In this document: positions 1 to 64,000 of the stretch, in pieces
How positions within the stretch are numbered: the first letter of the stretch is position 1
Layout: each line of letters opens with the position of its first letter
Origin: Frondihabitans sp. PhB188
GTDB taxonomy: Bacteria; Actinomycetota; Actinomycetes; Actinomycetales; Microbacteriaceae
DNA length: 64,000 nt
Reading direction: 5' to 3'
NCBI RefSeq assembly: GCF_003752365.1
Contig: NZ_RJUO01000002.1
Coordinates: forward strand, 186,001 to 250,000
Made by a program: the position numbers and the translations under genes
Notes under the pieces: generated by a model
What the model was told of the DNA's origin: nothing
The model's database searches: none
Seen by the model: the letters and a program-made list of their open reading frames with translations, nothing else

Positions 1-230
1 ACGAGCACGGCGTCCGAGGCGCCGATGGCGGCGCGGAGCTTGGCGGCACCCTCGGGCACGGCGCCGTCGACGTCGATGTCCTCGTTGTAGAACGGGATGT
101 GGCCCAGGCCCTCGTGGATCGTCAGCGTGACGCCCTCGGGTGCGACCTGCGCGGCAGCTTCGGCGAGCTGGCGGTTGGTACTGGCGGCACGGAGGCTTCC
201 CACGAGGACGAGGATCGAGGTGTCGGACAT
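1..230 (-). CDS. NADPH-dependent FMN reductase family protein (5' part)
   Basis: The first 76 codons of a gene that runs off the left edge. The protein opens with a beta strand followed by GSLRAASTNRQLA, which matches the G-S-x-R-x-x-S-x-N-x-x-L-A phosphate-binding loop of the FMN reductase / NAD(P)H:quinone reductase branch of flavodoxin-like proteins. A further segment, PFYNEDIDVDG, fits the family region before the second flavin loop. Members are cytosolic and transfer electrons from NADPH to FMN or quinones. The start is the ATG at 230, supported by AGGAG five bases upstream. The catalytic half is outside the window, so the substrate cannot be judged. No convincing site was identified in the spacer at 231-420. 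Confidence 0.8.
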   Translation of the reverse strand, partial: MSDTSILVLVGSLRAASTNRQLAEAAAQVAPEGVTLTIHEGLGHIPFYNEDIDVDGAVPEGAAKLRAAIGASDAVL

Positions 231-420
231 GTTTTCTCCTTCAAGAAACGAATTGGATACGAACGCATAAGTCCGCACCCGCCAACGCTATTCCCGTTGC
301 CCGTGACGTAGGGTCATAATCGGCAACACGTGATGTGAATTTCGGCATTCCGAAAAGGTTTCGCCCCGAAAATCACTGTGACACGGTGGTCTCTGCGACG
401 GGCAACCGGCCCGGTCGCGA

Positions 421-1707
421 GTGACCGAGAGAGCCGCCGTGCCCGCACCCCTGATCAGGCGAATCGTCCTGTGTCTCCTCATCGCCTCCCCCGCCATCGT
501 CTTCCGGGTGACCGGGTTCGCGCCCCACCCCGTCGTCGACCTCCTCGTCTTCGGCGGCGCCGTCGTCGCCGCGTCGTTCATGCTCGCCTGGGCCGCCGAG
601 GCCGCCCAGAAAGACATCTCGGGCGCGCTCGCCATCGCGATCCTCGCGCTGATCGCCGTCCTGCCCGAATACGCCGTCGACCTGTACTACGCATTCCGCT
701 CAGGATCCGACCCCGCCTACGAGCAGTTCGCCGCCGCGAACATGACCGGCTCGAACCGCCTGCTGCTCGGCTTCGGCTGGCCGCTCGTCGTCTTCGTCGC
801 CCTCTTCGCCGCCCGCCGTGCCGCAGCCTCCCGCCGCGCCTCAGGCACTGTCGTGCCGAAGTACCTCGACCTGCCCGGCTCGTCGCGCCTCGACGTGGGC
901 GTCCTCGCCATCGTCGCGGTCCTCGCCTTCGTCATCCCTGCGAGCGGCGAGATCGCCCTCTGGTTCGGCGTCATCCTGATCCTGATCTTCGGCGCATACC
1001 TCTGGAAGGCCGGCCGGGCCGCCGACGACGGCGAGGAGGACTTCGTCGGCACAGCCGCGCACATCGCGAACCTGCCCGCCCCGCGGCGCAAGGTCGTGTT
1101 CGTCGGCATGTTCGTCGTCTCGGCGGCCATCATCCTGTCCAGCGCAGAGCCCTTCGCCGATGCGCTCGTGCAATCAGGGTCGAGCCTCGGCATCGACAGC
1201 TACTTCCTCGTTCAGTGGCTCGCGCCGCTCGCGACCGAGGCTCCGGAGTTCATCGTGGCCGTCCTGTTCGCGCTGCGAGGCCAGGGCGCAGCCGCCATCG
1301 GAACGCTCATCGCCTCGAAGATCAACCAGTGGACCCTGCTCGTCGGATCCCTCCCCATCGCCCACGCGCTCGGCGGCGGCGGTACGGCGCTCCCCCTCGA
1401 CGGACGCCAGATCGAGGAGTTCGTCCTGACCGCGTCGCAGACTGTGATGGGCGTCGCGATCATCGTCGCGCTGCGCTTCCACCGCTGGGCCGCGATCGCG
1501 CTGGTCGCCCTATTCGCCGTGCAGTTCTTCGTGACCGACGAGACCGGCCGATACGTCCTGAGCGCCGTGCACATCGTCGTCGCGATCGTCGCCCTCTGGA
1601 TCCACCGACGCGACATCCTTCCGACGATCACGGCGCCGTTCCGCACGTCGGCCGCCCTTGCGGAGGGCCCCGCCGAGCGCGAACTGGAAGGCGCGGGCAG
1701 CCGCTAG
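421..1707 (+). CDS. CaCA-superfamily sodium/calcium exchanger-like membrane protein
   Basis: A 428-residue polytopic membrane protein with about ten hydrophobic segments. Two inverted repeats with the acidic exchanger signature are visible: LPE near residues 81-83 followed by NMTGSN near 107-112, and APEF near 274-277 followed by SKINQW near 298-303. These alpha repeats form the ion site of cation/Ca2+ exchangers such as YrbG and NCX. A charged loop (DDGEEDF, near residue 205) separates the halves. The ion carried cannot be read from sequence. The start is uncertain: GTG 421 has no Shine-Dalgarno sequence, while GTG 439 in the same frame follows GAGAGAG and would remove six residues. The gene converges on the DtxR-family repressor across a large hairpin. 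Confidence 0.8.
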   Translation: MTERAAVPAPLIRRIVLCLLIASPAIVFRVTGFAPHPVVDLLVFGGAVVAASFMLAWAAEAAQKDISGALAIAILALIAVLPEYAVDLYYAFRSGSDPAYEQFAAANMTGSNRLLLGFGWPLVVFVALFAARRAAASRRASGTVVPKYLDLPGSSRLDVGVLAIVAVLAFVIPASGEIALWFGVILILIFGAYLWKAGRAADDGEEDFVGTAAHIANLPAPRRKVVFVGMFVVSAAIILSSAEPFADALVQSGSSLGIDSYFLVQWLAPLATEAPEFIVAVLFALRGQGAAAIGTLIASKINQWTLLVGSLPIAHALGGGGTALPLDGRQIEEFVLTASQTVMGVAIIVALRFHRWAAIALVALFAVQFFVTDETGRYVLSAVHIVVAIVALWIHRRDILPTITAPFRTSAALAEGPAERELEGAGSR

Positions 1708-1743
1708 CGCGGCCCCTCAGAGCGCCGCCCCTCGCGTTCCGGC

Positions 1744-1797
1744 CCACGATCAGGACTCCGCGCCACGAGATCCGTTGGTGCGGAGTCCCGATCGTGG
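1744..1797. terminator. Inverted repeat between convergent genes, likely bidirectional terminator
   Basis: Arms of 18 bases at 1744-1761 and 1780-1797 (CCACGATCAGGACTCCGC and its complement) pair with one mismatch around an 18-base loop. It lies between the stops of two convergent genes. There is no T tract. Confidence 0.55.
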
Positions 1798-1929
1798 TTT
1801 CGCGGGGGTGCCCGGTGCGCCGTCAGGCGAATCGCACCGGTGCGGCCCGGGCGAGGGGGCCGCGCGGCGCCGACGCGCCAGAATGCCTGAGTTGCTCGAG
1901 GGCACGCGCGCAGGATCTCCGGCCAGCCC

Positions 1930-2598
1930 TCAGACAGCCACCCAGATGGCGCCGGCGGCGACGTTCGCGAGCTCGACCGCGTTGCCGTCGCCGACCGCGA
2001 CGGCGAGGCTCCCGGCGAAATCGTGCCGCTCGACGACGCGGACGCGCGTGCCCACCGCGACCGCCAGAGTGTCGAGGTAGCGGAGGAGGGCGGGGTCGTG
2101 GTCGCTGACCCGGACGACCGTGCCCTCGGAGCCGTCAGGGAGTTCCTGCAGTCGAATGCCCTCGGGATGCGTCACGGTGCCGTCTGCCGCGGGAATGGGG
2201 TCGCCGTGCGGGTCGTGGTCGGGAAAGCCGAGCTCCGCGTCGATCTTCGCCAGCAGCCGGTCGGAGATCGCGTGCTCGAGAACCTCGGCCTCGTCGTGGA
2301 CTTCGTCCCAGCCGTAGCCGAAGTGCTCCACCAGGTACGTCTCGATCAGGCGGTGACGTCGCACGACCTGGACGGCGAGCTGTCGACCCGACCGGGTGAG
2401 GGTCGCCCGGCCGTACGGCTCGTAGTCGAGGAAGCCCTCGCGCGCGAGCTTCTTGAGGTTGCCCGAGACACTGGATGGGGCGACGCCGAGCACGGCGGCG
2501 AGGTCGTTCGTGGTGAGGCCCTCGTTCGACCACTCGTGCGACTTGAAGATGACCTTGACGTAGTCCTCGGTCATCGTTCCCAGGCGTTCTTCCGGCAT
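1930..2598 (-). CDS. DtxR/MntR-family metal-dependent transcriptional repressor
   Basis: 222 residues in the three-part DtxR plan. A winged helix-turn-helix (residues about 5-60, LTTNDLAAVLGVAPSSVSGNLKKL) is followed by a dimerisation and metal-binding region (HRLIETYLVEHFGYGWDEVHDEAEVLEHA), and then a C-terminal SH3/FeoA-like domain from about residue 145. The H-x-x-E and E-x-x-x-x-E-x-x-E-H pattern matches the family's metal ligands. In actinobacteria such proteins repress iron or manganese uptake genes when loaded with Fe2+ or Mn2+. The start is set at ATG 2598 because TAGGCT lies exactly six bases upstream with no Shine-Dalgarno sequence, the leaderless layout seen repeatedly here; a TTG at 2604 would fall inside that spacer. 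Whether it senses Fe or Mn is not decidable. Confidence 0.88.
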   Translation of the reverse strand: MPEERLGTMTEDYVKVIFKSHEWSNEGLTTNDLAAVLGVAPSSVSGNLKKLAREGFLDYEPYGRATLTRSGRQLAVQVVRRHRLIETYLVEHFGYGWDEVHDEAEVLEHAISDRLLAKIDAELGFPDHDPHGDPIPAADGTVTHPEGIRLQELPDGSEGTVVRVSDHDPALLRYLDTLAVAVGTRVRVVERHDFAGSLAVAVGDGNAVELANVAAGAIWVAV

Positions 2599-2604
2599 CC
2601 TCAA

Positions 2605-2610
2605 AGCCTA
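2605..2610 (-). promoter_or_regulatory. -10 hexamer of leaderless DtxR-family gene
   Basis: On the minus strand TAGGCT ends six bases before the ATG at 2598. No ribosome binding site lies between, so transcription probably starts at the A of the start codon. Confidence 0.5.
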
Positions 2611-2665
2611 GGGCGCGGTCGGCCCCGCCGGGTCGGTCTGTCGGTCACGCCGGCGGGCAGAAACA

Positions 2666-2737
2666 GCTCGGCCCCGCCGAGTCGGCTCACCCCCGCCGTC
2701 GCGACGGAGGGAGTGTGCCGATTCGGCGGGGCCGAGC
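2666..2737 (-). terminator. Inverted repeat downstream of MFS exporter gene
   Basis: Arms of 21 bases at 2666-2686 and 2717-2737 pair with a single mismatch around a 30-base loop; the core is CTCGGCCCCGCCGA. It lies just after the stop of the minus-strand MFS gene and upstream of the DtxR gene, so it probably insulates the two. Confidence 0.55.
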
Positions 2738-2752
2738 GAGATCGCCGGCGGC

Positions 2753-4327
2753 TCAGTGCGCCATCGGCACCGGCGCGCCCTCGACCACCGGCGGCTTGCG
2801 CACGAAGAACGCCGCCGCGATGGACAGCAGCGAGACGATGGCGCCGGCGAAGAACGCCATCTGCACGCCCGCCGCGGTCGCGTCGACCTCGTTCGCCCCG
2901 TCGGAGAGTCCCGACGCGATGCCGGTGGAGAGCAGGGTGACGAACAGCGCCGTGCCGACGCCCGCCATCACCTGCTGGACGGTGTTCAGGATCGCGCTGC
3001 CGTGCGAGTACAGCTCGGGCTTCAACGAGCCGAGCGACGACGTGAACAGCGGGGTGAAGGTCATCGCGAGGCCGATGCTCAGGATCACATGGACGACCGG
3101 GATCATGTAGACCGGGGTGTCGGCATGGAGGGCCAGCGCCATGGTCCACAGCGCTCCGCTCACGAGGACGGAGCCCGTGATGAGCAGCGCCGTCGGGCCG
3201 AACCTGTCGAACAGGCGGCCGACGACCGGCGACAGCACGCCCATGACGATGCCGCCGGGAAGCAGCAGCAGGCCGGTCTCGAGCGTCGGGAGGTGCAGCA
3301 CGGTCTGCATGTAGATCGGCAGGATGATCAGGGTGCCGAAGAGCGCGATGCTCGAGACGGCGATCATGGCGATCGAGATCGAGAAGTTCTTCGTCAGGAA
3401 GGTGCGCAGGTCGAGCAGCGGGGAGCCGCCGCGCGCGAGGCGCGTCTGACGCAGGATGAAGAGGGCGAGAGCGACGACGCCCACGGCGACCGGCACGAGC
3501 GGCGGCACCGGCTGGGCTGAGCCGGCCGCGGCCTCGCCGACACCCGACAGGCCGTACAGCAGACCGGCGAAGGCGAACGCCGACAGGATCACCGAGAGCA
3601 CGTCGAGCGGCACCTTGCGGGGCTCGGTGACGTTCTTCATCTTGACGGCGCCGAGGATCAGCGCGGCGATGGCGATCGGCAGGACGATGATGAACATGAA
3701 GCGCCAGCTCAGCGCGCTCAGGATGATGCCCGAGATCGTCGGGCCGATCGCGGGCGCGACCGAGATGACGATCGAGATGTTGCCCATCGTTCGGCCGCGA
3801 GCGGCCGGCGGCACCAGCGTCATGGCGGTCGTCATGAGCAGCGGGAGCATGATCGCGGTTCCGCAGGCCTGGACCACGCGGGCGATCAGCAGGATCGAGA
3901 ACCCCGGAGCGATCGCGGCGATCAGCGTGCCGACGCTGAAGAGCGTCATCGCCATCAGGAACACCTGACGGGTGTGCAGCCGCTGCAGCAGGAAGCCCGT
4001 GATCGGGATGACCACGGCCATCGTCAGCAGGAAGCCGGTGGTCAGCCACTGGGCGGTGGCGGCGGAGACCTTCAGGTCGATGATGAGCGTCGGCAGGGCG
4101 ACGCTCATGATCGTCTCGTTCAGGATGACCACGAAGGCCGAGACGATGAGGAGCCCGATGACCACGCGGTTGCGGGCCGCGTCGTCTTTCGAGAGGGCTG
4201 CCGGATCGTGGGCAGGAGTCGAAGCGGTGGCGGCGCCGGCGAGCGGCGTGGAGCGAGTGTCGGTCGTCAAGAGTGAATCCAGTGATCGTGATGGGCGCCG
4301 AGGGTGACTGCGGGGCGCTGGCCGCAT
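2753..4327 (-). CDS. MFS multidrug efflux transporter, DHA2 (14-TM, EmrB/QacA) family
   Basis: 524 residues with 14 predicted membrane spans. The first span carries the DHA2 motif NETIMSVALPTLIIDL, followed by WLTTGFLLTMAVVIPITGFL (TM2, motif D1 region) and motif C-like PAIGPTISGIIL in TM5. These proton-coupled antiporters export lipophilic drugs or metabolites across the cytoplasmic membrane. The first 20-50 residues are Arg/Ser/Thr-rich and not part of the fold. A TTG start at 4270 is possible, but the ATG at 4327 lies about 20 bases after a -10-like AATACT and an adjacent CGAAC-N6-GTTCG dyad (4335-4350), which favours the longer form. No dedicated regulator adjoins it. Confidence 0.85.
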   Translation of the reverse strand: MRPAPRSHPRRPSRSLDSLLTTDTRSTPLAGAATASTPAHDPAALSKDDAARNRVVIGLLIVSAFVVILNETIMSVALPTLIIDLKVSAATAQWLTTGFLLTMAVVIPITGFLLQRLHTRQVFLMAMTLFSVGTLIAAIAPGFSILLIARVVQACGTAIMLPLLMTTAMTLVPPAARGRTMGNISIVISVAPAIGPTISGIILSALSWRFMFIIVLPIAIAALILGAVKMKNVTEPRKVPLDVLSVILSAFAFAGLLYGLSGVGEAAAGSAQPVPPLVPVAVGVVALALFILRQTRLARGGSPLLDLRTFLTKNFSISIAMIAVSSIALFGTLIILPIYMQTVLHLPTLETGLLLLPGGIVMGVLSPVVGRLFDRFGPTALLITGSVLVSGALWTMALALHADTPVYMIPVVHVILSIGLAMTFTPLFTSSLGSLKPELYSHGSAILNTVQQVMAGVGTALFVTLLSTGIASGLSDGANEVDATAAGVQMAFFAGAIVSLLSIAAAFFVRKPPVVEGAPVPMAH

Positions 4328-4334
4328 GAAGGGT

Positions 4335-4350
4335 CGAACGTGGTGGTTCG
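4335..4350. promoter_or_regulatory. Small dyad at the MFS gene promoter, possible operator
   Basis: CGAAC and GTTCG are separated by six bases just upstream of the MFS start codon, next to a minus-strand AATACT that could be the -10 box. This placement suits a repressor operator. The pairing is short, so chance is possible. Confidence 0.3.
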
Positions 4351-4393
4351 GTCAGTATTCCCTCACCCGCCGACATTCACCAGCGGTTCAGGA

Positions 4394-4429
4394 GAACCCG
4401 GTGCCCGCCTCACGGCGCGCACCGGGTTC
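4394..4429 (-). terminator. Terminator hairpin of the GH3 glycosidase gene
   Basis: GAACCCGGTGC at 4394-4404 pairs perfectly with GCACCGGGTTC at 4419-4429 around a 14-base loop, 13 bases past the stop of the minus-strand glycosidase gene. Confidence 0.6.
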
Positions 4430-4442
4430 AGGCCTGAGGACG

Positions 4443-6911
4443 TCAGACGAGAGAGCCATCCGAGGCGAGCTCGACATCCGCCTCGAGCGGGGTCTGAGTG
4501 ACCGAGGTGCCGACGTGAAGCTGGAACGCACCGGCCTCGTGCTGCCAGCCGGCATCCCAGTGGGCGAAGGCGCGCGCAGGAACGTCGATGACCACCGTCC
4601 GGGTCTCCCCCGCCGCGACCACGACCGGCGCGAACCCGGCCAGCCATCGTGCGGGGCGCTCGACGGCGGACTCGCTGCGAGAGAGGTAGGCCTGCACGAC
4701 CTGCTTGCCCTCGCGCGCACCCGTGTTCGCGACGTCGACCGAGACCGTGAATCCGCCGTCGGCCGCCGCGGTCGCCGTGAGCCCGTCGAGGTTCCACGTC
4801 GTGTAGCCGAGCCCGTGCCCGAACTCGAACGCCGGGATGCGTCCGGCCCGCAGCCACGCCCTGTAGCCGATGTGGATTCCCTCGTCGTAGGCGACGAGGC
4901 CGTCCTTGGGCGTGACGTCGAGCACGGGCACGTCACTCAGGGTCTCCGGCCACGTGGTGGGGAGGCGCCCGCCGGGCTCCGCAGCGCCGAACAGCAGGTC
5001 GGCGAGGGCGTTGCCGTACTCCTGGCCGCCGAAGTAGGTCAGCAGGAGGGCCTTGACGTCGTCGTGCCAGGGCATGACGACTGGCGAGCCGGAGTTGACG
5101 ACGACGACCGTGTTCGGGTTCGCGGCGAGGACGGCGCGCACGAGGTCGTCCTGACGACCGGGCAGGTCGAGGTCCTTGCGGTCGAAGCCCTCCGACTCGA
5201 CGCGCGAGTTCGTGCCCACGACGACGATCGCGACGTCGGCGTCCGCCGCCGCGGCGACCGCCTCCGCGATGAGCGCCTCGGGGTCGGAGTTGTCGGCCTC
5301 GAGGCCCGCAGTGATGCCGAAGACACCGGCCATCGAGGCGTCTCGGGTCTTCATGTCGAACTCGACCGTCAGATCGACGGGCTCTCCTGCCGCGACGGTG
5401 AGCGGCGTGACGATCGACGGCGGGGCCAGGAGGCTCGCGCCGAGGTCCATGCCGCCGGTCTCCTCCGAGGTCTCCTCGTGCACGAGCTCGCCGCCGACGA
5501 GGATGCGGCCGTGGCCGACCGCCGCGAAGCCGAACAGCACGTCGCCCGAGCGGGTCGGGGTCCACGTCATCGACAGCTCCATGCGGTGCGAGGTGTCGAT
5601 CGGGGCGTCGCCGCCGAAGTAGACGAGCGCGGTGGCACGGCGGTCCTCGCGGAACATCTCCGTGCCGTCCTCGTCGAGGAAGCGCACCAGCATGCCGGGC
5701 TCGGACGTCGACGGGTTGACGATCTCCTCGAGCGGGAGCTCGGCGATGCCCTCCTGCACGACGGCGCCGATCGAGTAGGTGACCTCGGCGTCGGGGAGCG
5801 CGGCGGTCAGGCCCTCGAGCGGCGTGACGATCCTCTCGGGGAGGACCGTCGCACTGCCGCCGCCCTGGGTGCGGGCCTGCAGGCCGTTGTGCCCGACGAC
5901 CGCGACCTTCCTCAGATCGGCGGCGGCCAGCGGGAGGGTCCCGTCGTTGGACAGCAGCACGCTGCCCGCGGCCTCGGCCGTACGGGCGAACGCGATGCCG
6001 TCCTCGGCCGAGACGGGCGCGGCCTGCACGGGGGCGAAGCCCTCGAGCGCGCCGACGCGGGCGGCCAGGCGCAGGATCCGGATCACCTTGCGATCGATCG
6101 CCTCCTCCGACACCTCGCCGGCCTCGACGGCGGCGACCAGCGCCGCGCCCCACGGGCCGTCGGGCCCGGGCATGACGAGGTCCTGCGACGCCTTCGCGCT
6201 CTCGACCGTGCGGACGGCGGTCCAGTCGCTGATCACGACGCCGTCGAAGCCCCACTCCGAGTTGAGCGGCGTCTCGAGCAGTTCGCTCTCGGTTGCCGTG
6301 GTGCCGTTGATCGAGTTGTACGACGACATGACGAGCCAGGCGTGCGCCTCGGTGATGCTCTTCTCGAAGGCGAGCAGGTAGAGCTCGCGCAGGGCACGCT
6401 CCGAGACCTCGGTCGAGGCCGTGAAGCGCTCCGACTCGTAGTCGTTGGCGATGTAGTGCTTGGGCGTCGCGCCGACGCCGTTCGCCTGGACGCCCTCGAC
6501 GTAGGCGGCGGCGAGCTCGGCCGTCAGGACCGGGTCTTCCGAGAACGCCTCGAAGTGGCGACCGCCCAGGGGCGAGCGATGCAGGTTGATGGTCGGTCCG
6601 AGCACGACGTCGACGCCCTTGCGGCGAGCCTCGACGGCCGAGGCGGCACCGTAGCGGGCGGCGATGTCGCGGTCCCACGACGACGAAAGCGCAGTCGCCG
6701 ACGGCAGGTTCAGCGACGGCGACCGTTCGTCCCAGACCTCGCCGCGGACGCCCGAGGGGCCGTCCGACACGAGGATGCGGCGCAGGCCGATCTTCTCGAT
6801 GGGCCAGGTGTTCCAGAAGTCGCGACCGGTCAGCAGCTGGACCTTCTCCGGGAGGGTCAGCTTCGCTGCCAGTTCTTCGAGACGCGCGGTCTCTTCGGCG
6901 CTGTCGTACAT
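4443..6911 (-). CDS. Glycoside hydrolase family 3 beta-glucosidase-type enzyme with PA14 domain
   Basis: 822 residues with no signal peptide, so probably cytosolic. The domain order is: GH3 (alpha/beta)8 barrel (residues 12-290) with LVSDGPSGVRG, the K151-H152 pair and the nucleophile Asp229 in GVVISDW; GH3 C-terminal alpha/beta sandwich in two parts (about 300-375 and 530-680); a PA14 insert (about 385-525); and a fibronectin-III-like domain (about 720-800). PA14-containing GH3 enzymes act on beta-glucosides and related plant or microbial glycosides. AGGAAG stands 11 bases before the ATG. The gene is divergent from a TetR regulator, and the shared dyad overlaps its -35 region (-10 TATGGT at 6948-6953), so substrate-induced derepression is the likely control. 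The exact sugar is not deducible. Confidence 0.92.
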   Translation of the reverse strand: MYDSAEETARLEELAAKLTLPEKVQLLTGRDFWNTWPIEKIGLRRILVSDGPSGVRGEVWDERSPSLNLPSATALSSSWDRDIAARYGAASAVEARRKGVDVVLGPTINLHRSPLGGRHFEAFSEDPVLTAELAAAYVEGVQANGVGATPKHYIANDYESERFTASTEVSERALRELYLLAFEKSITEAHAWLVMSSYNSINGTTATESELLETPLNSEWGFDGVVISDWTAVRTVESAKASQDLVMPGPDGPWGAALVAAVEAGEVSEEAIDRKVIRILRLAARVGALEGFAPVQAAPVSAEDGIAFARTAEAAGSVLLSNDGTLPLAAADLRKVAVVGHNGLQARTQGGGSATVLPERIVTPLEGLTAALPDAEVTYSIGAVVQEGIAELPLEEIVNPSTSEPGMLVRFLDEDGTEMFREDRRATALVYFGGDAPIDTSHRMELSMTWTPTRSGDVLFGFAAVGHGRILVGGELVHEETSEETGGMDLGASLLAPPSIVTPLTVAAGEPVDLTVEFDMKTRDASMAGVFGITAGLEADNSDPEALIAEAVAAAADADVAIVVVGTNSRVESEGFDRKDLDLPGRQDDLVRAVLAANPNTVVVVNSGSPVVMPWHDDVKALLLTYFGGQEYGNALADLLFGAAEPGGRLPTTWPETLSDVPVLDVTPKDGLVAYDEGIHIGYRAWLRAGRIPAFEFGHGLGYTTWNLDGLTATAAADGGFTVSVDVANTGAREGKQVVQAYLSRSESAVERPARWLAGFAPVVVAAGETRTVVIDVPARAFAHWDAGWQHEAGAFQLHVGTSVTQTPLEADVELASDGSLV

Positions 6912-6961
6912 GTGTGACTCACTTCCTGAATGACGGACCTCCCGTCGACCATACCCCTAAA

Positions 6962-6978
6962 ACCTACCGACGGTAGGT
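6962..6978. promoter_or_regulatory. Perfect dyad operator between GH3 gene and tetR-type gene
   Basis: ACCTACCG and CGGTAGGT flank a single A, a perfect 8+1+8 palindrome. It overlaps the expected -35 regions of both divergent promoters (minus-strand -10 TATGGT at 6948-6953, plus-strand -10 TAGGGT at 6993-6998). It is the obvious site for the adjacent TetR protein, which would then repress both genes. Confidence 0.75.
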
Positions 6979-7004
6979 AAGTACTGTGCGGCTAGGGTGA
7001 TCCC

Positions 7005-7598
7005 GTGACCAACGACGCTCCACCCCGCCGCTACGCCAAAGGCGATGCGCGCCGGCGCGAGATCCTCGCCGCCGCCCTTCGCGTGATCAGCGAGCGCGGC
7101 TACCGCAACTCCTCGCTCCAGGAGATCGCCGACGCGGTCGGTCTGACCAAAGCCGGCGTCCTCCACTACTTCGACTCGCGCGAAGGCCTCCTCGCCGAGG
7201 TGCTCCGCGAGCGCGACGCGGCCGATTCGGCCGACTTCACCCCGACCGACGGCGACGTGGTCGAGCTCCTGAGCGGCGCGGTCCGGCACAACCACGAGGT
7301 GCCCGGACTCGTCGAGCTCTACTCGCGGCTCGTCGTCGAGAGCGAGTCGCTCGAGCACCCCGGCCACGCCTACATCGGCGAGCGCTACAAAGATCTCGAG
7401 ACCCGCGTCGGCGAGGCCATCCGCCAGCGGCAGGCCGCAGGAACGGCGCGCACCGACATCGACCCCGCCGTCGCCGCGCGGCTCCTGATCGCCGTCAGCG
7501 ACGGCCTCCAGCTGCAGTGGATGCACGACCGGACCATGGACATGACCGAGGCGTTCGACGCGGCGGTCGCGCTGCTCGCACCTCCGGCGGCGTCCTGA
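7005..7598 (+). CDS. TetR-family transcriptional regulator, probable repressor of the GH3 gene
   Basis: 197 residues. The N-terminal TetR helix-turn-helix is clear (residues about 13-60): RREILAAALRVISERGY, then SLQEIADAVGLTKAGVLHYF and the usual DSREGLL. The C-terminal ligand and dimer domain (about 80-195) is not recognisable beyond a TetR_C-like helical pattern with LIAVSDGLQLQW. GTG 7005 is taken as the start because TAGGGT ends six bases upstream and there is no Shine-Dalgarno sequence, so the mRNA is probably leaderless. The dyad at 6962-6978 places it as autoregulator and controller of the divergent glycosidase. A sugar or aglycone inducer is inferred, not shown. Confidence 0.88.
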   Translation: MTNDAPPRRYAKGDARRREILAAALRVISERGYRNSSLQEIADAVGLTKAGVLHYFDSREGLLAEVLRERDAADSADFTPTDGDVVELLSGAVRHNHEVPGLVELYSRLVVESESLEHPGHAYIGERYKDLETRVGEAIRQRQAAGTARTDIDPAVAARLLIAVSDGLQLQWMHDRTMDMTEAFDAAVALLAPPAAS

Positions 7599-7607
7599 GA
7601 CGGCGGC

Positions 7608-7637
7608 GGGGCGCAGGAACCCGAGTTCCTGCGCCCC
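7608..7637. terminator. Bidirectional terminator built from two copies of the 15-bp dispersed word
   Basis: GGGGCGCAGGAAC (7608-7620) and GTTCCTGCGCCCC (7625-7637) form a perfect 13-bp stem with a four-base loop between convergent genes. The right arm holds an exact copy of the dispersed word (7622-7636); the left arm is a 14/15 copy. Confidence 0.75.
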
Positions 7638-7671
7638 GCTCTGGTCACATCAGAGGGACCGGCGACCTGGA

Positions 7672-8514
7672 TCAGGCCGGCACGTAGTTGAACTCGTCGG
7701 GGTTCGGGCCGGTGCGCTCGTCCTTGTTGCGCATCGAGATGTCGGTCATGTCGATGTCGGAGAGCTCGAAGTCGAAGATGTCGAAGTTCTCTTTCACGCG
7801 CGACTCGGTCACCGACTTCGGGAAGATGATGTCGCCACGCTGGATGTGCCAGCGGAGCGTGACCTGAGCGGGCGACTTGCCGACGTTCTCGGCGATGCGG
7901 ACGATCGTCGGGTCGTCGAGCACGAGGCCCTGTGCGATGGGCGACCAGGCCTCGGTCGCGATGCCGTGCTCAGCGCCGAAGGCACGGAGGGGCTCCTGCG
8001 TCAGGTACGGGTGCACCTCGATCTGGTTCACGGCCGGGGTGACCGTGGTCTCGTTGGCGAGGCGACGGAGGTGGTGCTCCTGGAAGTTCGAGACGCCGAT
8101 GGAGCGCGAGCGGCCCGAGGCGTAGATCTCTTCGAGGGCCTTCCAGGTCTCGACGAAGTCGCCGACGCCGGGGAGGGGCCAGTGGATCAGGAACAGGTCG
8201 ATGTGGTCGAGGCCGAGAGCCTCGAGCGTGCCGTCGAACGCAGTGAGGGCGTCGTCGTGGTCGTGGAAGCCGTTGTTGAGCTTCGACGTCACGAAGATCT
8301 CGTCGCGGTCGATGCCGGACTCGGCGATCGCCTCGCCGACCTCTTTCTCGTTGCCGTACATCTCGGCGGTGTCGATGTGGCGGTAGCCGACCTCGAGCGC
8401 CTTCAGAGTGGCGGCCTTCGTGTCGGCGGGCTCGATCTGGAAGACGCCGAAGCCGAGCTGCGGGATCGTGCGGCCGTCGTTCAAGGTAATCGTGGGGACT
8501 GCTGAATCGGTCAT
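7672..8514 (-). CDS. Aldo/keto reductase (AKR5-like, 2,5-diketo-gluconate reductase type)
   Basis: 280 residues forming a single NADPH-dependent (beta/alpha)8 barrel. The catalytic tetrad is complete: Asp48 and Tyr53 in HIDTAEMYGNE, Lys78 in TSKL, His111 in LIHWP. Family signatures GVSNF, QIEVHPY and the C-terminal cofactor motif IFPKSVTESRVKEN are present. Such enzymes reduce aldehydes, keto sugars or methylglyoxal in the cytosol. ATG 8514 begins the conserved MTDSAVPTITLNDG segment; the frame stays open another 32 codons upstream, but that part is unlike the family. It converges on the TetR gene and shares its terminator. The physiological substrate is unknown. Confidence 0.9.
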   Translation of the reverse strand: MTDSAVPTITLNDGRTIPQLGFGVFQIEPADTKAATLKALEVGYRHIDTAEMYGNEKEVGEAIAESGIDRDEIFVTSKLNNGFHDHDDALTAFDGTLEALGLDHIDLFLIHWPLPGVGDFVETWKALEEIYASGRSRSIGVSNFQEHHLRRLANETTVTPAVNQIEVHPYLTQEPLRAFGAEHGIATEAWSPIAQGLVLDDPTIVRIAENVGKSPAQVTLRWHIQRGDIIFPKSVTESRVKENFDIFDFELSDIDMTDISMRNKDERTGPNPDEFNYVPA

Positions 8515-8844
8515 GGATCCATCGAACACCCCTCGCACTGGTGTCATTCCAGGTTTGACGACACCTAACGAGCCTGGTAACTTGGTCGATGGTGTTCTGA
8601 GACGAACCATCTACTCGACTCGCACCCGCACCGACTCGTACTGCTCCTCCCGGGGCACATTCCACCGAGTCCATCCCGTCAGACTTCACAGGCTGACACC
8701 AGCACGCCGACACTCGGCGTGTGCGACACACCTGCCTTCCCAGGCCGATCGTTCACCGCGATCCACCCGCCTGGGGGCCGCTGCTCGAAGAGAGCAGAGC
8801 CCTGAACAGCAGAGCGTCGCCACCACGCATCGAAAGACCGCACC
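8515..8844. other. 330-bp spacer between divergent genes, no gene recognised
   Basis: The reading frames here lack the local codon pattern. It must hold the promoters of the aldo/keto reductase and of the small plus-strand gene, but no convincing -35/-10 pair or dyad was found. Confidence 0.5.
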
Positions 8845-9132
8845 ATGACACAGACACTCAACCTCATCCGCATCGGCGGCACCGTCACCACGGCGCCCGC
8901 CCTCACCCACGACAACCTCGTGGAGTTCGTCGTCGTCGACGACAGCTCCCGCGAGTTCCTCGTCCGCCTTCCGCTCGCCGACCTCGGCTCCGAGGTCGCC
9001 CCGGGCGCCCACGTCCAGGCCACCGGCGCCGAGGGCTGGGTCGTTCCGGGCCGCACCTGGCGCGACGAGCCCAGCCGCACCATCCTCCAGGCGCACGAGG
9101 TGCAGCTCGGCCACCTGGCCTTCGCGGCCTAG
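8845..9132 (+). CDS. Small conserved-looking protein of unknown function (95 aa)
   Basis: 95 residues, acidic and soluble, predicted almost wholly as beta strands (LNLIRIGGTVTTAPAL, LVEFVVVDDSSREFLVRLPL, HVQATGAEGWVVPG). The pattern of strands with Gly/Pro turns suggests a small barrel, perhaps OB-like, but no motif allows a name. The frame has the strong third-position G/C bias of real genes here. The ATG follows GAAAG at about ten bases, and a strong terminator follows. Its neighbours (aldo/keto reductase, two-component system) give no functional clue. Confidence 0.65.
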   Translation: MTQTLNLIRIGGTVTTAPALTHDNLVEFVVVDDSSREFLVRLPLADLGSEVAPGAHVQATGAEGWVVPGRTWRDEPSRTILQAHEVQLGHLAFAA

Positions 9133-9147
9133 TCGGCTCCTGCCACC

Positions 9148-9179
9148 AACGGCGCCCACCCCTCGGGGTGGGCGCCGTT
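9148..9179. terminator. Strong bidirectional terminator
   Basis: AACGGCGCCCACCCC (9148-9162) and its exact complement (9165-9179) form a 15-bp perfect stem with a two-base loop, between the small plus-strand gene and the convergent response regulator gene. Confidence 0.8.
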
Positions 9180-9251
9180 CGTCGTCGATGCAGGAGATCC
9201 GCCCCGCGGCGTCGCTCCCCGCAGTGGCGCTCCCCTGCCGCGCCGCTTCGC

Positions 9252-10025
9252 TCAGCGCCGCTCCCCCGCCAGCCCGTGCTCGTACGCGAAGACGACCACC
9301 TGAATGCGCCCCCGCAGCCCGAGCTTCGACAGCACCGCGCGCACGTGCGACTTCACCGTGGCCTCCGTGACGTACTGGTCGCGGGCGATCTCGGCGTTGC
9401 TCAGGCCGCGCGCCACCAGCATGAACGTCTCGCGCTCGCGGGCGGTGAGTCCGGCGAGCGCGTCGTCGCCCCGCTGGGGGACGACGCCGGCGGCTGCGAG
9501 TTCCTGCACCAGCCGAATCGCCTCCTCCTCCGTCGGCGCGGGCGCTCCGGCGGCAGCGGCCCGGATGGTGCCGAGCACGACGTCGGGCTCGGCGTCTTTG
9601 GTCAGGAAGGCGTACGCGCCCGCTGCGAGCGCAGCGTAGACGGCTTCGTCCTTCCTGATGGTCGTGAGGGCGATCACGCGAGGCGATCCGTCCAGGGGAG
9701 CCTGGCGCAGGATCCGCCTGGTGGCGTCGAGCCCCGACATGACCGGCATCCTGAGGTCCATCAGCACCACGTCCGGCGCCTCGCGTTCGACCAGCTCGAG
9801 CGCGGCCTGCCCATCGAGCGCGGTCCCCACGCAGACCAGGTCGGGCTGGGCCTCGAGCAGCATGGCCATGCCCGACGAGAACAGGCGCTGGTCGTCGACC
9901 ACGGCGACGCGGACGGGTACGGCGGCGCGGGTCGCCCCGGCCGGGCTGGCTGCGGCCGTGTCGGCTGCGGCCGTGCTGGCTGCGGCCGGGCTGGCTGCGG
10001 CTGGCGTCACTGCGGACTCAGGCAT
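9252..10025 (-). CDS. NarL/FixJ-family two-component response regulator (LuxR-type HTH)
   Basis: 257 residues. The receiver domain (about 36-160) has acidic residues D44-D45, phospho-acceptor Asp90 in VVLMDLRMPVMSG, the conserved Thr in IALTT, and Lys in FLTKDA. The LuxR-type helix-turn-helix (about 190-245) reads LTARERETFMLVARGLSNAEIA, then TVKSHVRAVLSKLGL. A 35-residue Ala/Thr/Pro leader precedes the receiver and is encoded by a 15-bp repeat. The gene overlaps the upstream histidine kinase gene by eight bases, so the two are translationally coupled. The targets are unknown; the divergent S53 protease gene is the nearest candidate. Confidence 0.93.
   Translation of the reverse strand: MPESAVTPAAASPAAASTAAADTAAASPAGATRAAVPVRVAVVDDQRLFSSGMAMLLEAQPDLVCVGTALDGQAALELVEREAPDVVLMDLRMPVMSGLDATRRILRQAPLDGSPRVIALTTIRKDEAVYAALAAGAYAFLTKDAEPDVVLGTIRAAAAGAPAPTEEEAIRLVQELAAAGVVPQRGDDALAGLTARERETFMLVARGLSNAEIARDQYVTEATVKSHVRAVLSKLGLRGRIQVVVFAYEHGLAGERR
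9944..10003 (-). repeat. Imperfect 15-bp tandem repeat coding an Ala-rich leader
   Basis: About four units related to GCTGGCTGCGGCCGT (plus-strand reading) encode the Ala/Thr/Ser leader of the response regulator. Units differ by one or two bases, so the array looks partly decayed. Confidence 0.6.
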
Positions 10026-11295
10026 TCTGGTGCCCCCGCGCGAGGGATCGCACCGTCGGCACGAACGCCGTGACCGCGAAGCGCAGGGTTCCTGACTCGT
10101 CGGCCGGCGCCGCGGGACCTGCGCGGAGCCATCCGCCCGAGAGCCGGGCTCGCTCCTTCATGCCGGCGATGCCGATGCCGGTGGGCGAGGGCTCCACGAG
10201 CGCAGCCTCCCCCTCCGAGAGGACCTCGAGGCCGAGGCCGTTCTCGGTGCGGTCGAGCACGACGACGACGCGCGCCGACGACCCCGCGTGCTTGAGCGCG
10301 TTGGTGAGGCTCTCCTGCACGATCCGATAGACCGCGACCTCCTGCGCGGAGGTGAGGGCGACGCCGTCGCTCGCACCGCTCTCCTGCAGGTCGATGCGCA
10401 TGCCCACCTGGCGCATCTGGTCGACCAGCTCGGGGATGTCGTCGACGCCGAGCCGCGGCAGGATCACGTCACCCTCGCCCTGGATGCGCTCGACGAGGTT
10501 GCGGACGTCGACCAGGGCGGCCCGCGCCACCTCGGTCACGGTGCCGAGCGCCTCGGTGGCGACCTCCGGCCGGCGGGGGCTGAGGGCCGCGGCGCCCTGC
10601 GCCTGAGACACGATCACGGCGAGCGAATGCGCCAGCGAGTCGTGCACGTCGCGCGAGATGCGCGCGCGATCCTCCGAGAGGCGCAGCTCGACGTCCACGC
10701 GCTCGAGCTCGCTGCCTGACCATTCGACGTCGGTCCGGACGCGCGCGATGACCCACGAGATGCCGAACCCGATCGCCCAGGCGATGACGCCGAGCGAGAT
10801 CGCGGCCAGGGCGAGAGTGAGAGCATCCGCACGCGGCGACTGGCCGGAGTCGGTCCACGACCCCCATTTGTACGGCCAACGGGCGGTCGGGACGGCGGCG
10901 GCGAACGCGAACAGGAGACCTGAGACGACGACCGTCGGCAGGGCCAGCCAGCGGACCCGGAGCGGGGCGAAAGCCGCGACGAGAAGGACCGCGTAGGCCG
11001 CGGCTGCCGACGACGGCCACGTCGTCGAGTCCGGAGGCTGGAGAAGGCCGAGCGCTTGGCAGAGCCCGACGACCAGGACGAGCCCCAGCGCGATGCGCGG
11101 CAGTCGCGCCGCCAGCCCGATGGCGATCGCGTAGAGCGAGAACATCAGGATGTTCGGCCCGAGCGGCCAGCGGCCGGACTCGGCGACGATCCAGAGGACC
11201 AGGTAGACGGCGCCGGCGGCCGGGGCCGCCGCATGTCGGAGGACGCGCAGGACTCGGAGCGTCGTCAGTCCGAAGACGGGATTGGTGGTCTGCAT
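10018..11295 (-). CDS. Two-component sensor histidine kinase, HPK7 (HisKA_3) type
   Basis: 425 residues. The N-terminal half has about five to six membrane spans (residues 25-185) without a large extracellular domain, so the signal is probably read in or near the membrane. The dimerisation domain carries the phospho-acceptor His218 in ISRDVHDSLAHSLAVI, the classic HPK7 box for partners of NarL-type regulators. The ATPase domain has the N box ESLTNALKHAG (about 325-335) and the G box GIGIAGMKERARLSGG. It is first in a two-gene operon and overlaps the response regulator start by eight bases. The stimulus cannot be inferred. Confidence 0.92.
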   Translation of the reverse strand: MQTTNPVFGLTTLRVLRVLRHAAAPAAGAVYLVLWIVAESGRWPLGPNILMFSLYAIAIGLAARLPRIALGLVLVVGLCQALGLLQPPDSTTWPSSAAAAYAVLLVAAFAPLRVRWLALPTVVVSGLLFAFAAAVPTARWPYKWGSWTDSGQSPRADALTLALAAISLGVIAWAIGFGISWVIARVRTDVEWSGSELERVDVELRLSEDRARISRDVHDSLAHSLAVIVSQAQGAAALSPRRPEVATEALGTVTEVARAALVDVRNLVERIQGEGDVILPRLGVDDIPELVDQMRQVGMRIDLQESGASDGVALTSAQEVAVYRIVQESLTNALKHAGSSARVVVVLDRTENGLGLEVLSEGEAALVEPSPTGIGIAGMKERARLSGGWLRAGPAAPADESGTLRFAVTAFVPTVRSLARGHQNA

Positions 11296-11501
11296 GGCTC
11301 CGACGGTACGGGCGAACGGGGCGGAGGACGCCTCTCGCGCCCCCTTTTCATCCCGACGGACGAGGTGACGACTCGCCTCGTCCGGCGTCTCGCCGCGTGC
11401 AACGCAGGACCATTCCCCCTACTGGGGACTGTGGTGCGGCACACCGCGGACGTAGCTTCGTCGTGGGGGTCGCCCCGTCCCGATCACCGGGGAAGGAATC
11501 C

Positions 11502-13568
11502 ATGATGGAACGAGAAGCGCACGGACGCGCACCGATGGCGAACACGACACCGAACTCCAACACGACACCGAACTCCAACACGACACCGAACTTCAACACG
11601 GCGCTGAACTTCAACACGGCGCTGAAGACCGCGGTCGCGGTCACCCTGACCGCGGTGACCATCGTCTCGCTGAGTCTGGCGAGCGTGAGCTCCGCCGACG
11701 CCGCCACCCGCGTGACCTTCACGTCGGCCGTCCCGACCTGGGCCACCACGACCAACCTGACCAGCTCCACCTCGGCGTCGACCGTCATCGAGGGCGAGAT
11801 GTACTTGAAGCTGCGCGATGCCGCCGGCGCGGAGGCGGTCGCGCGCGCGGTGTCCGACCCGGCGAGCCCGCAGTTCAGGCAGTACGTCGCCCCCCAGGAC
11901 TGGATCGACACGTACTCGCCGTCGCAGGCCGACTTCGACCAGGCCGTCGCGCAGGTGAAGGCCAACACGGGCATCACCGTCACCGGCACGCCGGCCAGCC
12001 GCTCCTACATCGTGTTCCGCGGCTCGGTCGCCGCCTTCAACAAGGCGTTCGACACCCGGATGGGAACCTACTCGGTGGCCGGCGTCACTCGGATCGCTCC
12101 GCAGTCGACGCCGTCGATCACCGGCACCGCCGCGCGAATCGTCTCGGGAATCACGCTCGACCAGAGCCGCTTCGCAAAGCCCGCCGCCGTCACGCGCGGC
12201 ACCAGCACCGCCAAGTCGGTGGCCGCCCTGAACGCGTCCACGCCCAAGTCGGTGACGGTCAGCACCCCGTGCTCGTCGTACATCACGCAGAACTACGCGC
12301 GGTACCCCTCGACCCACGGCACCACGAGCGTCGCCACCGCGAACTGCGGCTACACGCCTCGTCAGATCCGCGCCGCCTACGGCACCACGACGAGATCCGG
12401 GGCCGGCCAGACCGTCGCGATCGTCGGCGCGTACGCGTCGCCCACCATCACGTCGGACGTCAACTCCTACGCGGCCTACCTCGGCGAACCGCAGCTCGCC
12501 AAGGGCCAGTACACCGATCTGTCGGCAGCCAGATCGACCTTCACCGACAAGGCCGCGTGCGGCCTGCCGAGCGGCTGGCAGAACGAGCAGACCCTCGATG
12601 TGCAGGCGGTTCACGCCGTTGCGCCGGCAGCCAGGATCCTCTACGTCGGCGCATCGAACTGCGGCGGCGCCATGGACATCGCGCTCTCGAAGATCCTCGA
12701 CAAGGGCCTCGCGACCATCGTCAGCAACAGCTACGGGGGCGTCGGCGAACCCACCGACTCCGATTCGGCGAACTCCGTCCAGGGCGACGTCAACCTCCAC
12801 CTCCAAGCCGCCGCCGAAGGCATCGGCCTCTACTTCGCGTCGGGCGACGATGGCGACGAGAAGGCCAACTTCGGCTCCATCTCTCCTGACTTCCAGGCCT
12901 CCTCGCCGTGGGTCACCGCAGTCGGCGGCACGGCGATCGGACTCTCCAAGACCAGCAGGCGCCTCTTCACCGTCGGCTGGGGCGACACCCTCGATCCGAT
13001 CTCAAAGTCGGGCGGCAAGCTGACGTACAGGCACACGCTCCCGGGCAGGCAGTTCTTCGGCGGCTCCGGCGGCGGCCTCTCGGCGATCTTCACCACGCCG
13101 TCGTATCAGGAGGGCTTCGTGTCGAAAGGACGTCGCGCCGTGCCCGACATCGCCGCCCTGGCCGACCCCTTCACCGGATTCCTGATCGGCTACCGCCCCA
13201 TCACGAACAACACCACCCTCTCCACCGGCTCGTTCGGCTTCGGCGTCGTCGGCGGAACGTCGCTCGCGACACCCATCGCCGCCGCGCAGATGGCGATCGT
13301 GCAGCAGCAGACCGGCGTCCGGGTGGGATTCGCGAACCCGTCGCTCTACGCTCTGAAGAAGGCGTCGTCGACCGCCATCACCGACGTGGCACCGCGGGGG
13401 CGCAGCACCGTGCTGGCCTACTCGAGCTCCGCGTACTCGTACGCGGTCACCCTCGACACCGACTCCAGCCTCAAGACGCGCGTCGGCTACGACACCGTCA
13501 CGGGACTCGGCGAGCTGGACGTCGACTCGGCAAACGACTTCATCGACCCCGCGGGCACGGGCTACTGA
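11502..13568 (+). CDS. Secreted S53-family (sedolisin/kumamolisin-like) serine-carboxyl peptidase precursor
   Basis: 688 residues. The order is: a 40-residue Asn/Thr-rich leader made of TTPNSN-like repeats; a hydrophobic signal segment (about 43-62) ending SADAA; a pro-kumamolisin activation domain (about 75-225); and the S53 catalytic domain (about 255-688). The catalytic residues are all present: Glu362 and Asp366 in NEQTLDVQAVHA, oxyanion Asp450 in SGDDGD, and Ser587 in GGTSLATP. The C-terminal ITDV and GYDTVTGLG segments match the Ca2+ site. Such enzymes are secreted acid proteases. ATG 11502 has GGAAGG upstream; reading from 11397 would add 35 unlikely residues. It is divergent from the two-component operon, which may control it (inference). 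Confidence 0.92.
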   Translation: MMEREAHGRAPMANTTPNSNTTPNSNTTPNFNTALNFNTALKTAVAVTLTAVTIVSLSLASVSSADAATRVTFTSAVPTWATTTNLTSSTSASTVIEGEMYLKLRDAAGAEAVARAVSDPASPQFRQYVAPQDWIDTYSPSQADFDQAVAQVKANTGITVTGTPASRSYIVFRGSVAAFNKAFDTRMGTYSVAGVTRIAPQSTPSITGTAARIVSGITLDQSRFAKPAAVTRGTSTAKSVAALNASTPKSVTVSTPCSSYITQNYARYPSTHGTTSVATANCGYTPRQIRAAYGTTTRSGAGQTVAIVGAYASPTITSDVNSYAAYLGEPQLAKGQYTDLSAARSTFTDKAACGLPSGWQNEQTLDVQAVHAVAPAARILYVGASNCGGAMDIALSKILDKGLATIVSNSYGGVGEPTDSDSANSVQGDVNLHLQAAAEGIGLYFASGDDGDEKANFGSISPDFQASSPWVTAVGGTAIGLSKTSRRLFTVGWGDTLDPISKSGGKLTYRHTLPGRQFFGGSGGGLSAIFTTPSYQEGFVSKGRRAVPDIAALADPFTGFLIGYRPITNNTTLSTGSFGFGVVGGTSLATPIAAAQMAIVQQQTGVRVGFANPSLYALKKASSTAITDVAPRGRSTVLAYSSSAYSYAVTLDTDSSLKTRVGYDTVTGLGELDVDSANDFIDPAGTGY
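11541..11630 (+). repeat. 18-bp tandem repeat at the 5' end of the S53 protease gene
   Basis: Five units of AACACGACACCGAACTCC and variants run head to tail. The first two are identical; the last two change to AACACGGCGCTGAACTTC-like sequence. Each unit encodes six residues, so copy changes keep the frame. Confidence 0.9.
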
Positions 13569-13689
13569 CGGATTGGCCCTCGAACGGGGGGTCGGAGTCC
13601 GCCCAACCGCGCTTCGAACGGCTCCGAATCACCTGAGCACAACGGCATCGATTCGGGTCCTGCCGTGAGTGCACACCCCGTAAGGGCCG

Positions 13690-13761
13690 GGGGCGAGATG
13701 GTCGGGAAGCCATTTCGCCCCGCAGGCCCCGTCTGACGGCGGGGCGCCTTTCGAGCGCCCC
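13690..13761 (+). terminator. Two hairpins downstream of the S53 protease gene
   Basis: GGGGCGAGATGG (13690-13701) pairs with CCATTTCGCCCC (13710-13721) with one mismatch. GGGGCGC (13741-13747) pairs with GCGCCCC (13755-13761) around a seven-base loop. Either could end protease transcription. Confidence 0.45.
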
Positions 13762-13785
13762 GCCCCAGTCGCCGAGAGTCGCTCC

Positions 13786-13897
13786 GGGCGCAGGAACTGG
13801 CCGTCGGCCGACCGACGACCGCCGAGCCCGAGGTGGCCACGATCCGCAGCGAGCCGGCGAGAGGGTTCAGGCCCGGCGGAGTCGAGTTCCTGCGCCC
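13786..13897. repeat. Inverted pair of the dispersed 15-bp word in a non-coding spacer
   Basis: GGGCGCAGGAACTGG (13786-13800, 14/15) and CGAGTTCCTGCGCCC (13883-13897, exact) lie in opposite orientation 82 bases apart, within the 399-bp spacer between the protease and tetR genes. The rest of the spacer (13569-13967) shows no gene. Confidence 0.75.
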
Positions 13898-13932
13898 CTG
13901 CTGTGAATGTTTTCAGCACTGCACGTTTGCAG

Positions 13933-13961
13933 TTGCGTAACTTTGCACGTGTGGCAAGAAT
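13933..13961 (+). promoter_or_regulatory. Promoter for a leaderless tetR-MFS operon with a nearby dyad
   Basis: TTGCGT (13933-13938) and AAGAAT (13956-13961) are 17 bases apart, and the -10 ends six bases before ATG 13968. ACTGC-N6-GCAGT at 13918-13933 is a short dyad touching the -35 box and could be the TetR operator. Confidence 0.5.
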
Positions 13962-13967
13962 TGACGC

Positions 13968-14588
13968 ATGGTTCCTGAACAACTGGGTCTCCGCGATCGA
14001 AAGCGCGAAGAGACCCGCCGCCGCCTCGAAGCGGCTGCCGTCGAGCTCGTCCTGAGAGACGGGCTCGAGCACGCGACCGTCGATTCGATCAGCGCTCGCG
14101 CCGACGTCTCGTCGCGCACCTTCTTCAACTACTTCGACACCAAGGAGGACGCGGTCCTCGGCATCCACGACGCCGTGCTCACTCGGGAGTCGGTGACGGA
14201 GCACATCGCCGCAACGGACGGCGTCGATGTGCTGGAGTCGACGCTCGTGCTGCTGCTCTCGCTGATCCGCCCGTCGATCGAGGGCGCCGCGCTGCACGAG
14301 TCGCGTGTCGAGCTCCTGAGACGGCACCCCCAGCTGCTCTCGCGCCACATGGTGCAGATGACGCGCATGGTCGACGATCTCGTCGCCGCCGTCACGCGCA
14401 TCCTCCAGCACGATCGCCCCGGCGTCACCCCGAGCCGCGCCGAGGCGGAGACCCTGCTCTCCCTCTGCGGCGGCGTCGTCCGCACCTCCGTGCGCGAGTG
14501 GATCGACGACGGGGCTCCCGAGCCCGCCGACGTGGTCCGCACGCGCGCCATCGAACTCGTCCGCTCTCTCATCGAAAGAATCACATGA
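13968..14588 (+). CDS. TetR-family transcriptional regulator of the downstream MFS exporter
   Basis: 206 residues. The helix-turn-helix domain (about 12-60) reads RDRKREETRRRLEAAAVELVLRDGLEH, then VDSISARADVSSRTFFNYFDTKEDAVLG; the R-T-F-F-N-Y-F-x-x-K-E recognition helix is typical of AcrR-like repressors. The C-terminal domain is helical with a TetR_C pattern. No Shine-Dalgarno sequence precedes ATG 13968, and a -10-like AAGAAT ends six bases upstream, so a leaderless transcript is likely. Its stop overlaps the start of the exporter gene (ATGA), so the two are made together. Drug-responsive repression of the exporter is the usual role and is inferred. Confidence 0.9.
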   Translation: MVPEQLGLRDRKREETRRRLEAAAVELVLRDGLEHATVDSISARADVSSRTFFNYFDTKEDAVLGIHDAVLTRESVTEHIAATDGVDVLESTLVLLLSLIRPSIEGAALHESRVELLRRHPQLLSRHMVQMTRMVDDLVAAVTRILQHDRPGVTPSRAEAETLLSLCGGVVRTSVREWIDDGAPEPADVVRTRAIELVRSLIERIT

Positions 14589-16258
14589 CCACCGTCGCCC
14601 CCGCGCCCACGAGCGCCACCGGCACGTCGAAGCGCGGGATCCTGCTCGTCTTCGCCGGCCTCATGGTCACGATGCTGCTCGCATCGCTCGACCAGACCAT
14701 CTTCTCGACGGCCCTGCCGACCATCGTCGGCGAGCTCCACGGCGTCGACCAGATGATCTGGGTCACGACCGCCTTCATACTCGCCGAGACGATCGTGCTG
14801 CCCGTCTACGGCAAGCTCGGCGACCTCATCGGCCGCAAGAGCCTGTTCATCGTCGCGATCGCCATCTTCATCGGCGGGTCCGTGCTCGGCGGGCTCGCCG
14901 ACTCCATGCCGTCGCTGATCGTGGCGCGCGCTATTCAGGGCCTCGGCGGCGGCGGTCTGATGATCCTCGCTCAGGCGATCATCGCCGACGTCGTCCCCGC
15001 CCGCGAGCGCGGCAAGTACATGGGGATCATGGGCGGCGTCTTCGCCTTCTCGAGCGTCGCCGGCCCGCTCCTCGGCGGCTTCTTCACCGATGGCATCGGC
15101 TGGCGCTGGGCGTTCTGGATGAACGTGCCGCTCGGCATCCTGTCGATCGCCCTCGCGGTGTTCTTCCTGAAGCTGCCGCGCCGCGCCGACCAGGGCAAGC
15201 CCCGGATCGACGCCTACGGCATGGCTCTGCTCGCCATCGCCTCCACCTGCCTCGTGCTCGTCACGACCTGGGGCGGCAACCAGTACGACTGGAACTCCCC
15301 GCAGATCATCGGCCTGTTCGCCGGCCTCGCGATCTCAGGATTCTCGTTCGTAATGGTCGAGCGCAGGACGGCCGAGCCGATCATGCCGATCCACCTCTTC
15401 AGGGCTCCGAACTTCGTCTTCACGACCGCAGCGACGCTGATCATCGGCATCGCGATGTTCGGATCGCTCGCCTACATCCCGACCTACCTCCAGATGGTCA
15501 CCGGCTCGAACGCCACCCAGGCGGGCTTCCTGATGATCCCGATGATGGCGGGCCTTCTGATCACGTCGATCGCCGCCGGCCAGATCGTCTCGAAGACGGG
15601 CCACTACAAGTGGTTCCCCGTCGTCGGCATGGTCATCGTCGCCGGAGCCCTCGCCCTCATGAGCACCATGACCGCCTCGACCGCGGTGTGGATCATGTGC
15701 CTCTACTTCGCCCTGATGGGCATCGGCCTGGGCCTTGCGATGCAGATCCTGACGCTCGTCGTGCAGAACACGTTCCCGCTTCGCGAGGTCGGGACCGCCA
15801 CCGCCGCCAACAACTACTTCCGCCAGATCGGCGCCTCGCTCGGCGCCGCGGTGGTCGGCAGCATCTTCGTGTCGCGCCTGACCAGCCTCCTGAGCGAGAA
15901 CCTGCCGTCCTCCTCGGCGGGCGCCACCGGCGGAACCGACTCCCTCACCCCCGAGCTCGTCAAGAACCTGCCGAGCGCGCTCAAGACCGCGGTGATCGAC
16001 TCCTACAACGACGCGCTGACCCCGATCTTCCTGATCATGGTGCCGCTCGTGCTCCTGGCCGCCGTGCTGCTGCTCTTCGTGAAGGAGGTGCCGCTCGCGA
16101 CGACTCTCGAGCAGTCGCCAGCCGAGGGCCTGTCGACAGGGTCGATCGCCGTCGTCCCCGCGGCCGCCCAGGGCGACGACCGGGCGCAGGGCGACGACCG
16201 GGCGCAGGGCGACGACCGGGCGCAGGAACTCGAGACCTCCTCCCGCTCCACCGTCTGA
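14585..16258 (+). CDS. MFS multidrug efflux transporter, DHA2 (EmrB/QacA) family
   Basis: 557 residues with 14 membrane spans. Diagnostic features are LDQTIFSTALPTIVGEL in TM1, WVTTAFILAETIVLPVYGKLGDLIGRK (motif A between TM2 and TM3), and motif C-like FSSVAGPLLGGFF in TM5. The C-terminal tail after about residue 505 is cytosolic and contains three exact hexapeptides of the type AQGDDR before AQELETSSRSTV. It is coupled to the upstream tetR by an ATGA overlap, and its product is a likely proton/drug antiporter. A frame opening further upstream overlaps tetR extensively, so ATG 14585 is preferred. The substrate is unknown. Confidence 0.92.
   Translation: MTTVAPAPTSATGTSKRGILLVFAGLMVTMLLASLDQTIFSTALPTIVGELHGVDQMIWVTTAFILAETIVLPVYGKLGDLIGRKSLFIVAIAIFIGGSVLGGLADSMPSLIVARAIQGLGGGGLMILAQAIIADVVPARERGKYMGIMGGVFAFSSVAGPLLGGFFTDGIGWRWAFWMNVPLGILSIALAVFFLKLPRRADQGKPRIDAYGMALLAIASTCLVLVTTWGGNQYDWNSPQIIGLFAGLAISGFSFVMVERRTAEPIMPIHLFRAPNFVFTTAATLIIGIAMFGSLAYIPTYLQMVTGSNATQAGFLMIPMMAGLLITSIAAGQIVSKTGHYKWFPVVGMVIVAGALALMSTMTASTAVWIMCLYFALMGIGLGLAMQILTLVVQNTFPLREVGTATAANNYFRQIGASLGAAVVGSIFVSRLTSLLSENLPSSSAGATGGTDSLTPELVKNLPSALKTAVIDSYNDALTPIFLIMVPLVLLAAVLLLFVKEVPLATTLEQSPAEGLSTGSIAVVPAAAQGDDRAQGDDRAQGDDRAQELETSSRSTV
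16169..16222 (+). repeat. Three 18-bp tandem units ending in a copy of the dispersed word
   Basis: CAGGGCGACGACCGGGCG occurs three times without change (16169-16186, 16187-16204, 16205-16222) and codes for QGDDRA. The sequence then runs straight into CAGGAACTCG, making an exact copy of the dispersed 15-mer at 16218-16232, in frame as RAQEL. Confidence 0.9.
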
Positions 16259-16273
16259 CCCCGCGTTCGCGCT

Positions 16274-16305
16274 GAGGGCGCCGGTCCGTCTGGGCCGGCG
16301 CCCTC
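16274..16305 (+). terminator. Terminator after the tetR-MFS operon
   Basis: GAGGGCGCCGG (16274-16284) pairs perfectly with CCGGCGCCCTC (16295-16305) around a ten-base loop, 16 bases past the MFS stop. Confidence 0.7.
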
Positions 16306-16663
16306 TGCCGTGGCCGCGCCGCCGAGGCGCGTGTCGTGCGCGGGCTCGCGCCGTGCCTGCGGGGCCCGCGCCGGGGCGGGTGCCAGCTCAGGAATCCTGC
16401 ACCGCCGCGCCCGCTCACGCCGTGCTGCCCCGCGCCGCCGCCCCACGTTTCCTGATCCGCGCGCCGCGAGATGCGGGCCGTGCCGCACCACGCCCGTGCC
16501 GGGCCACCCCGTACCACGCCGCGCCCGCGGTCACCCGCGGGCGAATTCGCGCCCCACCCTCGGGCGACAGCCCGCGCGCCGCGTGGGCCGATGCGCTCGG
16601 ACCGCGCTATGTCCCCCTGAATGCCGTCTTTCGATGTCCCTCGGGCGACGCCACACTCGGGGG
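16306..16663. other. 358-bp G+C-rich spacer without a recognisable gene
   Basis: Open frames here are Arg/Pro/Ala-rich and resemble no protein family. A short hairpin GCCCGCGG/CCGCGGGC (16523-16530 with 16535-16542) is the only structure noted. Confidence 0.5.
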
Positions 16664-16849
16664 ATGTCCGATTCGCCCAGGCCCGCGCCCCGTGTCGCCC
16701 TCGTCGTCGTCTCCGCCGTCGCGGCGATGATCCTCGTCGCCGGCGGCGCCGTCGTGCTGTCGACCGGCGTCTCGGCCCCGTGGCTCGTCGCGGCGGCCGT
16801 CGTCCTGATCGTGAGCCTCACCTGGCTGGCGAGCCCGCGCAAGAAGTAG
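16664..16849 (+). CDS. Small two-span membrane protein (61 aa), unknown function
   Basis: 61 residues: a short polar N-terminus MSDSPRPAPR, two hydrophobic helices (about 11-34 and 38-57), and a basic tail SPRKK consistent with a cytosolic C-terminus. The frame is open far upstream, but that part is Arg/Pro-rich noise, and ATG 16664 directly follows CGGGGG. Small actinobacterial membrane proteins of this plan are common and mostly uncharacterised. It is the only gene in a roughly 700-bp stretch and could be missed by gene finders. A chance frame cannot be fully excluded. Confidence 0.5.
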   Translation: MSDSPRPAPRVALVVVSAVAAMILVAGGAVVLSTGVSAPWLVAAAVVLIVSLTWLASPRKK

Positions 16850-16957
16850 GGCGCGCGAGAAGCAGGGCGCGCCGCCGGGCGCAGCAACGCACCCGCCCCT
16901 CAAGAGCGTCGTGTCGCCCCTCAGGAAGATCGCCCCGCCTCAGGGAGGTCGCGTCGC

Positions 16958-17521
16958 CTAGCTCATCACGTGGTTGACGACGGGCGACTTCTCGCGGCGT
17001 CCACGACGCAGCTCGCTCGGAGTGGGCCCGAGCACGCGGCGCATGACCAGCGACGGGATCGCCCGGCGTCGGCCCTCGGGGGTACGCCAGGTCAGGACGG
17101 CCCTCGGCGCCTCCTCCGCCACGCGGATGCGCTCGAGGGCGCGGTTCCACGCCTTCTTCGCCGCGAAGACGGAGTGACCGTGCTGTTCGACGTCGCCGAG
17201 GCGCACCGTGCCGAGCACGTCGCCCTCGAGATCGAGAAGCTCGACGTGCACGCCCTTGACGCTGCTGCCGGTGCGGTTCTCGACACGGACGTCGTACGCC
17301 GCGTAGCCCTTCTTGAACGACGTGGGCGAGAGGTGCTCGTGCGTCTTGGCGTCCAGCCAGTTGCTGAAGACGGTCACGACGAGGGGCGAGTCGCCCGGAG
17401 CGACCACCGGGACGGCGGCGTCCTCCTGCTTCTTGAGCGACCGAGCCGTGAGGCCGAGCGTGATTGCGAGGGGCGTGCCGACGACGACCGCTCCGATCGC
17501 CTTGAGCAGTGGCGCGACCAT
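16958..17521 (-). CDS. Membrane-anchored protein of unknown function (187 aa)
   Basis: 187 residues: one N-terminal membrane helix (about 5-27, LLKAIGAVVVGTPLAITLGL), a short linker, then a domain (about 45-135) of alternating strands such as SPLVVTVFSNWLDAKTHEHLSPTSF, YAAYDVRVENRTGSSVKGVHVELLD and GDVLGTVRLGDV. That pattern resembles an immunoglobulin-like or FxLYD-type beta sandwich. The C-terminal 50 residues are basic. ATG 17521 is supported by GGAGGT nine bases upstream, a stronger signal than any upstream start in the same frame. It is divergent from fabF. No family name is justified. Confidence 0.65.
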   Translation of the reverse strand: MVAPLLKAIGAVVVGTPLAITLGLTARSLKKQEDAAVPVVAPGDSPLVVTVFSNWLDAKTHEHLSPTSFKKGYAAYDVRVENRTGSSVKGVHVELLDLEGDVLGTVRLGDVEQHGHSVFAAKKAWNRALERIRVAEEAPRAVLTWRTPEGRRRAIPSLVMRRVLGPTPSELRRGRREKSPVVNHVMS

Positions 17522-17732
17522 CAGCGGGTACCTCCAGAAGACAAGTCCATGCATCGATCTTGCACCCGATAGGCGTCGCCTTTCTCCACGGGATTCAGGT
17601 AATCCGCCAGACCGGGTACAAATCCGGCCCGCGAATCTTGGACGAGTCGACGCAAGTCCTGAGGCGGGCGCCGTGTTGAATAGGAGGCGGCCCGACCAGG
17701 CCGTGCACCGTTCGCCAAGGAGATCCACTCGC

Positions 17733-18974
17733 ATGAAGCCCCTGCAGAACCGCCGCGTCGCCGTCACCGGGATCGGCGTGGTCACCCCGAACGGCGTCGG
17801 AGTCGACGCCTTCTGGAAGAGCCTCTTCGCGCCTGTCGCACCGCTCGCCGTCCGCCGCGTCGATCAGGAGGCGCTCGACGCGCGCCGCCTGATGAGCCAC
17901 AAGAACGCCAAGAACTCCGACATCGTGACGCGCATGGCCGTCGTCGCCGCCGACGAGGCGCTGCGCGACGCAGGTCTCCTGAAGATCGACCCGGACGCTC
18001 CGAACCCGTCGACCTCCGACACCGCCGAGCTGATCGACGGCATCGACCACGAACGGGCGGCCGTGTCGCTCGGCACGGGCATGGGCGGAGTCCAGACGCT
18101 CGCCGACCAGATCCTGCTGCTGGACGCCAAGGGCGAGCGCCTCGTGTCGCCGCACCTCGTGCCCATGGTCATGCCGAACGCCCCGGCGGGCGCCATCAGC
18201 ATCCGCTACGCCCTCCGGGGCGTGGCGACCACGATCTCGACGGCCTGCGCGGCCGGCACCGACGGCATCGCCGCCGGCGCCCGCATGATCGCCCAGGGCA
18301 CGGCCGACCTCGTCGTCGCCGGCGGCACGGACTCGAGCCTGACGCCCGTCTGCCTCGCGGGCTTCGCCAACATGCGCGCGCTGTCGAAGACCGGAGTCGC
18401 GCGTCCGTTCGACCGCGACCGCGACGGCCTCGCCGCCAGCGAGGCGGCCGGCATGCTGATCCTCGAGCCCTACGACGATGCCGTCGCGCGCGGCGCCCGC
18501 ATCTACATGACGATCGAGGGGGCGGCCTCGACCGCCGACGCCTACCACGTCACGGCTCCAGCACCCGGCGGCACCGGCGCCGAACGCACCATGCGGCTCG
18601 CGCTCGAGGACGCCGGGCTCAGCCCCGAGCAGATCACCCACATCAACGCGCACGGCACGTCGACCGGCCTGAACGACAAGGCCGAGAGCGAGGCGGTGTC
18701 CCGCGTGTTCGAGGGCTCGCGCCCCGTCGTCACCAGCATCAAGGGCGTCACCGGACACTCGTTCGGCGCCGCCGGTGCCGTCGAGGCCGTGTCGGTCGCA
18801 CTCACGATGGCCTCCGAGACCATCCCTCCCACGGCGAACCTCGAGAACCTCGATCCCGAGATCGACCTCGACATCCCGACGGAGGCCCGCGCCTGGACGC
18901 CGGGTCCCGTCCTGTCGAACAGCTTCGGCTTCGGCGGCCACAACGGCAGCCTGATCTTCGCGCCGGTCGCCTGA
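17733..18974 (+). CDS. fabF: Beta-ketoacyl-ACP synthase II (KAS II)
   Basis: 413 residues in the thiolase fold. The catalytic triad is complete: Cys172 in ISTACAAGTDGI, His307 in NAHGTST, His342 in GHSFGAAGAV, with the conserved Lys337 in SIKGVTGH. It condenses malonyl-ACP with acyl-ACP in fatty acid elongation. AAGGAG lies about 11 bases before ATG 17733; the longer in-frame extension upstream lacks similarity. No fabD, fabH or acpP gene is adjacent, which is unusual for the housekeeping actinobacterial cluster. The gene may therefore be a second KAS II or the organism may have split its cluster. Divergent from the anchored protein gene. Confidence 0.93.
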   Translation: MKPLQNRRVAVTGIGVVTPNGVGVDAFWKSLFAPVAPLAVRRVDQEALDARRLMSHKNAKNSDIVTRMAVVAADEALRDAGLLKIDPDAPNPSTSDTAELIDGIDHERAAVSLGTGMGGVQTLADQILLLDAKGERLVSPHLVPMVMPNAPAGAISIRYALRGVATTISTACAAGTDGIAAGARMIAQGTADLVVAGGTDSSLTPVCLAGFANMRALSKTGVARPFDRDRDGLAASEAAGMLILEPYDDAVARGARIYMTIEGAASTADAYHVTAPAPGGTGAERTMRLALEDAGLSPEQITHINAHGTSTGLNDKAESEAVSRVFEGSRPVVTSIKGVTGHSFGAAGAVEAVSVALTMASETIPPTANLENLDPEIDLDIPTEARAWTPGPVLSNSFGFGGHNGSLIFAPVA

Positions 18975-19013
18975 TCGGCGAGCGCGGCGCCGAAGCTCTC
19001 GGCGGCGCGCACC

Positions 19014-19019
19014 TACACT
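19014..19019 (+). promoter_or_regulatory. -10 hexamer of a leaderless membrane-protein gene
   Basis: TACACT ends eight bases before GTG 19028; no ribosome binding site is present. A short hairpin in the fabF 3' spacer immediately precedes it. Confidence 0.4.
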
Positions 19020-19027
19020 GGCTCGTC

Positions 19028-19666
19028 GTGAGCCCCCATCAGCGACGGACGACCGCGGAGCCCCGCATTCCGCCCGCCGTGGCTTTTCTCGTCGCGCTCG
19101 CGCTGTACGCGACCCTTCCCGGCGATTCCGCGCCGATCCGTCATGCTGTGACACTGCTGGCCGTCCTCGCGGGCGTCCCCCTCGTCGTCCTGAACCCGCT
19201 CCGATACTCGCGTCAGGAACCCTGGTCTCGCGATCTCTCGGTCGGCCTGCACGGCGTCGTCGCGGCCGCCACCCTCGCCGCCCTCGGCGAGACCGTCGCC
19301 GGCCTCGTCATCCAGGGCACCCCACGGCTCCTCGTCGCCGCGCTCCAGGTCTGGGTCGCGATGGTCCTCTCGTTCTCGCTCCTCTACTGGCAGATCGACC
19401 GCGACGGACCCGTGGCCCGCCTCCACCCGGAGCTCCCCCATCGCCGGCGACCTGATTTCCGCTTCCGCGAACAGGGGGGCGCCACCCCCTGGTCGGCCTG
19501 GTACGTCGACTATCTGCGCACGTCGTTCCGCACGGCGGTCGCCTTCATGACCGCGGACGCGACGCCGGTGTCGCGTCGGGCGAAGTGGCTGACGGCGGTC
19601 GAGTCGTTCGCGGGGTACGTGCTGATCGGCGTGGTGATCGCGCGGGCTGTGGCGCTCGTCGTGTGA
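19028..19666 (+). CDS. DUF1345-like integral membrane protein
   Basis: 212 residues with about six membrane spans. A loop with LLYWQIDRDGP, HRRRPDFRFREQ and then FRTAVAFMTADATPVSRRAKWLTAVESF recalls DUF1345, in which a similar region (PDY-x-F, F-x-T-A/S-D, R-R) precedes the final helix. The topology of helix pairs around a pore-loop-like segment is reminiscent of two-pore ion channels, but there is no selectivity filter. GTG 19028 is preceded by a -10-like TACACT and no Shine-Dalgarno sequence. Function unknown; the family link is moderate. Confidence 0.65.
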   Translation: MSPHQRRTTAEPRIPPAVAFLVALALYATLPGDSAPIRHAVTLLAVLAGVPLVVLNPLRYSRQEPWSRDLSVGLHGVVAAATLAALGETVAGLVIQGTPRLLVAALQVWVAMVLSFSLLYWQIDRDGPVARLHPELPHRRRPDFRFREQGGATPWSAWYVDYLRTSFRTAVAFMTADATPVSRRAKWLTAVESFAGYVLIGVVIARAVALVV

Positions 19667-19684
19667 CCTCCGCACAGGCCGATC

Positions 19685-19720
19685 GGGCGCAGGAACTCGC
19701 CGTCCCGAGTTCCTGCGCCC
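19685..19720 (+). terminator. Terminator made of two exact copies of the dispersed 15-bp word
   Basis: GGGCGCAGGAACTCG (19685-19699) and its exact complement (19706-19720) form a 15-bp perfect stem with a six-base loop, between the membrane-protein gene and the marR promoter. Confidence 0.8.
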
Positions 19721-19742
19721 CTCATCGCGGCCCTCCAACTAG

Positions 19743-19771
19743 TTCGACACCCGAACCATCGAGCGTAGAGT
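19743..19771 (+). promoter_or_regulatory. Promoter of the leaderless marR-ABC exporter operon
   Basis: TTCGAC (19743-19748) and TAGAGT (19766-19771) are 17 bases apart; the -10 ends six bases before ATG 19778 and no Shine-Dalgarno sequence intervenes. Confidence 0.6.
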
Positions 19772-19777
19772 GAGCGC

Positions 19778-20221
19778 ATGACCACTCCTGATCTCGTGCG
19801 CGCCGTCCGCGCCCTCGCGCGGGCGTCGCGCATCGTCGAGCGGGCAGCCGACGGGTTGAGCTTCGCCGACTACCGCGTCCTGGCCACGATCTCGGCGGGC
19901 GAGGAGCGCGCCTCGCGCCTGGCCCAGCGGCTCGAGATCGGCAAGCCGGCGATCAGCGCGACGGTCGACTCGCTGCACCGGCGCGGGCTGATCCGGCGTG
20001 ACGCCGTGGAGGGCGACGGTCGCGCGACGTCGCTCGCGCTGACCGACGAGGGCTCTGAGCTGTTCGAGAGGATGGAGGGGCGCATGGGGCGCCAGCTGGA
20101 GCTCGTGGCCGGCCGCGCCGACGATCCTGCCGCCCTGATCGCCGCCCTCGCCACCCTGAACGACGCCGTCGAGCGCACTGTTCAGGAGCGCCGCAGCGCC
20201 GAGACCGCGGCCGCGCAGTGA
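19778..20221 (+). CDS. MarR-family transcriptional regulator
   Basis: 147 residues with the MarR winged helix-turn-helix (about 25-100): LSFADYRVLATISAGEERASRLAQRLEIGKPAISATVDSLHRRGLIRRDAVEGDGRATSLALTDEG. The wing D-x-R is GDGRA and the C-terminal dimer helix follows. The mRNA is probably leaderless (TAGAGT six bases before the ATG). The stop overlaps the start of the giant ABC exporter gene (GTGA), so the regulator most likely represses its own operon until a substrate of the exporter binds. The ligand is unknown. Confidence 0.92.
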   Translation: MTTPDLVRAVRALARASRIVERAADGLSFADYRVLATISAGEERASRLAQRLEIGKPAISATVDSLHRRGLIRRDAVEGDGRATSLALTDEGSELFERMEGRMGRQLELVAGRADDPAALIAALATLNDAVERTVQERRSAETAAAQ

Positions 20222-23200
20222 GCGCCGACACGACCGAGAGCTCCTCGAAATCGGGATCGCCCACCACCTCTGCCGAGGGCTGGGTCCGCCGCCTCTGGCG
20301 CTACATGCTGCGACACCGCGCCAGCCTGATCATCTCGCTCGTCGCGTCGCTGGCCGGAAGCATCTGCCAGGTCGTCGTGCCGCTCATCGCGCGGCAGATC
20401 GTCGACGGCGTCATCGTCGAGAAGACCTCGCCGCTGGCCCCCTGGCTCGCCCTGATGGTGGCCCTGGCCGTCGCGAGCTTCGGCTTCACCTACCTGCGTC
20501 GGTACCGGGGCGGGCGAGTCGCCATCGAGGTGCAGAACGACCTCCGGACCGACATGCACGACCACCTGCAGCGGATGGACCAGTCGTCTCTCGACCGAAT
20601 GTCGACCGGCCAGCTGGTCAGCCGCGCGAACTCCGACTCGTCCCTGGTGCAGAGCCTCCTGATGATGCTGCCCATCATGAGCGGCAACGTGATCCTGATG
20701 GTGCTGTCGCTCGTCGTGATGTTCACCCTGTCGCCGCTGCTGGCGCTCGTCAGCCTCGTGATGGTTCCGGCGCTCGTGATCATCGGCTACCGGATGCGCG
20801 CCAAGGTGCTCCCCGCCACCTGGGACGCCCAGCAGAAGGAGGGCGAGGTCGCCCAGATCGTCGACGAGGACGTCGCCGGAGTACGCGTCGTCAAGGCGTT
20901 CGGACGCGAGCGCCGCGAGGTCGAGACGATGTCGCGCGTCGCCACCGACGTGTACGGCGCCCAGATGCGGTCGGTGCGGATCCAGGCGCGGTTCCAGCCG
21001 CTGCTCGAGTCGATCCCGACGCTGGCTCAGGTCGCGATCCTCGCGCTCGGCGGCTGGCTCGCCATAGAAGGTCAGCTCACCATCGGCACGTTCCTCGCCT
21101 TCACCTCCTACATCGCCGCGCTCATGGCGCCGGCCCGCCAGCTCGCCGGCGTCCTCGCGATCGGCCAGCAGGCGCAGGTCGGCATCGAGCGCATCTTCCA
21201 GCTCATCGACCGCGAGCCCGGAATCCGCGACGCTCCGGACGCCGTGGTGCTCGACGCGGTCTCAGGAGATCTGCGCTTCGACGGCGTCGCCTTCTCGTAC
21301 GACAGAGCCGCCGGCCACCCGGCCCTCGAAGGCCTCGACCTGCACCTGAGATCCGGTGAGCGCGTCGCGCTGGTCGGCCCCAGCGGCAGCGGCAAGTCGA
21401 CGGTCGCCGCGCTCGTCGCGCGCTTCCACGACCCCGACCGCGGCTCGATCTCGCTCGACGGACACGACCTTCGAGGAGTCACCCTGGCGTCGCTCCGGTC
21501 GTCGATCGGCATGGTGTTCGAAGAGAGCTTCCTGTTCTCCGACACCATCCGGGCCAACATCGCCTACGGCCGGCCGGACGCCGCCGACGACGACATCAGG
21601 AAGGCCGCGGCCACCGCCCAGGCACTCGAGTTCGTCGACGACCTGCCGAAGGGGTTCGACACGGTCGTCGGCGAACGCGGGCTCAGCCTGTCGGGCGGTC
21701 AGCGGCAGCGGATCGCCCTCGCCCGGGCGATCCTCGCCGACCCCCGGATCCTGATCCTCGACGACGCGACGAGCGCCATCGACGCCTCGACCGAGCAGGC
21801 CATCCACGACGGCCTTCGCGACGAGCTCGCCGGGCGCACGGTCCTCCTGATCGCGCACCGCGAGTCGACGCTCCACCTCGCCGACCGGATCGTCGTGCTC
21901 GAGCACGGCCGGGTCGCCGCCGAAGGCACGCACGCCGAGCTCTCGGAGTCGAGCGCGCTCTACCGGGCGCTCATCACCGGGCAGTCGGAGGATCAGGAGT
22001 TCGGCGCCGCCGCAGCCGCGGCCAGCGGCGACGTAGACGCTCTGGCGGCCAGAATCCCTGAGACGGCGACCGCCCCGACACCGCAGTCCGCGCCGTCGGC
22101 CCAGGCCGTCCCTCGCGGCGGCCTCGGCGGCGGCCTGGGTGCCGGTGGCGGCCACGGCGGCTCCCGCGGCGCGGCGGCGCTCTTCGCGGCGACGCCCGAG
22201 CTCCTGGCCCGCGTCGAGGCGCTCGGCCCGGTGCGCGACGCGCCCTCCGTCGACCTCGCCGTCGAGACCCGCCAGGACCGCGGATTCTCGCTGCGCACCC
22301 TGCTCCGCGAGTTCCGGAAGCCCCTCTTGCTCGCCCTGGTGTTCGTCGTGATCGACGCCATCGCCGGCCTGATCGGACCGTACCTGGTCAAGACGGGCAT
22401 CGACTCCGGCGTGCAGAAGGGCTCCGAGCTCGTCCTGTTCGCCGCGGCCGGGGCGTTCCTGCTCGTCACGATCGTCGACCTGTTCGACGGCATGGCCGAG
22501 ACCCTCGTGACCGGCCGGGCGGCCCAGCGCATCATGCTCAGCCTGCGGATCAGGATCTTCGCGCAGCTGCAGCGGCTGTCGCTCGATTTCTACGAGCGCG
22601 AGATGGCCGGGCGCGTCATGACGCGAATGACGACGGACGTCGACCAGTTCGAGGGTCTGATCCAGAACGGCCTGCTGTCGGCGCTCGTGTCGATCGTCAC
22701 CTTCATCGGCGTGGGCGTCGCGCTCGTCCTGATCGACGCCGAGCTCGGCCTCCTGACGCTCACCGTGGTCGTGCCCCTGGCTGTCGCCACCGTCGTGTTC
22801 CGTGCCCGGGCGGCCCTCCTCTACGACGTGGCGCGCGAGCGCATCGCCGTCGTGAACGCCGACTTCCAGGAGAGCCTCTCGGGTGTCCGCGAGTCGCAGG
22901 CGTTCACGCACGAGGCGGCCACGATGGCGCACTTCGCCCGCCTCGCCCGTCGATTCGTCGACTCCCGGATCGCGGCACAGCGGCTGGTCGCCCTGTACTT
23001 CCCGTTCGTGCAGTTCCTGTCGGGAATCGCCGACGTGATCGTGCTCGGCGTCGGGGCCACCCTGATCGCCGACGGCAAGCTCACCTCCGGCGACCTCATC
23101 GCCTTCCTGCTCTACATCGGCATGTTCTTCTCCCCGATCCAGCAGCTGTCTCAGGTCTTCGACGCCTGGCAGCAGACGAGGGTCTCGGTGGCACGCATCG

Positions 23201-24087
23201 GCGACCTCATGGCGCTGGAGACCCTGACGCCGGAGGCGGCGACGCCCCTCCGGCCTGGACGCCTGGCCGGTCGCCTGCGACTGGAAGGGGTGGGGTTCTC
23301 CTACCCGGTGCTCTCCGCGATGCCGACCGGCGGCGACCGTCGCGGGCCGTCCGACGCCCGCTCGCTCGTCGTCGACGCGGGCATCGCGCCGAAGGCGCCC
23401 GAGGCGCTGCACGACATCGAGCTCGATATCCCGGCCGGCGAGACGATCGCGCTCGTCGGCGAGACGGGAGCCGGCAAGTCCACCGTCATGAAGCTCCTCG
23501 CCCGCTTCTACGACCCCGACCAGGGCGCGGTCACGATCGACGGCCACGACCTCCGGGAGCTCGACCTGCGGGAGTTCCGGACGCAGCTCGGCTACGTTCC
23601 GCAGGAGGCGTTCCTGTTCACCGGGACCGTCCGAGACAACATCGCGTACGGCCGGACCGACGCCTCTCAGGACGACGTCGAACGCGCTGCCCGAGCCGTC
23701 GGCGCGCACGAGTTCGTGATGGAGCTGCCCGGCGGCTACGACCACCGGCTCACGGAGCGCGGCCGCTCCCTCTCGGCCGGACACCGGCAGCTGATCGCGC
23801 TCGCCCGCGCCGAGCTCGTCGACCCCGTCGTGCTCCTGCTCGACGAGGCGACGTCGAACCTCGACCTCCTGACCGAGGCGCGCGTGACCCGGGCGATGCA
23901 CCGTGTGGCCCGCGGCCGCACCACGGTGGTGATCGCGCACCGCCTGCAGACGGCGCGCGCCGCCGACCGCATCGGCGTTCTCTCGGGCGGACGGCTCGTC
24001 GAGGTGGGCACGCACGACGAGCTCCTGGAGCGGGAGGGACGGTACGCGAGCATGTGGCGGGCGTACGAGGCGGTCGAGGTCGGGTAG
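20218..24087 (+). CDS. Fused full-length ABC exporter (TMD-NBD-TMD-NBD)
   Basis: 1289 residues: two complete type IV ABC half-exporters in one chain. TMD1 covers about 25-310 and NBD1 about 345-585 (Walker A GPSGSGKS near 387, signature LSGGQ near 490, Walker B ILILDDATSAID). A roughly 100-residue Ala/Gly/Pro linker follows, then TMD2 (about 695-1000) and NBD2 (about 1015-1285; Walker A GETGAGKS near 1080, signature LSAGH near 1184, Walker B LLLDEATSNLD). NBD1 has Asp in place of the catalytic Glu and NBD2 has an altered signature. Both defects fall in the same composite ATP site, as in heterodimeric exporters like TM287/288 and BmrCD, which are normally two genes. Coupled to marR; probably exports drugs or lipids. 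Confidence 0.93.
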   Translation: MSADTTESSSKSGSPTTSAEGWVRRLWRYMLRHRASLIISLVASLAGSICQVVVPLIARQIVDGVIVEKTSPLAPWLALMVALAVASFGFTYLRRYRGGRVAIEVQNDLRTDMHDHLQRMDQSSLDRMSTGQLVSRANSDSSLVQSLLMMLPIMSGNVILMVLSLVVMFTLSPLLALVSLVMVPALVIIGYRMRAKVLPATWDAQQKEGEVAQIVDEDVAGVRVVKAFGRERREVETMSRVATDVYGAQMRSVRIQARFQPLLESIPTLAQVAILALGGWLAIEGQLTIGTFLAFTSYIAALMAPARQLAGVLAIGQQAQVGIERIFQLIDREPGIRDAPDAVVLDAVSGDLRFDGVAFSYDRAAGHPALEGLDLHLRSGERVALVGPSGSGKSTVAALVARFHDPDRGSISLDGHDLRGVTLASLRSSIGMVFEESFLFSDTIRANIAYGRPDAADDDIRKAAATAQALEFVDDLPKGFDTVVGERGLSLSGGQRQRIALARAILADPRILILDDATSAIDASTEQAIHDGLRDELAGRTVLLIAHRESTLHLADRIVVLEHGRVAAEGTHAELSESSALYRALITGQSEDQEFGAAAAAASGDVDALAARIPETATAPTPQSAPSAQAVPRGGLGGGLGAGGGHGGSRGAAALFAATPELLARVEALGPVRDAPSVDLAVETRQDRGFSLRTLLREFRKPLLLALVFVVIDAIAGLIGPYLVKTGIDSGVQKGSELVLFAAAGAFLLVTIVDLFDGMAETLVTGRAAQRIMLSLRIRIFAQLQRLSLDFYEREMAGRVMTRMTTDVDQFEGLIQNGLLSALVSIVTFIGVGVALVLIDAELGLLTLTVVVPLAVATVVFRARAALLYDVARERIAVVNADFQESLSGVRESQAFTHEAATMAHFARLARRFVDSRIAAQRLVALYFPFVQFLSGIADVIVLGVGATLIADGKLTSGDLIAFLLYIGMFFSPIQQLSQVFDAWQQTRVSVARIGDLMALETLTPEAATPLRPGRLAGRLRLEGVGFSYPVLSAMPTGGDRRGPSDARSLVVDAGIAPKAPEALHDIELDIPAGETIALVGETGAGKSTVMKLLARFYDPDQGAVTIDGHDLRELDLREFRTQLGYVPQEAFLFTGTVRDNIAYGRTDASQDDVERAARAVGAHEFVMELPGGYDHRLTERGRSLSAGHRQLIALARAELVDPVVLLLDEATSNLDLLTEARVTRAMHRVARGRTTVVIAHRLQTARAADRIGVLSGGRLVEVGTHDELLEREGRYASMWRAYEAVEVG

Positions 24088-24124
24088 ACGGCGAGACGCG
24101 TGGGAAGCGCGCGGGCGACCGACC

Positions 24125-24139
24125 CGAGTTCCTGCGCCC
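24125..24139 (-). repeat. Single exact copy of the dispersed 15-bp word
   Basis: CGAGTTCCTGCGCCC lies alone in the 153-bp spacer between the ABC exporter and LLM monooxygenase genes. No partner arm is nearby. Confidence 0.8.
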
Positions 24140-24240
24140 GATTCGACGCGACGGGACCGCGGCCTGAGCACCGGCACGCAAGTCGATGCAATTGCATGAG
24201 CATGGGGAATTCGTCACCCTGACGCGAGGTTGGACCGAGC

Positions 24241-25281
24241 ATGAAGCGCATCGGATTCCTGTCTTTCGGGCACTACCAGGCCGTCCCCGGCTCGCGCGTC
24301 CGCACTGCGAAGGACGTCCTGCAGCAGACCATCGATCTCGCCGTCGCGGCGGAGGAGATCGGCATCGACGGAGCGTATGTGCGCGTGCACCACTTCGCAC
24401 GCCAGCTCGCGTCGCCGTTCCCGTTGCTCGCCGCCATCGGCGCCCGCACCTCGACCATCGAGATCGGCACCGGCGTCATCGACATGCGGTACGAGAACCC
24501 GCTGTACATGGCCGAGGAGGCGGCCGCGGCCGACCTGATCTCGGACGGCCGGCTGCAGCTAGGCGTCAGCCGGGGATCACCTGAGACGGCGCTCAACGGC
24601 TACGAGTCGTTCGGCTACCGCCCCTCGGAGGGCGAGACCGACGCCGACCTCGCACGCGATCACCTCGACGTCTTCCTCCAGGCGATCGATGGCGCCGGAG
24701 TGGCCGCCGCCAATCCGCAGATGACCGGATCGACCGGCTATCTGCCGATCCTGCCGCAGTCCGAAGGCCTCCGCGACCGCATCTGGTGGGGCGCCGGCAG
24801 CCGGGCCACGGGCGAGTGGACGGCGGCGCAGGGCCTCAACCTGCAGAGCTCGACTCTCCTGACGGAAGACACCGGGGTGCCGTTCGACCAGCTGCAGGCC
24901 GAGCAGATCGAGCTGTACCGCGCCGCGTGGACGCGGGCCGGCTGGGAGCGCGAGCCGCGCGTCTCGGTCTCGCGGAGCATCCTGCCGCTGATCGACGACG
25001 AGTCGCGGCACTACTTCGGGCTCCGCGCCCAGGCCGACAGTCAGGATCAGGTCGGGCATCTCGACGCGAACACCCTCGCGCGCTTCGGCCGCTCGTACAT
25101 CGGCGAGCCCGAGCGCATCGTCGAGGAGCTCGCGAACGACGCGGCCGTCGCAGCCGCCGACACCGTGCTCGTGACGGTGCCGAACCAGCTCGGCGTGGAG
25201 TTCAACGCGCGCCTGCTCGAGTCGGTGCACGCCATCGGGGCCGAGCTGGGGTGGTCGAAGGAGCCGCAGATACAGGCCTGA
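24241..25281 (+). CDS. LLM-class (luciferase-like) flavin-dependent oxidoreductase
   Basis: 346 residues forming a (beta/alpha)8 bacterial-luciferase-like barrel. It shows the family's IGFLSFGHYQ first strand, AEEIGIDGAYVRVHHF, RTSTIEIGTGVIDMRYENPLYMAEEAAAADLISDGRLQLGVSRG, and a C-terminal IGEPERIVEEL helix seen in FMN- or F420-linked members. Such enzymes oxidise small organic molecules using reduced flavin and O2. The ATG is preceded by no strong Shine-Dalgarno sequence. The convergent neighbour is another LLM protein of a different subgroup. The substrate cannot be assigned. Confidence 0.88.
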   Translation: MKRIGFLSFGHYQAVPGSRVRTAKDVLQQTIDLAVAAEEIGIDGAYVRVHHFARQLASPFPLLAAIGARTSTIEIGTGVIDMRYENPLYMAEEAAAADLISDGRLQLGVSRGSPETALNGYESFGYRPSEGETDADLARDHLDVFLQAIDGAGVAAANPQMTGSTGYLPILPQSEGLRDRIWWGAGSRATGEWTAAQGLNLQSSTLLTEDTGVPFDQLQAEQIELYRAAWTRAGWEREPRVSVSRSILPLIDDESRHYFGLRAQADSQDQVGHLDANTLARFGRSYIGEPERIVEELANDAAVAAADTVLVTVPNQLGVEFNARLLESVHAIGAELGWSKEPQIQA

Positions 25282-25361
25282 GGTGACGGCGCCGCCGGGC
25301 TGCGCGTGATGCGCGGTGCGACGGCGACTGCGCGCGGCGGCGGCGCCGCAGTTCCTGCGCC

Positions 25362-26360
25362 CTAGACGGTCGCGACCTGCATCGCGCCCGCCGTCAGCTC
25401 GACCGAGACGAGGCGCTCGGCGATGTGCGGCGACTGGTGGGCGATCATGAGCTCGTCGGCCTGGGCCCCCGCGGCGAACTCGGTCAGGTAGTCGCGGACC
25501 TCGTCGGCGGTTCCGACGGCGGAGAAGCGCATCATGTTGGCGATCTGGCGGCCGTTCGGCGTCGTCAGGAAGATGTCGATCTGCTCGTCGGTGTACTCGG
25601 GCGACGAAGGCGTGCGCGAGATCATGCCGCGGACGCGGGTGCGGCGGGTGGCGTCGAACTGCGCCTGCGCCTCCTCGTGGGTGGCGGCAGCGACGACGTT
25701 GACGCCGGCGAGGACGTGCGGCTCGGCGAGCTGCGCCGACGGGGTGAACTCGCGGCGGTAGAACTCGACGGCGTCGTGCAGGAGGTCGGGAGCGAAGTGC
25801 GACGCGAACGCGTACGGAAGCCCGTAGGCGGCGGCGAGCTGAGCGCCGAACATCGACGATCCGAGGATGTAGAGGGGAACGTTGGTGCCGGCACCGGGAG
25901 TCGCCTGGACTCCGGGCACGCGCGACTCGCCGCGGAGGTAGCCCTGCAGCTCGAGGACGTCCTGAGGGAACGACTCCGCGCTCATCGCGTCGCGGCGCAT
26001 GGCGTGCATGGTCACCTGGTCGGAGCCCGGCGCGCGCCCCAGCCCGAGGTCGATGCGATCGGGGTAGAGCGTCGCGAGCGTGCCGAACTGCTCGGCGATG
26101 GTGAGCGGCGCGTGGTTAGGCAGCATGATGCCGCCGGCGCCGAGCCGGATCGTCGAGGTCTTGCCCGCGACGTGCCCGATCAGGACGCTCGTCGCACTCG
26201 ACGCGATCGTCGCCATGTTGTGGTGCTCGGCGTACCAGACCCGGCCGTAGCCATTCGCCTCGGCAGCCTGAGCCAGCGCCACGCTGTTCTCGAAGCTCTG
26301 CGCGATCGTCTCCCCGGGAGAGACGGGAGCGAGATCCAGGATCGAGAGGGTTGTAGTCAT
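25362..26360 (-). CDS. LLM-class flavin-dependent oxidoreductase, YhbW/alkanal monooxygenase-like
   Basis: 332 residues with the full luciferase-like subgroup pattern: [14 protein letters not shown] at the N-terminus, [59 protein letters not shown], and [27 protein letters not shown]. This form is common in Gram-positive bacteria and uses FMN from a separate reductase. Only 80 bases separate its stop from that of the convergent LLM gene. A near copy of the dispersed word (25349-25363) touches its stop codon. It lies directly downstream of the glycan operon but its start is 44 bases past the PIG-L stop in the opposite gene order, so it is upstream of nothing obvious; role unknown. Confidence 0.88.
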
Positions 26361-26403
26361 ATAGGGGCGAACGCAGGAACGGGCCCGCGTGTTCCCACCC
26401 CGC

Positions 26404-27309
26404 CTATCGCGCCGTGTACTCCCGTGCCAGCCACGCCCCTTCGGGGCGCGCGCTGCAGGCCGCCGTCGACGCGCAGGTCTTGTAGTCCGACAGCGCGTAC
26501 AGGAAGAACGCCGCCTCCTTCGCGGCGATCTGCTCGGCGGTCAGGTTGGCGGGGCGCTCGGCGATCGGGTACCCGAGGTAGCCGGTGAGCGACGGGCCGT
26601 CGTCGAGCCCCTCGTGGAGGCGCTCGGCGAGATACCCGGCGACGTGGTGGTCGCTGTGGTCGCCGTCGACGAAGTCGCCCTCGTGGTCGAGGGTCACGAC
26701 CGCCGCCGGGGCGATCCGGTCGGCGATGGCGCGGAGGACGGCGTGCAGGCTGGCCAGCGAGTACGTCGCCGTCCCGTCCACCGTCGAGATCGTGGCGATG
26801 CGCCCCTCCCAGAGCTTGCGAAGGCTCTGGCCGCCGCTCCTCTCGCCGCCGGAGCCCTCCACGCCGCCGTCGGGAAGCCGCATGAAGACGAGCGTCACGT
26901 CGGGCCGGGCCTCGAGCCGGGCGAGGGTCACCGGCTGGTCGGAGAACGCCTCGGTCGTCTCGATCCAGCGGTCGTCGGTTCTGGCGAGGTGCGAGTAGGC
27001 GGCGCGGACGCCGGCCTCGCGGGCGCGCCAGTACCACTCGTCGTCGTCGTCGTCGCCGGCCGTCAGATAGACGGTCGTGACCGGGCGGCCCGCCGCGAGC
27101 TCGCCGGCGAGCCGGGTGAAGGCGAAGAGGAGGTCGTCGTCCTGGTGGGCGAGCACGAAGAGCGTTCCGTCGACGGCGGGCTCGGGTGCGACGGGGCCGA
27201 CGGGCCGGGAGACGACGCTTCGGGCGAGGCGTGCGCGTTCCTGCGCCGCTCGGATCCGGGCGCGGACCCGGCGGACGCGACGCCCGATCAGGAAGACGAT
27301 GCGGCTCAT
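26404..27309 (-). CDS. PIG-L/LmbE-family N-acetylglucosaminyl deacetylase-like protein
   Basis: 301 residues. After a basic N-terminal stretch (about 1-45) comes the PIG-L fold with its zinc site: [13 protein letters not shown] (a variant of AHPDDE that keeps His and both Asp) and the distal HSDHH near residue 220. Family members remove acetyl groups from GlcNAc-type sugars or related amides. The last Glu of AHPDDE is Asp here, so activity may differ. It is the last gene of the six-gene glycan operon and overlaps the preceding gene by ATGA. A role in N-deacetylating the operon's glycan is inferred. Confidence 0.85.
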
Positions 27310-29528
27310 GGCTGGGCCGCAGCGTGCGTCTCGTAGATGCGGACGCCATCGCGGTCGTAGCTCAGCGTTCCCGAGGCGGCGACGGCCATTTCCATCTCGT
27401 CGAGCTGCGCGCGGGTGAAGACGCCGGCGACGACAGCGGTGTGCTCCTGGTCGTCCGAGAACACCACCCAGGTGCGCGCGGTCTTCGGCTCCTGGTAGGC
27501 GCTCTCGAGCAGCTTCGCCGTGGAGAGCCTCTTCGGCGAGGCCGACTGGACGTCGGCGAAGGTGTTCGTCTGCAGGTACCTCAGGAGGTAGTCGGGATAG
27601 TGCGGACCGATCAGGACGGGGAACGTGTCGGTGACGCTGAGCTCGTAGTCGGAGGGCGCGAACCGCTTGTCGAGCCACTGCGCCGCCCTGACGTCGGACG
27701 CCGAGATTCGGAGGCTCGCCTCGGGCTGGAAGTAGGTGCCGACGAAGAGGACCAGCAGCGCGGACAGCGTGCTGATGAGACCGAGAGCGCTGACCCGACG
27801 GACGCGATGGCGGCCTTCGGAGCCGCCCCGGGTCCAGAACAGCCACGAGACGCCCATCGCGTAGAACGGCAGCCCGAACAGGAAGATGCGGAACTTGCCC
27901 TCCCCGCCGTAGGACTGCCCGAGCAGGGTGAAGACGGGGGCGATGGCCAGCCACGCGACGACGACCGTCGTGCGGACGTGGCCGTTCAGGATGCGTCGCG
28001 TGAAGCCGGCGAGCGCGAGCAGGACGGCGAATCCGGTCAGCAGGACGACGCCGTGGCTCTGAAGCGACGCCGCCTCGGAGACGCCGACGGACGACACCGA
28101 TGCCTGCGAGATGTTGGCGCCCGGGTTGAACGACGAGAACAGGCCGAAGTGCTGGCTGACGTACGGGAGGTTCGGGAGCAGGTACAGGACCGGGAGCGCC
28201 ACGAGCGCGATCGCGACCCAGAGGGGGCGGAGGTAGCCGAGCACGAAGAGGGGAACGAGCGCGAGGATCGCCACGTAGGGCGTGAGCTGATGGCTCGCGA
28301 CGATGACGCCCTGGAGGCCGACGACGGCCACGATCGGGAGGATCCGGCCGCGTCCCGACCGCGTGACGCCGAGCACTTCGGTATTGATCGCGCGGCCGAG
28401 CCGGACGGCGGGCCGGGCCAGCTGGCGCTCGAACCACACCATCAGCCGACGCGGCTCGCTGCCGAGCGCCGACACCGCGACGAGCGCGGCCGTCAGGTAC
28501 AGCATGAAGGCGAACGCCTGCGGCGAGTAGTAGTTCTGACCGACCCAGTTGCCCACCGTGAAGACGATCACGGAGGTCCAGGCCCAGCGGCGGTGCCGGG
28601 AGATCGTGCGGGCGATGGCGAGCACCAGCACGGCGTCGACCAGCGCGAAGAAGACCTCGGCCCAGGTCGCGTAGTGGGTCGCGTCGGGGATGCCGAGGGC
28701 GGAGCTCACCGTCGCGCTAAACGAGAAGAAGCCGGGCCAGCGGTTGTAGAGGTCGATCGACGGATCGACGCTGCCGTTGGCGACGATGTAGTTCGTCACG
28801 GCGATGTGCTTGTAGACCCACGGCAGGCGCGGGGCGTTCTCGACGAGGTTCGCCGAGCCGTAGAGGATCACGATGAGCAGAGCGAGGGCCGACGCCAGCA
28901 GCCCGTGGGCGCGCTTCGTAGTGAACAGCCCGACGAGTGCCACGACGAAAGCGATCACGACGGCGGCGTACCAGTAGACGGGGAACTCGACGAGCAGGCC
29001 GAACTGACCGAGGTCGGTGCTGTTCGTCAGGGTGAGCCCGACGATCCACAGGGCGGCGGCGACCACGAGCACGAGCCACGGGAGGGCCGAGATGCGGGCT
29101 ACCGGGTCCCGGGGGGCCCAGCCGCCGGCCGCCCGCGCGACGAGGTCGGCCGACGGGCCGCGGACACCGACCGGGCGGCGCACGATCAGGACGGCCGCGA
29201 CGACCAGCACGAGCACGGTCGCCGCCCGCGCGTGCCAGACCTGAGTCCAGACCATCGCGAGTGACAGCAGCGTCAGGACGACGATGCTTCCTACCGCCGT
29301 GAAGACCAGCCGGGCGGCTGGCTCGATCGTGGGGAATCGGCGGAGGATCGTCCAGCCCGGAAGGATCAGCACGGCGATCAGGACCACGATCGACCGGACC
29401 GGACCGGGAGCGTCGACGACGACGAGGGTCGCAGCGATCAGTCCGTAGACAGCGAGGCCGATCTCGGCAGTGCGAAGCGTGAGTCGTGGACGGGCGACCG
29501 CGTCAGGACGAGTGACGGCCGTGGTCAT
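27306..29528 (-). CDS. Large polytopic membrane protein of a glycan cluster (GT-C-like or polymerase candidate)
   Basis: 740 residues: about 14 membrane spans in the first 590 residues, then a soluble C-terminal domain (about 600-740, RISASDVRAAQWLDKRFAP onward) expected outside the membrane. The long loop between spans with YNRWPGFFSF after a HIAVTNYIV segment recalls the extracytoplasmic loop of GT-C glycosyltransferases, but no canonical D-x-D motif is clear. Position within a glycan operon beside a flippase suggests a role as polymerase or lipid-linked sugar transferase on the outer face. That assignment is inference. ATG 29528 overlaps the preceding stop; earlier in-frame starts would run inside the GT4 gene. 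Confidence 0.75.
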   Translation of the reverse strand: MTTAVTRPDAVARPRLTLRTAEIGLAVYGLIAATLVVVDAPGPVRSIVVLIAVLILPGWTILRRFPTIEPAARLVFTAVGSIVVLTLLSLAMVWTQVWHARAATVLVLVVAAVLIVRRPVGVRGPSADLVARAAGGWAPRDPVARISALPWLVLVVAAALWIVGLTLTNSTDLGQFGLLVEFPVYWYAAVVIAFVVALVGLFTTKRAHGLLASALALLIVILYGSANLVENAPRLPWVYKHIAVTNYIVANGSVDPSIDLYNRWPGFFSFSATVSSALGIPDATHYATWAEVFFALVDAVLVLAIARTISRHRRWAWTSVIVFTVGNWVGQNYYSPQAFAFMLYLTAALVAVSALGSEPRRLMVWFERQLARPAVRLGRAINTEVLGVTRSGRGRILPIVAVVGLQGVIVASHQLTPYVAILALVPLFVLGYLRPLWVAIALVALPVLYLLPNLPYVSQHFGLFSSFNPGANISQASVSSVGVSEAASLQSHGVVLLTGFAVLLALAGFTRRILNGHVRTTVVVAWLAIAPVFTLLGQSYGGEGKFRIFLFGLPFYAMGVSWLFWTRGGSEGRHRVRRVSALGLISTLSALLVLFVGTYFQPEASLRISASDVRAAQWLDKRFAPSDYELSVTDTFPVLIGPHYPDYLLRYLQTNTFADVQSASPKRLSTAKLLESAYQEPKTARTWVVFSDDQEHTAVVAGVFTRAQLDEMEMAVAASGTLSYDRDGVRIYETHAAAQP

Positions 29529-30760
29529 CGGGCGATCACAGCGCGGTTCCCCCGCGGCACCTGGGAGGCGCGGGTGCGGCGACGCGACCGGTGCGCGAGA
29601 AGGACGTCGGACAGCTGGTCGACGTGCGGCTCGTAGGGGAACCGGCGCGCGACATGCGCGTGCACGGCAGCGCCAAGGCCGGGCTCGGACGTGCGCCAGG
29701 TCAGGAGCTCTGACAGGCGCCCGGCGAGATCGGCGGCGTCGCCGGGAACCACGAGCAGGCGCTCCATGCCGTCGGCGAGCACCTCGGCGCTGCCGCCGAG
29801 ATCGGATGCGATGGCCGGAATTCCTGCGGACATCGCCTCGACGGTCGTGCGGCCGAACGACTCGGGCGCCCACGACGGGGCGACCACGACGTCGGCGGCG
29901 TGCAGGATCGGCACGACGTCGACCTGATTGGGGACGTGCGCCACCGACCCCTCCGGGAACGACCGGAGCAGCTCGCCGATCTCGTCGTCGGCGGAGGCCG
30001 CGTCGCCGACGAAGACCAGCCGGGCTTCGGTCGGGTCGAGGTCGAGCGACCTCCACGCCTGCAGGATCGTCAGCACGCCCTTGTCGCGCGAGATCCGCCC
30101 GAAGTACATCGCGACGCGGACGCCGTCGGGCAGGTCGAGCGCGGCACGCGCGGCGACCCGCTCGGCCTCGGTGGCGACGGGGTACCTGTCGAGAGGGACG
30201 GCGTTGTGCACGACAGTGATGCGGTCGGCCTGGATCCCGCGCGCCACCCACACGCTCTTGATGTACTCGGACACGGCCACGAACTCGGCGACGCCGGTCA
30301 TGAGCTGCGACTGCAGGCGGTAGTTCGGGGCGTGGTGCAGGTGCACGACCAGGGGAACCCGCGCCAGGAGCGAGACCACCTGCGCCCAGATGATGTTCTC
30401 GGAGCGGTTCAGCCAGAGCACGTCGGGCCGGAGCCTCGCGACGCGGTAGGCGGAGCGCACGAACGAGGCGAGCCCCCGGAGCGCGCGGCTCGGCTCGAAG
30501 CGGACCGTCACGGGCCCGCGCAGATGCACGCCGAGGATCTCGAGGTCGGCGCGCTGGACGCCCGACTCGGTGTACAGGAGGTCGACGTGGTGCCCGCGGG
30601 TGACGAGCGCGGTGGTGTCCTCGTAGACGCAGACCTCGATGCCGCCCACGGGCGCGAGCACATCGGTGGCCGTCACGATGCGGAGCGGCGGGACCGTCCG
30701 GTCGAAGCGGTCGGGGCCGAACCCCGAGGCCGTCTGAGTCTCGTCCACGCCGGTGCTCAC
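29525..30760 (-). CDS. Glycosyltransferase family 4 protein
   Basis: 411 residues, GT-B fold. The N-terminal domain contains TDVLAPVGGIEVCVYEDTTALVTRGHHVDLLYTE. The C-terminal nucleotide-sugar domain has VAMYFGRISRDKGVLTILQAW, the PNQVDVVPILHAADVVVAPS segment and the retaining E-x7-E motif in ESFGRTTVEAMSAGIPAIASDLGGSAEVL. It is cytosolic, probably membrane-associated, adding a sugar from an NDP donor to the operon's lipid-linked glycan. It overlaps both neighbours by four bases. The donor and linkage cannot be told. Confidence 0.92.
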   Translation of the reverse strand: MSTGVDETQTASGFGPDRFDRTVPPLRIVTATDVLAPVGGIEVCVYEDTTALVTRGHHVDLLYTESGVQRADLEILGVHLRGPVTVRFEPSRALRGLASFVRSAYRVARLRPDVLWLNRSENIIWAQVVSLLARVPLVVHLHHAPNYRLQSQLMTGVAEFVAVSEYIKSVWVARGIQADRITVVHNAVPLDRYPVATEAERVAARAALDLPDGVRVAMYFGRISRDKGVLTILQAWRSLDLDPTEARLVFVGDAASADDEIGELLRSFPEGSVAHVPNQVDVVPILHAADVVVAPSWAPESFGRTTVEAMSAGIPAIASDLGGSAEVLADGMERLLVVPGDAADLAGRLSELLTWRTSEPGLGAAVHAHVARRFPYEPHVDQLSDVLLAHRSRRRTRASQVPRGNRAVIAR

Positions 30761-32127
30761 GTGCGGGCCTCGGCCACGTTCTCGCGGCCGATGCGCAGCC
30801 AGGTGCGTCGGCTCCTCAGGTACGCGCCCGGACCCCCGGGGAAGCCCCGCAGCTCGGTCGAGACGAGCGATCGGGGGTAGCCGCCCGAGAGGTTCGCGGG
30901 ATCCTGCGCCGCCTGATTCTCGTCGGTCTGCTCTGCGACCGCACCGCGGTGCAGCACGCGCCCGACGGCCCGCTTGGCGAAGCGGCCGGCCGCCGAGGGC
31001 ACCTGCCAGCCGAGGCCGATGAGGTGGCGCGGGTCGTCGAGCACGAGCGAGGTCAGCATCGCCGTGAAGCCGAGCCCGTAGCCGTGCAGCTGCCTCTCGA
31101 GCTCGGGCAGCGTCTGGCGGTGGCGGTGGTGCACGACGGCCTGCGGCTCGAAGGCCAGGCGCCCGCCGGTCCAGAGGATCGACACGATGGTCGCGAGGTC
31201 CTCACCACCGAGCGCCGGCGTGCCGGTGCCCAGGGCGGAGTCGAACCCGCGCACCCGAAGGAGCGCCGCGCGGCGGAAGGCCATGTTCGCGCCAGCACCG
31301 TACGCGCCCACGCCGTAGACCGGCAGCCGCTTGATCTCGGCCCCCGTCGGGTCGCTGACGGCGATCTTCGAACCGCGGACGGGCGCAGGAACATCCTTCG
31401 CCGCCTCGAGCACGACCGGCACGAAGGTGCGCTCCCCAGCGAACCCGCCGTAGTAGCCCTCGAACCAGATCTGCGCCGGGGTCTCCAGCTCGGCGGGCAG
31501 GATGAGCCCGGTCAGGGCGTCGATGCCGTCGGCGCGTGCGAAGCGCTGTCCGATCACGCGGAGCCAGTTCTCATCGACGCGGACGTCGTCGTCGGTGAAG
31601 GCGACGACCTCGCCGCGCGCGGCCTCGATCCCGGCGTTGCGGCCCGCGGAGACGCCGGGGCGCGACTCGCGGACGATGCGGACGGAGTCGTGGCCGGAGA
31701 CGATGCCCGGGAGCGCGTCGTCGGCAGGAAGGGTCACTCGGTTGTCGACGACGATGAACTCGACGTCGGGGTAGTCGAGGCGGCTGAACGCTGCGAGGAG
31801 GACGGCGAGATCGTCGGGGCGCGCCACGACCGTCGAGACCACGACCGAGATGCTGGGCAGCCGCTCGTCGGGCACGTCGACGGCGTCAGCGGCGCGGTCG
31901 GGAATCTGCTGGGCGTAGAGAGAGGCCAGGGCGCGCGAGGCGTCGGCCGGGTCGTCGGTGAGCTCGATGTCGACGGCCCCGACGGGGACCGCACCGCGGT
32001 AGCCGACGACCATGGCGGTCGAGTAGCGGTAGTCGGCGACGAGATCGGGAACCGTCCGGCCGAGGTCGACGGAGACGACGCGGCGAGGACCGGGGACCAC
32101 GGTCTGCACGGGCTCGGTGCTGGTCAT
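30757..32127 (-). CDS. Glycosyltransferase family 2 protein with extra N-terminal domain
   Basis: 456 residues. A roughly 90-residue leading domain precedes the GT-A fold: SISVVVSTVVARPDDLAVLLAAF, then VEFIVVDNR, RNAGIEAARGEVVAFTDDDVRVDENWL (the D-D-D metal/nucleotide site) and GEDLATIVSILWTGGRLAFEPQAVVHH, which fits the ED and HH positions of GT2 enzymes. The N-terminal domain (DLGRTVPDLVADYRYSTAMVVGYRGAVPVGAVDIEL) recurs in some actinobacterial GT2 proteins but has no assigned function known to me. The gene is the third of the glycan operon, overlapping its neighbours by four bases each. Confidence 0.9.
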   Translation of the reverse strand: MTSTEPVQTVVPGPRRVVSVDLGRTVPDLVADYRYSTAMVVGYRGAVPVGAVDIELTDDPADASRALASLYAQQIPDRAADAVDVPDERLPSISVVVSTVVARPDDLAVLLAAFSRLDYPDVEFIVVDNRVTLPADDALPGIVSGHDSVRIVRESRPGVSAGRNAGIEAARGEVVAFTDDDVRVDENWLRVIGQRFARADGIDALTGLILPAELETPAQIWFEGYYGGFAGERTFVPVVLEAAKDVPAPVRGSKIAVSDPTGAEIKRLPVYGVGAYGAGANMAFRRAALLRVRGFDSALGTGTPALGGEDLATIVSILWTGGRLAFEPQAVVHHRHRQTLPELERQLHGYGLGFTAMLTSLVLDDPRHLIGLGWQVPSAAGRFAKRAVGRVLHRGAVAEQTDENQAAQDPANLSGGYPRSLVSTELRGFPGGPGAYLRSRRTWLRIGRENVAEART

Positions 32128-33893
32128 GTCGCGCCTTCCTCTGATGGGACGCCGGTGTCGGGGTCGCGGCCGGTGTCGCGGCCGGGGTCGATGTCGAATC
32201 CCAGGAGCCGCGCGAGGTCGTCGGCGCCATCGGCCTCGCGGGGCTCCTCCCCAGTGTCCAGTGCCGGGGCGGCGGCCGTCACGTCCCCTTCCGGGGTGCG
32301 TTCGGCGACAGGTGGGGTGGTACCGGCAGCTGTCGAGGCGGCCGCTCGTCCTCCGACAGGACCGCTCCTCCTGTCGGGAACCGCGTGGTCGGGAACCTCG
32401 TCGTCGGGAATCGCGGCGACCGCCTCCTCGGGAACCGGATCGGATGCGCCTCGCCGTGCCGCCTGCAGGCGGACCACGAACCAGGGGAAGCATGCGACCG
32501 CGAGCACGGCCCGGCCGAGGTTCCAGGCGAGCGTCTGTGGAAGGAGGATCGAGACGGCGGCGACCGCGATCGCTGCCGCGACCAGCATCACGAGGCGGAT
32601 CGGAGCGCCGTGCCAGCGGTCGCGATCAGGAAGGAAGACGACCTGCAGGACGGCGAGGAGCGAGTACGAGGCCAGAGTCGCGACTGCCGCTCCGGAGATG
32701 CCCATCACCGGTACGAGGAGCAGATTCAGCACGATGTTCAGGACGGCGGCGACTCCCGTGATGATGCCGACGGTCTTGCCGCGGCGGCCGACGACGAGCA
32801 GGCGGCCAGAGGCCCCGGACGCCGCCACGGGGAACGCGGTGAGCGCGACGAGCAGGACGACGAGGGTCAGCCCCGCTGGGCGGAACGAGGCCGGCGCGAG
32901 GATGCGGAGGGCCAGCGGCGCGATCAGGGTCACCCCGAGAACGATCGGGACGAGGATGCCGTACAGCTCGTCGCGCGACTTCATGGCGAGCGAGTAGCGG
33001 GCCGCTTTGTCCTTGAGCGCGGCGAAGTGCGGCGTCCAGGCGCCGTTCGTGAAGTTCAGCAGCAGGATCACGGCCGAGCCGATGACGTAGGCGACCTGGT
33101 AGCGGCCGACCTCCGTGGCGCCGAGCTCGCGCTGGATGATGATGCGGTCGCCCGCGTTCAGGACGAAGTAGGCGAGGCTGCCGAGGGCGAGCGGCACGCC
33201 GAGCGTGATGGCGCGGCGCGTGACCGCCCACTGCCTGAAGCCCTGCAGGGTCGGCCGCACGACGATGAGACCCAGGAACATGGCGACGAACTGGCAGATC
33301 ACGCCGCCCCAGGCGTAGGTGGTGGCGTCGTTGTGCACGGTCAGGATCAGCACGAGTCCGACCACCGAGCCGCCGATGGCCGAGATGACGCTGACGACGG
33401 TGAACGGCTTCAAGCGGTCCTCGGCGACCAGGAGCGCCAGCATGACGGTGACGGCGGCCGACGGAGCCGTCCAGAGGATGACCGCGACGACGAGCAGCGG
33501 GAAGTCGCCGAATCCGAGCGGGCCCGACCAGAGAGGGATGGTGGCGAGCGCGATGGCCGTGACGGCGAACGAGATGACGACGCCGATCGTGACCAGGCCG
33601 CGGGCGCGCTTGCCGTCGCCGTCGTCGGCGCGCTCGAGCACGAGGGCCTCGTCGAGGCCGAGGAGTGCTGCGACGCTGAGCACCTGGTAGATCGCGAGAG
33701 CACTCGACAGCGCGCCGAACTCGCTCGGACCCATCAGGTGGGTCAGGACAGGCGAGATGAGCGTCGAGACGACCAGCTGCAGCGACCAGACGACGACGTA
33801 GAGGAGTCCGCGACCGAAGAGCCTCGATCCGCCGTCGGCGGGCGCGGCGGCGGCCGGGCCCTCGACGGAGACGTCGGCAGCGGCGGCGGTCAT
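32124..33893 (-). CDS. Wzx-like polysaccharide flippase (MOP superfamily)
   Basis: 589 residues. About 12-14 membrane spans occupy residues 25-470, with LLYVVVWSLQLVVSTLISPVLTHLMGPSEFGALSSALAIYQ in the first two spans, as in oligosaccharide flippases, and ALGSLAYFVLNAGDRIIIQRELGATEVGRYQVAYVIGSAVILL at the pseudo-repeat. The last 115 residues are a Pro/Ala/Asp-rich cytosolic tail with no fold. It would move the lipid-linked oligosaccharide made by the operon's transferases to the outer face. Short ATGA-type overlaps join it to the GT14 gene upstream and the GT2 gene downstream. Confidence 0.9.
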   Translation of the reverse strand: MTAAAADVSVEGPAAAAPADGGSRLFGRGLLYVVVWSLQLVVSTLISPVLTHLMGPSEFGALSSALAIYQVLSVAALLGLDEALVLERADDGDGKRARGLVTIGVVISFAVTAIALATIPLWSGPLGFGDFPLLVVAVILWTAPSAAVTVMLALLVAEDRLKPFTVVSVISAIGGSVVGLVLILTVHNDATTYAWGGVICQFVAMFLGLIVVRPTLQGFRQWAVTRRAITLGVPLALGSLAYFVLNAGDRIIIQRELGATEVGRYQVAYVIGSAVILLLNFTNGAWTPHFAALKDKAARYSLAMKSRDELYGILVPIVLGVTLIAPLALRILAPASFRPAGLTLVVLLVALTAFPVAASGASGRLLVVGRRGKTVGIITGVAAVLNIVLNLLLVPVMGISGAAVATLASYSLLAVLQVVFLPDRDRWHGAPIRLVMLVAAAIAVAAVSILLPQTLAWNLGRAVLAVACFPWFVVRLQAARRGASDPVPEEAVAAIPDDEVPDHAVPDRRSGPVGGRAAASTAAGTTPPVAERTPEGDVTAAAPALDTGEEPREADGADDLARLLGFDIDPGRDTGRDPDTGVPSEEGAT

Positions 33894-34870
33894 GGGGTGC
33901 CGTCCTGAGCTGCGGGGGCTGCGGACCGGCCGGGAGTTCCTGCGCGCACGTGCTCGGCGTCGAGCGCGTCGAGCAGGGGCGTGCTCTCGGCGGTGGAGAA
34001 CTTGCGGGCGAAGAAGTGAGGGAGCTCCTGCTGGGCGTCGGACCGTCGCGACAGCACGCGCTCGGCGTGCTCGTGGGTCAGCCACGGCGGGCTCTTGCGG
34101 CGCGTGCCGTCCCAGCCGATCCACCAGAGGGTCGCGCGGACGTGCTTCTGCTCCCAGTCGGGAACGAAGCGCTCGGTCATCAGGATGGAGGGAACGAACG
34201 TCTCGTCGGCGACCCAGCTGCGCTTCCAGAAGCCGACCAGCTCCGGATGCGCGTCGACGGCGTCGAGCACGGCCTGCGCGTGCTCGCGCGACAGGACTTT
34301 GAGCTGAGAGCCGCCGGCGAACGTGACGCCGTGCGGCAGTCGGCGCGGGATCGGCAGGCGGATCATGCGCTTGCGCCAGGCCCAGTGCCGGTAGCGCAGG
34401 CGGTCGAAGCCGCCGCTGCGGCCCCACTCGGGATGCGGCAGGGGGTCGATCAGAGCGAACGACGTACCGGCGTGCTCGCCGAGCAGCTCGGAGATCTCGT
34501 CGCTCGAGGCCAGGGGGTAGTCGGTGCCGGTCAGCACGGCCACGTGGGTCGCGTCGGTCGTCGCGAGAGCTGCGCGATACCCCTGCAGCTCGGCCTCGAC
34601 GTTCTCCCAGCGCGCCCAGCCGGTCTTGATCCGGGGCATCACGACCGCTCGCTCAGCAAGCCCGCGGGTCATCTCGGCGAACGCGTCGTCAGGAGTGCTC
34701 GGATCGCAGTGCAGGAAGACCGGGAACGGATCGAGTGCCCGCACGAGTCGCTGCACGTGCTGCGGATCCGTGTGAGCGAGGATCACGCACGCGAGAAGGG
34801 CGCGGCCGTCCTGCGCGCGGGTGCTCTGCACACGGGAGTTCTGCACACGGGAGTTCTGGGCGTGCCGCAT
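33890..34870 (-). CDS. Core-2/I-branching-type glycosyltransferase (GT14-like)
   Basis: 326 residues. The pattern ACVILAHTDPQHVQRLVRALDPFPVFLHCDPS, VMPRIKTGWARWENVEAELQGYRAAL, and HVAVLTGTDYPLASSDEISELL matches bacterial homologues of beta-1,6-N-acetylglucosaminyltransferases of the Core-2/I-branching family (GT14). Later VTFAGGSQLKVLSREHAQAVLDAV and SWVADETFVPSILM fit the same fold. It is the first gene of the six-gene operon. The N-terminus has a short imperfect repeat (QNSRV, QNSRV, QSTRA). ATG 34870 is preferred: upstream codons to 35152 are Arg/Gln/Ser-rich and overlap the next gene. Its sugar specificity is unknown. Confidence 0.85.
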   Translation of the reverse strand: MRHAQNSRVQNSRVQSTRAQDGRALLACVILAHTDPQHVQRLVRALDPFPVFLHCDPSTPDDAFAEMTRGLAERAVVMPRIKTGWARWENVEAELQGYRAALATTDATHVAVLTGTDYPLASSDEISELLGEHAGTSFALIDPLPHPEWGRSGGFDRLRYRHWAWRKRMIRLPIPRRLPHGVTFAGGSQLKVLSREHAQAVLDAVDAHPELVGFWKRSWVADETFVPSILMTERFVPDWEQKHVRATLWWIGWDGTRRKSPPWLTHEHAERVLSRRSDAQQELPHFFARKFSTAESTPLLDALDAEHVRAGTPGRSAAPAAQDGTP

Positions 34871-35027
34871 GGGCGGGTGGGTCCTGTCGTCGGGTCGGGT
34901 CCGAGTCGCGCGCTTCTCCGGCGCGCAACGAGGCCACCGGCGGGAGCAGACCGGGTAGGTGGTCTGCTTCTCAGGTTGCCTCCACGCTATTTGATGCGTC
35001 TGAGGGCGACAAGATACGCGTTGGGGT

Positions 35028-35043
35028 GACAGACGAACCTGTC
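35028..35043. promoter_or_regulatory. Dyad in the divergent region between the glycan operon and the dehydrogenase gene
   Basis: GACAG and CTGTC flank six bases (35028-35043). It sits 158 bases upstream of the glycan operon's first start codon and 93 bases upstream of the dehydrogenase start, so it could be an operator for either. No other structure was recognised in the spacer. Confidence 0.25.
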
Positions 35044-35079
35044 TGCTTTGTCCCCCGAGACGAGTGCTCTGATCGTGGG

Positions 35080-35094
35080 GGGCGCAGGAACTCG
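35080..35094 (+). repeat. Single exact copy of the dispersed 15-bp word
   Basis: GGGCGCAGGAACTCG lies 41 bases before the dehydrogenase start and about 30 bases upstream of its likely -10 box, so it may be close to the -35 region. Confidence 0.8.
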
Positions 35095-35135
35095 CCGCCC
35101 GCCGCCCGCGGGGGCGCCGCCTGTAGCCTGATCCC

Positions 35136-36086
35136 ATGCCCGCGATCCTCACGATCCTCGACGACTACCAGTCGATCGCCCTCGATTCCGCCGACTGGAG
35201 CGAGGTGCGGGAGCACTTCGAGATCGACGTCGTGACAGAGCACATCGACGACGTCGATGCGCTCGTCGAGAGGCTCTCCGGCAGTCAGGTCGTCGTCGCC
35301 ATGCGCGAGCGCACCGCCTTCCCCTCCGAGGTCTTCGAGCGGCTCCCCGAACTCAGGCACTTCGTCACGACCGGCATGGCCAACGCCTCCGTCGACATCG
35401 CCGCCGCGAAGGCGCGCGGCGTCGTCGTCACCGGCACGGAGGGGTCCGGTCGCGAGGTGGCCGAGCTCGTCATCGGCATGATGATCGCTCTCGCTCGCAA
35501 CATCGTCGCGGAGGACGCCGCCCTCCACGCCGACGGCTGGCAGCACACCATCGGCACGCGCCTCGAAGGCAGGACGCTGGGACTGCTCGGCCTCGGCAAG
35601 CAGGCGCGATGGGTCGCAGAGCTCGCCCTCGCCTTCCGCATGCGCGTCGTCGGATGGAGCCCCTCGTTGACGCCGGAACGCGCCGCCGCCCACGGCGTGG
35701 CCGCCGTGTCGCGCGAGGAGCTGTTCGAGGGCTCCGACTTCCTCTCCGTCCACGTGCCGCTCACCGAGGCCACGCGAGGGATCATCGGCGCGGAGGAGCT
35801 CGCGACCATGAAGGAGACGGCCTTCCTGATCAACACGTCACGCGGCCCGATCGTCGACTCGGAGGCCCTGATGATGGCGCTCATGGTCGACACCCTCGCC
35901 GGCGCCGCACTCGATGTCTACGACGTCGAGCCGCTCCCTCTGAAGGACCCCCTGCGCAAGCTGTCGAACGTCCTGCTCCTCCCCCACATCGGCTATGTCA
36001 CACGCGAGGTCTACGACGTCTTCTACGGCCAGGCCGTCGAGAACGTGCTCGCGGTGCTCTCCGGCACCCCGGTCAGGGAACTCTGA
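35136..36086 (+). CDS. D-isomer-specific 2-hydroxyacid dehydrogenase family protein
   Basis: 316 residues. A substrate domain (about 1-95 and 285-316) surrounds the NAD domain. Catalytic residues are present: Arg in LINTSRGPIVDSEAL, Glu in DVYDVEPLP, His in LLPHIGYVTRE. The nucleotide loop reads GLLGLGKQARWVA instead of the usual G-x-G-x-x-G, ending in Ala rather than Gly. The family covers phosphoglycerate, glyoxylate, formate and related dehydrogenases; this one is closest in plan to short unannotated members. TAGCCT ends six bases before ATG 35136, so a leaderless start is likely. Its stop overlaps the FAH-family start by one base (TGATG), suggesting a shared catabolic step. Confidence 0.88.
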   Translation: MPAILTILDDYQSIALDSADWSEVREHFEIDVVTEHIDDVDALVERLSGSQVVVAMRERTAFPSEVFERLPELRHFVTTGMANASVDIAAAKARGVVVTGTEGSGREVAELVIGMMIALARNIVAEDAALHADGWQHTIGTRLEGRTLGLLGLGKQARWVAELALAFRMRVVGWSPSLTPERAAAHGVAAVSREELFEGSDFLSVHVPLTEATRGIIGAEELATMKETAFLINTSRGPIVDSEALMMALMVDTLAGAALDVYDVEPLPLKDPLRKLSNVLLLPHIGYVTREVYDVFYGQAVENVLAVLSGTPVREL

Positions 36087-36850
36087 TGGCGGGCTTCGCC
36101 TTTGCTCCTCCGCCCGTGCCGTCGGTGGCGATCTCAGGATCCGACGAGCGATTCCCCGTCCGGCGCATCCTCTGCGTGGGCCGCAACTACGCCGAGCACG
36201 CGCGCGAGATGGGCAGCGACCCCGACCGCGAGCCGCCGTTCTTCTTCGCCAAGCCGGGCGACGCCGTGGTGCCCGCCTCAGGAACAGTGCCCTACCCCAC
36301 TCTGACGTCCCGTCTGGAGTTCGAGGTCGAGCTCGTCGTCGCGATCGGAGTCGGCGGTTCGTCGATCTCCCCGGCCGACGCACTCGAGCACGTGTGGGGC
36401 TACGCGGTCGGGGTCGACCTCACGCGCCGCGACCGCCAGCAGGAGGCGAAGGACACCCGTCGCCCCTGGGACGTCGCGAAGGGCTTCGACGCGTCGGCTC
36501 CCCTGACGCCCCTCGTGCCGCGGGCATCGCTGATGCCGCGGGTGTCGCTCGACGCTGGCGGCCTCACTGCTGACGCCCTCACTGCTGACGCCCTCGACGC
36601 GGCGTCCGGGCGAATCTGGCTGGCCGTCGACGGAGTCGTGGCTCAGGACGGCGACCTCGCCGACCAGATCTGGCCTGTGGCCGACGTCATCGCGGCGGCG
36701 TCCCGCGCCTGGGAGCTCGCGCCCGGCGACCTGATCTTCACGGGGACGCCGTCGGGCGTGGGCCCGGTCGCGCCGGGGCAGACGCTGTCGGGCGGAATTC
36801 AGGAGATCGGGACCTTCGAGTTCGTGCTGGGTGCCGCGCCCGGCGTGTGA
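36086..36850 (+). CDS. Fumarylacetoacetate hydrolase (FAH) family protein
   Basis: 254 residues in the FAH fold. Metal ligands are visible as EFEVELVV (E-x-E) and the Asp of GYAVGVDLTRRDRQQEAK; substrate-loop residues FAKPGDAVV and FTGTPSGVGPV are typical. The opening ILCVGRNYAEHAREMG is the usual family start. Members hydrolyse C-C bonds in acylpyruvates or related diketo acids. An internal LTADALTADAL stretch is coded by a perfect 15-base tandem duplication at about 36564-36594 and lengthens a loop. Coupled to the preceding dehydrogenase. An acylpyruvate-like substrate is likely but unproved. Confidence 0.88.
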   Translation: MAGFAFAPPPVPSVAISGSDERFPVRRILCVGRNYAEHAREMGSDPDREPPFFFAKPGDAVVPASGTVPYPTLTSRLEFEVELVVAIGVGGSSISPADALEHVWGYAVGVDLTRRDRQQEAKDTRRPWDVAKGFDASAPLTPLVPRASLMPRVSLDAGGLTADALTADALDAASGRIWLAVDGVVAQDGDLADQIWPVADVIAAASRAWELAPGDLIFTGTPSGVGPVAPGQTLSGGIQEIGTFEFVLGAAPGV

Positions 36851-36904
36851 GGGTGCAGATCTCCTGATTCGCGCACGGCTCGGCCCGGTCGGACCCGCCG
36901 GCGA

Positions 36905-37510
36905 TCAGGAACGGATCGTGGTCGTGACGTCGACGAGGCTCGGGTCGCGCGGGGCCGAGCCGAAGCCGAAGCGCACGGGAGGGTCCAGGGGCGCGAGGGC
37001 CCCGAGTTCCTGCGCGTCGAACTCGGCCTCGACACTGGCGACCCGCCGGGCCAGCGTGACGCCGTAGTACTCGCGGCGGCCGCCGCCCGCGGTGCCGGCG
37101 GTCGCGGATCCGGGAAGCAGGAACTTCGCCACCGGATTGATGAGCCGCAGCCACGCGGGGCGGGTGGCCACACTCCGCGGAACCGCCCTCAGGAGCCGTC
37201 CGAGCGGCGAGATGCCGCCGATCCCGAGCCGCAGCCGGAGCACGCCCGGGCCGGCCTCGACCAGGATCCCGCCGTCGACCTTCCGCCACTCGACCGGCAG
37301 GACGCGCACCTCGTCGAACTCGTAGGTCGCCGAGATGTAGTGCGCGACGTCCTCACGGGGTGCGAGGAGGACCCGGTGGCCGCTCCCCGTCTCGACCATG
37401 ACGTCGGCGAAGGAGCCCAGCGGCGACGTGTTCCAGAGCCCGACGACGAGCCGGGTTCCTGATTCGGTGCCGACGCCGGCGATACGGCCCACGAAGCGGT
37501 CAGTGGTCAT
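36905..37510 (-). CDS. Conserved-looking actinobacterial protein of unknown function (201 aa)
   Basis: 201 residues, soluble, mostly beta in the first 110 (FVGRIAGVGTESGTRLVVGLWNTSPLGSFADVMVETGSGHRVLLAP, then ATYEFDEVRVLPVEWRKVDGGILVEAG). The second half has a basic patch and a Gly-rich loop GTAGGGRREYYGV. There is no membrane span or signal peptide and no catalytic motif I can name. TACGGT ends six bases before ATG 37510 on the minus strand, again leaderless. It is divergent from the fructose operon but has no evident tie to it. A near copy of the dispersed word (37003-37017) lies in frame. Confidence 0.65.
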   Translation of the reverse strand: MTTDRFVGRIAGVGTESGTRLVVGLWNTSPLGSFADVMVETGSGHRVLLAPREDVAHYISATYEFDEVRVLPVEWRKVDGGILVEAGPGVLRLRLGIGGISPLGRLLRAVPRSVATRPAWLRLINPVAKFLLPGSATAGTAGGGRREYYGVTLARRVASVEAEFDAQELGALAPLDPPVRFGFGSAPRDPSLVDVTTTIRS

Positions 37511-37559
37511 CCGTCAACCGTAGGCGTCCGCGACGGTTGTGGTTTTGTCTGCGTTCGTC

Positions 37560-37588
37560 TTGCTTTGTGCCCGAAACGGGCATACAGT
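37560..37588 (+). promoter_or_regulatory. fruR-fruK-fruA promoter with an operator in the spacer
   Basis: TTGCTT (37560-37565) and TACAGT (37583-37588) are exactly 17 bases apart. The palindrome TGCCCG-AAA-CGGGCA (37568-37582) fills the spacer, so a bound protein would block RNA polymerase. Confidence 0.65.
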
Positions 37589-37589
37589 C

Positions 37590-37624
37590 TCCTGAAACGC
37601 AGGACGCAGCTCCTGAAAAGCAGG
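37590..37624 (+). repeat. Two 14-bp direct repeats phased at 21 bp, probable FruR binding sites
   Basis: TCCTGAAACGCAGG (37590-37603) and TCCTGAAAAGCAGG (37611-37624) start 21 bases apart, two helical turns, directly downstream of the -10 box. DeoR-family regulators often bind phased direct repeats. Confidence 0.55.
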
Positions 37625-37680
37625 CAGATCACGCCTGCGATACCAACGGCACGACGAGCAGGCGACGCGGAGGTCACCGG

Positions 37681-38469
37681 ATGTACGCACTGGAGCGACA
37701 CGACTCGATCACCGAGCTGCTGCGCGCCGAAGGCCGCGTCGTGGTGTCCGACCTCGCCGACAGGTTCGAGGTCACGACGGAGACCATCCGCAGGGACCTC
37801 GACGTGCTGGAGCAGGCCGGTCGGCTGCAGCGGGTGCACGGCGGGGCAGTTCCTGCGGGCCATTCGAGCGTCACCGAGCTCAGCCTCGCCGAACGGCAGG
37901 AGCAGCAGACGCCCGGCAAGACGGCCATCGCGCGGGCCGCGGCTCGCCTCGTCCCCTCGACGTTCGTGGGGTCGGTCGCCCTCGACGCGGGCACCACGAC
38001 CGCGGCGGTGGCTGCGGAGCTCGCGTCGTGGCGCCCGGCCGTGGATGGCGTGCAGCTCACCGTCATCACGAACTCCGTCCCGATCGCGGCGCTCCTGCAG
38101 CACAGCCCGCACATCGACCTCCGTCTGCTCGGCGGGCGCGTGCGCGGCCTGACCAGCGCCGCCGTCGGGAGCACCACCGTCGACCAGATCGCCGGGCTCC
38201 GTCCTGACATCGCGTTCATCGGCGTCAACGGCCTGAGCGCCGGGTTCGGGCTCTCGACCCCGGACGAGTTCGAGGCCGCCGTCAAGACCGCCTTCGTGCG
38301 CGCAGCCCGCCGCGCCGTGGCCGTCGCCGACGGCACCAAGCACGGCGCCGAGGCTCTCACGCGCTTCGCGCGCCTCGACGAGCTCGACACCGTCATCACC
38401 GACGTGGAGCCGCCCGCCGACCTGGCCGGCGCGCTTCGCGACGCCGAAGTGGAGGTCCTGGTCGCATGA
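37681..38469 (+). CDS. fruR: DeoR-family transcriptional regulator of the fructose operon
   Basis: 262 residues. The DeoR helix-turn-helix (about 1-57) reads MYALERHDSITELLRAEGRVVVSDLADRFEVTTETIRRDLDVLEQAG, followed by LQRVHGGAVP. The sugar-phosphate sensor domain (about 75-235) has LDAGTTTAAVAAEL, TVITNSVPIAALL, FIGVNGLSAGFGLSTPDE and ADGTKHG. GGAGGT stands six bases before ATG 37681; a longer frame from 37537 would cross the promoter. It is first in the operon and overlaps fruK by ATGA. Fructose-1-phosphate is the usual inducer of such proteins and is inferred here. Confidence 0.9.
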   Translation: MYALERHDSITELLRAEGRVVVSDLADRFEVTTETIRRDLDVLEQAGRLQRVHGGAVPAGHSSVTELSLAERQEQQTPGKTAIARAAARLVPSTFVGSVALDAGTTTAAVAAELASWRPAVDGVQLTVITNSVPIAALLQHSPHIDLRLLGGRVRGLTSAAVGSTTVDQIAGLRPDIAFIGVNGLSAGFGLSTPDEFEAAVKTAFVRAARRAVAVADGTKHGAEALTRFARLDELDTVITDVEPPADLAGALRDAEVEVLVA

Positions 38470-39434
38470 TCATCACTGTCACCCCGAACCCCTCGCTCGA
38501 CCGCACCATCGAGCTGACCTCGCCGCTGGCCCGCGGCGCCGTGCAGCGCTCGGTGCGCACCACGGACGAGCCGGGCGGCAAGGGCGTCAACGTCTCGCGC
38601 GCTCTGGCGGCCTCAGGTGCCGACACCGTCGCCATCCTGCCCGGCGGGCTCGACGATCCGGTGTTCGTCGCGCTCCGCTCACGAGGCGTGGCCACCGTCA
38701 ACCTGCCGATCGACGCGCGGCTCCGGTCGAACGTCACGATCACCGAGCCCGACGGCACCACGACGAAGATCAACGAGCCCGGCCCTGACCTCGGCGGCCA
38801 CGCGATCGCGCTGGTCGACCTGATCGTCGAGCACGCGGTGAGCGCCGACTGGCTGGTCATCGCCGGATCTCTGCCCCCCGGGCTGCCCGCCGACTTCCTC
38901 GCCGGCGTCGTCCACGCCGTCCGCGTCGCGCACGGCGACTCGGCCCCGCGCATCGCGGTCGACTCGTCGGGCGAGCCGTTCCGCCAGCTCCTCGATTCAG
39001 GAGTCCCGGTCGACCTCGTCAAGCCCAACGCCGAGGAGCTCGCCGAGGTCGTCGGCGGCGATCCCGATGTCTACGAGACCGACCGCGACGCTGCCGTGGC
39101 CGGGGCGCACCTGCTCCGAGCCCGCGGTGTCGGCGCAGTCCTCCTGACTCTCGGCAGCGCGGGCGCGATCCTCGTCGACGACGACGGCGCGTGGTTCGCC
39201 GCGGCGCCCGTCATCGAGGCGCTCTCGACCGTCGGGGCCGGCGACTCGTCGCTCTCGGGCTACCTGCTGGCCGAGACGAGCGGAGCCTCGGCGCCCCGCC
39301 GCCTCGCCCAGGCCGTCGCCTCCGGAGCGGCGGCCGCGTCGCTGCCCGGCAGCGTCGTCCCCACCCTCGCCCAGACCCACCCCGAGGCCATCGAGGTCGT
39401 GCCGTTGTCTCAGGCGCGCGCCGTTCAGGCCTGA
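38466..39434 (+). CDS. fruK: 1-phosphofructokinase (PfkB family)
   Basis: 322 residues, ribokinase-like fold. It begins MIITVTPNPSLDRTIEL, contains the substrate signature TDEPGGKGVNVSRALAASG (about 33-51), KINEPGPDL, and the C-terminal ATP/catalytic motif STVGAGDSSLSGYL with Asp of GAGDS as base. It converts fructose-1-phosphate to fructose-1,6-bisphosphate with ATP, the step after FruA. It overlaps fruR by four bases and precedes fruA by 50 bases. Length and motifs are normal for the family. Confidence 0.95.
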   Translation: MIITVTPNPSLDRTIELTSPLARGAVQRSVRTTDEPGGKGVNVSRALAASGADTVAILPGGLDDPVFVALRSRGVATVNLPIDARLRSNVTITEPDGTTTKINEPGPDLGGHAIALVDLIVEHAVSADWLVIAGSLPPGLPADFLAGVVHAVRVAHGDSAPRIAVDSSGEPFRQLLDSGVPVDLVKPNAEELAEVVGGDPDVYETDRDAAVAGAHLLRARGVGAVLLTLGSAGAILVDDDGAWFAAAPVIEALSTVGAGDSSLSGYLLAETSGASAPRRLAQAVASGAAAASLPGSVVPTLAQTHPEAIEVVPLSQARAVQA

Positions 39435-39484
39435 TCCCCTCTCGTTCCACCTGACTACCTGCAGCAGCAAAGGAGCTCCAGCCC

Positions 39485-41596
39485 ATGTCCACCCTCATCA
39501 ACACCGACCTCGTCGGCCTCGACGAAGACCTCGGAGGCACGTCGTCCGACGTGATCCGCGCTCTCGCCGCCCGTGTCGCCTCCGTCGGCCGCGCCGGCTC
39601 GGCGTCCTCCCTCGCCGATGACGCCATCGCCCGAGAAGCCTCCGTCGGCACCGGCGTGCCCGGCGGCATCGCCATCCCCCACGCCCGGTCGGCCTCCGTG
39701 ACGGAGCCGACCCTCGCGATGACCCGTCTCGCCCGCCGCATGCCGTTCGGCGCACCGGACGGCGACGCCGACATCGTGTTCATGATCGCGGTGCCGGAAG
39801 GCGCCGACGGCGACCACATGACCGTGCTCTCGACGCTCGCCCGTGCACTCATCCGCGAGGACTTCACAGCGTCCCTTCGCGCTGCCGCGACCCCCGCCGA
39901 CATCGTCGCGATCGTCGACGCCGAGGTCGGCGGCGAGGTCGACGCGGCCCGCGGCGTGACCGGGACGGCCGCTCCGGCCGCCGCGAGTGCTGGTGCCGGG
40001 GCTGCCGCGGGTGCTGGCGCCGGTGCCGCCAAGGGCGCGGCCCCCGCCATCAAGCTGGTCGGCGTCACCGCCTGCCCCACCGGCATCGCCCACACCTACA
40101 TGGCCGCCGACGCCCTCGTCGCGGCCGCCGCCAAGCTCGGCGCCGAGCTGCAGATCGAGACGCAGGGCTCCGGCCAGGTCGTCCCGCTCGACCCCGCCGT
40201 CATCCGAGAGGCCGACGCCGTCATCTTCGCCGTCGACGTCGATGTGCGCGACCGCGCACGATTCGCAGGAAAGCCGCTCGTCCAGGGCCCCGTGAAGCGC
40301 GGTGTCGACGAGCCCGACGCGATGGTCCGCGAGGCGCTGGCAGCCGCGAAGAACCCGAGCGCGGCCCGCGTCTCAGGTTCTCTGGCCGAAGGCCCAGCCA
40401 TGAGCCAGGGTCGCCGCGGCTTCGGCTCGGCGCTCAAGACGTGGCTCCTGACGGGCGTGTCGTACATGATCCCGTTCGTCGCCGGAGGCGGCCTGCTCAT
40501 CGCGCTCGGCTTCCTGCTGGCGAAGTACGGCATCGCGCTCACGGCCGAGGGCCACACGGTCAACAACGCCGCCTACGCCCTCCAGAACTACACGCTCTGG
40601 AACCTCCCGCCGCAGGGCCTGGCCTACTACCTCGGCGCCGCGGCCTTCCAGATCGGCGGAGCATCGCTCGGATTCCTCGTGGCAGCCCTCGCCGGCTACA
40701 TCGCCTACGCGATCGCCGACCGACCCGGCATCGCCCCCGGTTTCGTCGCCGGCGCGATCGCGGTGTTCATGAACGCCGGATTCCTCGGCGGCCTCGTCGG
40801 CGGTCTGCTCGCCGGTTTCGCGGCCTACTACATCGGCAAGCTCAACGTGCCCCGCTTCGTGCGCGGTCTCATGCCCGTCGTGATCATCCCGCTGTTCGCC
40901 TCGATCTTCGCCTCCGGTCTCCTGCTCCTCTTCCTGGGCGGACCGATCGCGGCCCTCACGAAAGCGCTCGGCGACTTCCTGAACGGCCTGTCCGGCTCGG
41001 GCGTCGTGGTGCTCGGGATCATCCTCGGCCTGATGATGTGCTTCGATCTCGGCGGCCCGGTCAACAAGGTGGCCTACGCGTTCGCTGTGGCCGGACTCTC
41101 GGCGGGCTCGGTCGCCAACCCCGCCCCGTGGGAGATCATGGCCGCCGTCATGGGAGCCGGCATGGTGCCGCCGCTCGCGATGGCGCTCGCCTCCACCGTG
41201 CTGTACCGCAAGGGCTTCACCCCGATCGAGCGCAACAACGGCGCGGCGGCGTGGCTTCTCGGAGCATCGTTCATCTCGGAGGGCGCGATCCCGTTCGCCG
41301 CTGCGGACCCGCTGCGCGTCATCCCCGCCAGCATGGTGGGCGGCGCGCTGACCGGAGCGATCTCGATGGCCGCGGGCGTGACCTCTCAGGCGCCTCACGG
41401 TGGCATCTTCGTGTTCTTCGCGATCGGCAACCTCCTCATGTGGATCGTCGCGATCCTCTCCGGAACCGTCGTGACGGCTGTCGTGTACGTGGTCCTGAAG
41501 CGCTTCGTCCGCCGCCGCCCGATCGACGCCTCGATCGCCGACGCCGAGCGCGCCGAGGCGGGGCTCGCGCCGGCCGGACAGCCGGTGGCTGCGTAG
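39485..41596 (+). CDS. fruA: PTS fructose transporter subunit EIIABC
   Basis: 703 residues. The order is: EIIA with phospho-His66 in GIAIPHARS (about 1-150); an Ala/Gly linker (152-187); EIIB with phospho-Cys197 in GVTACPTGIAHTYMAADAL (about 188-290); and EIIC with about ten membrane spans (320-690), including GGPVNKVAYAF and the EGAIPFAAADP motif. It imports fructose and yields fructose-1-phosphate, using phosphate from EI and HPr. No ptsH or ptsI gene follows, so the general PTS proteins are encoded elsewhere. AAGGAG lies upstream of ATG 39485. A terminator with a short T run follows. Confidence 0.96.
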   Translation: MSTLINTDLVGLDEDLGGTSSDVIRALAARVASVGRAGSASSLADDAIAREASVGTGVPGGIAIPHARSASVTEPTLAMTRLARRMPFGAPDGDADIVFMIAVPEGADGDHMTVLSTLARALIREDFTASLRAAATPADIVAIVDAEVGGEVDAARGVTGTAAPAAASAGAGAAAGAGAGAAKGAAPAIKLVGVTACPTGIAHTYMAADALVAAAAKLGAELQIETQGSGQVVPLDPAVIREADAVIFAVDVDVRDRARFAGKPLVQGPVKRGVDEPDAMVREALAAAKNPSAARVSGSLAEGPAMSQGRRGFGSALKTWLLTGVSYMIPFVAGGGLLIALGFLLAKYGIALTAEGHTVNNAAYALQNYTLWNLPPQGLAYYLGAAAFQIGGASLGFLVAALAGYIAYAIADRPGIAPGFVAGAIAVFMNAGFLGGLVGGLLAGFAAYYIGKLNVPRFVRGLMPVVIIPLFASIFASGLLLLFLGGPIAALTKALGDFLNGLSGSGVVVLGIILGLMMCFDLGGPVNKVAYAFAVAGLSAGSVANPAPWEIMAAVMGAGMVPPLAMALASTVLYRKGFTPIERNNGAAAWLLGASFISEGAIPFAAADPLRVIPASMVGGALTGAISMAAGVTSQAPHGGIFVFFAIGNLLMWIVAILSGTVVTAVVYVVLKRFVRRRPIDASIADAERAEAGLAPAGQPVAA

Positions 41597-41644
41597 CGGC
41601 CCGGGCCCGGGCTGCGCGCTTAGGAAAACTGCACGGCCTCTGAC

Positions 41645-41679
41645 GCCGGCGCGGGCCTCGACGGGAGGACCGCGCCGGC
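41645..41679 (+). terminator. Terminator of the fructose operon
   Basis: GCCGGCGCGG (41645-41654) pairs perfectly with CCGCGCCGGC (41670-41679) around a 15-base loop, followed by TTTCCT. Confidence 0.65.
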
Positions 41680-41734
41680 TTTCCTGTGCTGGCGGCGGCG
41701 GGCGCGCCTCGGGCGACCACCCTGCCGTGTTCCT

Positions 41735-41818
41735 GGGCGCAGGAACTAGCCCGCGATTTCGCGCACGGCGGCGACGGCTGCCTCGACGTCGGCGGCGACC
41801 GACCCGAGTTCCTGCGCT
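41735..41818. repeat. Inverted pair of dispersed-word copies at the 3' end of the cysteine desulfurase gene
   Basis: GGGCGCAGGAACTAG (41735-41749, 14/15) overlaps the minus-strand stop codon, and CGAGTTCCTGCGCTG (41804-41818) lies inside the gene, in opposite orientation 54 bases away. Confidence 0.7.
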
Positions 41819-42888
41819 GTGAGCCCGCCGCCCCAGGTGAACCGGACCGACGTCTGCGCAAGATCGGCGTCCATGCCGAGCGCCGTGAGGACGTGCGAGG
41901 GCTCGTCGCTTCCGGCGGCGCAGGCGGAGCCGCTCGACGACACGACGCCGCGGCGCTCCAGCTCCAGCAGGACGGCCTCCCCGCTCGTCCCCGGGAAGAC
42001 GAACGACGCGTTGGCGGGCAGCCGTGCCTCGGCGGGGCCGGTCAGGCGGGCGCCGGGTACGCGCGTCAGGACTTCTGCTACGAACGCGTCGCGGACGCCC
42101 GCGGCGGCATCCGCCCGAGCGCGTCTTTCCTGCTCTGCGATCCCGACGGCCACACCGAGCGCCACCGCGCCCGCTACGTTCTCAGTGCCGGAGCGCCGCC
42201 CGCGCTCCTGCCCGCCACCGTGGACGAGCGGCTCGAGCGGCACCCGGCCCGCGACGTAGAGCGCGCCGACGCCCTTGGGCGCCCCGAGCTTGTGTCCTGA
42301 GATCGACAGCGCCTGAACGCCGAGCACGTCGACGCGAGTGTCGAGCCAGCCTGCCGACTGGACGGCATCGGTGTGGAAGGGCACGCCGGCCTCGCGCGTC
42401 ACGGCGGTCAGGTCGGCGATGGGCTGCACCGTCCCGATCTCGTTGTTGGCGTGAGCGATCGAGACGAGCGTCGTATCGCTTCTCAGGACTCGTGCCAGCG
42501 CCGCCGGGGTGACGAGCCCGTCGTCGGTCAGGTCGACGTACGACACCTGAAACCCGAGCAGCCGCTCCAGGAAGAGCACCGACTCGAGCACGGCCTCGTG
42601 CTCGATGCGGCTCGTCACGAGGTGCCTGCCACGGGGCGAACCGAGCGCGATCCCCTTGATCGCGAGATTGTCGGCCTCGGTGCCGCCCGCCGTGAAGACG
42701 ACCTCCCCCGGGCGGCAGCCGAGCCAGTCCGCGATCTGAGCGCGGGCTGTCGCGAGTGCCCGAGCCGCCGACTCCCCGACCGTGTGGTGGCTTGACGGAT
42801 TGCCGAAGTCGCTCGTCAGGAACGGCCACATGGCCTCGACGGCCTCGCGGCGGGCGGGCGAGGTCGCGGCGGCGTCGAGGTAGAGCAC
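41746..42888 (-). CDS. NifS/IscS-like cysteine desulfurase of the NAD operon
   Basis: 380 residues, fold-type I PLP enzyme. The PLP Lys (about residue 201) lies in SISGHKLGAPKG, the catalytic Cys (about 323) in SSSGSACAAGSDE, and TGGTEADN is replaced by TAGGTEADNLAI with EHEAVLE and HTDAVQSAGW also present. It releases sulfur from cysteine as a persulfide. Its place directly after nadA-nadB-nadC, ten bases behind nadC, mirrors other bacteria in which a dedicated desulfurase supplies the 4Fe-4S cluster of NadA. It is distinct from the sufS gene at the right end of the window. Start ATG 42888. Confidence 0.9.
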   Translation of the reverse strand: MLYLDAAATSPARREAVEAMWPFLTSDFGNPSSHHTVGESAARALATARAQIADWLGCRPGEVVFTAGGTEADNLAIKGIALGSPRGRHLVTSRIEHEAVLESVLFLERLLGFQVSYVDLTDDGLVTPAALARVLRSDTTLVSIAHANNEIGTVQPIADLTAVTREAGVPFHTDAVQSAGWLDTRVDVLGVQALSISGHKLGAPKGVGALYVAGRVPLEPLVHGGGQERGRRSGTENVAGAVALGVAVGIAEQERRARADAAAGVRDAFVAEVLTRVPGARLTGPAEARLPANASFVFPGTSGEAVLLELERRGVVSSSGSACAAGSDEPSHVLTALGMDADLAQTSVRFTWGGGLTAQELGSVAADVEAAVAAVREIAG

Positions 42889-42898
42889 GGGTGTCCCG

Positions 42899-43795
42899 TC
42901 AGGCGTCAGCGCGGGCGAACCCGGCGGGCGTGCGTCCGGCAGGAACGTCGACGTCGATGTCGAGCCCGAGGTCGAGCGCGCGCACGCTGTGGGTCAGCGC
43001 GCCGACCGAGATGAGGTCGACCCCGGACGCCGCGATGGCGGCGACGGTGGTCAGGTCGACCCCGCCGCTCGCCTCCACGAGGGCTCGTCCGGCCACGAGC
43101 TCGACTCCTGAGACGAGGTCGGCTGACGAGAAGTTGTCGAGCATGATCGTGTCGATGCCCGCCGCGAGCACGGCCTCGATCTGGTCGATGCGGTCGACCT
43201 CGACCTCGACGTGGGTCGTGTGCGAGAGCTTCCCCTTCATGGCGAGGAGGGCCTCGGTGACAGTCAGCCCCGACGCGATCAGGACGGCCAGGTGGTTGTC
43301 CTTCACGAGCACGGCGTCCGACAGCGAGAAGCGGTGGTTGCGACCCCCACCCGCGACGACGGCGTCGCGCTCGAGGGCGCGGAGCCCCGGTGTCGTCTTG
43401 CGGGTGTCGACGATCTGGGCCCGGGTGCCCTCGGTGAGAGCGACGTACTGAGCTGTCAGAGTGGCGATGCCGGAGAGTCGCTGCGTCAGGTTGAGAGCGA
43501 CTCGCTCGGCCCGGAGCAGAGAGCGGGCCGAGCCGCGAAGCACGGCGAGCGTCTGGCCCGCCACGAAGGCATCGCCGTCGGCGGCCTGGAGCTCGACCTC
43601 GGCGAGCGGGTCGACCTCGCTGAGAGTCGCGACGAGCACGCGCGTCCCGCTCAGGACGCCGGGCTCGCGAGCCACCACGGCCGCCGTCGCGGTCGCCGTC
43701 TCAGGAATGAGGGCATCGCTCGTGACATCGCCCCAGGGGGCGTCCTCTCGGAGCGCGGCGCGGACGACCTGCAGGATCGCGTCGTCAGTGAGCAT
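42899..43795 (-). CDS. nadC: Quinolinate phosphoribosyltransferase (carboxylating)
   Basis: 298 residues. It has AALREDAPWGDVTSDALIP at the N-terminus, the signature RVALNLTQRLSGIATLTAQYV, QIVDTRKTTPGLRALERDAVVAGGGRNHRFSLSDAVLVKDNH, and the C-terminal phosphate-binding VEASGGVDLTTVAAIAASGVDLISVGALTHS. It converts quinolinate and PRPP into nicotinate mononucleotide, the last step of the operon's pathway. ATG 43795 overlaps the nadB stop by 11 bases; the frame is open further upstream but only as a shadow of nadB. Confidence 0.96.
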   Translation of the reverse strand: MLTDDAILQVVRAALREDAPWGDVTSDALIPETATATAAVVAREPGVLSGTRVLVATLSEVDPLAEVELQAADGDAFVAGQTLAVLRGSARSLLRAERVALNLTQRLSGIATLTAQYVALTEGTRAQIVDTRKTTPGLRALERDAVVAGGGRNHRFSLSDAVLVKDNHLAVLIASGLTVTEALLAMKGKLSHTTHVEVEVDRIDQIEAVLAAGIDTIMLDNFSSADLVSGVELVAGRALVEASGGVDLTTVAAIAASGVDLISVGALTHSVRALDLGLDIDVDVPAGRTPAGFARADA

Positions 43796-45332
43796 GCTGG
43801 GGAACCTCTCGTGTCCACGTGATGGCGTGGGCGAACTCGTCGGATGGGAAGGGGAAGTCGGCCCGGTAGTGGGCGCCGCGCGACTCCTCGCGGGCGAGGG
43901 CTCCGGCCAGCACGAGGCGGGCCACGTCGAGCAGGTTCGTCGTCTCAGGATCATCGGTCGGCGCTGTGGCACCCGCGAGGGTCTCGGCGGCGGCGAGCAT
44001 CGTCTCTCCTGACCGCTCGACGCCGGCAGCCGACCACATGAGGTGCTGAAGATCCGGGCGCAGGAACTCGCGCCCGCCCCCGCCTTCCGCACCGGTCGGG
44101 GCGGGCCCGGGTGCCTCCACCTCGCGTTCCTGCGTCGTCGGAATCTCGTCGGCCACGATGGCCTCGATCGCGCGCCAGCCGAAGACCGCGGCCTCGAGCA
44201 GCGAGTTCGAGGCGAGTCGGTTGGCCCCGTGAACGCCGGTCGAGGCCACCTCGCCGACCGCGTAGAGGCCGGGGAGCGACGTACGCCCGCCGAGATCGGT
44301 CGAGATGCCGCCCATGAAGTAGTGCGCGGCGGGCGTGACCGGGATCGGCTCGGCGGCCCAGTCGAGTCCGGCGGCGCGCGTCGCCCGCGTGATGGTCGGG
44401 AAGCGCTTCTCGAGCGTCTCGCGGCCGAGAGCGGTGGCGTCCAGGTGGACGGGGAGTCCTGCCTGCAGGGCCATCTGCCGGGCGATGCCGCGCGCCACGA
44501 CGTCGCGCGGGGCGAGCTCGGCGCGACGATCCACGCCGGTCATGAAGCGTCGGCCGGCGGCGTCGAGGAGCACGGCGCCCTCGCCTCGGACGGCTTCCGA
44601 GATCAGGAAGCTGCCCGGCACAGCCAGCGCCGTGGGATGGAACTGGTAGAACTCGAGGTCGTCGACGCGCGCACCGGCACGCCAGGCGGCTGCCAGGCCG
44701 TCGGCCGTCGCGCCCGCCGGGTTCGTCGTGAACTCGAAGAGCTGCCCGGCGCCACCCGTGGCGAGCACGACCGCGTCGGCGCGAATCTCCAGCGGCTCCG
44801 TGCCCTCGCCGACACGAGCCATGAGCCCGGCGACGCGAGGTTCTCCGTCGGCGGTGATCAGGAGGTCCGTGACGAATGCGTGCTCGACGACCTCTACCCG
44901 CGATGCCGCAAGCCGCGCGATCAGGGCCAGGACGATCGCCCTGCCGGTCGCGTCGCCGCCGGCGTGGAGGACGCGCGCGCGGCTGTGCGCCGCCTCGAGA
45001 CCCCGGGAGAATCCTGATTCGTCGCCGTCGAAGCGAACGCCCCAGCGGACCAGGTCGGCGATTCGAAGGGGACCGTCGCCGCACAGAGCCTCGACGGCGG
45101 CGAGCACCGACAGTCCGGCACCGGCGGCCAGGGTGTCCTCGACGTGCAGCTCGACGGTGTCGTCATCGAAGACTGCCGCGGCGATTCCTCCCTGCGCATA
45201 GCGGGAGTTGCTCTCGTCGAGCGCGCCCTTGGTCAGGAGCGTGACGCTGTGGCCCAGTGCGTCGGCGTGGAGTGCCGCCGTGAGACCGCCGAGCCCCGAC
45301 CCGACGACGACGATGTTCCTGAGTTCGGCCAT
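43785..45332 (-). CDS. nadB: L-aspartate oxidase
   Basis: 515 residues, succinate dehydrogenase/fumarate reductase flavoprotein fold. Visible are the dinucleotide motif VVVGSGLGGLTAALHA, SRYAQGGIAAA, HSRARVLHAGGDATGRAIV, the active-site segment EFYQFHPTALA and Arg in SEAVRGEGAVL, PAAHYFMGGISTDLGGRTSLPGLYAVGEVASTGVHGANRLASNSLLEA for FAD binding. It oxidises aspartate to iminoaspartate for NadA. The C-terminal part (about 415-440) contains a low-complexity GAEGGGGREFLRP insert coded partly by an exact copy of the dispersed 15-bp word (44056-44070). One base separates its start from the nadA stop. Confidence 0.96.
   Translation of the reverse strand: MAELRNIVVVGSGLGGLTAALHADALGHSVTLLTKGALDESNSRYAQGGIAAAVFDDDTVELHVEDTLAAGAGLSVLAAVEALCGDGPLRIADLVRWGVRFDGDESGFSRGLEAAHSRARVLHAGGDATGRAIVLALIARLAASRVEVVEHAFVTDLLITADGEPRVAGLMARVGEGTEPLEIRADAVVLATGGAGQLFEFTTNPAGATADGLAAAWRAGARVDDLEFYQFHPTALAVPGSFLISEAVRGEGAVLLDAAGRRFMTGVDRRAELAPRDVVARGIARQMALQAGLPVHLDATALGRETLEKRFPTITRATRAAGLDWAAEPIPVTPAAHYFMGGISTDLGGRTSLPGLYAVGEVASTGVHGANRLASNSLLEAAVFGWRAIEAIVADEIPTTQEREVEAPGPAPTGAEGGGGREFLRPDLQHLMWSAAGVERSGETMLAAAETLAGATAPTDDPETTNLLDVARLVLAGALAREESRGAHYRADFPFPSDEFAHAITWTREVPQHAH
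44056..44070 (+). repeat. Exact copy of the dispersed 15-bp word inside nadB
   Basis: GGGCGCAGGAACTCG on the plus strand reads REFLRP in the nadB frame, in a Gly-rich linker that does not belong to the flavoprotein core. The insert looks tolerated rather than functional. Confidence 0.75.
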
Positions 45333-45333
45333 G

Positions 45334-46644
45334 TCAGACCGAGACCGTGTGGTTCGGCTTGGCGGCGAGCATCCGCTCCAGCGCGACGCGGGCGGGCTCG
45401 GCGACGTCGTCAGAGACCTGAATTCGGTTGAGCACCTCGGCGGGCCGGTCGGCCGTGCCGATCAGCGCCTCGAGTGCCCAGGCGATGTAGCCGGGGTGGA
45501 TTCGGTACATCGTCGAGCACGGGCAGACGACCGAGTCGAGGCAGAAGATCGTGTGCTGCGGGTACTGCTGTGCCAGACGCTGGACCAGATTGATCTCGGT
45601 GCCGATCGCGAAGGTCGAACCGGCGGGAGCCGCCTCGATGGCCTTCACGATGAAGTCGGTCGAACCGTACGAGTCGGCGGCGTCGACGACGAGCATCGGG
45701 CACTCGGGGTGCACGATGACCTGCACGTCGGGGTGCTCGGCGCGGGCCTGCTCGATCTGGGCGACGGTGAAGCGCTTGTGCACAGAGCAGAAGCCGTTCC
45801 AGAGGATTACCTTCGCGTCGTCGAGTTCCTGAGATGTCGACCCGCCGAGCGGTTTGCGAGGGTTCCACAGGGGCATGCTCTCGAGCGGGATGCCCATGGC
45901 CTTGGCAGTGTTGCGGCCGAGGTGCTGGTCGGGGAAGAACAGCACGCGGCGGCCCCGGGCGAAAGCCCATTCGAGAACGGTCTCGGCGTTCGACGAGGTG
46001 CAGACGATCCCGCCGTGACGGCCGCAGAAGCCCTTGAGGTCGGCGGCCGAGTTCATGTAGGTGACCGGGATGACCGGAACTCGTCCTGATTCGTCGACGG
46101 CCGTCATGTCGCCGTAGATGCCCTCGAGCTGCTCCCAGGCCGCCTCGACGCTGTCGATGTCGGCCATGTCGGCCATCGAGCAACCAGCCGCGAGGTTCGG
46201 CAGGATGACCGCCTGCTCGGGCGTCGAGAGGAGGTCGGCGGTCTCCGCCATGAAGTGCACGCCGCAGAAGACGATCGCCTCGGCATTGGGCGACGCCTTG
46301 GCCTTCACCGCGAGCTGAAACGAGTCGCCCACGTAGTCGGCGTACTGCACGACCTCGTCGCGCTGATAGAAGTGGCCGAGCATCAGGACGCGGTCGCCGA
46401 GGATCTCCTTCGCCGCGAGGATGCGGCGGTGCAGCTCGTCGGCCGACGCCTCGCGGTACTCGGCCGGTATCTCGCCCTGGAGCGGCGAGCGCGCCGGGAT
46501 CGCGTCGAACATCGACGAGCCGGGGCCGTACGAGGGCACACCCGTGTCGAACGCCCACGGCGCCTCGCGGAGGTCGGTGGTGCAGACGGCGCCGGGGGCC
46601 TCACCGTTGGTGATGCGGCGGATCGTGGTGTCGACGGAGGTCAT
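45334..46644 (-). CDS. nadA: Quinolinate synthase A
   Basis: 436 residues, long actinobacterial/Bacillus-type NadA with three similar domains. Conserved parts are VLMLGHFYQRDEVVQYADYVGDSFQLAV, IVFCGVHFMAETADLL, LPNLAAGCSMADMAD, and the three cluster cysteine regions (AAGCSMAD, NGFCSVHKRF, and SVVCPCSTMYRI). HPECPM is also present. It condenses iminoaspartate with dihydroxyacetone phosphate using a 4Fe-4S cluster. It follows nrtR by 72 bases; GAAAG lies before the ATG. An AGTC-N4-GACT dyad (46663-46674) in that gap may be a second control site. Confidence 0.96.
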   Translation of the reverse strand: MTSVDTTIRRITNGEAPGAVCTTDLREAPWAFDTGVPSYGPGSSMFDAIPARSPLQGEIPAEYREASADELHRRILAAKEILGDRVLMLGHFYQRDEVVQYADYVGDSFQLAVKAKASPNAEAIVFCGVHFMAETADLLSTPEQAVILPNLAAGCSMADMADIDSVEAAWEQLEGIYGDMTAVDESGRVPVIPVTYMNSAADLKGFCGRHGGIVCTSSNAETVLEWAFARGRRVLFFPDQHLGRNTAKAMGIPLESMPLWNPRKPLGGSTSQELDDAKVILWNGFCSVHKRFTVAQIEQARAEHPDVQVIVHPECPMLVVDAADSYGSTDFIVKAIEAAPAGSTFAIGTEINLVQRLAQQYPQHTIFCLDSVVCPCSTMYRIHPGYIAWALEALIGTADRPAEVLNRIQVSDDVAEPARVALERMLAAKPNHTVSV

Positions 46645-46716
46645 GGTGCGGCTTTCTTCGATAGTCGGATGACTGGGGTGTGCGCTGCGTCAGGAAGGAG
46701 GTCCGGCGCTCGGGTC

Positions 46717-47433
46717 TCAGGTGCGCCCGAGCGGATTGGGGTCGACGAGGTCGACTGCGTGGTTGTAGCGATAGAGGCGCGGGGGCCGGTGCGGGGTGCC
46801 GGTCAGGAACTCCCCCGTCGGCACGACGGAGTCGCTCGACTCGACCATGCGGCGGAAGTTGGCCGGGTCGAGCTCGCGTCCGAGCACCGCCTCGTGCACC
46901 TCGCGCAGGCCGGCGAGCGTGAAGGTGTCGCCGATGAAGGCGTGGGCGATCCGGCTGTACTCCATCTTCGTGCGGAGCCGCCAGAGGGCGTAGTCGACGA
47001 TCGTCCGGTGGTCGAAGGCGAGTTCAGGAAGGTCGTCCGCGTCGAACCAGCACACGTTCGGGTCGCTCTGCACGAGCGCCGTGGTCGCATCGTCGGCCGC
47101 GTTGGCCCGAGACACGAGTGCCCAGTACACGATCGACACCACGCGCTCGGCCAGAGACCGGCCTCGCGCGCCGAACGCGTAGAGCTGCTCTAGATAGGTC
47201 GGCGACAGCGCCGTCGTCGTCACGAGGTGGCGACGGGCCGCGTCGGCCAGGTCCTCGTCGGCCGCGAGCGGGCCACCCGGCAGGGCCCAACGACCGCGGT
47301 AGGGCTCCCGGATCCGGCGCACCAGCGGGATATGCAGAGCCATGCGCCCCGTCGAGTCGGACGGCATCAGCGAGAAGACCACCGTCGAGACCGCGAGCGC
47401 AGGAGACATGCTCGCCAGCGTGGAATCGCTCAC
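46717..47433 (-). CDS. nrtR: NrtR-type Nudix-related transcriptional regulator of NAD biosynthesis
   Basis: 238 residues. The N-terminal Nudix-like domain (about 10-150) contains RWALPGGPLAADEDLADAARRHL but not an intact Nudix box (the R-E-x-x-E-E core is missing), as in NrtR proteins that sense rather than hydrolyse. The C-terminal winged helix (about 160-235) reads RTKMEYSRIAHAFIGDTFTLAGLREVHEAVLGRELDPANFRRMV, the NrtR DNA-binding signature. It precedes nadA-nadB-nadC and a 21-bp dyad lies 40 bases upstream of its start. ADP-ribose is the known effector in the family. GTG 47433 follows AAGGGG at about seven bases. Confidence 0.9.
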   Translation of the reverse strand: MSDSTLASMSPALAVSTVVFSLMPSDSTGRMALHIPLVRRIREPYRGRWALPGGPLAADEDLADAARRHLVTTTALSPTYLEQLYAFGARGRSLAERVVSIVYWALVSRANAADDATTALVQSDPNVCWFDADDLPELAFDHRTIVDYALWRLRTKMEYSRIAHAFIGDTFTLAGLREVHEAVLGRELDPANFRRMVESSDSVVPTGEFLTGTPHRPPRLYRYNHAVDLVDPNPLGRT

Positions 47434-47472
47434 ATTGTCACCCCTTGCCGGCCCTCGCAGTTAATGTCTACC

Positions 47473-47493
47473 TGACTCTAACCCTTAAAGTCA
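47473..47493. promoter_or_regulatory. 21-bp dyad upstream of nrtR, probable NrtR operator
   Basis: TGACT-C-TAA-CCC-TTA-A-AGTCA is symmetric at all but one pair (C against A at position 6/16). It lies 40 bases upstream of the nrtR start and 44 bases upstream of the divergent esterase start, so both genes could be under its control. Confidence 0.65.
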
Positions 47494-47536
47494 CCACGAC
47501 CCACTACTTTCTCCCGATCTGGCTAGGCTCGGGCCC

Positions 47537-48415
47537 ATGTCGGTTCTCCTGAGCGCCACCCGCCGCCTTCTCGTCCTGCGGGGGCGGAGCACGGCCGACG
47601 CCGAGACGCTCCGCCGCGCGATCGACAACCGCGGCACCGCCGCCCCGATCCCCGCAGGCCTCCGCAAGGTCGCGTCCGTGACCGAGGAGCTCGTCGCCGG
47701 CCACCGGCTCGTCACGCTCACTCCCCTGTCGAACCCGTCGGGAGCGCACCTCGTCTACACGCACGGCGGCTGCTACGTCTTCCCCCTCGTCGGGCCGCAC
47801 TGGGGCATCCTGGCCGGGCTCATCGCCCGCACCGGCGTGAGCGTGAGCGTCCCCCTCTACGGGCTCGCGCCGGAGTTCACCGCGGTCGACGCCTATCCGT
47901 TCCTGAACGAGGTTGCCGAGCGGGCACGCGACGTTCACGGCGACCGCGTCTTCCTCGGCGGCGACTCCGCGGGTGCCGGCCTGGCGCTCGGCCAGGCCAT
48001 GGCCCAACGCGACGCCGGACTCCCTCCGGCGCGCGGCGTCGTCCTGATCTCCCCCTGGGTCGACGTGACCATGTCGAATCCCCGGGTGCAGGAACTCGCC
48101 CCGCTCGACCACATGCTCGCCCCCGCCGGGCTGATGGAGGCCGGCCGACTCTGGGCTGGGGGCCTCGACCTGCGCGACCCGCGCGTCAGCCCCCTCTACG
48201 GCGACCTCTCAGGACTTCCGCCCGTGCACACCTACCAGGGCGACCGCGACGTGTTCCTCGCCGACGCAGAGCTCCTGACTCGCGGCATCCGCGACGCCGG
48301 TGGCGAGGCCGAGCTGAGGATCACGCGCGGCGGCTTCCACGACTTTCCGGGCGCACCGTGGCTCCCGGAGGCACGGCTCGCCCTGGATCGGATCGCCGAC
48401 GTCCTGAGGTCGTGA
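47537..48415 (+). CDS. Alpha/beta hydrolase, hormone-sensitive-lipase type esterase
   Basis: 292 residues. The oxyanion motif is HGG (76-78) in VYTHGGCY, the nucleophile is Ser144 in GGDSAGAGLAL, the Asp lies in YQGDRDVFLADAE and the His in GGFHDFPGAP. This set defines the HSL (GDXG) family IV of esterases, cytosolic enzymes acting on short acyl esters. TAGGCT ends seven bases before ATG 47537, a likely leaderless start. It is divergent from nrtR but no functional tie to NAD metabolism is known. Substrate unknown. Confidence 0.9.
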   Translation: MSVLLSATRRLLVLRGRSTADAETLRRAIDNRGTAAPIPAGLRKVASVTEELVAGHRLVTLTPLSNPSGAHLVYTHGGCYVFPLVGPHWGILAGLIARTGVSVSVPLYGLAPEFTAVDAYPFLNEVAERARDVHGDRVFLGGDSAGAGLALGQAMAQRDAGLPPARGVVLISPWVDVTMSNPRVQELAPLDHMLAPAGLMEAGRLWAGGLDLRDPRVSPLYGDLSGLPPVHTYQGDRDVFLADAELLTRGIRDAGGEAELRITRGGFHDFPGAPWLPEARLALDRIADVLRS

Positions 48416-48445
48416 CCCGACCCCTGACTTCGGCGACCCGCTCAG

Positions 48446-48451
48446 TAGGGT
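48446..48451 (+). promoter_or_regulatory. -10 hexamer of the leaderless aroE gene
   Basis: TAGGGT ends six bases before ATG 48458, with no ribosome binding site. Confidence 0.5.
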
Positions 48452-48457
48452 TGTCGC

Positions 48458-49315
48458 ATGCGTCTCGCCGTCCTCGGCTCCCCCATCGAGCACTCCCTCT
48501 CGCCCACCCTGCAGTCGACGGCGTACCGCCTCCTCGGGCTCGACCACGAGTACGGACGGCGCGAGGTGGCGTCGGGCGAGCTCCCTGACCTCCTGAACTC
48601 GCTCGACGACTCCTGGCTGGGTCTCAGCCTGACCATGCCGCTCAAGCGCGAGGTCGTCGCGATGCTCAACTCGGCGTCGCCACTGGTCCGACAGCTGGGT
48701 GTCGCGAACACGGTCGTCTTCTCAGGCACGGGGGCGGGCCGCACGATGGCCGGGCACAACACCGACGTCGACGGCATCACGCGCGCGATCTCGGAGGCGC
48801 ACGAGGGGCGGCACGAGCGCGTGGCGATCCTCGGCGGAGGTGCGACGGCCGTCTCGGCGCTGACAGCGGCCCACGAGCTCGGGGCGCGCTCGGTGTCGGC
48901 GTTCCTGCGCGATCCCTCCAAGGCGCAGGAACTCGAGGCGGTCGCCTCGGCCCTCGACATCGCGTTCGCCGTCGACTCGCTGTCGAGCGCTCCCGCGAGC
49001 GGGCCCCACGATTTCGTCATCAGCACTCTCCCCGGCGGGGTTCCGCTTCCGGAGATGACGCCGTCGTCGCCCGATGCCGTCCTGCTCGACGTCGCCTACG
49101 ACCCCTGGCCGAGCCCCCTCGCCTCGGCCTGGCGGGCCTCGGGCGCCACCGCCGTCAGCGGGCTCGACATGCTCGTGGAACAGGCGATCGGGCAGATCCG
49201 TCTCTTCACGGGACGGGCTCAGGACGAACCCCTCGATGGCGAGACGGGAATCAGGCAGGCCATGCGGGAGTCCGTAGGGCTTGCACCATCGGCCGCCGGT
49301 AGCCTCGACTTGTGA
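48458..49315 (+). CDS. aroE: Shikimate dehydrogenase family protein
   Basis: 285 residues. The substrate domain (about 1-100) has the GSPIEHSLSPTLQSTAY signature and GLSLTMPLKREVV with the catalytic Lys (residue 64 region), plus VANTVVF and GHNTDVDGI with the catalytic Asp. The NADP domain (about 105-245) has ILGGGATAVSALTAAHELG, and GLDMLVEQAIGQIRLFTG ends the fold. It interconverts 3-dehydroshikimate and shikimate. It is directly coupled to aroD by a four-base overlap. A quinate/shikimate catabolic role is possible but the sequence alone does not decide it. Confidence 0.92.
   Translation: MRLAVLGSPIEHSLSPTLQSTAYRLLGLDHEYGRREVASGELPDLLNSLDDSWLGLSLTMPLKREVVAMLNSASPLVRQLGVANTVVFSGTGAGRTMAGHNTDVDGITRAISEAHEGRHERVAILGGGATAVSALTAAHELGARSVSAFLRDPSKAQELEAVASALDIAFAVDSLSSAPASGPHDFVISTLPGGVPLPEMTPSSPDAVLLDVAYDPWPSPLASAWRASGATAVSGLDMLVEQAIGQIRLFTGRAQDEPLDGETGIRQAMRESVGLAPSAAGSLDL
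49300..49305 (+). promoter_or_regulatory. -10-like hexamer before the aroD start, inside aroE
   Basis: TAGCCT ends six bases before GTG 49312 and lies within the aroE 3' end. aroD could be both coupled to aroE and transcribed alone as a leaderless mRNA. Confidence 0.35.
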
Positions 49316-50091
49316 CCGAGACCTTCCGCCCCGCGTCCCTCCGAGGCTTGATGCTGGGCGCCGGCGCACCCAAGATCATCGTCCCGATCGTCGGCGCGAG
49401 CCTCGACGCGGTGCGCACGACCGTGGGCGGGCTCGCCCGCGACGACTACGACCTCGTCGAGCTGCGCGTCGACCACTTCGACGACGTCGAGCACCACACG
49501 GAGGTGCTCGAGCTCCTCGAGACGCTGCGCGAAGAGCTGCCTGACGACGTCCCGGTGCTGTTCACGTTCCGCTCGAAGCCAGAGGGCGGGGCACGCGACA
49601 TCGATGCCCGCGACTACGAGTCGCTCCTCCGTCTCGCAATCCACTCCGGACTCGTCGACGCGGTCGACGTCGAGATGTTCACCGAGCTCGGATCGCTCGA
49701 GCGCCTGGTCAACGGCGCTCACGAGGCCGGAGTCGCCGTGATCATGTCGTCGCACGACTTCGAGCGCACGCCGCCGGTCGCGCAGATCGTCGCGCGGCTC
49801 ACGCTCCAGCAGGATCTCGGAGCGGACGTGGTCAAGGTCGCCGTCATGCCCAATTCTCCTGGCGACGTCCTGACCCTGCTGCAGGCGACCGCGGAGTTCA
49901 CCTCGACCAGAGCCGTGCGCCCGGCGATCACCATGTCGATGGGGCCGCTCGGTGTCGTCAGCCGCCTCGCCGGCGAGACCTTCGGATCGTGCGCGACGTT
50001 CGGTTCGGCCGGCACCGCGAGCGCGCCCGGCCAGGTCGACGCGCATGAGCTGCGCGGCGTGCTCCAGCTGGTCCACGCGGCGCAGGGCTGA
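49312..50091 (+). CDS. aroD: Type I 3-dehydroquinate dehydratase
   Basis: 259 residues, (beta/alpha)8 class I aldolase-like fold. ELRVDHF and FTFRSKPEGG mark the substrate arginines, His148 in MSSHDF is the general base, Lys175 in VKVAVMP forms the Schiff base, and ITMSMGPLGVVSRLAGETFGSCATFG closes the site. It dehydrates 3-dehydroquinate to 3-dehydroshikimate. Many actinobacteria instead use the unrelated type II AroQ, so a type I enzyme paired with aroE suggests a peripheral quinate route or a replaced biosynthetic gene. GTG 49312 overlaps the aroE stop (GTGA). Confidence 0.93.
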   Translation: MTETFRPASLRGLMLGAGAPKIIVPIVGASLDAVRTTVGGLARDDYDLVELRVDHFDDVEHHTEVLELLETLREELPDDVPVLFTFRSKPEGGARDIDARDYESLLRLAIHSGLVDAVDVEMFTELGSLERLVNGAHEAGVAVIMSSHDFERTPPVAQIVARLTLQQDLGADVVKVAVMPNSPGDVLTLLQATAEFTSTRAVRPAITMSMGPLGVVSRLAGETFGSCATFGSAGTASAPGQVDAHELRGVLQLVHAAQG

Positions 50092-50114
50092 CCTGCGGCC
50101 GCGCTCGCGCGGAG

Positions 50115-50167
50115 GTGCGGTGCGGTTGCGGTGCGGTGCGCTTGCGGTGCGGTGCGATGCGGTGCGG
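50115..50167 (+). repeat. Degenerate GCGGT simple repeat
   Basis: About ten units of TGCGG(T) and variants run without a gene downstream of aroD. The 223-bp spacer at 50092-50314 holds no recognised gene. Confidence 0.7.
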
Positions 50168-50314
50168 CCTCGCTGCGGCGGCGGTGCGCGCAACTCAGGC
50201 GATCTGCTCCCGCAACCGCGTTGATCCGCGCGCTGCCGACCCTAACGCGCCCGTTTTCCTGAATAAGGGCGCAATTCCATTGCCCGCAGGCGATCACCGT
50301 GCAACTATCTACGC

Positions 50315-50692
50315 ATGCTCGAAGATTCGCAGGTGATCCCCGACGAAGCGGCCGCACTCGACGACGACATCACGGACGACACCTTCGTGGAGGTCGCGGT
50401 CGAGGTGTTCGCGATGCTCGCCGATGCGACACGGGTGCGGCTCGTCCTCGCGCTCGACTCAGGAGAGCTGTCGGTCAACGCCCTCGCCGAGCGGGTGGGC
50501 AAGTCGCCCACCGCGGTCTCGCAGCACCTCGCGAAACTCAGGATGGCGCGCATGGTCTCGACCCGTCAGAACGGCAACCGCGTGTTCTACCGGCTCGTCG
50601 ACACGCACGTCTCGAAGCTGGTCCAGGACGCCATCCATCAGGCCGAGCACACGGTGGGCGCCCCGATCCGGCACCACCACGGGGAGGGCTGA
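50315..50692 (+). CDS. ArsR/SmtB-family metal sensor repressor
   Basis: 125 residues with the winged helix core FAMLADATRVRLVLALDSGELSVNALAERVGKSPTAVSQHLAKLRMARMVSTRQNGNRVFYRL. The C-terminal helix carries DTHVSKLVQDAIHQAEH, close to the alpha-5 zinc site of CzrA/NmtR sensors (Asp, His, then His), though the CzrA His97 position is Gln. HHHGEG ends the protein. No Cys is present, so it is not an As or Cd thiolate sensor. It most likely represses the CDF exporter gene it overlaps by one base (TGATG). AACTAT six bases before the ATG may be a -10 box. Confidence 0.9.
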   Translation: MLEDSQVIPDEAAALDDDITDDTFVEVAVEVFAMLADATRVRLVLALDSGELSVNALAERVGKSPTAVSQHLAKLRMARMVSTRQNGNRVFYRLVDTHVSKLVQDAIHQAEHTVGAPIRHHHGEG

Positions 50693-51600
50693 TGTCGCAC
50701 GACCACGGGGCGGCGACGTCGTCCCGCACCCGCTTGTCGATCGCCCTGGCGATCACGTCGGTCATCCTGATCGCCGAGGTCGTCGGAGCCGTCACCACCG
50801 ACAGCCTCGCGCTGCTCGTCGACGCCGGCCACATGCTGACCGACGTCGCGGGGCTCACCGCGGCGCTCGTCGCCGCGGGGCTCATGTCCCGTCCGGCGAC
50901 ATCGGCCCGCACCTGGGGCTATCGCCGCGCCGAGGTACTCGCCGCGCTGGGCCAGGCCGCCGTGCTGCTGGCCGTCGGCATCTACGCGCTGGTCGAGGGC
51001 GTGCAGCGACTGCTCGCCCCGCCCGAGGTGCCGTCGTCGTCGCTTCTGATCTTCGGGATCATCGGCCTCGTCGGCAACGTCGCCTCTCTCGCCGTCCTGT
51101 CGTCGTCCCGTGGCGAGAACCTGAATCTGCGCGCGGCCTTCCTGGAGGTCCTGAACGACGCCCTCGGCTCGGTCGCCGTCATCGCCGCTGCCATCCTGAT
51201 CTCGCTAACCGGCTGGACCCGCGCCGACGTGATCGCCGGCATGCTCATCGCCGTCCTGATCATCCCCCGCACCGTCGGTCTCCTCCGCGAGACCACGGGC
51301 GTCCTGCTCGAGTCGACACCGCGTGGTCTCGACCTCGAAGCCGTCCGCACGCACATGCTCGAGCTGCCGCATGTCCGCGGCGTCCACGACCTCCACGCGT
51401 CGCAGATCGCGACGGGCCTGCCCATCCTGAGCGCGCACGTCGTCGTCGAGCAGGGCTGCTTCGAAGACGGGCACGCGCCCCGAATCCTCGACGACCTCCA
51501 ATCGTGCGTGCTGGAGCACTTCAGCGTCCAGATCGAGCACTCCACCTTCCAGCTCGAGCCGGTCGCGCACCAGGCGCACGAGCACGTCGACCACGCCTAG
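50692..51600 (+). CDS. CDF-family zinc/divalent cation efflux protein (CzcD/ZitB-like)
   Basis: 302 residues with six membrane spans (about 15-210). TM2 holds the metal site SLALLVDAGHMLTDVAG (Asp and the H-x-x-x-D motif) and TM5 the second pair EVLNDALGSVAVI, with Asn in place of the His found in many zinc-selective members. The C-terminal cytosolic domain (about 215-302) has the usual alpha/beta ferredoxin-like regulatory fold and a His-rich end HQAHEHVDHA. The start, MSHDHGAATS, follows GGGGAGGG. It exports Zn2+ or a similar ion in exchange for protons. Coupled to arsR. Confidence 0.92.
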   Translation: MSHDHGAATSSRTRLSIALAITSVILIAEVVGAVTTDSLALLVDAGHMLTDVAGLTAALVAAGLMSRPATSARTWGYRRAEVLAALGQAAVLLAVGIYALVEGVQRLLAPPEVPSSSLLIFGIIGLVGNVASLAVLSSSRGENLNLRAAFLEVLNDALGSVAVIAAAILISLTGWTRADVIAGMLIAVLIIPRTVGLLRETTGVLLESTPRGLDLEAVRTHMLELPHVRGVHDLHASQIATGLPILSAHVVVEQGCFEDGHAPRILDDLQSCVLEHFSVQIEHSTFQLEPVAHQAHEHVDHA

Positions 51601-51636
51601 GCGGGCGGCGCGTACTCAGGCGATCTGAGCAAGCCA

Positions 51637-51651
51637 GGGCGCAGGAACTCG
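51637..51651 (+). repeat. Single exact copy of the dispersed 15-bp word
   Basis: GGGCGCAGGAACTCG lies 37 bases after the CDF stop. No facing copy is near, so it is unlikely to act as a hairpin here. Confidence 0.8.
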
Positions 51652-51705
51652 GGTCCCGCGCCCCGCCGGCGACAACCCTCCTGAGCAGCCCCCGGACCGC
51701 CGGGG

Positions 51706-51742
51706 TTATCCCCACCTTCGCCGCCCGGAGAAGTTATCCACA
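51706..51742 (+). promoter_or_regulatory. Two DnaA-box-like nonamers before a DUF559 gene
   Basis: TTATCCCCA (51706-51714, one change) and TTATCCACA (51734-51742, exact consensus) lie 28 bases apart in the same orientation. There is no dnaA, dnaN or AT-rich unwinding element, so this is not an origin; they could be DnaA-titration sites or coincidence. Confidence 0.4.
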
Positions 51743-51793
51743 GATCCGCCGACGATGCTCCACGGCGCCGTCACGGTCGCGAACCTTGTCGGC

Positions 51794-52837
51794 ATGAACC
51801 AGAGCACACTCCAGTCCGTCCACCAGTACGTCCTCGACAACGGCGGCGCCCTCCCTCGGCGCGACCTCCCGTTCAGCAGTCGCACATTGACCCGGGCCGT
51901 CCGCAGCGGCGCCGTCCGGCGGGCCCGGCGAGGCTGGTACACGACCTTCACCGAGGCCGATCCGAGATTCGTCGCTTTGCGAGTCGGCGGTCGTCTGACC
52001 GGCATCGCTGCTCTCGTCCTGCTCGGCGCCTGGACCTGGCAGACCGACATCCCGTTGGCGGTGTCCGTCCCGCGCAACGCCGCGCGACTCCGACGGGCGC
52101 CGGGCGTCCGCGTCGTCCACGACCGTCAGCACGTCGTCGACCGGGGCGACCACACGGTCGTCGATGCGAGGGACGCCCTTCGGCGGGCCCTCCTCGACTC
52201 GTCGTTCGAGGCCGCCGTCGCCCTGTGGGACTGGGCCCGGCGCTCATCGCTCTACAGCGTCGACGATCTGCGGGAGGTGCTCGACAGCCTTCCCGCCGAC
52301 GCCCGCGGGGTGGCCACCTGGTCGGACGCCGAGTCGCAGAGCGTCCTGGAGTCCGTCGCGAGGGTCCGGTACATCGCCGATGGCCACCACGTCGAGGCGC
52401 AGGTGGCGGTGAGCACGGGTCAGTCGATCGATCTGGTGGTGGACGGCGTCGTCGCTGTCGAGCTGGACGGCCGCGAGTTCCACCAGTCGACGTTCGAAGC
52501 CGACCGGACGAAGGACCTCGCGATCGCCATCGACGGCAAGATGCCGCTGCGCATGAGCTCGACGATGGTTCGCCACGCATGGGACCAGATCCGGCTGGCG
52601 ACGACGCGAGCCGTCCAGCGGCACCTCGGCGACTCCACGGCAGCCATCGGCGTGCGACCGCTCCGACGGGTCCGGCCTCGCGGTCGGCGGCCCTGGCGGT
52701 GCCGCGTCAGCCCCGCGGCGATGGATGAGGCTCACCTCGCGGCGCCCCGGGGGAGGCTCACCTCGTCCGAGGTCCGAGCCCAGCGGGATGCCGACGCCAT
52801 GAGCTCCCTCGCGCGGGCCGGCCGGGCTTGCTCGTGA
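51794..52837 (+). CDS. AbiEi-like antitoxin-domain protein with C-terminal DUF559 nuclease-like domain
   Basis: 347 residues from ATG 51794 (360 from ATG 51755). The N-terminal 60 residues, SVHQYVLDNGGALPRRDL and VRSGAVRRARRGWYT, match the winged-helix domain of AbiEi-type antitoxins. The C-terminal domain (about 195-290) reads IDLVVDGVVAVELDGREFHQSTFEADRTKD, with the D-x10-E-x-D pattern of the VSR/DUF559 PD-(D/E)xK fold. In actinobacteria this two-domain form is frequent and usually occurs without an AbiEii toxin; none is adjacent here. The tail after residue 300 is Arg-rich. Function unknown. Confidence 0.75.
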   Translation: MNQSTLQSVHQYVLDNGGALPRRDLPFSSRTLTRAVRSGAVRRARRGWYTTFTEADPRFVALRVGGRLTGIAALVLLGAWTWQTDIPLAVSVPRNAARLRRAPGVRVVHDRQHVVDRGDHTVVDARDALRRALLDSSFEAAVALWDWARRSSLYSVDDLREVLDSLPADARGVATWSDAESQSVLESVARVRYIADGHHVEAQVAVSTGQSIDLVVDGVVAVELDGREFHQSTFEADRTKDLAIAIDGKMPLRMSSTMVRHAWDQIRLATTRAVQRHLGDSTAAIGVRPLRRVRPRGRRPWRCRVSPAAMDEAHLAAPRGRLTSSEVRAQRDADAMSSLARAGRACS

Positions 52838-52917
52838 GCCTGGAACTGATGAGGTCTCCGGCTTGCGACGTAGACCACCTGCTCCGCGACCAGAACGAGC
52901 TCACGCCAGACGACAGC

Positions 52918-54081
<1,164 letters not shown>

Positions 54082-54117
54082 GAGTGATCCTTCGAGGTTC
54101 GGAGACGGTCTGCTCTG

Positions 54118-54176
54118 ATCTAACCGGGACTTCTGCCGACTGTCAATCAAAAGTCCGGCTTGCTACGCCAGAAGTC
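54118..54176 (-). promoter_or_regulatory. Consensus promoter with overlapping dyad for the Gfo/Idh gene
   Basis: On the minus strand TTGACA (54141-54146) and TTAGAT (54118-54123) are exactly 17 bases apart. An inverted repeat GACTTCTG/CAGAAGTC (54128-54135 and 54169-54176) has one arm inside the spacer and the other upstream, as expected for repression by looping or a regulator that covers the -35 region. Confidence 0.7.
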
Positions 54177-54195
54177 GGACGGGAGAGAGGCCATC

Positions 54196-54243
54196 GAGGC
54201 CGAGGCCGTCGAGGCCGAGGCCGTCGAGGCCGAGGCCGTCGAG
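54196..54243 (+). repeat. 15-bp tandem repeat, three full units
   Basis: GAGGCCGAGGCCGTC occurs three times head to tail (54196-54240) and a fourth begins, in the spacer between the Gfo/Idh promoter and the sodA terminator. Confidence 0.9.
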
Positions 54244-54255
54244 GGCCCACGCACA

Positions 54256-54285
54256 AGCGCCCGCCACCGTGAGGTGACGGGCGCT
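54256..54285 (-). terminator. Terminator of sodA
   Basis: AGCGCCCGCCACC (54256-54268) pairs with GGTGACGGGCGCT (54273-54285) with one mismatch and a four-base loop, 14 bases past the sodA stop on the minus strand. Confidence 0.75.
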
Positions 54286-54298
54286 AAGGGACGAACGA

Positions 54299-54922
54299 CT
54301 AGAGGACGATGAGGCCGTCGGTCTTGGTCGTGGCGGCCGTGTAGCGGTCTTGGACGTTCTGCCAGGAGACGATGTTCCAGAACGCCTTGATGTAGTCGGC
54401 GCGGACGTTCTTGTAGTCGAGGTAGTAGGCGTGCTCCCAGACGTCGAGCATCAGCAGGGGCACGAGGCCGAAGGGCACGTTGCCCTGCTGGTCGAAGAGC
54501 TGGAAGATGCTGAGCTTCTGGCCCACGATGTCGTAGGCGAGGACGGCCCAGCCGGAGCCCTGGACGCCGAGGCCGACGGCGGTGAAGTGCGCGACGAACT
54601 GGTCGAACGAGCCGAACTGGTCGTCGATGACGGACGCGAGGTCGCCGGTGGGCTTGTCGCCGCCGTCCGGGGACATGTTGGTCCAGAAGATGGAGTGGTT
54701 GACGTGGCCGCCGAGGTTGAACGCCAGGTCTTTCTCGAGCTTGTTGACGTTCGCGAGGTTGCCGCTCTCGCGGGCTTCGGCGAGGGCCGCGTTGGCGGTG
54801 TTCGCGCCGGCGACGTAGGTCGCGTGGTGCTTGGAGTGGTGCAGCTCCATGATCTGGCCCGAGATGCTCGGCGCGAGGGCCGAGTAGTCGTACGCAAGGT
54901 CGGGAAGAGTGTATTCGGCCAC
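54299..54922 (-). CDS. sodA: Superoxide dismutase, Mn/Fe family
   Basis: 207 residues from GTG 54922. The Mn/Fe ligands are His28 in [12 protein letters not shown], His in [10 protein letters not shown], and Asp and His in [29 protein letters not shown] and [10 protein letters not shown] (the second-shell region) are typical of bacterial Mn-type SOD. It converts superoxide to H2O2 and O2 in the cytosol. An ATG 45 bases upstream would add [15 protein letters not shown], which is unlike the family. Its promoter holds a SoxR box in a 19-bp spacer and soxR is divergent from it, so superoxide-linked activation is strongly suggested. Confidence 0.96.
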
Positions 54923-54992
54923 TGTTGTCGCTTTCTCTTGGGTGTGCCGCCGGATTGGGCGGTGCATTCCGCGGTGATTCGGAGTCGTTTCC

Positions 54993-55023
54993 AGCCTAGG
55001 ATCTCAAGTGCACTTGAGGTCAA
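54993..55023 (-). promoter_or_regulatory. SoxR box within a 19-bp-spaced sodA promoter
   Basis: On the minus strand TTGACC (55018-55023) and TAGGCT (54993-54998) are 19 bases apart, the over-long spacing typical of MerR-family-activated promoters. The perfect palindrome CTCAAGTGCACTTGAG (55003-55018) fills the spacer and differs from the enterobacterial SoxR consensus core at the two centre bases only (GC for TA) with the CCTCAAG...CTTGAGG arms largely kept. The predicted start of transcription is about 60 bases upstream of the sodA start codon. Confidence 0.8.
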
Positions 55024-55059
55024 GCTCCCACTCAGGTGAGAACTCGGTTTGGACGACAC

Positions 55060-55509
55060 ATGACGAAGACCGCAGGAGACGCCCTCTCCATCGGGGAGCT
55101 CGCAAAGCGCTCCGGCGCCACTGTGGCGACGATCCGCTTCTACGAGTCGAAGGGCCTCGTCCAGTCAACTCGCACGGTCGGCGGAACGCGCATGTTCCCG
55201 CGCCACGCCCTTCGACGCGTCTCGATGGTGCGGCTCGGAGTCCGGTTCGGCATCCCGCTCGCCGACATCGCGGCGATGTTCGACTCGCTCCCGGTTGATC
55301 GCGCGCCATCCCGCGCCGACTGGCAGCGCATCTCGAACGCCTGGAACACCCATGTCGAGGAGCGCCTCGCCACGCTCACCCGGATGCGCGACCAGCTCAC
55401 GGACTGCATCGGCTGCGGTTGCCTGTCGCTCGGAACCTGCTCCCTCCTGAATCCTGAGGACGAGCTCGCGGGCGACGGGGCAGGCCCCCAACGAGTCCTG
55501 CCCTCCTGA
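55060..55509 (+). CDS. soxR: Redox-sensitive transcriptional activator SoxR
   Basis: 149 residues, MerR family. The helix-turn-helix (about 9-55) reads LSIGELAKRSGATVATIRFYESKGLVQSTRTVGGTRMFPRHALRRV. The 2Fe-2S cluster cysteines are Cys116, 119, 121 and 127 in DCIGCGCLSLGTC. The C-terminal tail after residue 130 is short and not conserved. Oxidation of the cluster by superoxide or redox-cycling compounds activates target promoters. A GTG at 55036 in frame is possible but lies close to the operator; ATG 55060 begins the conserved domain. It is divergent from sodA and probably controls both. Confidence 0.95.
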   Translation: MTKTAGDALSIGELAKRSGATVATIRFYESKGLVQSTRTVGGTRMFPRHALRRVSMVRLGVRFGIPLADIAAMFDSLPVDRAPSRADWQRISNAWNTHVEERLATLTRMRDQLTDCIGCGCLSLGTCSLLNPEDELAGDGAGPQRVLPS

Positions 55510-55514
55510 TTCGC

Positions 55515-55520
55515 TACGAT
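55515..55520 (+). promoter_or_regulatory. -10 hexamer of the leaderless thioesterase gene
   Basis: TACGAT ends six bases before ATG 55527, with no Shine-Dalgarno sequence. It lies only five bases past the soxR stop. Confidence 0.45.
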
Positions 55521-55526
55521 CGATGC

Positions 55527-55985
55527 ATGTCAGAACATGAGGGCGACCCCGCAGGAACTCGAGTTCCCGCGTCCGATCCCGACTCCATCAACTTCCGCAC
55601 GCGCAAGTGGGTCCGTCCTGAAGACCTGAATGCCAACGGGTCGCTGTTCGGCGGGTCCCTGCTCCGCTGGATCGACGAGGAGGCCGCGATCTACGCCATC
55701 CTCCAGCTCGGCAACGGCTTCGTCGTCACGAAGTACATCTCCGAGATCAACTTCGTGTCGAGCGCAGTCCAGGGCGACCTGATCGAGATGGGCCTGCGCG
55801 CGACGCACTTCGGCCGGACGTCGCTCACCATGCGCGCGGAGGTGAGGAACATGGTCACGCGCCAGAGCATCCTGACGATCGACAAGATCGTCTTCGTGAA
55901 CCTCGGACCGGAGGGCCTGCCCCTCCCCCACGGCTACACCGACATCACCTACGACCGCGACCGGATCCCGGGGTCCATGGCCTGA
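55527..55985 (+). CDS. Acyl-CoA thioesterase, YciA-like hotdog-fold protein
   Basis: 152 residues. The hotdog domain (about 20-140) contains TRKWVRPEDLNANGSLFGGSLLRWIDEEAAIYAI, the usual N-x-x-G-x-x-x-G-G-x-x-x-x-x-x-D/E region of YciA/BFIT thioesterases, followed by INFVSSAVQGDLIEMGLRATHFGRTSLTMRAEVRN. Members cleave acyl-CoA in the cytosol. The first 20 residues are variable and include a short palindrome, GCAGGAACTCGAGTTCC at about 55552-55568, made of two overlapping halves of the dispersed word. It follows soxR closely; no functional tie is evident. Confidence 0.88.
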   Translation: MSEHEGDPAGTRVPASDPDSINFRTRKWVRPEDLNANGSLFGGSLLRWIDEEAAIYAILQLGNGFVVTKYISEINFVSSAVQGDLIEMGLRATHFGRTSLTMRAEVRNMVTRQSILTIDKIVFVNLGPEGLPLPHGYTDITYDRDRIPGSMA

Positions 55986-56050
55986 AGCGCGCACCAAGAC
56001 GTGCTCGCTAGGCTGACGCCGTCCTCCCGAAATCGATCCGAAGAGAGCCC

Positions 56051-56422
56051 ATGTCAGTCGTCAAGATCAACGCCATCCACGTGCCCGAGGGCCACGGAGC
56101 CGAGCTCGAGAAGCGCTTCGCCGCTCGCAAGCACTCGGTCGACGGCGCCGCCGGCTTCGAGGGCTTCCAGCTGCTCCGCCCGATCAAGGGCGAAGACCGC
56201 TACTTCGTGGTGACGACGTGGGCCGACGAGGCCAGCTTCCAGGACTGGGCCGAGAACGGCGCCAAGGCGGCTCACGGCCACGGCGGCTCGGCCCCGCACG
56301 GCGACGGACACGCCGACAGCGCCGGACACGGCGCCCAGGCTGCGGCGGCCGACGGAGCCACCGCGCCCACGCCTGTCGCCACGGGCGCCGACCTCCTCGA
56401 GTTCGAGGTCGTCGAGCTCTAG
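56051..56422 (+). CDS. mhuD: MhuD/IsdG-type heme-degrading monooxygenase with His-rich insert
   Basis: 123 residues of the antibiotic-biosynthesis-monooxygenase fold. The start MSVVKINAIHVPEGHGAELEKRF, the segment GFEGFQLLRPIKGEDRYFVVTTWADEASFQDWA and the end PVATGADLLEFEVVEL closely resemble mycobacterial MhuD. The catalytic trio is exactly placed: Asn7, Trp66 and the heme ligand His75. Such dimers degrade heme to iron plus mycobilin-type products without CO release in MhuD. Residues 76-107 form a Gly/Ala/Asp insert containing His77, 83, 87 and 93, where MhuD has only eight residues. AAGAGAG precedes ATG 56051. Heme iron use is inferred from the family. Confidence 0.88.
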   Translation: MSVVKINAIHVPEGHGAELEKRFAARKHSVDGAAGFEGFQLLRPIKGEDRYFVVTTWADEASFQDWAENGAKAAHGHGGSAPHGDGHADSAGHGAQAAAADGATAPTPVATGADLLEFEVVEL

Positions 56423-56557
56423 CCCGGAAGGGGCGAGCCGGAGCGGCGGTGGCGGGTGCGGAGACGGACGCCGGGCGCGGCTGCGGTGCGGCTCGGCGGC
56501 GGTTCCGCAGTTCCTGCGCCCCTGGTCGTCTCGTCGACCGGATGGCACCATGGAGGC

Positions 56558-57202
56558 ATGCCCGCCATCACCGCCGTCTGCCGTGTCGCCCGCCTGCGTC
56601 CTGACTCGGGGAACGTCGGCGTCACCGCCATCGACAAGACTCCCCTCGACGAGCCCGTCGCCGTGAGGAAGCTCGGCGTCTACGGCGACGTCCAGGCCGA
56701 TCGCACGCACCATGGCGGGGCCGACAAGGCGGTCTATGCCTTCTCGGACGAGGATGCCGCCCACTTTGCAGGATTGCTCGGGCGCGAGATCGCCCCCGGC
56801 CTGTTCGGCGAGAACCTCAGGACCACCGGGGTCGACGTGGGCGGGGCCGTCATCGGCGAGCGCTGGCGGATCGGCGACGCGCTCGTGCTCGAGGTGACGA
56901 TGCCCCGAACGCCCTGCGCCACCTTTGCCCGCCGCATGAAGGAGCCGCGCTGGGTGAAGCGATTCACCGCCGAGAACAGGACGGGCGCGTACCTCCGCGT
57001 CGTCTCCTCAGGTTCGGTGTCCGCAGGCGACCCCGTGATCGTCACCGACCGGCCGTCGCACGGCATCACCATCGCCGAGTGCTTCGCGGGCCTGAGCCCG
57101 GATCGGGCGCGACTCCTGGTCGACGCAGCCGACGGCGGCTCGTTCGTCGCTCAGCCGGTGCTCGACGTCGCGGTGAAGGCTCTCCGGCGCGTCTCTGCCT
57201 GA
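56558..57202 (+). CDS. MOSC-domain protein (YiiM-like)
   Basis: 214 residues. The MOSC core (about 20-160) contains DVQADRTHHGGADKAVYAF, ALLFGENLRTTGV (as LFGENLRTTGVDVG) and LEVTMPRTPCATFARRM with the family's conserved Cys. MOSC domains bind molybdenum cofactor or act in sulfur transfer; YiiM-type members detoxify N-hydroxylated bases such as 6-hydroxylaminopurine. The C-terminal helical bundle GITIAECFAGLSPDRARLLVDAADGG is the YiiM 3-alpha domain. ATG 56558 has GGAGG one base upstream, too close to be an ordinary Shine-Dalgarno site; CACCAT six bases upstream could be a leaderless -10. Not linked to the flanking genes by function. Confidence 0.9.
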   Translation: MPAITAVCRVARLRPDSGNVGVTAIDKTPLDEPVAVRKLGVYGDVQADRTHHGGADKAVYAFSDEDAAHFAGLLGREIAPGLFGENLRTTGVDVGGAVIGERWRIGDALVLEVTMPRTPCATFARRMKEPRWVKRFTAENRTGAYLRVVSSGSVSAGDPVIVTDRPSHGITIAECFAGLSPDRARLLVDAADGGSFVAQPVLDVAVKALRRVSA

Positions 57203-57229
57203 GTCGGGCTCCACCCGCACCGCCTCCGG

Positions 57230-58876
57230 CTACTTCGTCAGCTCGAGGATCGTCGCGTTGTGCGCCGTGTGCGTCGAGGCGATTGCGTAGCCGGCGTCCT
57301 GCAGCGATTTCAGGCCGTAGTCGTCGTCGCCGTACTCGACGAGCCAGACGGTCGTGACGCCGTCGAAGCGGTCGTGTCTCAGAGCCTCATCGACCGTGTA
57401 GACGGAGTCGTGCCAAGAGTTCGTGTCGGCGTACGGCGTCTCGAGAGTGACGTCTCGGAGGCCCCGGTAGCCGGCCGGATAGAGGTACATCGAGAGCCGG
57501 ACCAGGCGTGACGGCCGCGTGGACTCGTCGAACACGACGGCATCGCCGGCGCGCGCGCTGGTGCCGACGACCTCGCTGATGGACTGCCATCCCGTGTTGT
57601 TCTTCGCGTACGGCGTGCGGGAGGCGGCGTAGATCGGCGCTGCGACACCCAAGACCAGCGCCACGCCGGTTATGGTCGCGACGAGAGTACGGCGCGGTCG
57701 GGTGCGGCCGATCAGTCCTGCGATCCGGACGAGTCCGATGGCCATCAGAAGACCCGCCGCGGGCGCGGAGTACGAGAGGTAGCGAGGAGTGAAGTCGGCC
57801 ACCACGAGGTTGCCGGCCATCAGGATGAGGAGAGGGCCGACAAACCAGGCCATGCCCAGCCAGGTGAGGCTGATCGGCCGGGGGCGGCCCACTTGGGCCG
57901 CGCCCAGGTCGACTCGGCGGTCGCGGACGAGGTCGACGACGAAGAACGCGACCGCCGTCACGATCAGAACCCAGGCGATCACCGCGAACCACCACTCGCC
58001 GAACCAGGTCGTGACGAGGATCGAGTGCGGCGTCACCGTCTCGCGGCGCGCGAGGAACCCGACCTGATCGTGCTGCCCGAGGCCGAAGACGATGACAGGA
58101 GCCGCCGCGATCACCGCGCCGGCTGTCGCAAGCGCCCACCGTCTCAGGATGTCGCGCGGCACCCGGGCCTGGAGCAGGACAAGCGCGTGAACGACGACGA
58201 AGAGCCCGAAGTACAGGAATGTGTAGACACCCGCCGCGAAGAGCAGGCCGTAGCCCAGCCACCATCGCTTCGAGGTGACACCGCGGCCGACCAGCCGCAC
58301 CAGCAGGAAGAGCGACCAGGCGGCGATGGCGGCACTGAAGGCGTAGGCGCGCGTCTCGTCGCTGAACGCGATCGTTCGCGGCACGACGGCGAAGAGCAGA
58401 GCCGCGGTGACAGCGAGCCGACGGGAGCGGAGCTCGCGGACCAGGAAGTACAGCCCGACGGCGGCGAGGCCCGTCGCGATCGCGGCAGGCATCCTGACGG
58501 AGAACGGCGAGGCGCCGAACACCTCGATCCAGAAGTGCAGGCCGAGGTAGTACGTCCCGTGGACGGCGTCGACGTGGCCCAGCATCCGGAAGAGGCTCGG
58601 GAGCGGCCGCTCGGCCGAGAGAACGCTCGCCGCCTCGTCACCCCAGAACGACGGCACCCACGACCACGCGGAGGCCAGGGCCCAGGCGAACAGCCCGAGT
58701 GCCCAGCCGAGGCGGAGGTCGCCGCGGCGGTGCGCGACCCGCCCTGAGCGGAGCGGCGCGGGAGACAGGCGCGCGATGGCGGGGGAAGAACTCACCCGTC
58801 CAGAAAACAGGATGCGTCCCAAGACAATCCTAAGAATGGGCAAACACCACCTGGGAATCGTCAGAAGAGCCGACAT
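57230..58876 (-). CDS. Polytopic membrane glycosyltransferase, GT39/ArnT-like
   Basis: 548 residues from ATG 58876, or 521 from GTG 58795. There are about 11-12 membrane spans in residues 55-430, then an extracytoplasmic domain (about 435-548). The first loop has SFWGDEAASVLSAER, the W-x-D-E-A form of the acidic catalytic motif of GT39/ArnT GT-C enzymes, and a later loop DETRAYAF matches the family's second acidic site. Such enzymes transfer sugars from polyprenyl-phosphate on the outer face. The extra N-terminal 27 residues from the ATG are hydrophobic and may be part of a first span. The acceptor is unknown. Confidence 0.82.
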   Translation of the reverse strand: MSALLTIPRWCLPILRIVLGRILFSGRVSSSPAIARLSPAPLRSGRVAHRRGDLRLGWALGLFAWALASAWSWVPSFWGDEAASVLSAERPLPSLFRMLGHVDAVHGTYYLGLHFWIEVFGASPFSVRMPAAIATGLAAVGLYFLVRELRSRRLAVTAALLFAVVPRTIAFSDETRAYAFSAAIAAWSLFLLVRLVGRGVTSKRWWLGYGLLFAAGVYTFLYFGLFVVVHALVLLQARVPRDILRRWALATAGAVIAAAPVIVFGLGQHDQVGFLARRETVTPHSILVTTWFGEWWFAVIAWVLIVTAVAFFVVDLVRDRRVDLGAAQVGRPRPISLTWLGMAWFVGPLLILMAGNLVVADFTPRYLSYSAPAAGLLMAIGLVRIAGLIGRTRPRRTLVATITGVALVLGVAAPIYAASRTPYAKNNTGWQSISEVVGTSARAGDAVVFDESTRPSRLVRLSMYLYPAGYRGLRDVTLETPYADTNSWHDSVYTVDEALRHDRFDGVTTVWLVEYGDDDYGLKSLQDAGYAIASTHTAHNATILELTK

Positions 58877-59151
58877 CCTTCAGTCGCGGTCAGGTGCCGT
58901 CGAGCGCGATTCGCGCCGGAGGAGCGCCGCACGCCGAAGTCGGGACGCGCAGGGGCTCAGGACGCACGACCCTGCTCGAGCCCACCCGCGTCGTCGGCGC
59001 CGTCACGCCTTGCTACGGCGACTTCGCCCGAGTGTCCGAGCCGTCCTCAGGCAGCCGACTCAGGCGTTGTGCTCTAGCAAGCGTCGCGATCCTCGGGGAT
59101 GCGGCGCGCGGCGAGCAGATCGCCTGAGTTGCGGGCGGGTGCGCGCGACTC
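58877..59151. other. 275-bp non-coding spacer
   Basis: Upstream region of the GT39-like gene leading into a tandem-repeat array. No convincing gene or dyad was found; the plus-strand frames here lack family similarity. Confidence 0.45.
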
Positions 59152-59233
59152 GCACGGCGCACGGCGCACGGCGCACGGCGCACGGCGCACGGCGCACGGC
59201 GCACGGCGCACGGCGCAGGGCGCAGGGCGCAGG
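59152..59233 (+). repeat. Heptanucleotide tandem array, 9 x GCACGGC then 2 x GCAGGGC
   Basis: Nine perfect GCACGGC units (59152-59214) are followed by two GCAGGGC units (59215-59228) and a partial unit. It ends three bases before the stop codon of the alpha/beta hydrolase gene. A seven-base unit outside a reading frame is free to change length. Confidence 0.95.
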
Positions 59234-59235
59234 AT

Positions 59236-59814
59236 CTACGCGAACCCGTCCGTCAGCACCGGCGCCCCGGCGCGCTGCCGCTCCACGAACAGCACGATCG
59301 CCGCGGCCACCGACCGTCGAGACTCCCCGCCGAGCACGTCGTGCCCGCCGCCGTGGACGACGCGCACGACGCCGAACGGCAGCTGGGTCGCCCAACTGGC
59401 CGCGTCGGCGATGTCGGTCACGGCGTCGCGATCGCCGTGGAAGACCAGCGTCGGCTGGCGGACGGAGCGGGCGGCCGGCAGGGCGATGCCGTCCGGGAGC
59501 TCGACGCCCCGCGACGACGCGGTCACGACGTTCGCCAGCACGAGGGCCTCGATGCCGATGGGACGCGACGCGGCGAGGCCCGCTGCGAGGGTCGCACCGA
59601 CTCCGGAGCCCACCAGCACGCGCGGCAGGTCGTTGGCCGTGTCGTCGAAGGCCCGGACGACCGCGGCCCGCGCGGACTCGATATCGGGCGTGACGTCGGG
59701 AAGCGTCTCGACCCGGAACCCGGCGAGCGCCAGGGCGTCGACGACATGCCCGAGATCGCCGCCCGGGTCGCCGCCGCCGAGGACGACGACGGTTCCGCGG
59801 GTCGATGAAGTCAC
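59236..59814 (-). CDS. Small alpha/beta hydrolase-fold protein
   Basis: 192 residues, shorter than a normal alpha/beta hydrolase because the cap is missing. The first strand is GTVVVLGGGDPGGDLGHVV, the putative nucleophile Ser lies in VLVGSGVGATLAAGLA (elbow G-x-S-x-G), the Asp in VFHGDRDAVTD and the His in VHGGGHDVLGG. The serine elbow, Asp and His are in the right order for a catalytic triad. GTG 59814 has a -10-like GATGAT six bases upstream. A 7-bp tandem array lies just beyond the stop. Function unknown; esterase or dienelactone-hydrolase-like roles are possible. Confidence 0.8.
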   Translation of the reverse strand: MTSSTRGTVVVLGGGDPGGDLGHVVDALALAGFRVETLPDVTPDIESARAAVVRAFDDTANDLPRVLVGSGVGATLAAGLAASRPIGIEALVLANVVTASSRGVELPDGIALPAARSVRQPTLVFHGDRDAVTDIADAASWATQLPFGVVRVVHGGGHDVLGGESRRSVAAAIVLFVERQRAGAPVLTDGFA

Positions 59815-59869
59815 CTGACGATCATCCGACGCCCGGGGGTGGGCCCGCGCAACGTGACGAAACGTGACG

Positions 59870-61210
59870 CTAGTACTGCCCCTTCTTGGAGCAGGTCTTC
59901 TGCGCGGCGGTCTGCCCCGTGACCGACGGCGGCAGAGTGACCGACGCGGAGGGAGCCGTGGTCTTCGCGGGTGTGGAGGCCGGTGGCGTCGTGGCTGGCG
60001 AGGTCGATCCGGCAGACGCGGGTGTCGACGGAGGCGAGGTGGCCCCCGCCGACGGCGTGCTCGACGGGTCGGTCTCGGCGGCGTCTCCGGTCGTGCCCGT
60101 CAGGACGATCGGCCGGTCGGCGATCAGCGCCTGATTCAGCTGCCCGGCCGCGTACGCGTTCGGCACGACGCGGTTGCTGTCGTCGGGGTCCTCCCCGACC
60201 GGGTACTGCACGAAGACCATGTTCGACAAGCCCACCGTCTGCACGGCCTGGACGATTCCGATGAGCGTCTTCACGTTGAGCGTGTCGGAGAGGAGCATGT
60301 TCTTCGAGGCCGCCGAGGCGATCGCGAACAGCTTGAACGGGTTCGCGTACGTCGAGGAGCTCGTGAGCTGGCGAGCCAGCGACGACATGAACACCTGCTG
60401 GTTGCTGATGCGGCCGAGGTCGCTTCCGTCTCCCACTCCGTGGCGACTGCGCAGGAACGACAGGGCCTCGTCGCCGACCACGGTCTGCTCGCCTGCTTTG
60501 AGGTCGAGCGGCGGATCGACGTTGTCGTCCTGAATCGGCGTCGCGAGGCAGACGGTGACGCCTCCGATCGCGGTGGAAATCGCGCTGGTGCCGGCGAAAG
60601 TGACGCTCGCCGCATAGGGGATGTCGAGCCCGGTCAGCTGCTCGATCGTCAGGACGGCGCAGGCGAGACCGTGCCGGTCGTCGCCGCCGCGGCTGAGGGC
60701 CGTGTTCAGCATGGCCTTGCTGGTCGTGTACGAGTAGCCGCCTGAGGCTGTCGGGCAGGACGGGATCGGGATCATCAGGTCACGGGGGAAGCTCACGACG
60801 GAGATGCTCGAGTGGTCCTTCGAGATGTGCAGCAGGATGTTGACGTCGTTGTTGCCGGCGCCCGTACTGGCGTCCTGATTCGCGGAGTCGGAGTAGTCCT
60901 GGCCCTGTCCGGTCCGGGTGTCGGTGCCGATGAGAAGCATGTTGACCTCGCCGACGGTCTGCCCGGCCGGCGCCTCGGGCAGAGGCTCGGCCGTATGCCC
61001 GGGGAGGTGGGGGATGTGGACGGGCGGCGCAGCGGTCGTCACGACATCATGGGCCGCGTAGGCGACGACGCAGGCGGACGAGACGAGCCCCACGGCGACC
61101 ACGACGGCGACCAGGCGCAGCAGCGACGCGACGGGATGCGGCCGCCTGAGCTGACCGTGCTTGACCTGTGCGACCTTGCCGCCCTGTGCGACCTTGCTCT
61201 CCTGCGCCAT
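59870..61210 (-). CDS. LytR-CpsA-Psr (LCP) family cell-wall glycopolymer ligase
   Basis: 446 residues from ATG 61210. A basic cytosolic tail, one membrane anchor (about 28-52, ASLLRLVAVVVAVGLVSSACVVAYAAHDV) and the LCP domain (about 85-335): NMLLIGTDTRTGQ, DVNILLHISKDHSSISVVSFPRDLMIPIP with the conserved Arg-Asp, ALSFLRSRHGVGDGSDLGRISNQQVFM. After residue 350 comes a Thr/Pro/Ala/Ser-rich tail. LCP enzymes transfer teichoic acids or other polymers from lipid carriers to peptidoglycan outside the membrane. GGGAG precedes the ATG; upstream in-frame codons to 61261 are unlike the family. It could attach the cluster-made glycan, but it is 25 kb from that cluster. Confidence 0.92.
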   Translation of the reverse strand: MAQESKVAQGGKVAQVKHGQLRRPHPVASLLRLVAVVVAVGLVSSACVVAYAAHDVVTTAAPPVHIPHLPGHTAEPLPEAPAGQTVGEVNMLLIGTDTRTGQGQDYSDSANQDASTGAGNNDVNILLHISKDHSSISVVSFPRDLMIPIPSCPTASGGYSYTTSKAMLNTALSRGGDDRHGLACAVLTIEQLTGLDIPYAASVTFAGTSAISTAIGGVTVCLATPIQDDNVDPPLDLKAGEQTVVGDEALSFLRSRHGVGDGSDLGRISNQQVFMSSLARQLTSSSTYANPFKLFAIASAASKNMLLSDTLNVKTLIGIVQAVQTVGLSNMVFVQYPVGEDPDDSNRVVPNAYAAGQLNQALIADRPIVLTGTTGDAAETDPSSTPSAGATSPPSTPASAGSTSPATTPPASTPAKTTAPSASVTLPPSVTGQTAAQKTCSKKGQY

Positions 61211-61328
61211 CCCGCTCCCTGCGTCGGCCGACGTCTCAGCAGCTCGCCGGGCGCATGACATCGCCTGGCGGCCGCCGTCGCCGGTGATTCCACAGGCTAA
61301 GCGACGGGTGGGAGTTTTCTGCGGAAGG

Positions 61329-61347
61329 ACGCCCGCCGACCGGGCGT
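61329..61347 (-). terminator. Weak hairpin downstream of sufU
   Basis: ACGCCCG (61329-61335) and CGGGCGT (61341-61347) form a seven-base stem with a five-base loop. It has no T tract and could equally be incidental. Confidence 0.35.
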
Positions 61348-61375
61348 GTCCGCCGGTGCAGACCGTTGTGACGGG

Positions 61376-61831
61376 CTAGCGAACCTTGGCGACGAGCTGA
61401 GTCGAGCACGCCTCGGCGGCGACCCACGAGAGCATCGCGCACTTCACCCGCATGACGAACTTCGAGACGCCCTGGAACGCGACCGCGTCGCCGAGAAGGT
61501 CTTCGTCGGGTTCGCCCGCGCCCTTCGATCGCATCATGCCCCGGAACGCCTCGGTGCGCTCGGCCAGCTCAGCGAGGGTGAGGCCGGGCGCGATGTCGGC
61601 GAGGACCGATGCCGACGCCATGGAGATGGAGCAGCCGTCGCCCTGCCACGCGAGTTCGCGGATGGTGTCGGTGCCGGGCTCCATCACGACCCGGACGGTG
61701 ATCTCGTCACCGCACGTGGGGTTGCGCTCATAGTGCTCCGCGTCGGCACCCGGCAGCTCGCGATCGCCGGTCCGTGCCTTGGCGTGGTCGAGGATCACCT
61801 GCTGATAGAGGCCTGCGAGTGCGTCGGACAT
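61376..61831 (-). CDS. sufU: SUF system scaffold/sulfur-transfer protein SufU
   Basis: 151 residues, IscU-like fold. The three cysteines and Asp of the metal/persulfide site are present: Cys40 and Asp42 in NPTCGDE, Cys67 in GDGCSISMAS, Cys131 in VKCAMLSW. The stretch between Cys67 and Cys131 is longer than in IscU, diagnostic of SufU (zinc-dependent sulfurtransferase for SufS). ATG 61831 overlaps the sufS stop (TGATG). sufB, sufC and sufD are not in the window; in many actinobacteria they adjoin sufS-sufU, so here the pair is detached. Confidence 0.95.
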   Translation of the reverse strand: MSDALAGLYQQVILDHAKARTGDRELPGADAEHYERNPTCGDEITVRVVMEPGTDTIRELAWQGDGCSISMASASVLADIAPGLTLAELAERTEAFRGMMRSKGAGEPDEDLLGDAVAFQGVSKFVMRVKCAMLSWVAAEACSTQLVAKVR

Positions 61832-63120
61832 CACTCGGCTCCGAAGTAGGCGCGGACCTCGGAGACGCCCTGCACCAGGCGGTCGATCTCGTCGTCGGTC
61901 GAGTAGAGGTAGGTCGAGGCGCGCGTAGTCGCTGTCAGCCCGAGCCGGCGATGCAGCGGCTGCGCGCAGTGGTGGCCTACGCGCACCGCGATCCCCTGCG
62001 CGTCGAGGAACTGCCCGACGTCATGGGCGTGGACACCGGCCACGTCGAAGCTCGCCAGACCGGCACGCGCGACGCCCGAAGCGGGGCCGACGACGCGGAC
62101 ACCGGGCAGGGCACCGAGCTCGTCGACCAGACGCTGGCCGAGGCGCGCCTCGTGCTCGTCGATGGCTTCGAGCCCGACGCGCTCCAGGTAGCGGACCGCC
62201 TCGGCGAGTGCGATGGACTGGGACACCGGCTGCGTGCCGGCCTCGAACCGCGCGGGTGATGGCAGAAAGCTCGACGACTCCATGGTCACGGTCGTGATCA
62301 TCGAGCCGCCGGTGCGGAACGGCGGCAGGGCGTCGAGCAGCTCCTCACGCCCCCAGAGCACGCCTATGCCGGTCGGGCCGAGCATCTTGTGCGCCGAGAA
62401 GGCGGCGAAGTCGACGCCGAGGCCGACCAGGTCGAGCGCGCGATGCGGAGCCGACTGGCAGGCGTCGAGCACGACGAGGGCACCCACGCCGTGCGCGAGC
62501 TCGGCGAGCTCGGCGACGGGAGCGACGTGTCCGGTGACATTCGAGACGTGCGCGAAGGCGAAGACCCGGGTGCGATCGGTCAGGGCCGCAGCCGCGTCGT
62601 CGATCGACCAGGTGCCGTCGTCGTGCACGGGCACGTAGCGGAACGTCGCGCCGGTGCGAGCTGCGAGTTCCTGCCAAGGGACGAGGTTGGCGTGATGCTC
62701 GGCCTCGGTGACGAGGATCTCGTCGCCGGGAGCCAGGACGAAGCGGCTCGCCTCAGGTCCGCCGCGACCCAGAGTCGCGTTGCCCATGCCGTAGGCGACG
62801 AGGTTGAGCGCGTCGGTGGCGTTCGACGTCCAGACGATCTCATCGCTCGACCGGGCGCCGACGAAGCGAGCGACAGTCTCGCGAGCCTCTTCGTACGCCT
62901 CGGTCGCCAAGGCGGCCAGGGTATGAGCGCCGCGGTGGACTGCGGCGTTCGTCGTCTCGAGGAACCGCCTCTCGACATCCAGCACCGCCGACGGCCGTTG
63001 CGCGGTCGCGCCCGAGTCGAGGTACGCGAGCGGTTCGCCATTGACCTCCGGCTGAAGGCCGGGGAAGTCGGCGCGGTAGCGACTGAGCGAGCCGACGGAA
63101 GACGAGGAGGTGCTGATCAC
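61831..63120 (-). CDS. sufS: SufS-type cysteine desulfurase
   Basis: 429 residues from GTG 63120. PLP-Lys lies in AAFSAHKMLGPTGIG, the catalytic Cys (about 385) in AVRVGHHCAQPLHRRLG, and LDSGATAQRP with NAAVHRGAHTLA at the N-terminus is the group II (SufS/CsdA) signature. It supplies sulfur through SufU to the SUF assembly machinery. The start is supported by GAAGG and overlaps the acyltransferase stop by four bases (GTGA). The frame is open much further upstream, but only as a shadow of the acyltransferase. It is distinct from the NAD-operon desulfurase. Confidence 0.94.
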   Translation of the reverse strand: MISTSSSSVGSLSRYRADFPGLQPEVNGEPLAYLDSGATAQRPSAVLDVERRFLETTNAAVHRGAHTLAALATEAYEEARETVARFVGARSSDEIVWTSNATDALNLVAYGMGNATLGRGGPEASRFVLAPGDEILVTEAEHHANLVPWQELAARTGATFRYVPVHDDGTWSIDDAAAALTDRTRVFAFAHVSNVTGHVAPVAELAELAHGVGALVVLDACQSAPHRALDLVGLGVDFAAFSAHKMLGPTGIGVLWGREELLDALPPFRTGGSMITTVTMESSSFLPSPARFEAGTQPVSQSIALAEAVRYLERVGLEAIDEHEARLGQRLVDELGALPGVRVVGPASGVARAGLASFDVAGVHAHDVGQFLDAQGIAVRVGHHCAQPLHRRLGLTATTRASTYLYSTDDEIDRLVQGVSEVRAYFGAE

Positions 63121-64000
63121 ACCTTCAACGATTGCATACTCGGCTGAGTCGGGCGAGGGTTCTCCACAGGCCGCGACCACGAGGCCGGCTCGAACCGCTT
63201 CTTGACCTTCAGGAAGGGGCGCTCGATCGCGAAGTGGCTTCCGACGGCCACGGCGCACGACGCTCCCAGCAACAGGAACTTGCCACCCAGTCCGTGCACG
63301 TACGGCTCGAGCAGCGCCAGGACGATCATGTGCCACAGGTACAGCGAGTACGAGACGTTGCGGCCGAACCAGGCCATGGGACGCCAGGAGAGGAGTGCTC
63401 CGACGGGCGTCGTGCGCGACCCCTGGCTGACCCCGGCGACGAGGAGGGTCGTCGCCAGACCGGCGGCCGGCAGAGTGAGGGCGAATGTTCCTGCGTCCTG
63501 TTTCCAGTCGTCGGGCATCAGGAAGAGGACTGCCAGGATGCCGGCGAACCCGAGGCTCGACGAGATCATCGACATGCGGCCGGAGAAGAAGGTGCGGACC
63601 CGCTCGTGAGTGAGGGCGAGCGCCAGCACGCAGCCCATCATCAGCGGGGCGAGGTTCGAGACCGGGCTGAAGTAGATGTCGGGAGTGGCGATGCCGGACG
63701 GGGCGTCGTAGAACACCGCGGCGAGGGTGCACGACACGACGACGGCGCCGGCGCCGATCCAGGCGACGGTGCGGCGGCGGATGCCCCGCGACAGCATCAG
63801 GAGCAGGATCGGCGGCCATACGAGGTAGAACTGCTCCTCCATCGCGAGGCTCCAGCCGGGGGCGAAGACGCCCTGCGACACGTGGCCGAAGGCGCGCATG
63901 AAGTTGCCCGTGTAGGTGAGCGCGATGAGGGCGCCGCTGGCGGCACCCACGTCGGAGTAGCCGTAGTCGCCGACCAGGAACCAGAGCGAGACACCGACGA
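63117..64000 (-). CDS. OafA/acyltransferase-3 family membrane acyltransferase (5' end beyond window)
   Basis: 294 codons visible; the start lies beyond the right edge. The segment FAPGWSLAMEEQFYLVWPPILLLMLSRG is the hallmark SLx-x-E-E-x-F-Y-L-x-W-P loop of OafA-type O-acyltransferases. At least eight membrane spans follow, with FGRNVSYSLYLWHM near the end (typical S-Y-x-x-Y-L-x-H) and a basic tail. Members acetylate sugars of polysaccharides, peptidoglycan or antibiotics. It overlaps sufS by four bases, an unusual partner for a desulfurase, so the two may share a transcript without sharing function. Confidence 0.9.
   Translation of the reverse strand, partial: VGVSLWFLVGDYGYSDVGAASGALIALTYTGNFMRAFGHVSQGVFAPGWSLAMEEQFYLVWPPILLLMLSRGIRRRTVAWIGAGAVVVSCTLAAVFYDAPSGIATPDIYFSPVSNLAPLMMGCVLALALTHERVRTFFSGRMSMISSSLGFAGILAVLFLMPDDWKQDAGTFALTLPAAGLATTLLVAGVSQGSRTTPVGALLSWRPMAWFGRNVSYSLYLWHMIVLALLEPYVHGLGGKFLLLGASCAVAVGSHFAIERPFLKVKKRFEPASWSRPVENPRPTQPSMQSLKV

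What the first reader, a model, noticed from the sequence alone, without database searches (positions are those of the whole stretch)
7608..56521. Dispersed 15-bp word GGGCGCAGGAACTCG in nine exact copies, distributed like a DNA-uptake-type signal
Exact copies are at 7622, 13883, 16218, 19685, 19706, 24125, 35080, 44056 and 51637, on both strands. Near copies (13-14 of 15) are at 7609, 13786, 25349, 37003, 41735, 41804, 48086, 48921, 53757 and 56507. A random 64-kb sequence should hold none. Some occur as inverted pairs forming terminator hairpins (7608-7637, 19685-19720), some singly in spacers, and some inside coding frames such as REFLRP in nadB and RAQEL in the MFS exporter. That mix of terminator pairs, single spacers and tolerated in-frame copies is the pattern of uptake sequences in Neisseria and Pasteurellaceae. 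It also fits a mobile REP-like element or a nucleoid-protein site. I know of no such motif in this family.
Basis: partly seen in the sequence, partly recalled or inferred. Interest (0 to 1): 0.78.

Follow-up and report, generated by a model that had tools for sequence, protein, structure and literature searches.

The report
Genome-wide DNA self-signature with dialects
A short DNA word scattered through this bacterium's genome looks like a self-label of the kind some bacteria use to recognise their own DNA when taking it up, and related bacteria carry altered versions of it, which would make it a new home for such a labelling system if uptake tests confirm it.

Summary
In detail: 9 exact 15-mers in the window and 114 in the genome, with 0 for the reversed control. 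The genome belongs to Frondihabitans, Microbacteriaceae.

The word is species-specific: its 13-mer core has 276 copies here and 1-5 in each of six congeners. The congeners over-use sister words with the same core: GCAGGATC in five, GCAGGATGC and GCAGGAGC in the sixth. The excess survives synonymous-codon shuffling.

A related word, CGGATGC, is at least 3-fold over its control in 113 of 199 Microbacteriaceae genomes but in 1 of 110 from other families of the order. A species that had lost CGGATGC was predicted to have its own word; CGGATCC was found. Two other low-CGGATGC genomes showed no such word.

No RAYT transposase and no replication-strand bias were found. Best reading: a self-signal resembling DNA uptake sequences, with dialects, read by a Tad/ComEA/ComEC-type machine. 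Uptake is not shown; a Chi-like or other chromosomal signal remains possible. The terminator-pair pattern is weak, and 10 kb of one motif-poor gap hold core genes rather than foreign DNA.

The parts
7609..7636 (.). Inverted pair: 7609-7623 (+, 1 mismatch) and 7622-7636 (-, exact), in a convergent spacer after a TetR gene; 15-bp hairpin
13786..13800 (+). Near copy (1 mismatch), spacer
13883..13897 (-). Exact copy, spacer
16218..16232 (+). Exact copy in frame (RAQELE) near the 3' end of an MFS transporter gene (14585-16258)
19685..19720 (.). Inverted pair of exact copies 19685-19699 (+) and 19706-19720 (-) in a spacer; hairpin -36.8 kcal/mol
24125..24139 (-). Exact copy, spacer between genes ending 24087 and starting 24241
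25348..25362 (-). Near copy (2 mismatches) at the 3' edge of gene 25362-26360(-)
35080..35094 (+). Exact copy, divergent spacer
37003..37017 (-). Near copy (2 mismatches) in gene 36905-37510(-), DAQELG; three congeners (G004, G005, G006) have GCAGGATC at the same columns
41735..41749 (+). Near copy (1 mismatch) overlapping the end of gene 41746-42888(-)
41805..41819 (-). Near copy (2 mismatches) in an aminotransferase class-V gene, TAQELG
44056..44070 (+). Exact copy antisense in a NadB-like FAD-binding gene (43785-45332, -), REFLRP
48084..48098 (+). Near copy (1 mismatch) in an alpha/beta hydrolase gene, RVQELA
48921..48935 (+). Near copy (1 mismatch) in a shikimate dehydrogenase-like gene, KAQELE
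51637..51651 (+). Exact copy, spacer
53757..53771 (-). Near copy (1 mismatch) in a GFO/IDH/MocA oxidoreductase gene, QAQELE
56507..56521 (-). Near copy (2 mismatches), spacer

Best explanation
The word is the local dialect of a genome-wide self-DNA signal that works like the DNA uptake sequences of Neisseriaceae. Proposed mechanism (inferred): a surface reader of the competence machine (a Tad or type IV pilin, or the helix-hairpin-helix protein ComEA) binds the word on double-stranded DNA, ComEC imports one strand, and recombination puts word-bearing tracts back into chromosomes. Shown here: the excess, its DNA-level nature, its dialects and the presence of the machinery. Inferred: reader, uptake bias and drive.
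For: Genome-wide excess with no reversed-control match. GCGCAGGAACT is the strongest 11-mer in 464 kb. Coding enrichment survives synonymous shuffling: GCAGGAAC 150 vs 27.7; intergenic 50 vs 2.2. Both gene strands about equally, 38 vs 33, and all six frames, including GCA-GGA-ACT (13) and GTT-CCT-GCG (9) readings. Related words with one core in all 7 Frondihabitans genomes and in genus g47. CGGATGC at least 3x in 113/199 family genomes vs 1/110 outside the family, raised in nearly all frames in four genera. Predicted dialect switch found in G167. ComEA, ComEC, a PilB-type pilus locus and a Tad-type locus in the own genome; ComEC in 198/199 family genomes. Natural transformation is reported for two species (PMC11577799, passages) that are Microbacteriaceae, and for Micrococcus luteus via Tad/Flp pili (PMC4322843, passages).
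Against: No uptake data. ComEC is near-universal, so its presence does not discriminate. Enrichment does not require PilB: 47 of 96 genomes without it reach 3x, against 66 of 103 with it (medians 2.9 and 4.0, P 0.003 without correction for kinship). Not every genome low in CGGATGC has a visible substitute: none in G100 (60 kb) or G040 (20 kb). In G004 the word is not among the top intergenic words. Inverted pairs exceed expectation only in this genome and G130 of 10 genomes; convergent spacers are clearly densest only here and in G003 of 7. Copies are not conserved beyond other hexamers. Ten kb of a 116-kb gap without the 13-mer hold genes that look like the respiratory chain, not an island. 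comEC of G004 matches in two frames although its word is enriched in genes.
Confidence: 0.55

Rival explanations
1. Chi-like recombination signal: the word is read inside the cell by the recombination nuclease-helicase and protects self DNA or starts recombination.
For: Short, very frequent, chromosomal, little or no excess in six phages. Chi motifs are over-represented in core genomes (PMC8022716, passages).
Against: No polarity: 344 vs 369 copies by strand in the sampled Frondihabitans blocks and g47, and 198 leading vs 198 lagging for CGGATGC in three genomes, assuming contigs start at the origin. PMC8022716 uses polarity as a defining property (passages). The word differs between congeners and is 12-15 bp here.
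Confidence: 0.17
2. Binding site of an unknown chromosome-organising or nucleoid protein that diverges between species.
For: Dispersed, both strands, in genes and spacers.
Against: No such system with species dialects is known to me (recalled). Copies are not more conserved than other hexamers, and own-genome dialect sites coincide with a congener's only 4 times.
Confidence: 0.2
3. A short mobile or REP-like element that has spread through this genome.
For: Inverted pairs with hairpins; species-specific abundance.
Against: Strong flank conservation ends within about 3 bases, leaving only a weak C-rich bias downstream; no Y1 transposase in 7 genomes; 17 of 23 coding copies align without gaps; words in relatives differ by substitution.
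Confidence: 0.03
4. By-product of codon or codon-pair bias or mutation bias.
For: Many enriched 8-mers in these genomes are codon-pair-like, e.g. CGAGCACG.
Against: Excess in all or nearly all six frames and between genes; a 13-mer at 276 copies against 1-5 in congeners.
Confidence: 0.03

Closest known systems
DNA uptake sequence (DUS) of Neisseriaceae and its dialects (PMC3630211, passages read)
   Same: Short over-represented word, inside genes and in spacers; dialects with a conserved core; two dialects in one genome; inverted pairs
   Different: Unrelated sequence; monoderm Actinomycetota; no known receptor; uptake bias untested; inverted pairs not a general feature here; 276 copies of the 13-mer against thousands of DUS
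Uptake signal sequence (USS) of Pasteurellaceae (PMC5031613 and PMC12616744, passages read)
   Same: Dialects, dispersed self-signature; a minor pilin is the proposed receptor there
   Different: Different sequence and phylum; no uptake map exists here
Chi sites (PMC8022716, passages read)
   Same: Over-represented short chromosomal word
   Different: No replication-strand polarity detected; word changes within one genus
REP/RAYT elements (recalled)
   Same: Palindromic pairs in spacers
   Different: No Y1 transposase found; no shared element beyond the word; many copies inside genes

Membership tests
DNA uptake sequence | Strong over-representation across the genome on both strands | tested here: met
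   114 exact 15-mers, 58/56 by strand, reversed control 0; 276 13-mers
DNA uptake sequence | DNA-level signal tolerated in genes in any frame and in spacers | tested here: met
   Codon-aware excess in genes, excess between genes; all six frames in the own genome; frames against shuffles in G104, G031, G033, G130, G167, G039
DNA uptake sequence | Species dialects with a common core | tested here: met
   7 Frondihabitans genomes, g47, and a switch inside g85; no substitute word seen in G100 and G040
DNA uptake sequence | Inverted pairs acting as terminators | tested here: inconclusive
   Two hairpins in the window without U-run; convergent spacers densest only in the own genome and G003; inverted pairs in excess only in the own genome and G130 of 10
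DNA uptake sequence | Depleted in accessory or foreign DNA | tested here: inconclusive
   Lower in the 12 windows of GC <0.68; little excess in six phages whose hosts' dialects are unknown; but 10 kb of a motif-poor gap look like core genes
DNA uptake sequence | Competence machinery in the genome | tested here: met
   ComEA, ComEC, pilus loci in the own genome; ComEC in 198/199 of the family, hence not discriminating
DNA uptake sequence | DNA carrying the word is taken up preferentially | not testable with these tools
   Needs uptake or transformation assays
DNA uptake sequence | A sequence-specific surface receptor | not testable with these tools
   Candidates only: minor pilins 29-53% identical within the genus while PilB is 92-95%, and ComEA
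DNA uptake sequence | Preference for genome-maintenance genes | not tested
   Copies were not sorted by gene function
Chi site | Polarity with replication | tested here: not met
   344 vs 369 by strand; 198 vs 198 leading/lagging, origin position assumed
REP/RAYT element | Y1 transposase of the RAYT type in the genome or genus | tested here: not met
   PF01797: 0 of 7 genomes; control rings in 5 of 14
REP/RAYT element | Conserved element beyond the core word | tested here: not met
   Strong conservation ends within about 3 bases; only a weak C-rich bias (about 0.1-0.3 bits) continues downstream

The most novel reading that the evidence does not exclude
Microbacteriaceae have evolved, independently of Neisseriaceae and Pasteurellaceae, a family-wide self-DNA code (CGGATGC and its dialects CGGATCC, GCAGGATC, GCAGGATGCC, GGCGCAGGAACTCG) that is read during natural transformation by a Tad/ComEA-type machine in monoderm bacteria, with dialect switches between sister species that would act as barriers to gene exchange.
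Probability: 0.48. Interest if true: 0.92.

Novelty: new variant of a known kind. Interest (0 to 1): 0.82.

Why it matters
A 2016 review names two families, Pasteurellaceae and Neisseriaceae, with sequence-specific DNA uptake (PMC5031613, passage). A third case, in Gram-positive Actinomycetota, would show that such codes evolve repeatedly and without an outer membrane. It would give many natural dialect switches for finding the receptor, and mark which Microbacteriaceae exchange genes by transformation. Six searches of the held open-access library showed me no report of uptake sequences in this family or phylum (one search listed 15 of 278 papers and one search listed 12 of 32). Even if the function proves different, a family-wide, switching chromosomal word is unexplained.

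Tried and rejected
Mobile element: rejected. Chance or codon bias: rejected. Strand-oriented Chi/KOPS-like signal: disfavoured. Type IV pilus as the necessary reader: not supported, since 47 of 96 genomes without PilB reach 3x. Genus g14 was first suspected of sharing GCAGGATC from raw counts, but its samples show no such word as a top hit. Motif-poor gap as a genomic island: the 10 kb read look like core genes. Inverted-pair excess as a general feature: not seen. Conservation of single copies above background: not seen. The thymidylate-kinase search of phages listed no Microbacteriaceae phage among its 15 rows.
Full report
Observation. The whole genome (3.79 Mb, 10 contigs) has 114 exact copies, 58 on one strand and 56 on the other; the pattern read backwards has none. 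The 13-base core GGCGCAGGAACTC has 276 copies. Its 74 positions on contig 1 are more clumped than random (CV 1.35, P about 0.005; largest gap 116 kb, P 0.014).

Anatomy. In 464 kb (window plus 20 stretches picked because they hold copies) the core GCGCAGGAACT is the most over-represented 11-mer. Strong flank conservation ends within about three bases on either side; a weak C-rich bias of about 0.1-0.3 bits continues downstream and is unexplained. For the 11-mer, 71 of 109 copies are coding, 35 intergenic and 3 at gene edges, i.e. 177 and 594 per Mb, both high because of how the stretches were chosen. The coding copies lie 38 in the gene's sense and 33 against it and use all six frames. Spacers between convergent genes are densest (1.33 per kb against 0.30-0.57); among the six congeners only G003 shows the same. 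Two inverted pairs in the window make strong hairpins without a U-run; a third imperfect pair does not. Inverted pairs exceed expectation only in the own genome and G130 among 10 genomes tested.

Control for codon use. I called genes with a simple codon-usage script and shuffled synonymous codons. GCAGGAAC remains 150 against 27.7 in genes, and 50 against 2.2 between genes under a Markov model. The signal is therefore in the DNA, not in protein or codon choice.

Relatives. The genus is Frondihabitans: a genome that the search tool places in the same genus has a contig of the same length as NZ_LMNV01000002.1 of Frondihabitans sp. Leaf304. The 13-mer occurs 1-5 times in each of six congeners, and 142 of the 199 family genomes have it, own genome included, none but the own more than 9 times. 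Yet in 120-140 kb from each congener, chosen by synteny with the window, the leading codon-aware coding words are GCAGGA words: GCAGGATC and its shifted forms in five of them (also GCAGGAGC in G001; GCAGGATGCC is a further word in G004), and GCAGGATG, GCAGGAGC and shifted forms in G005. The excess is also plain between genes in six of the seven genomes; in G004 it is not among the top intergenic words. The window species still carries a weaker GCAGGATC excess in genes (94 against 23.2). Genus g47 has GCAGGATC too, and 19 of the 20 other genera sampled at 20 kb do not.

Family. Many of those other genera show a sister word, CGGATGC. In four of them with 120-157 kb each it is 75/22, 109/27, 134/44 and 140/30 (observed/expected) in genes, raised in nearly all frames, and 2.6-3.6 times expectation between genes. 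Whole-genome counts: ratio to the reversed word at least 3 in 113 of 199 Microbacteriaceae genomes (55 of 76 genera have at least one such genome) and in 1 of 110 genomes of 16 other families of the order. The five Frondihabitans genomes of that set and g47 sit at 1.0-1.1, as expected if they changed word. In genus g85, species G167 falls to 1.9 while the two others have 6.8 and 8.4. I noted beforehand that G167 should have its own word, and 80 kb gave CGGATCC, 99 against 23.7 in genes, raised in all six frames, with CGGATGC at 14 against 17.8. G039, ratio 1.95, also has CGGATCC (29 against 5.7).

What it is not. No Y1 transposase domain in the genus, and no inverted pair of the word in the genome collection scanned (the own genome may be left out there). 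In codon alignments 17 of 23 coding GCAGGAAC sites show no gap in or beside the site in the orthologs aligned. Strand counts are even (344 and 369; 198 and 198 leading/lagging, assuming contigs begin at the origin), against a polar Chi-type signal. The copies are no better conserved than other hexamers (GCAGGA 0.29 against a median of 0.25, 63rd percentile), and those of the window species coincide with a congener's dialect site only 4 times: turnover, not strict site-by-site function.

Machinery. The own genome has comEA next to comEC, a locus with PilB and a second PF00437 ATPase (PilT by inspection), PilC, a major pilin, three minor pilins and a prepilin peptidase (named by inspection), and a Tad-type locus. 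PilB is 92-95% identical within the genus, the minor pilins 29-53%. ComEC is in 198 of 199 family genomes, so it cannot discriminate. PilB (best PF00437 E-value under 1e-100) is found in 103 of 199; 66 of these and 47 of the 96 others reach 3x (P 0.003, not corrected for kinship). PilB is thus not required, and if the word is an uptake signal its reader is more likely Tad- or ComEA-linked. Natural transformation is reported for Rhodoluna lacicola and Aurantimicrobium photophilum (passages, PMC11577799), both Microbacteriaceae, and by Tad/Flp pili for Micrococcus luteus (passages, PMC4322843).

Other results against. Ten kb inside the largest motif-poor gap hold what look by inspection like cytochrome oxidase and bc1 genes, not an island. 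In one congener comEC matches in two frames although its word is enriched in genes. Six phages of Microbacteriaceae show CGGATGC 80 against 59.8 and CGGATCC 47 against 51.9, but the dialects of their hosts were not determined.

Comparison. The pattern works like DUS/USS: dialects with a fixed core, two dialects in one genome and inverted pairs are described for Neisseriaceae (passages, PMC3630211). A 2016 review names Pasteurellaceae and Neisseriaceae as the families with sequence-specific uptake (passage, PMC5031613). Membership is not claimed, because biased uptake and a receptor are untested.

Verdict. A real, DNA-level, species-specific word that is one dialect of a family-wide signal; most probably an uptake-type self-signature (0.55), with chromosome-protein (0.20) and Chi-like (0.17) rivals.

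Noticed in passing
L049-L054 (G003), L057-L062 and L075 (G005); window 1886, 50190, 59123: CCTGAGTTGC (CAACTCAGG) is strongly over-represented between genes in G003 and G005; the 464-kb own-genome sample has 3 copies, all in the window. Possibly a regulator or promoter site.
   Followed up: partly
L063-L068 and L076 (G004); L069-L074 (G001): G004 has an intergenic word GGCAAAACCGGAGA and G001 a word CGATTCCGGAGA; both look like species-specific sites.
   Followed up: no
L103, L104 (G004): The ComEC match of G004 is split between two frames, suggesting a frameshifted competence gene or an assembly error.
   Followed up: no
own-genome sample, e.g. window 32435, 50663, 53389, 57098: CCGATCCGG is a second word of the own genome; CCGATCCGGC stands at 22 against 0.7 between genes.
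   Followed up: no
window 59152-59214: A short tandem array of GCACGGC units.
   Followed up: no
genera g10, g35, g51 and part of g14: CGGATGC is depleted below its control (0.3-0.85) in g35, g51, three of four g10 and two of four g14 genomes; the words these lineages use, if any, were not established.
   Followed up: partly
window and L009-L028, downstream of the word: A weak C-rich bias runs for about 30 bases downstream of the word.
   Followed up: no
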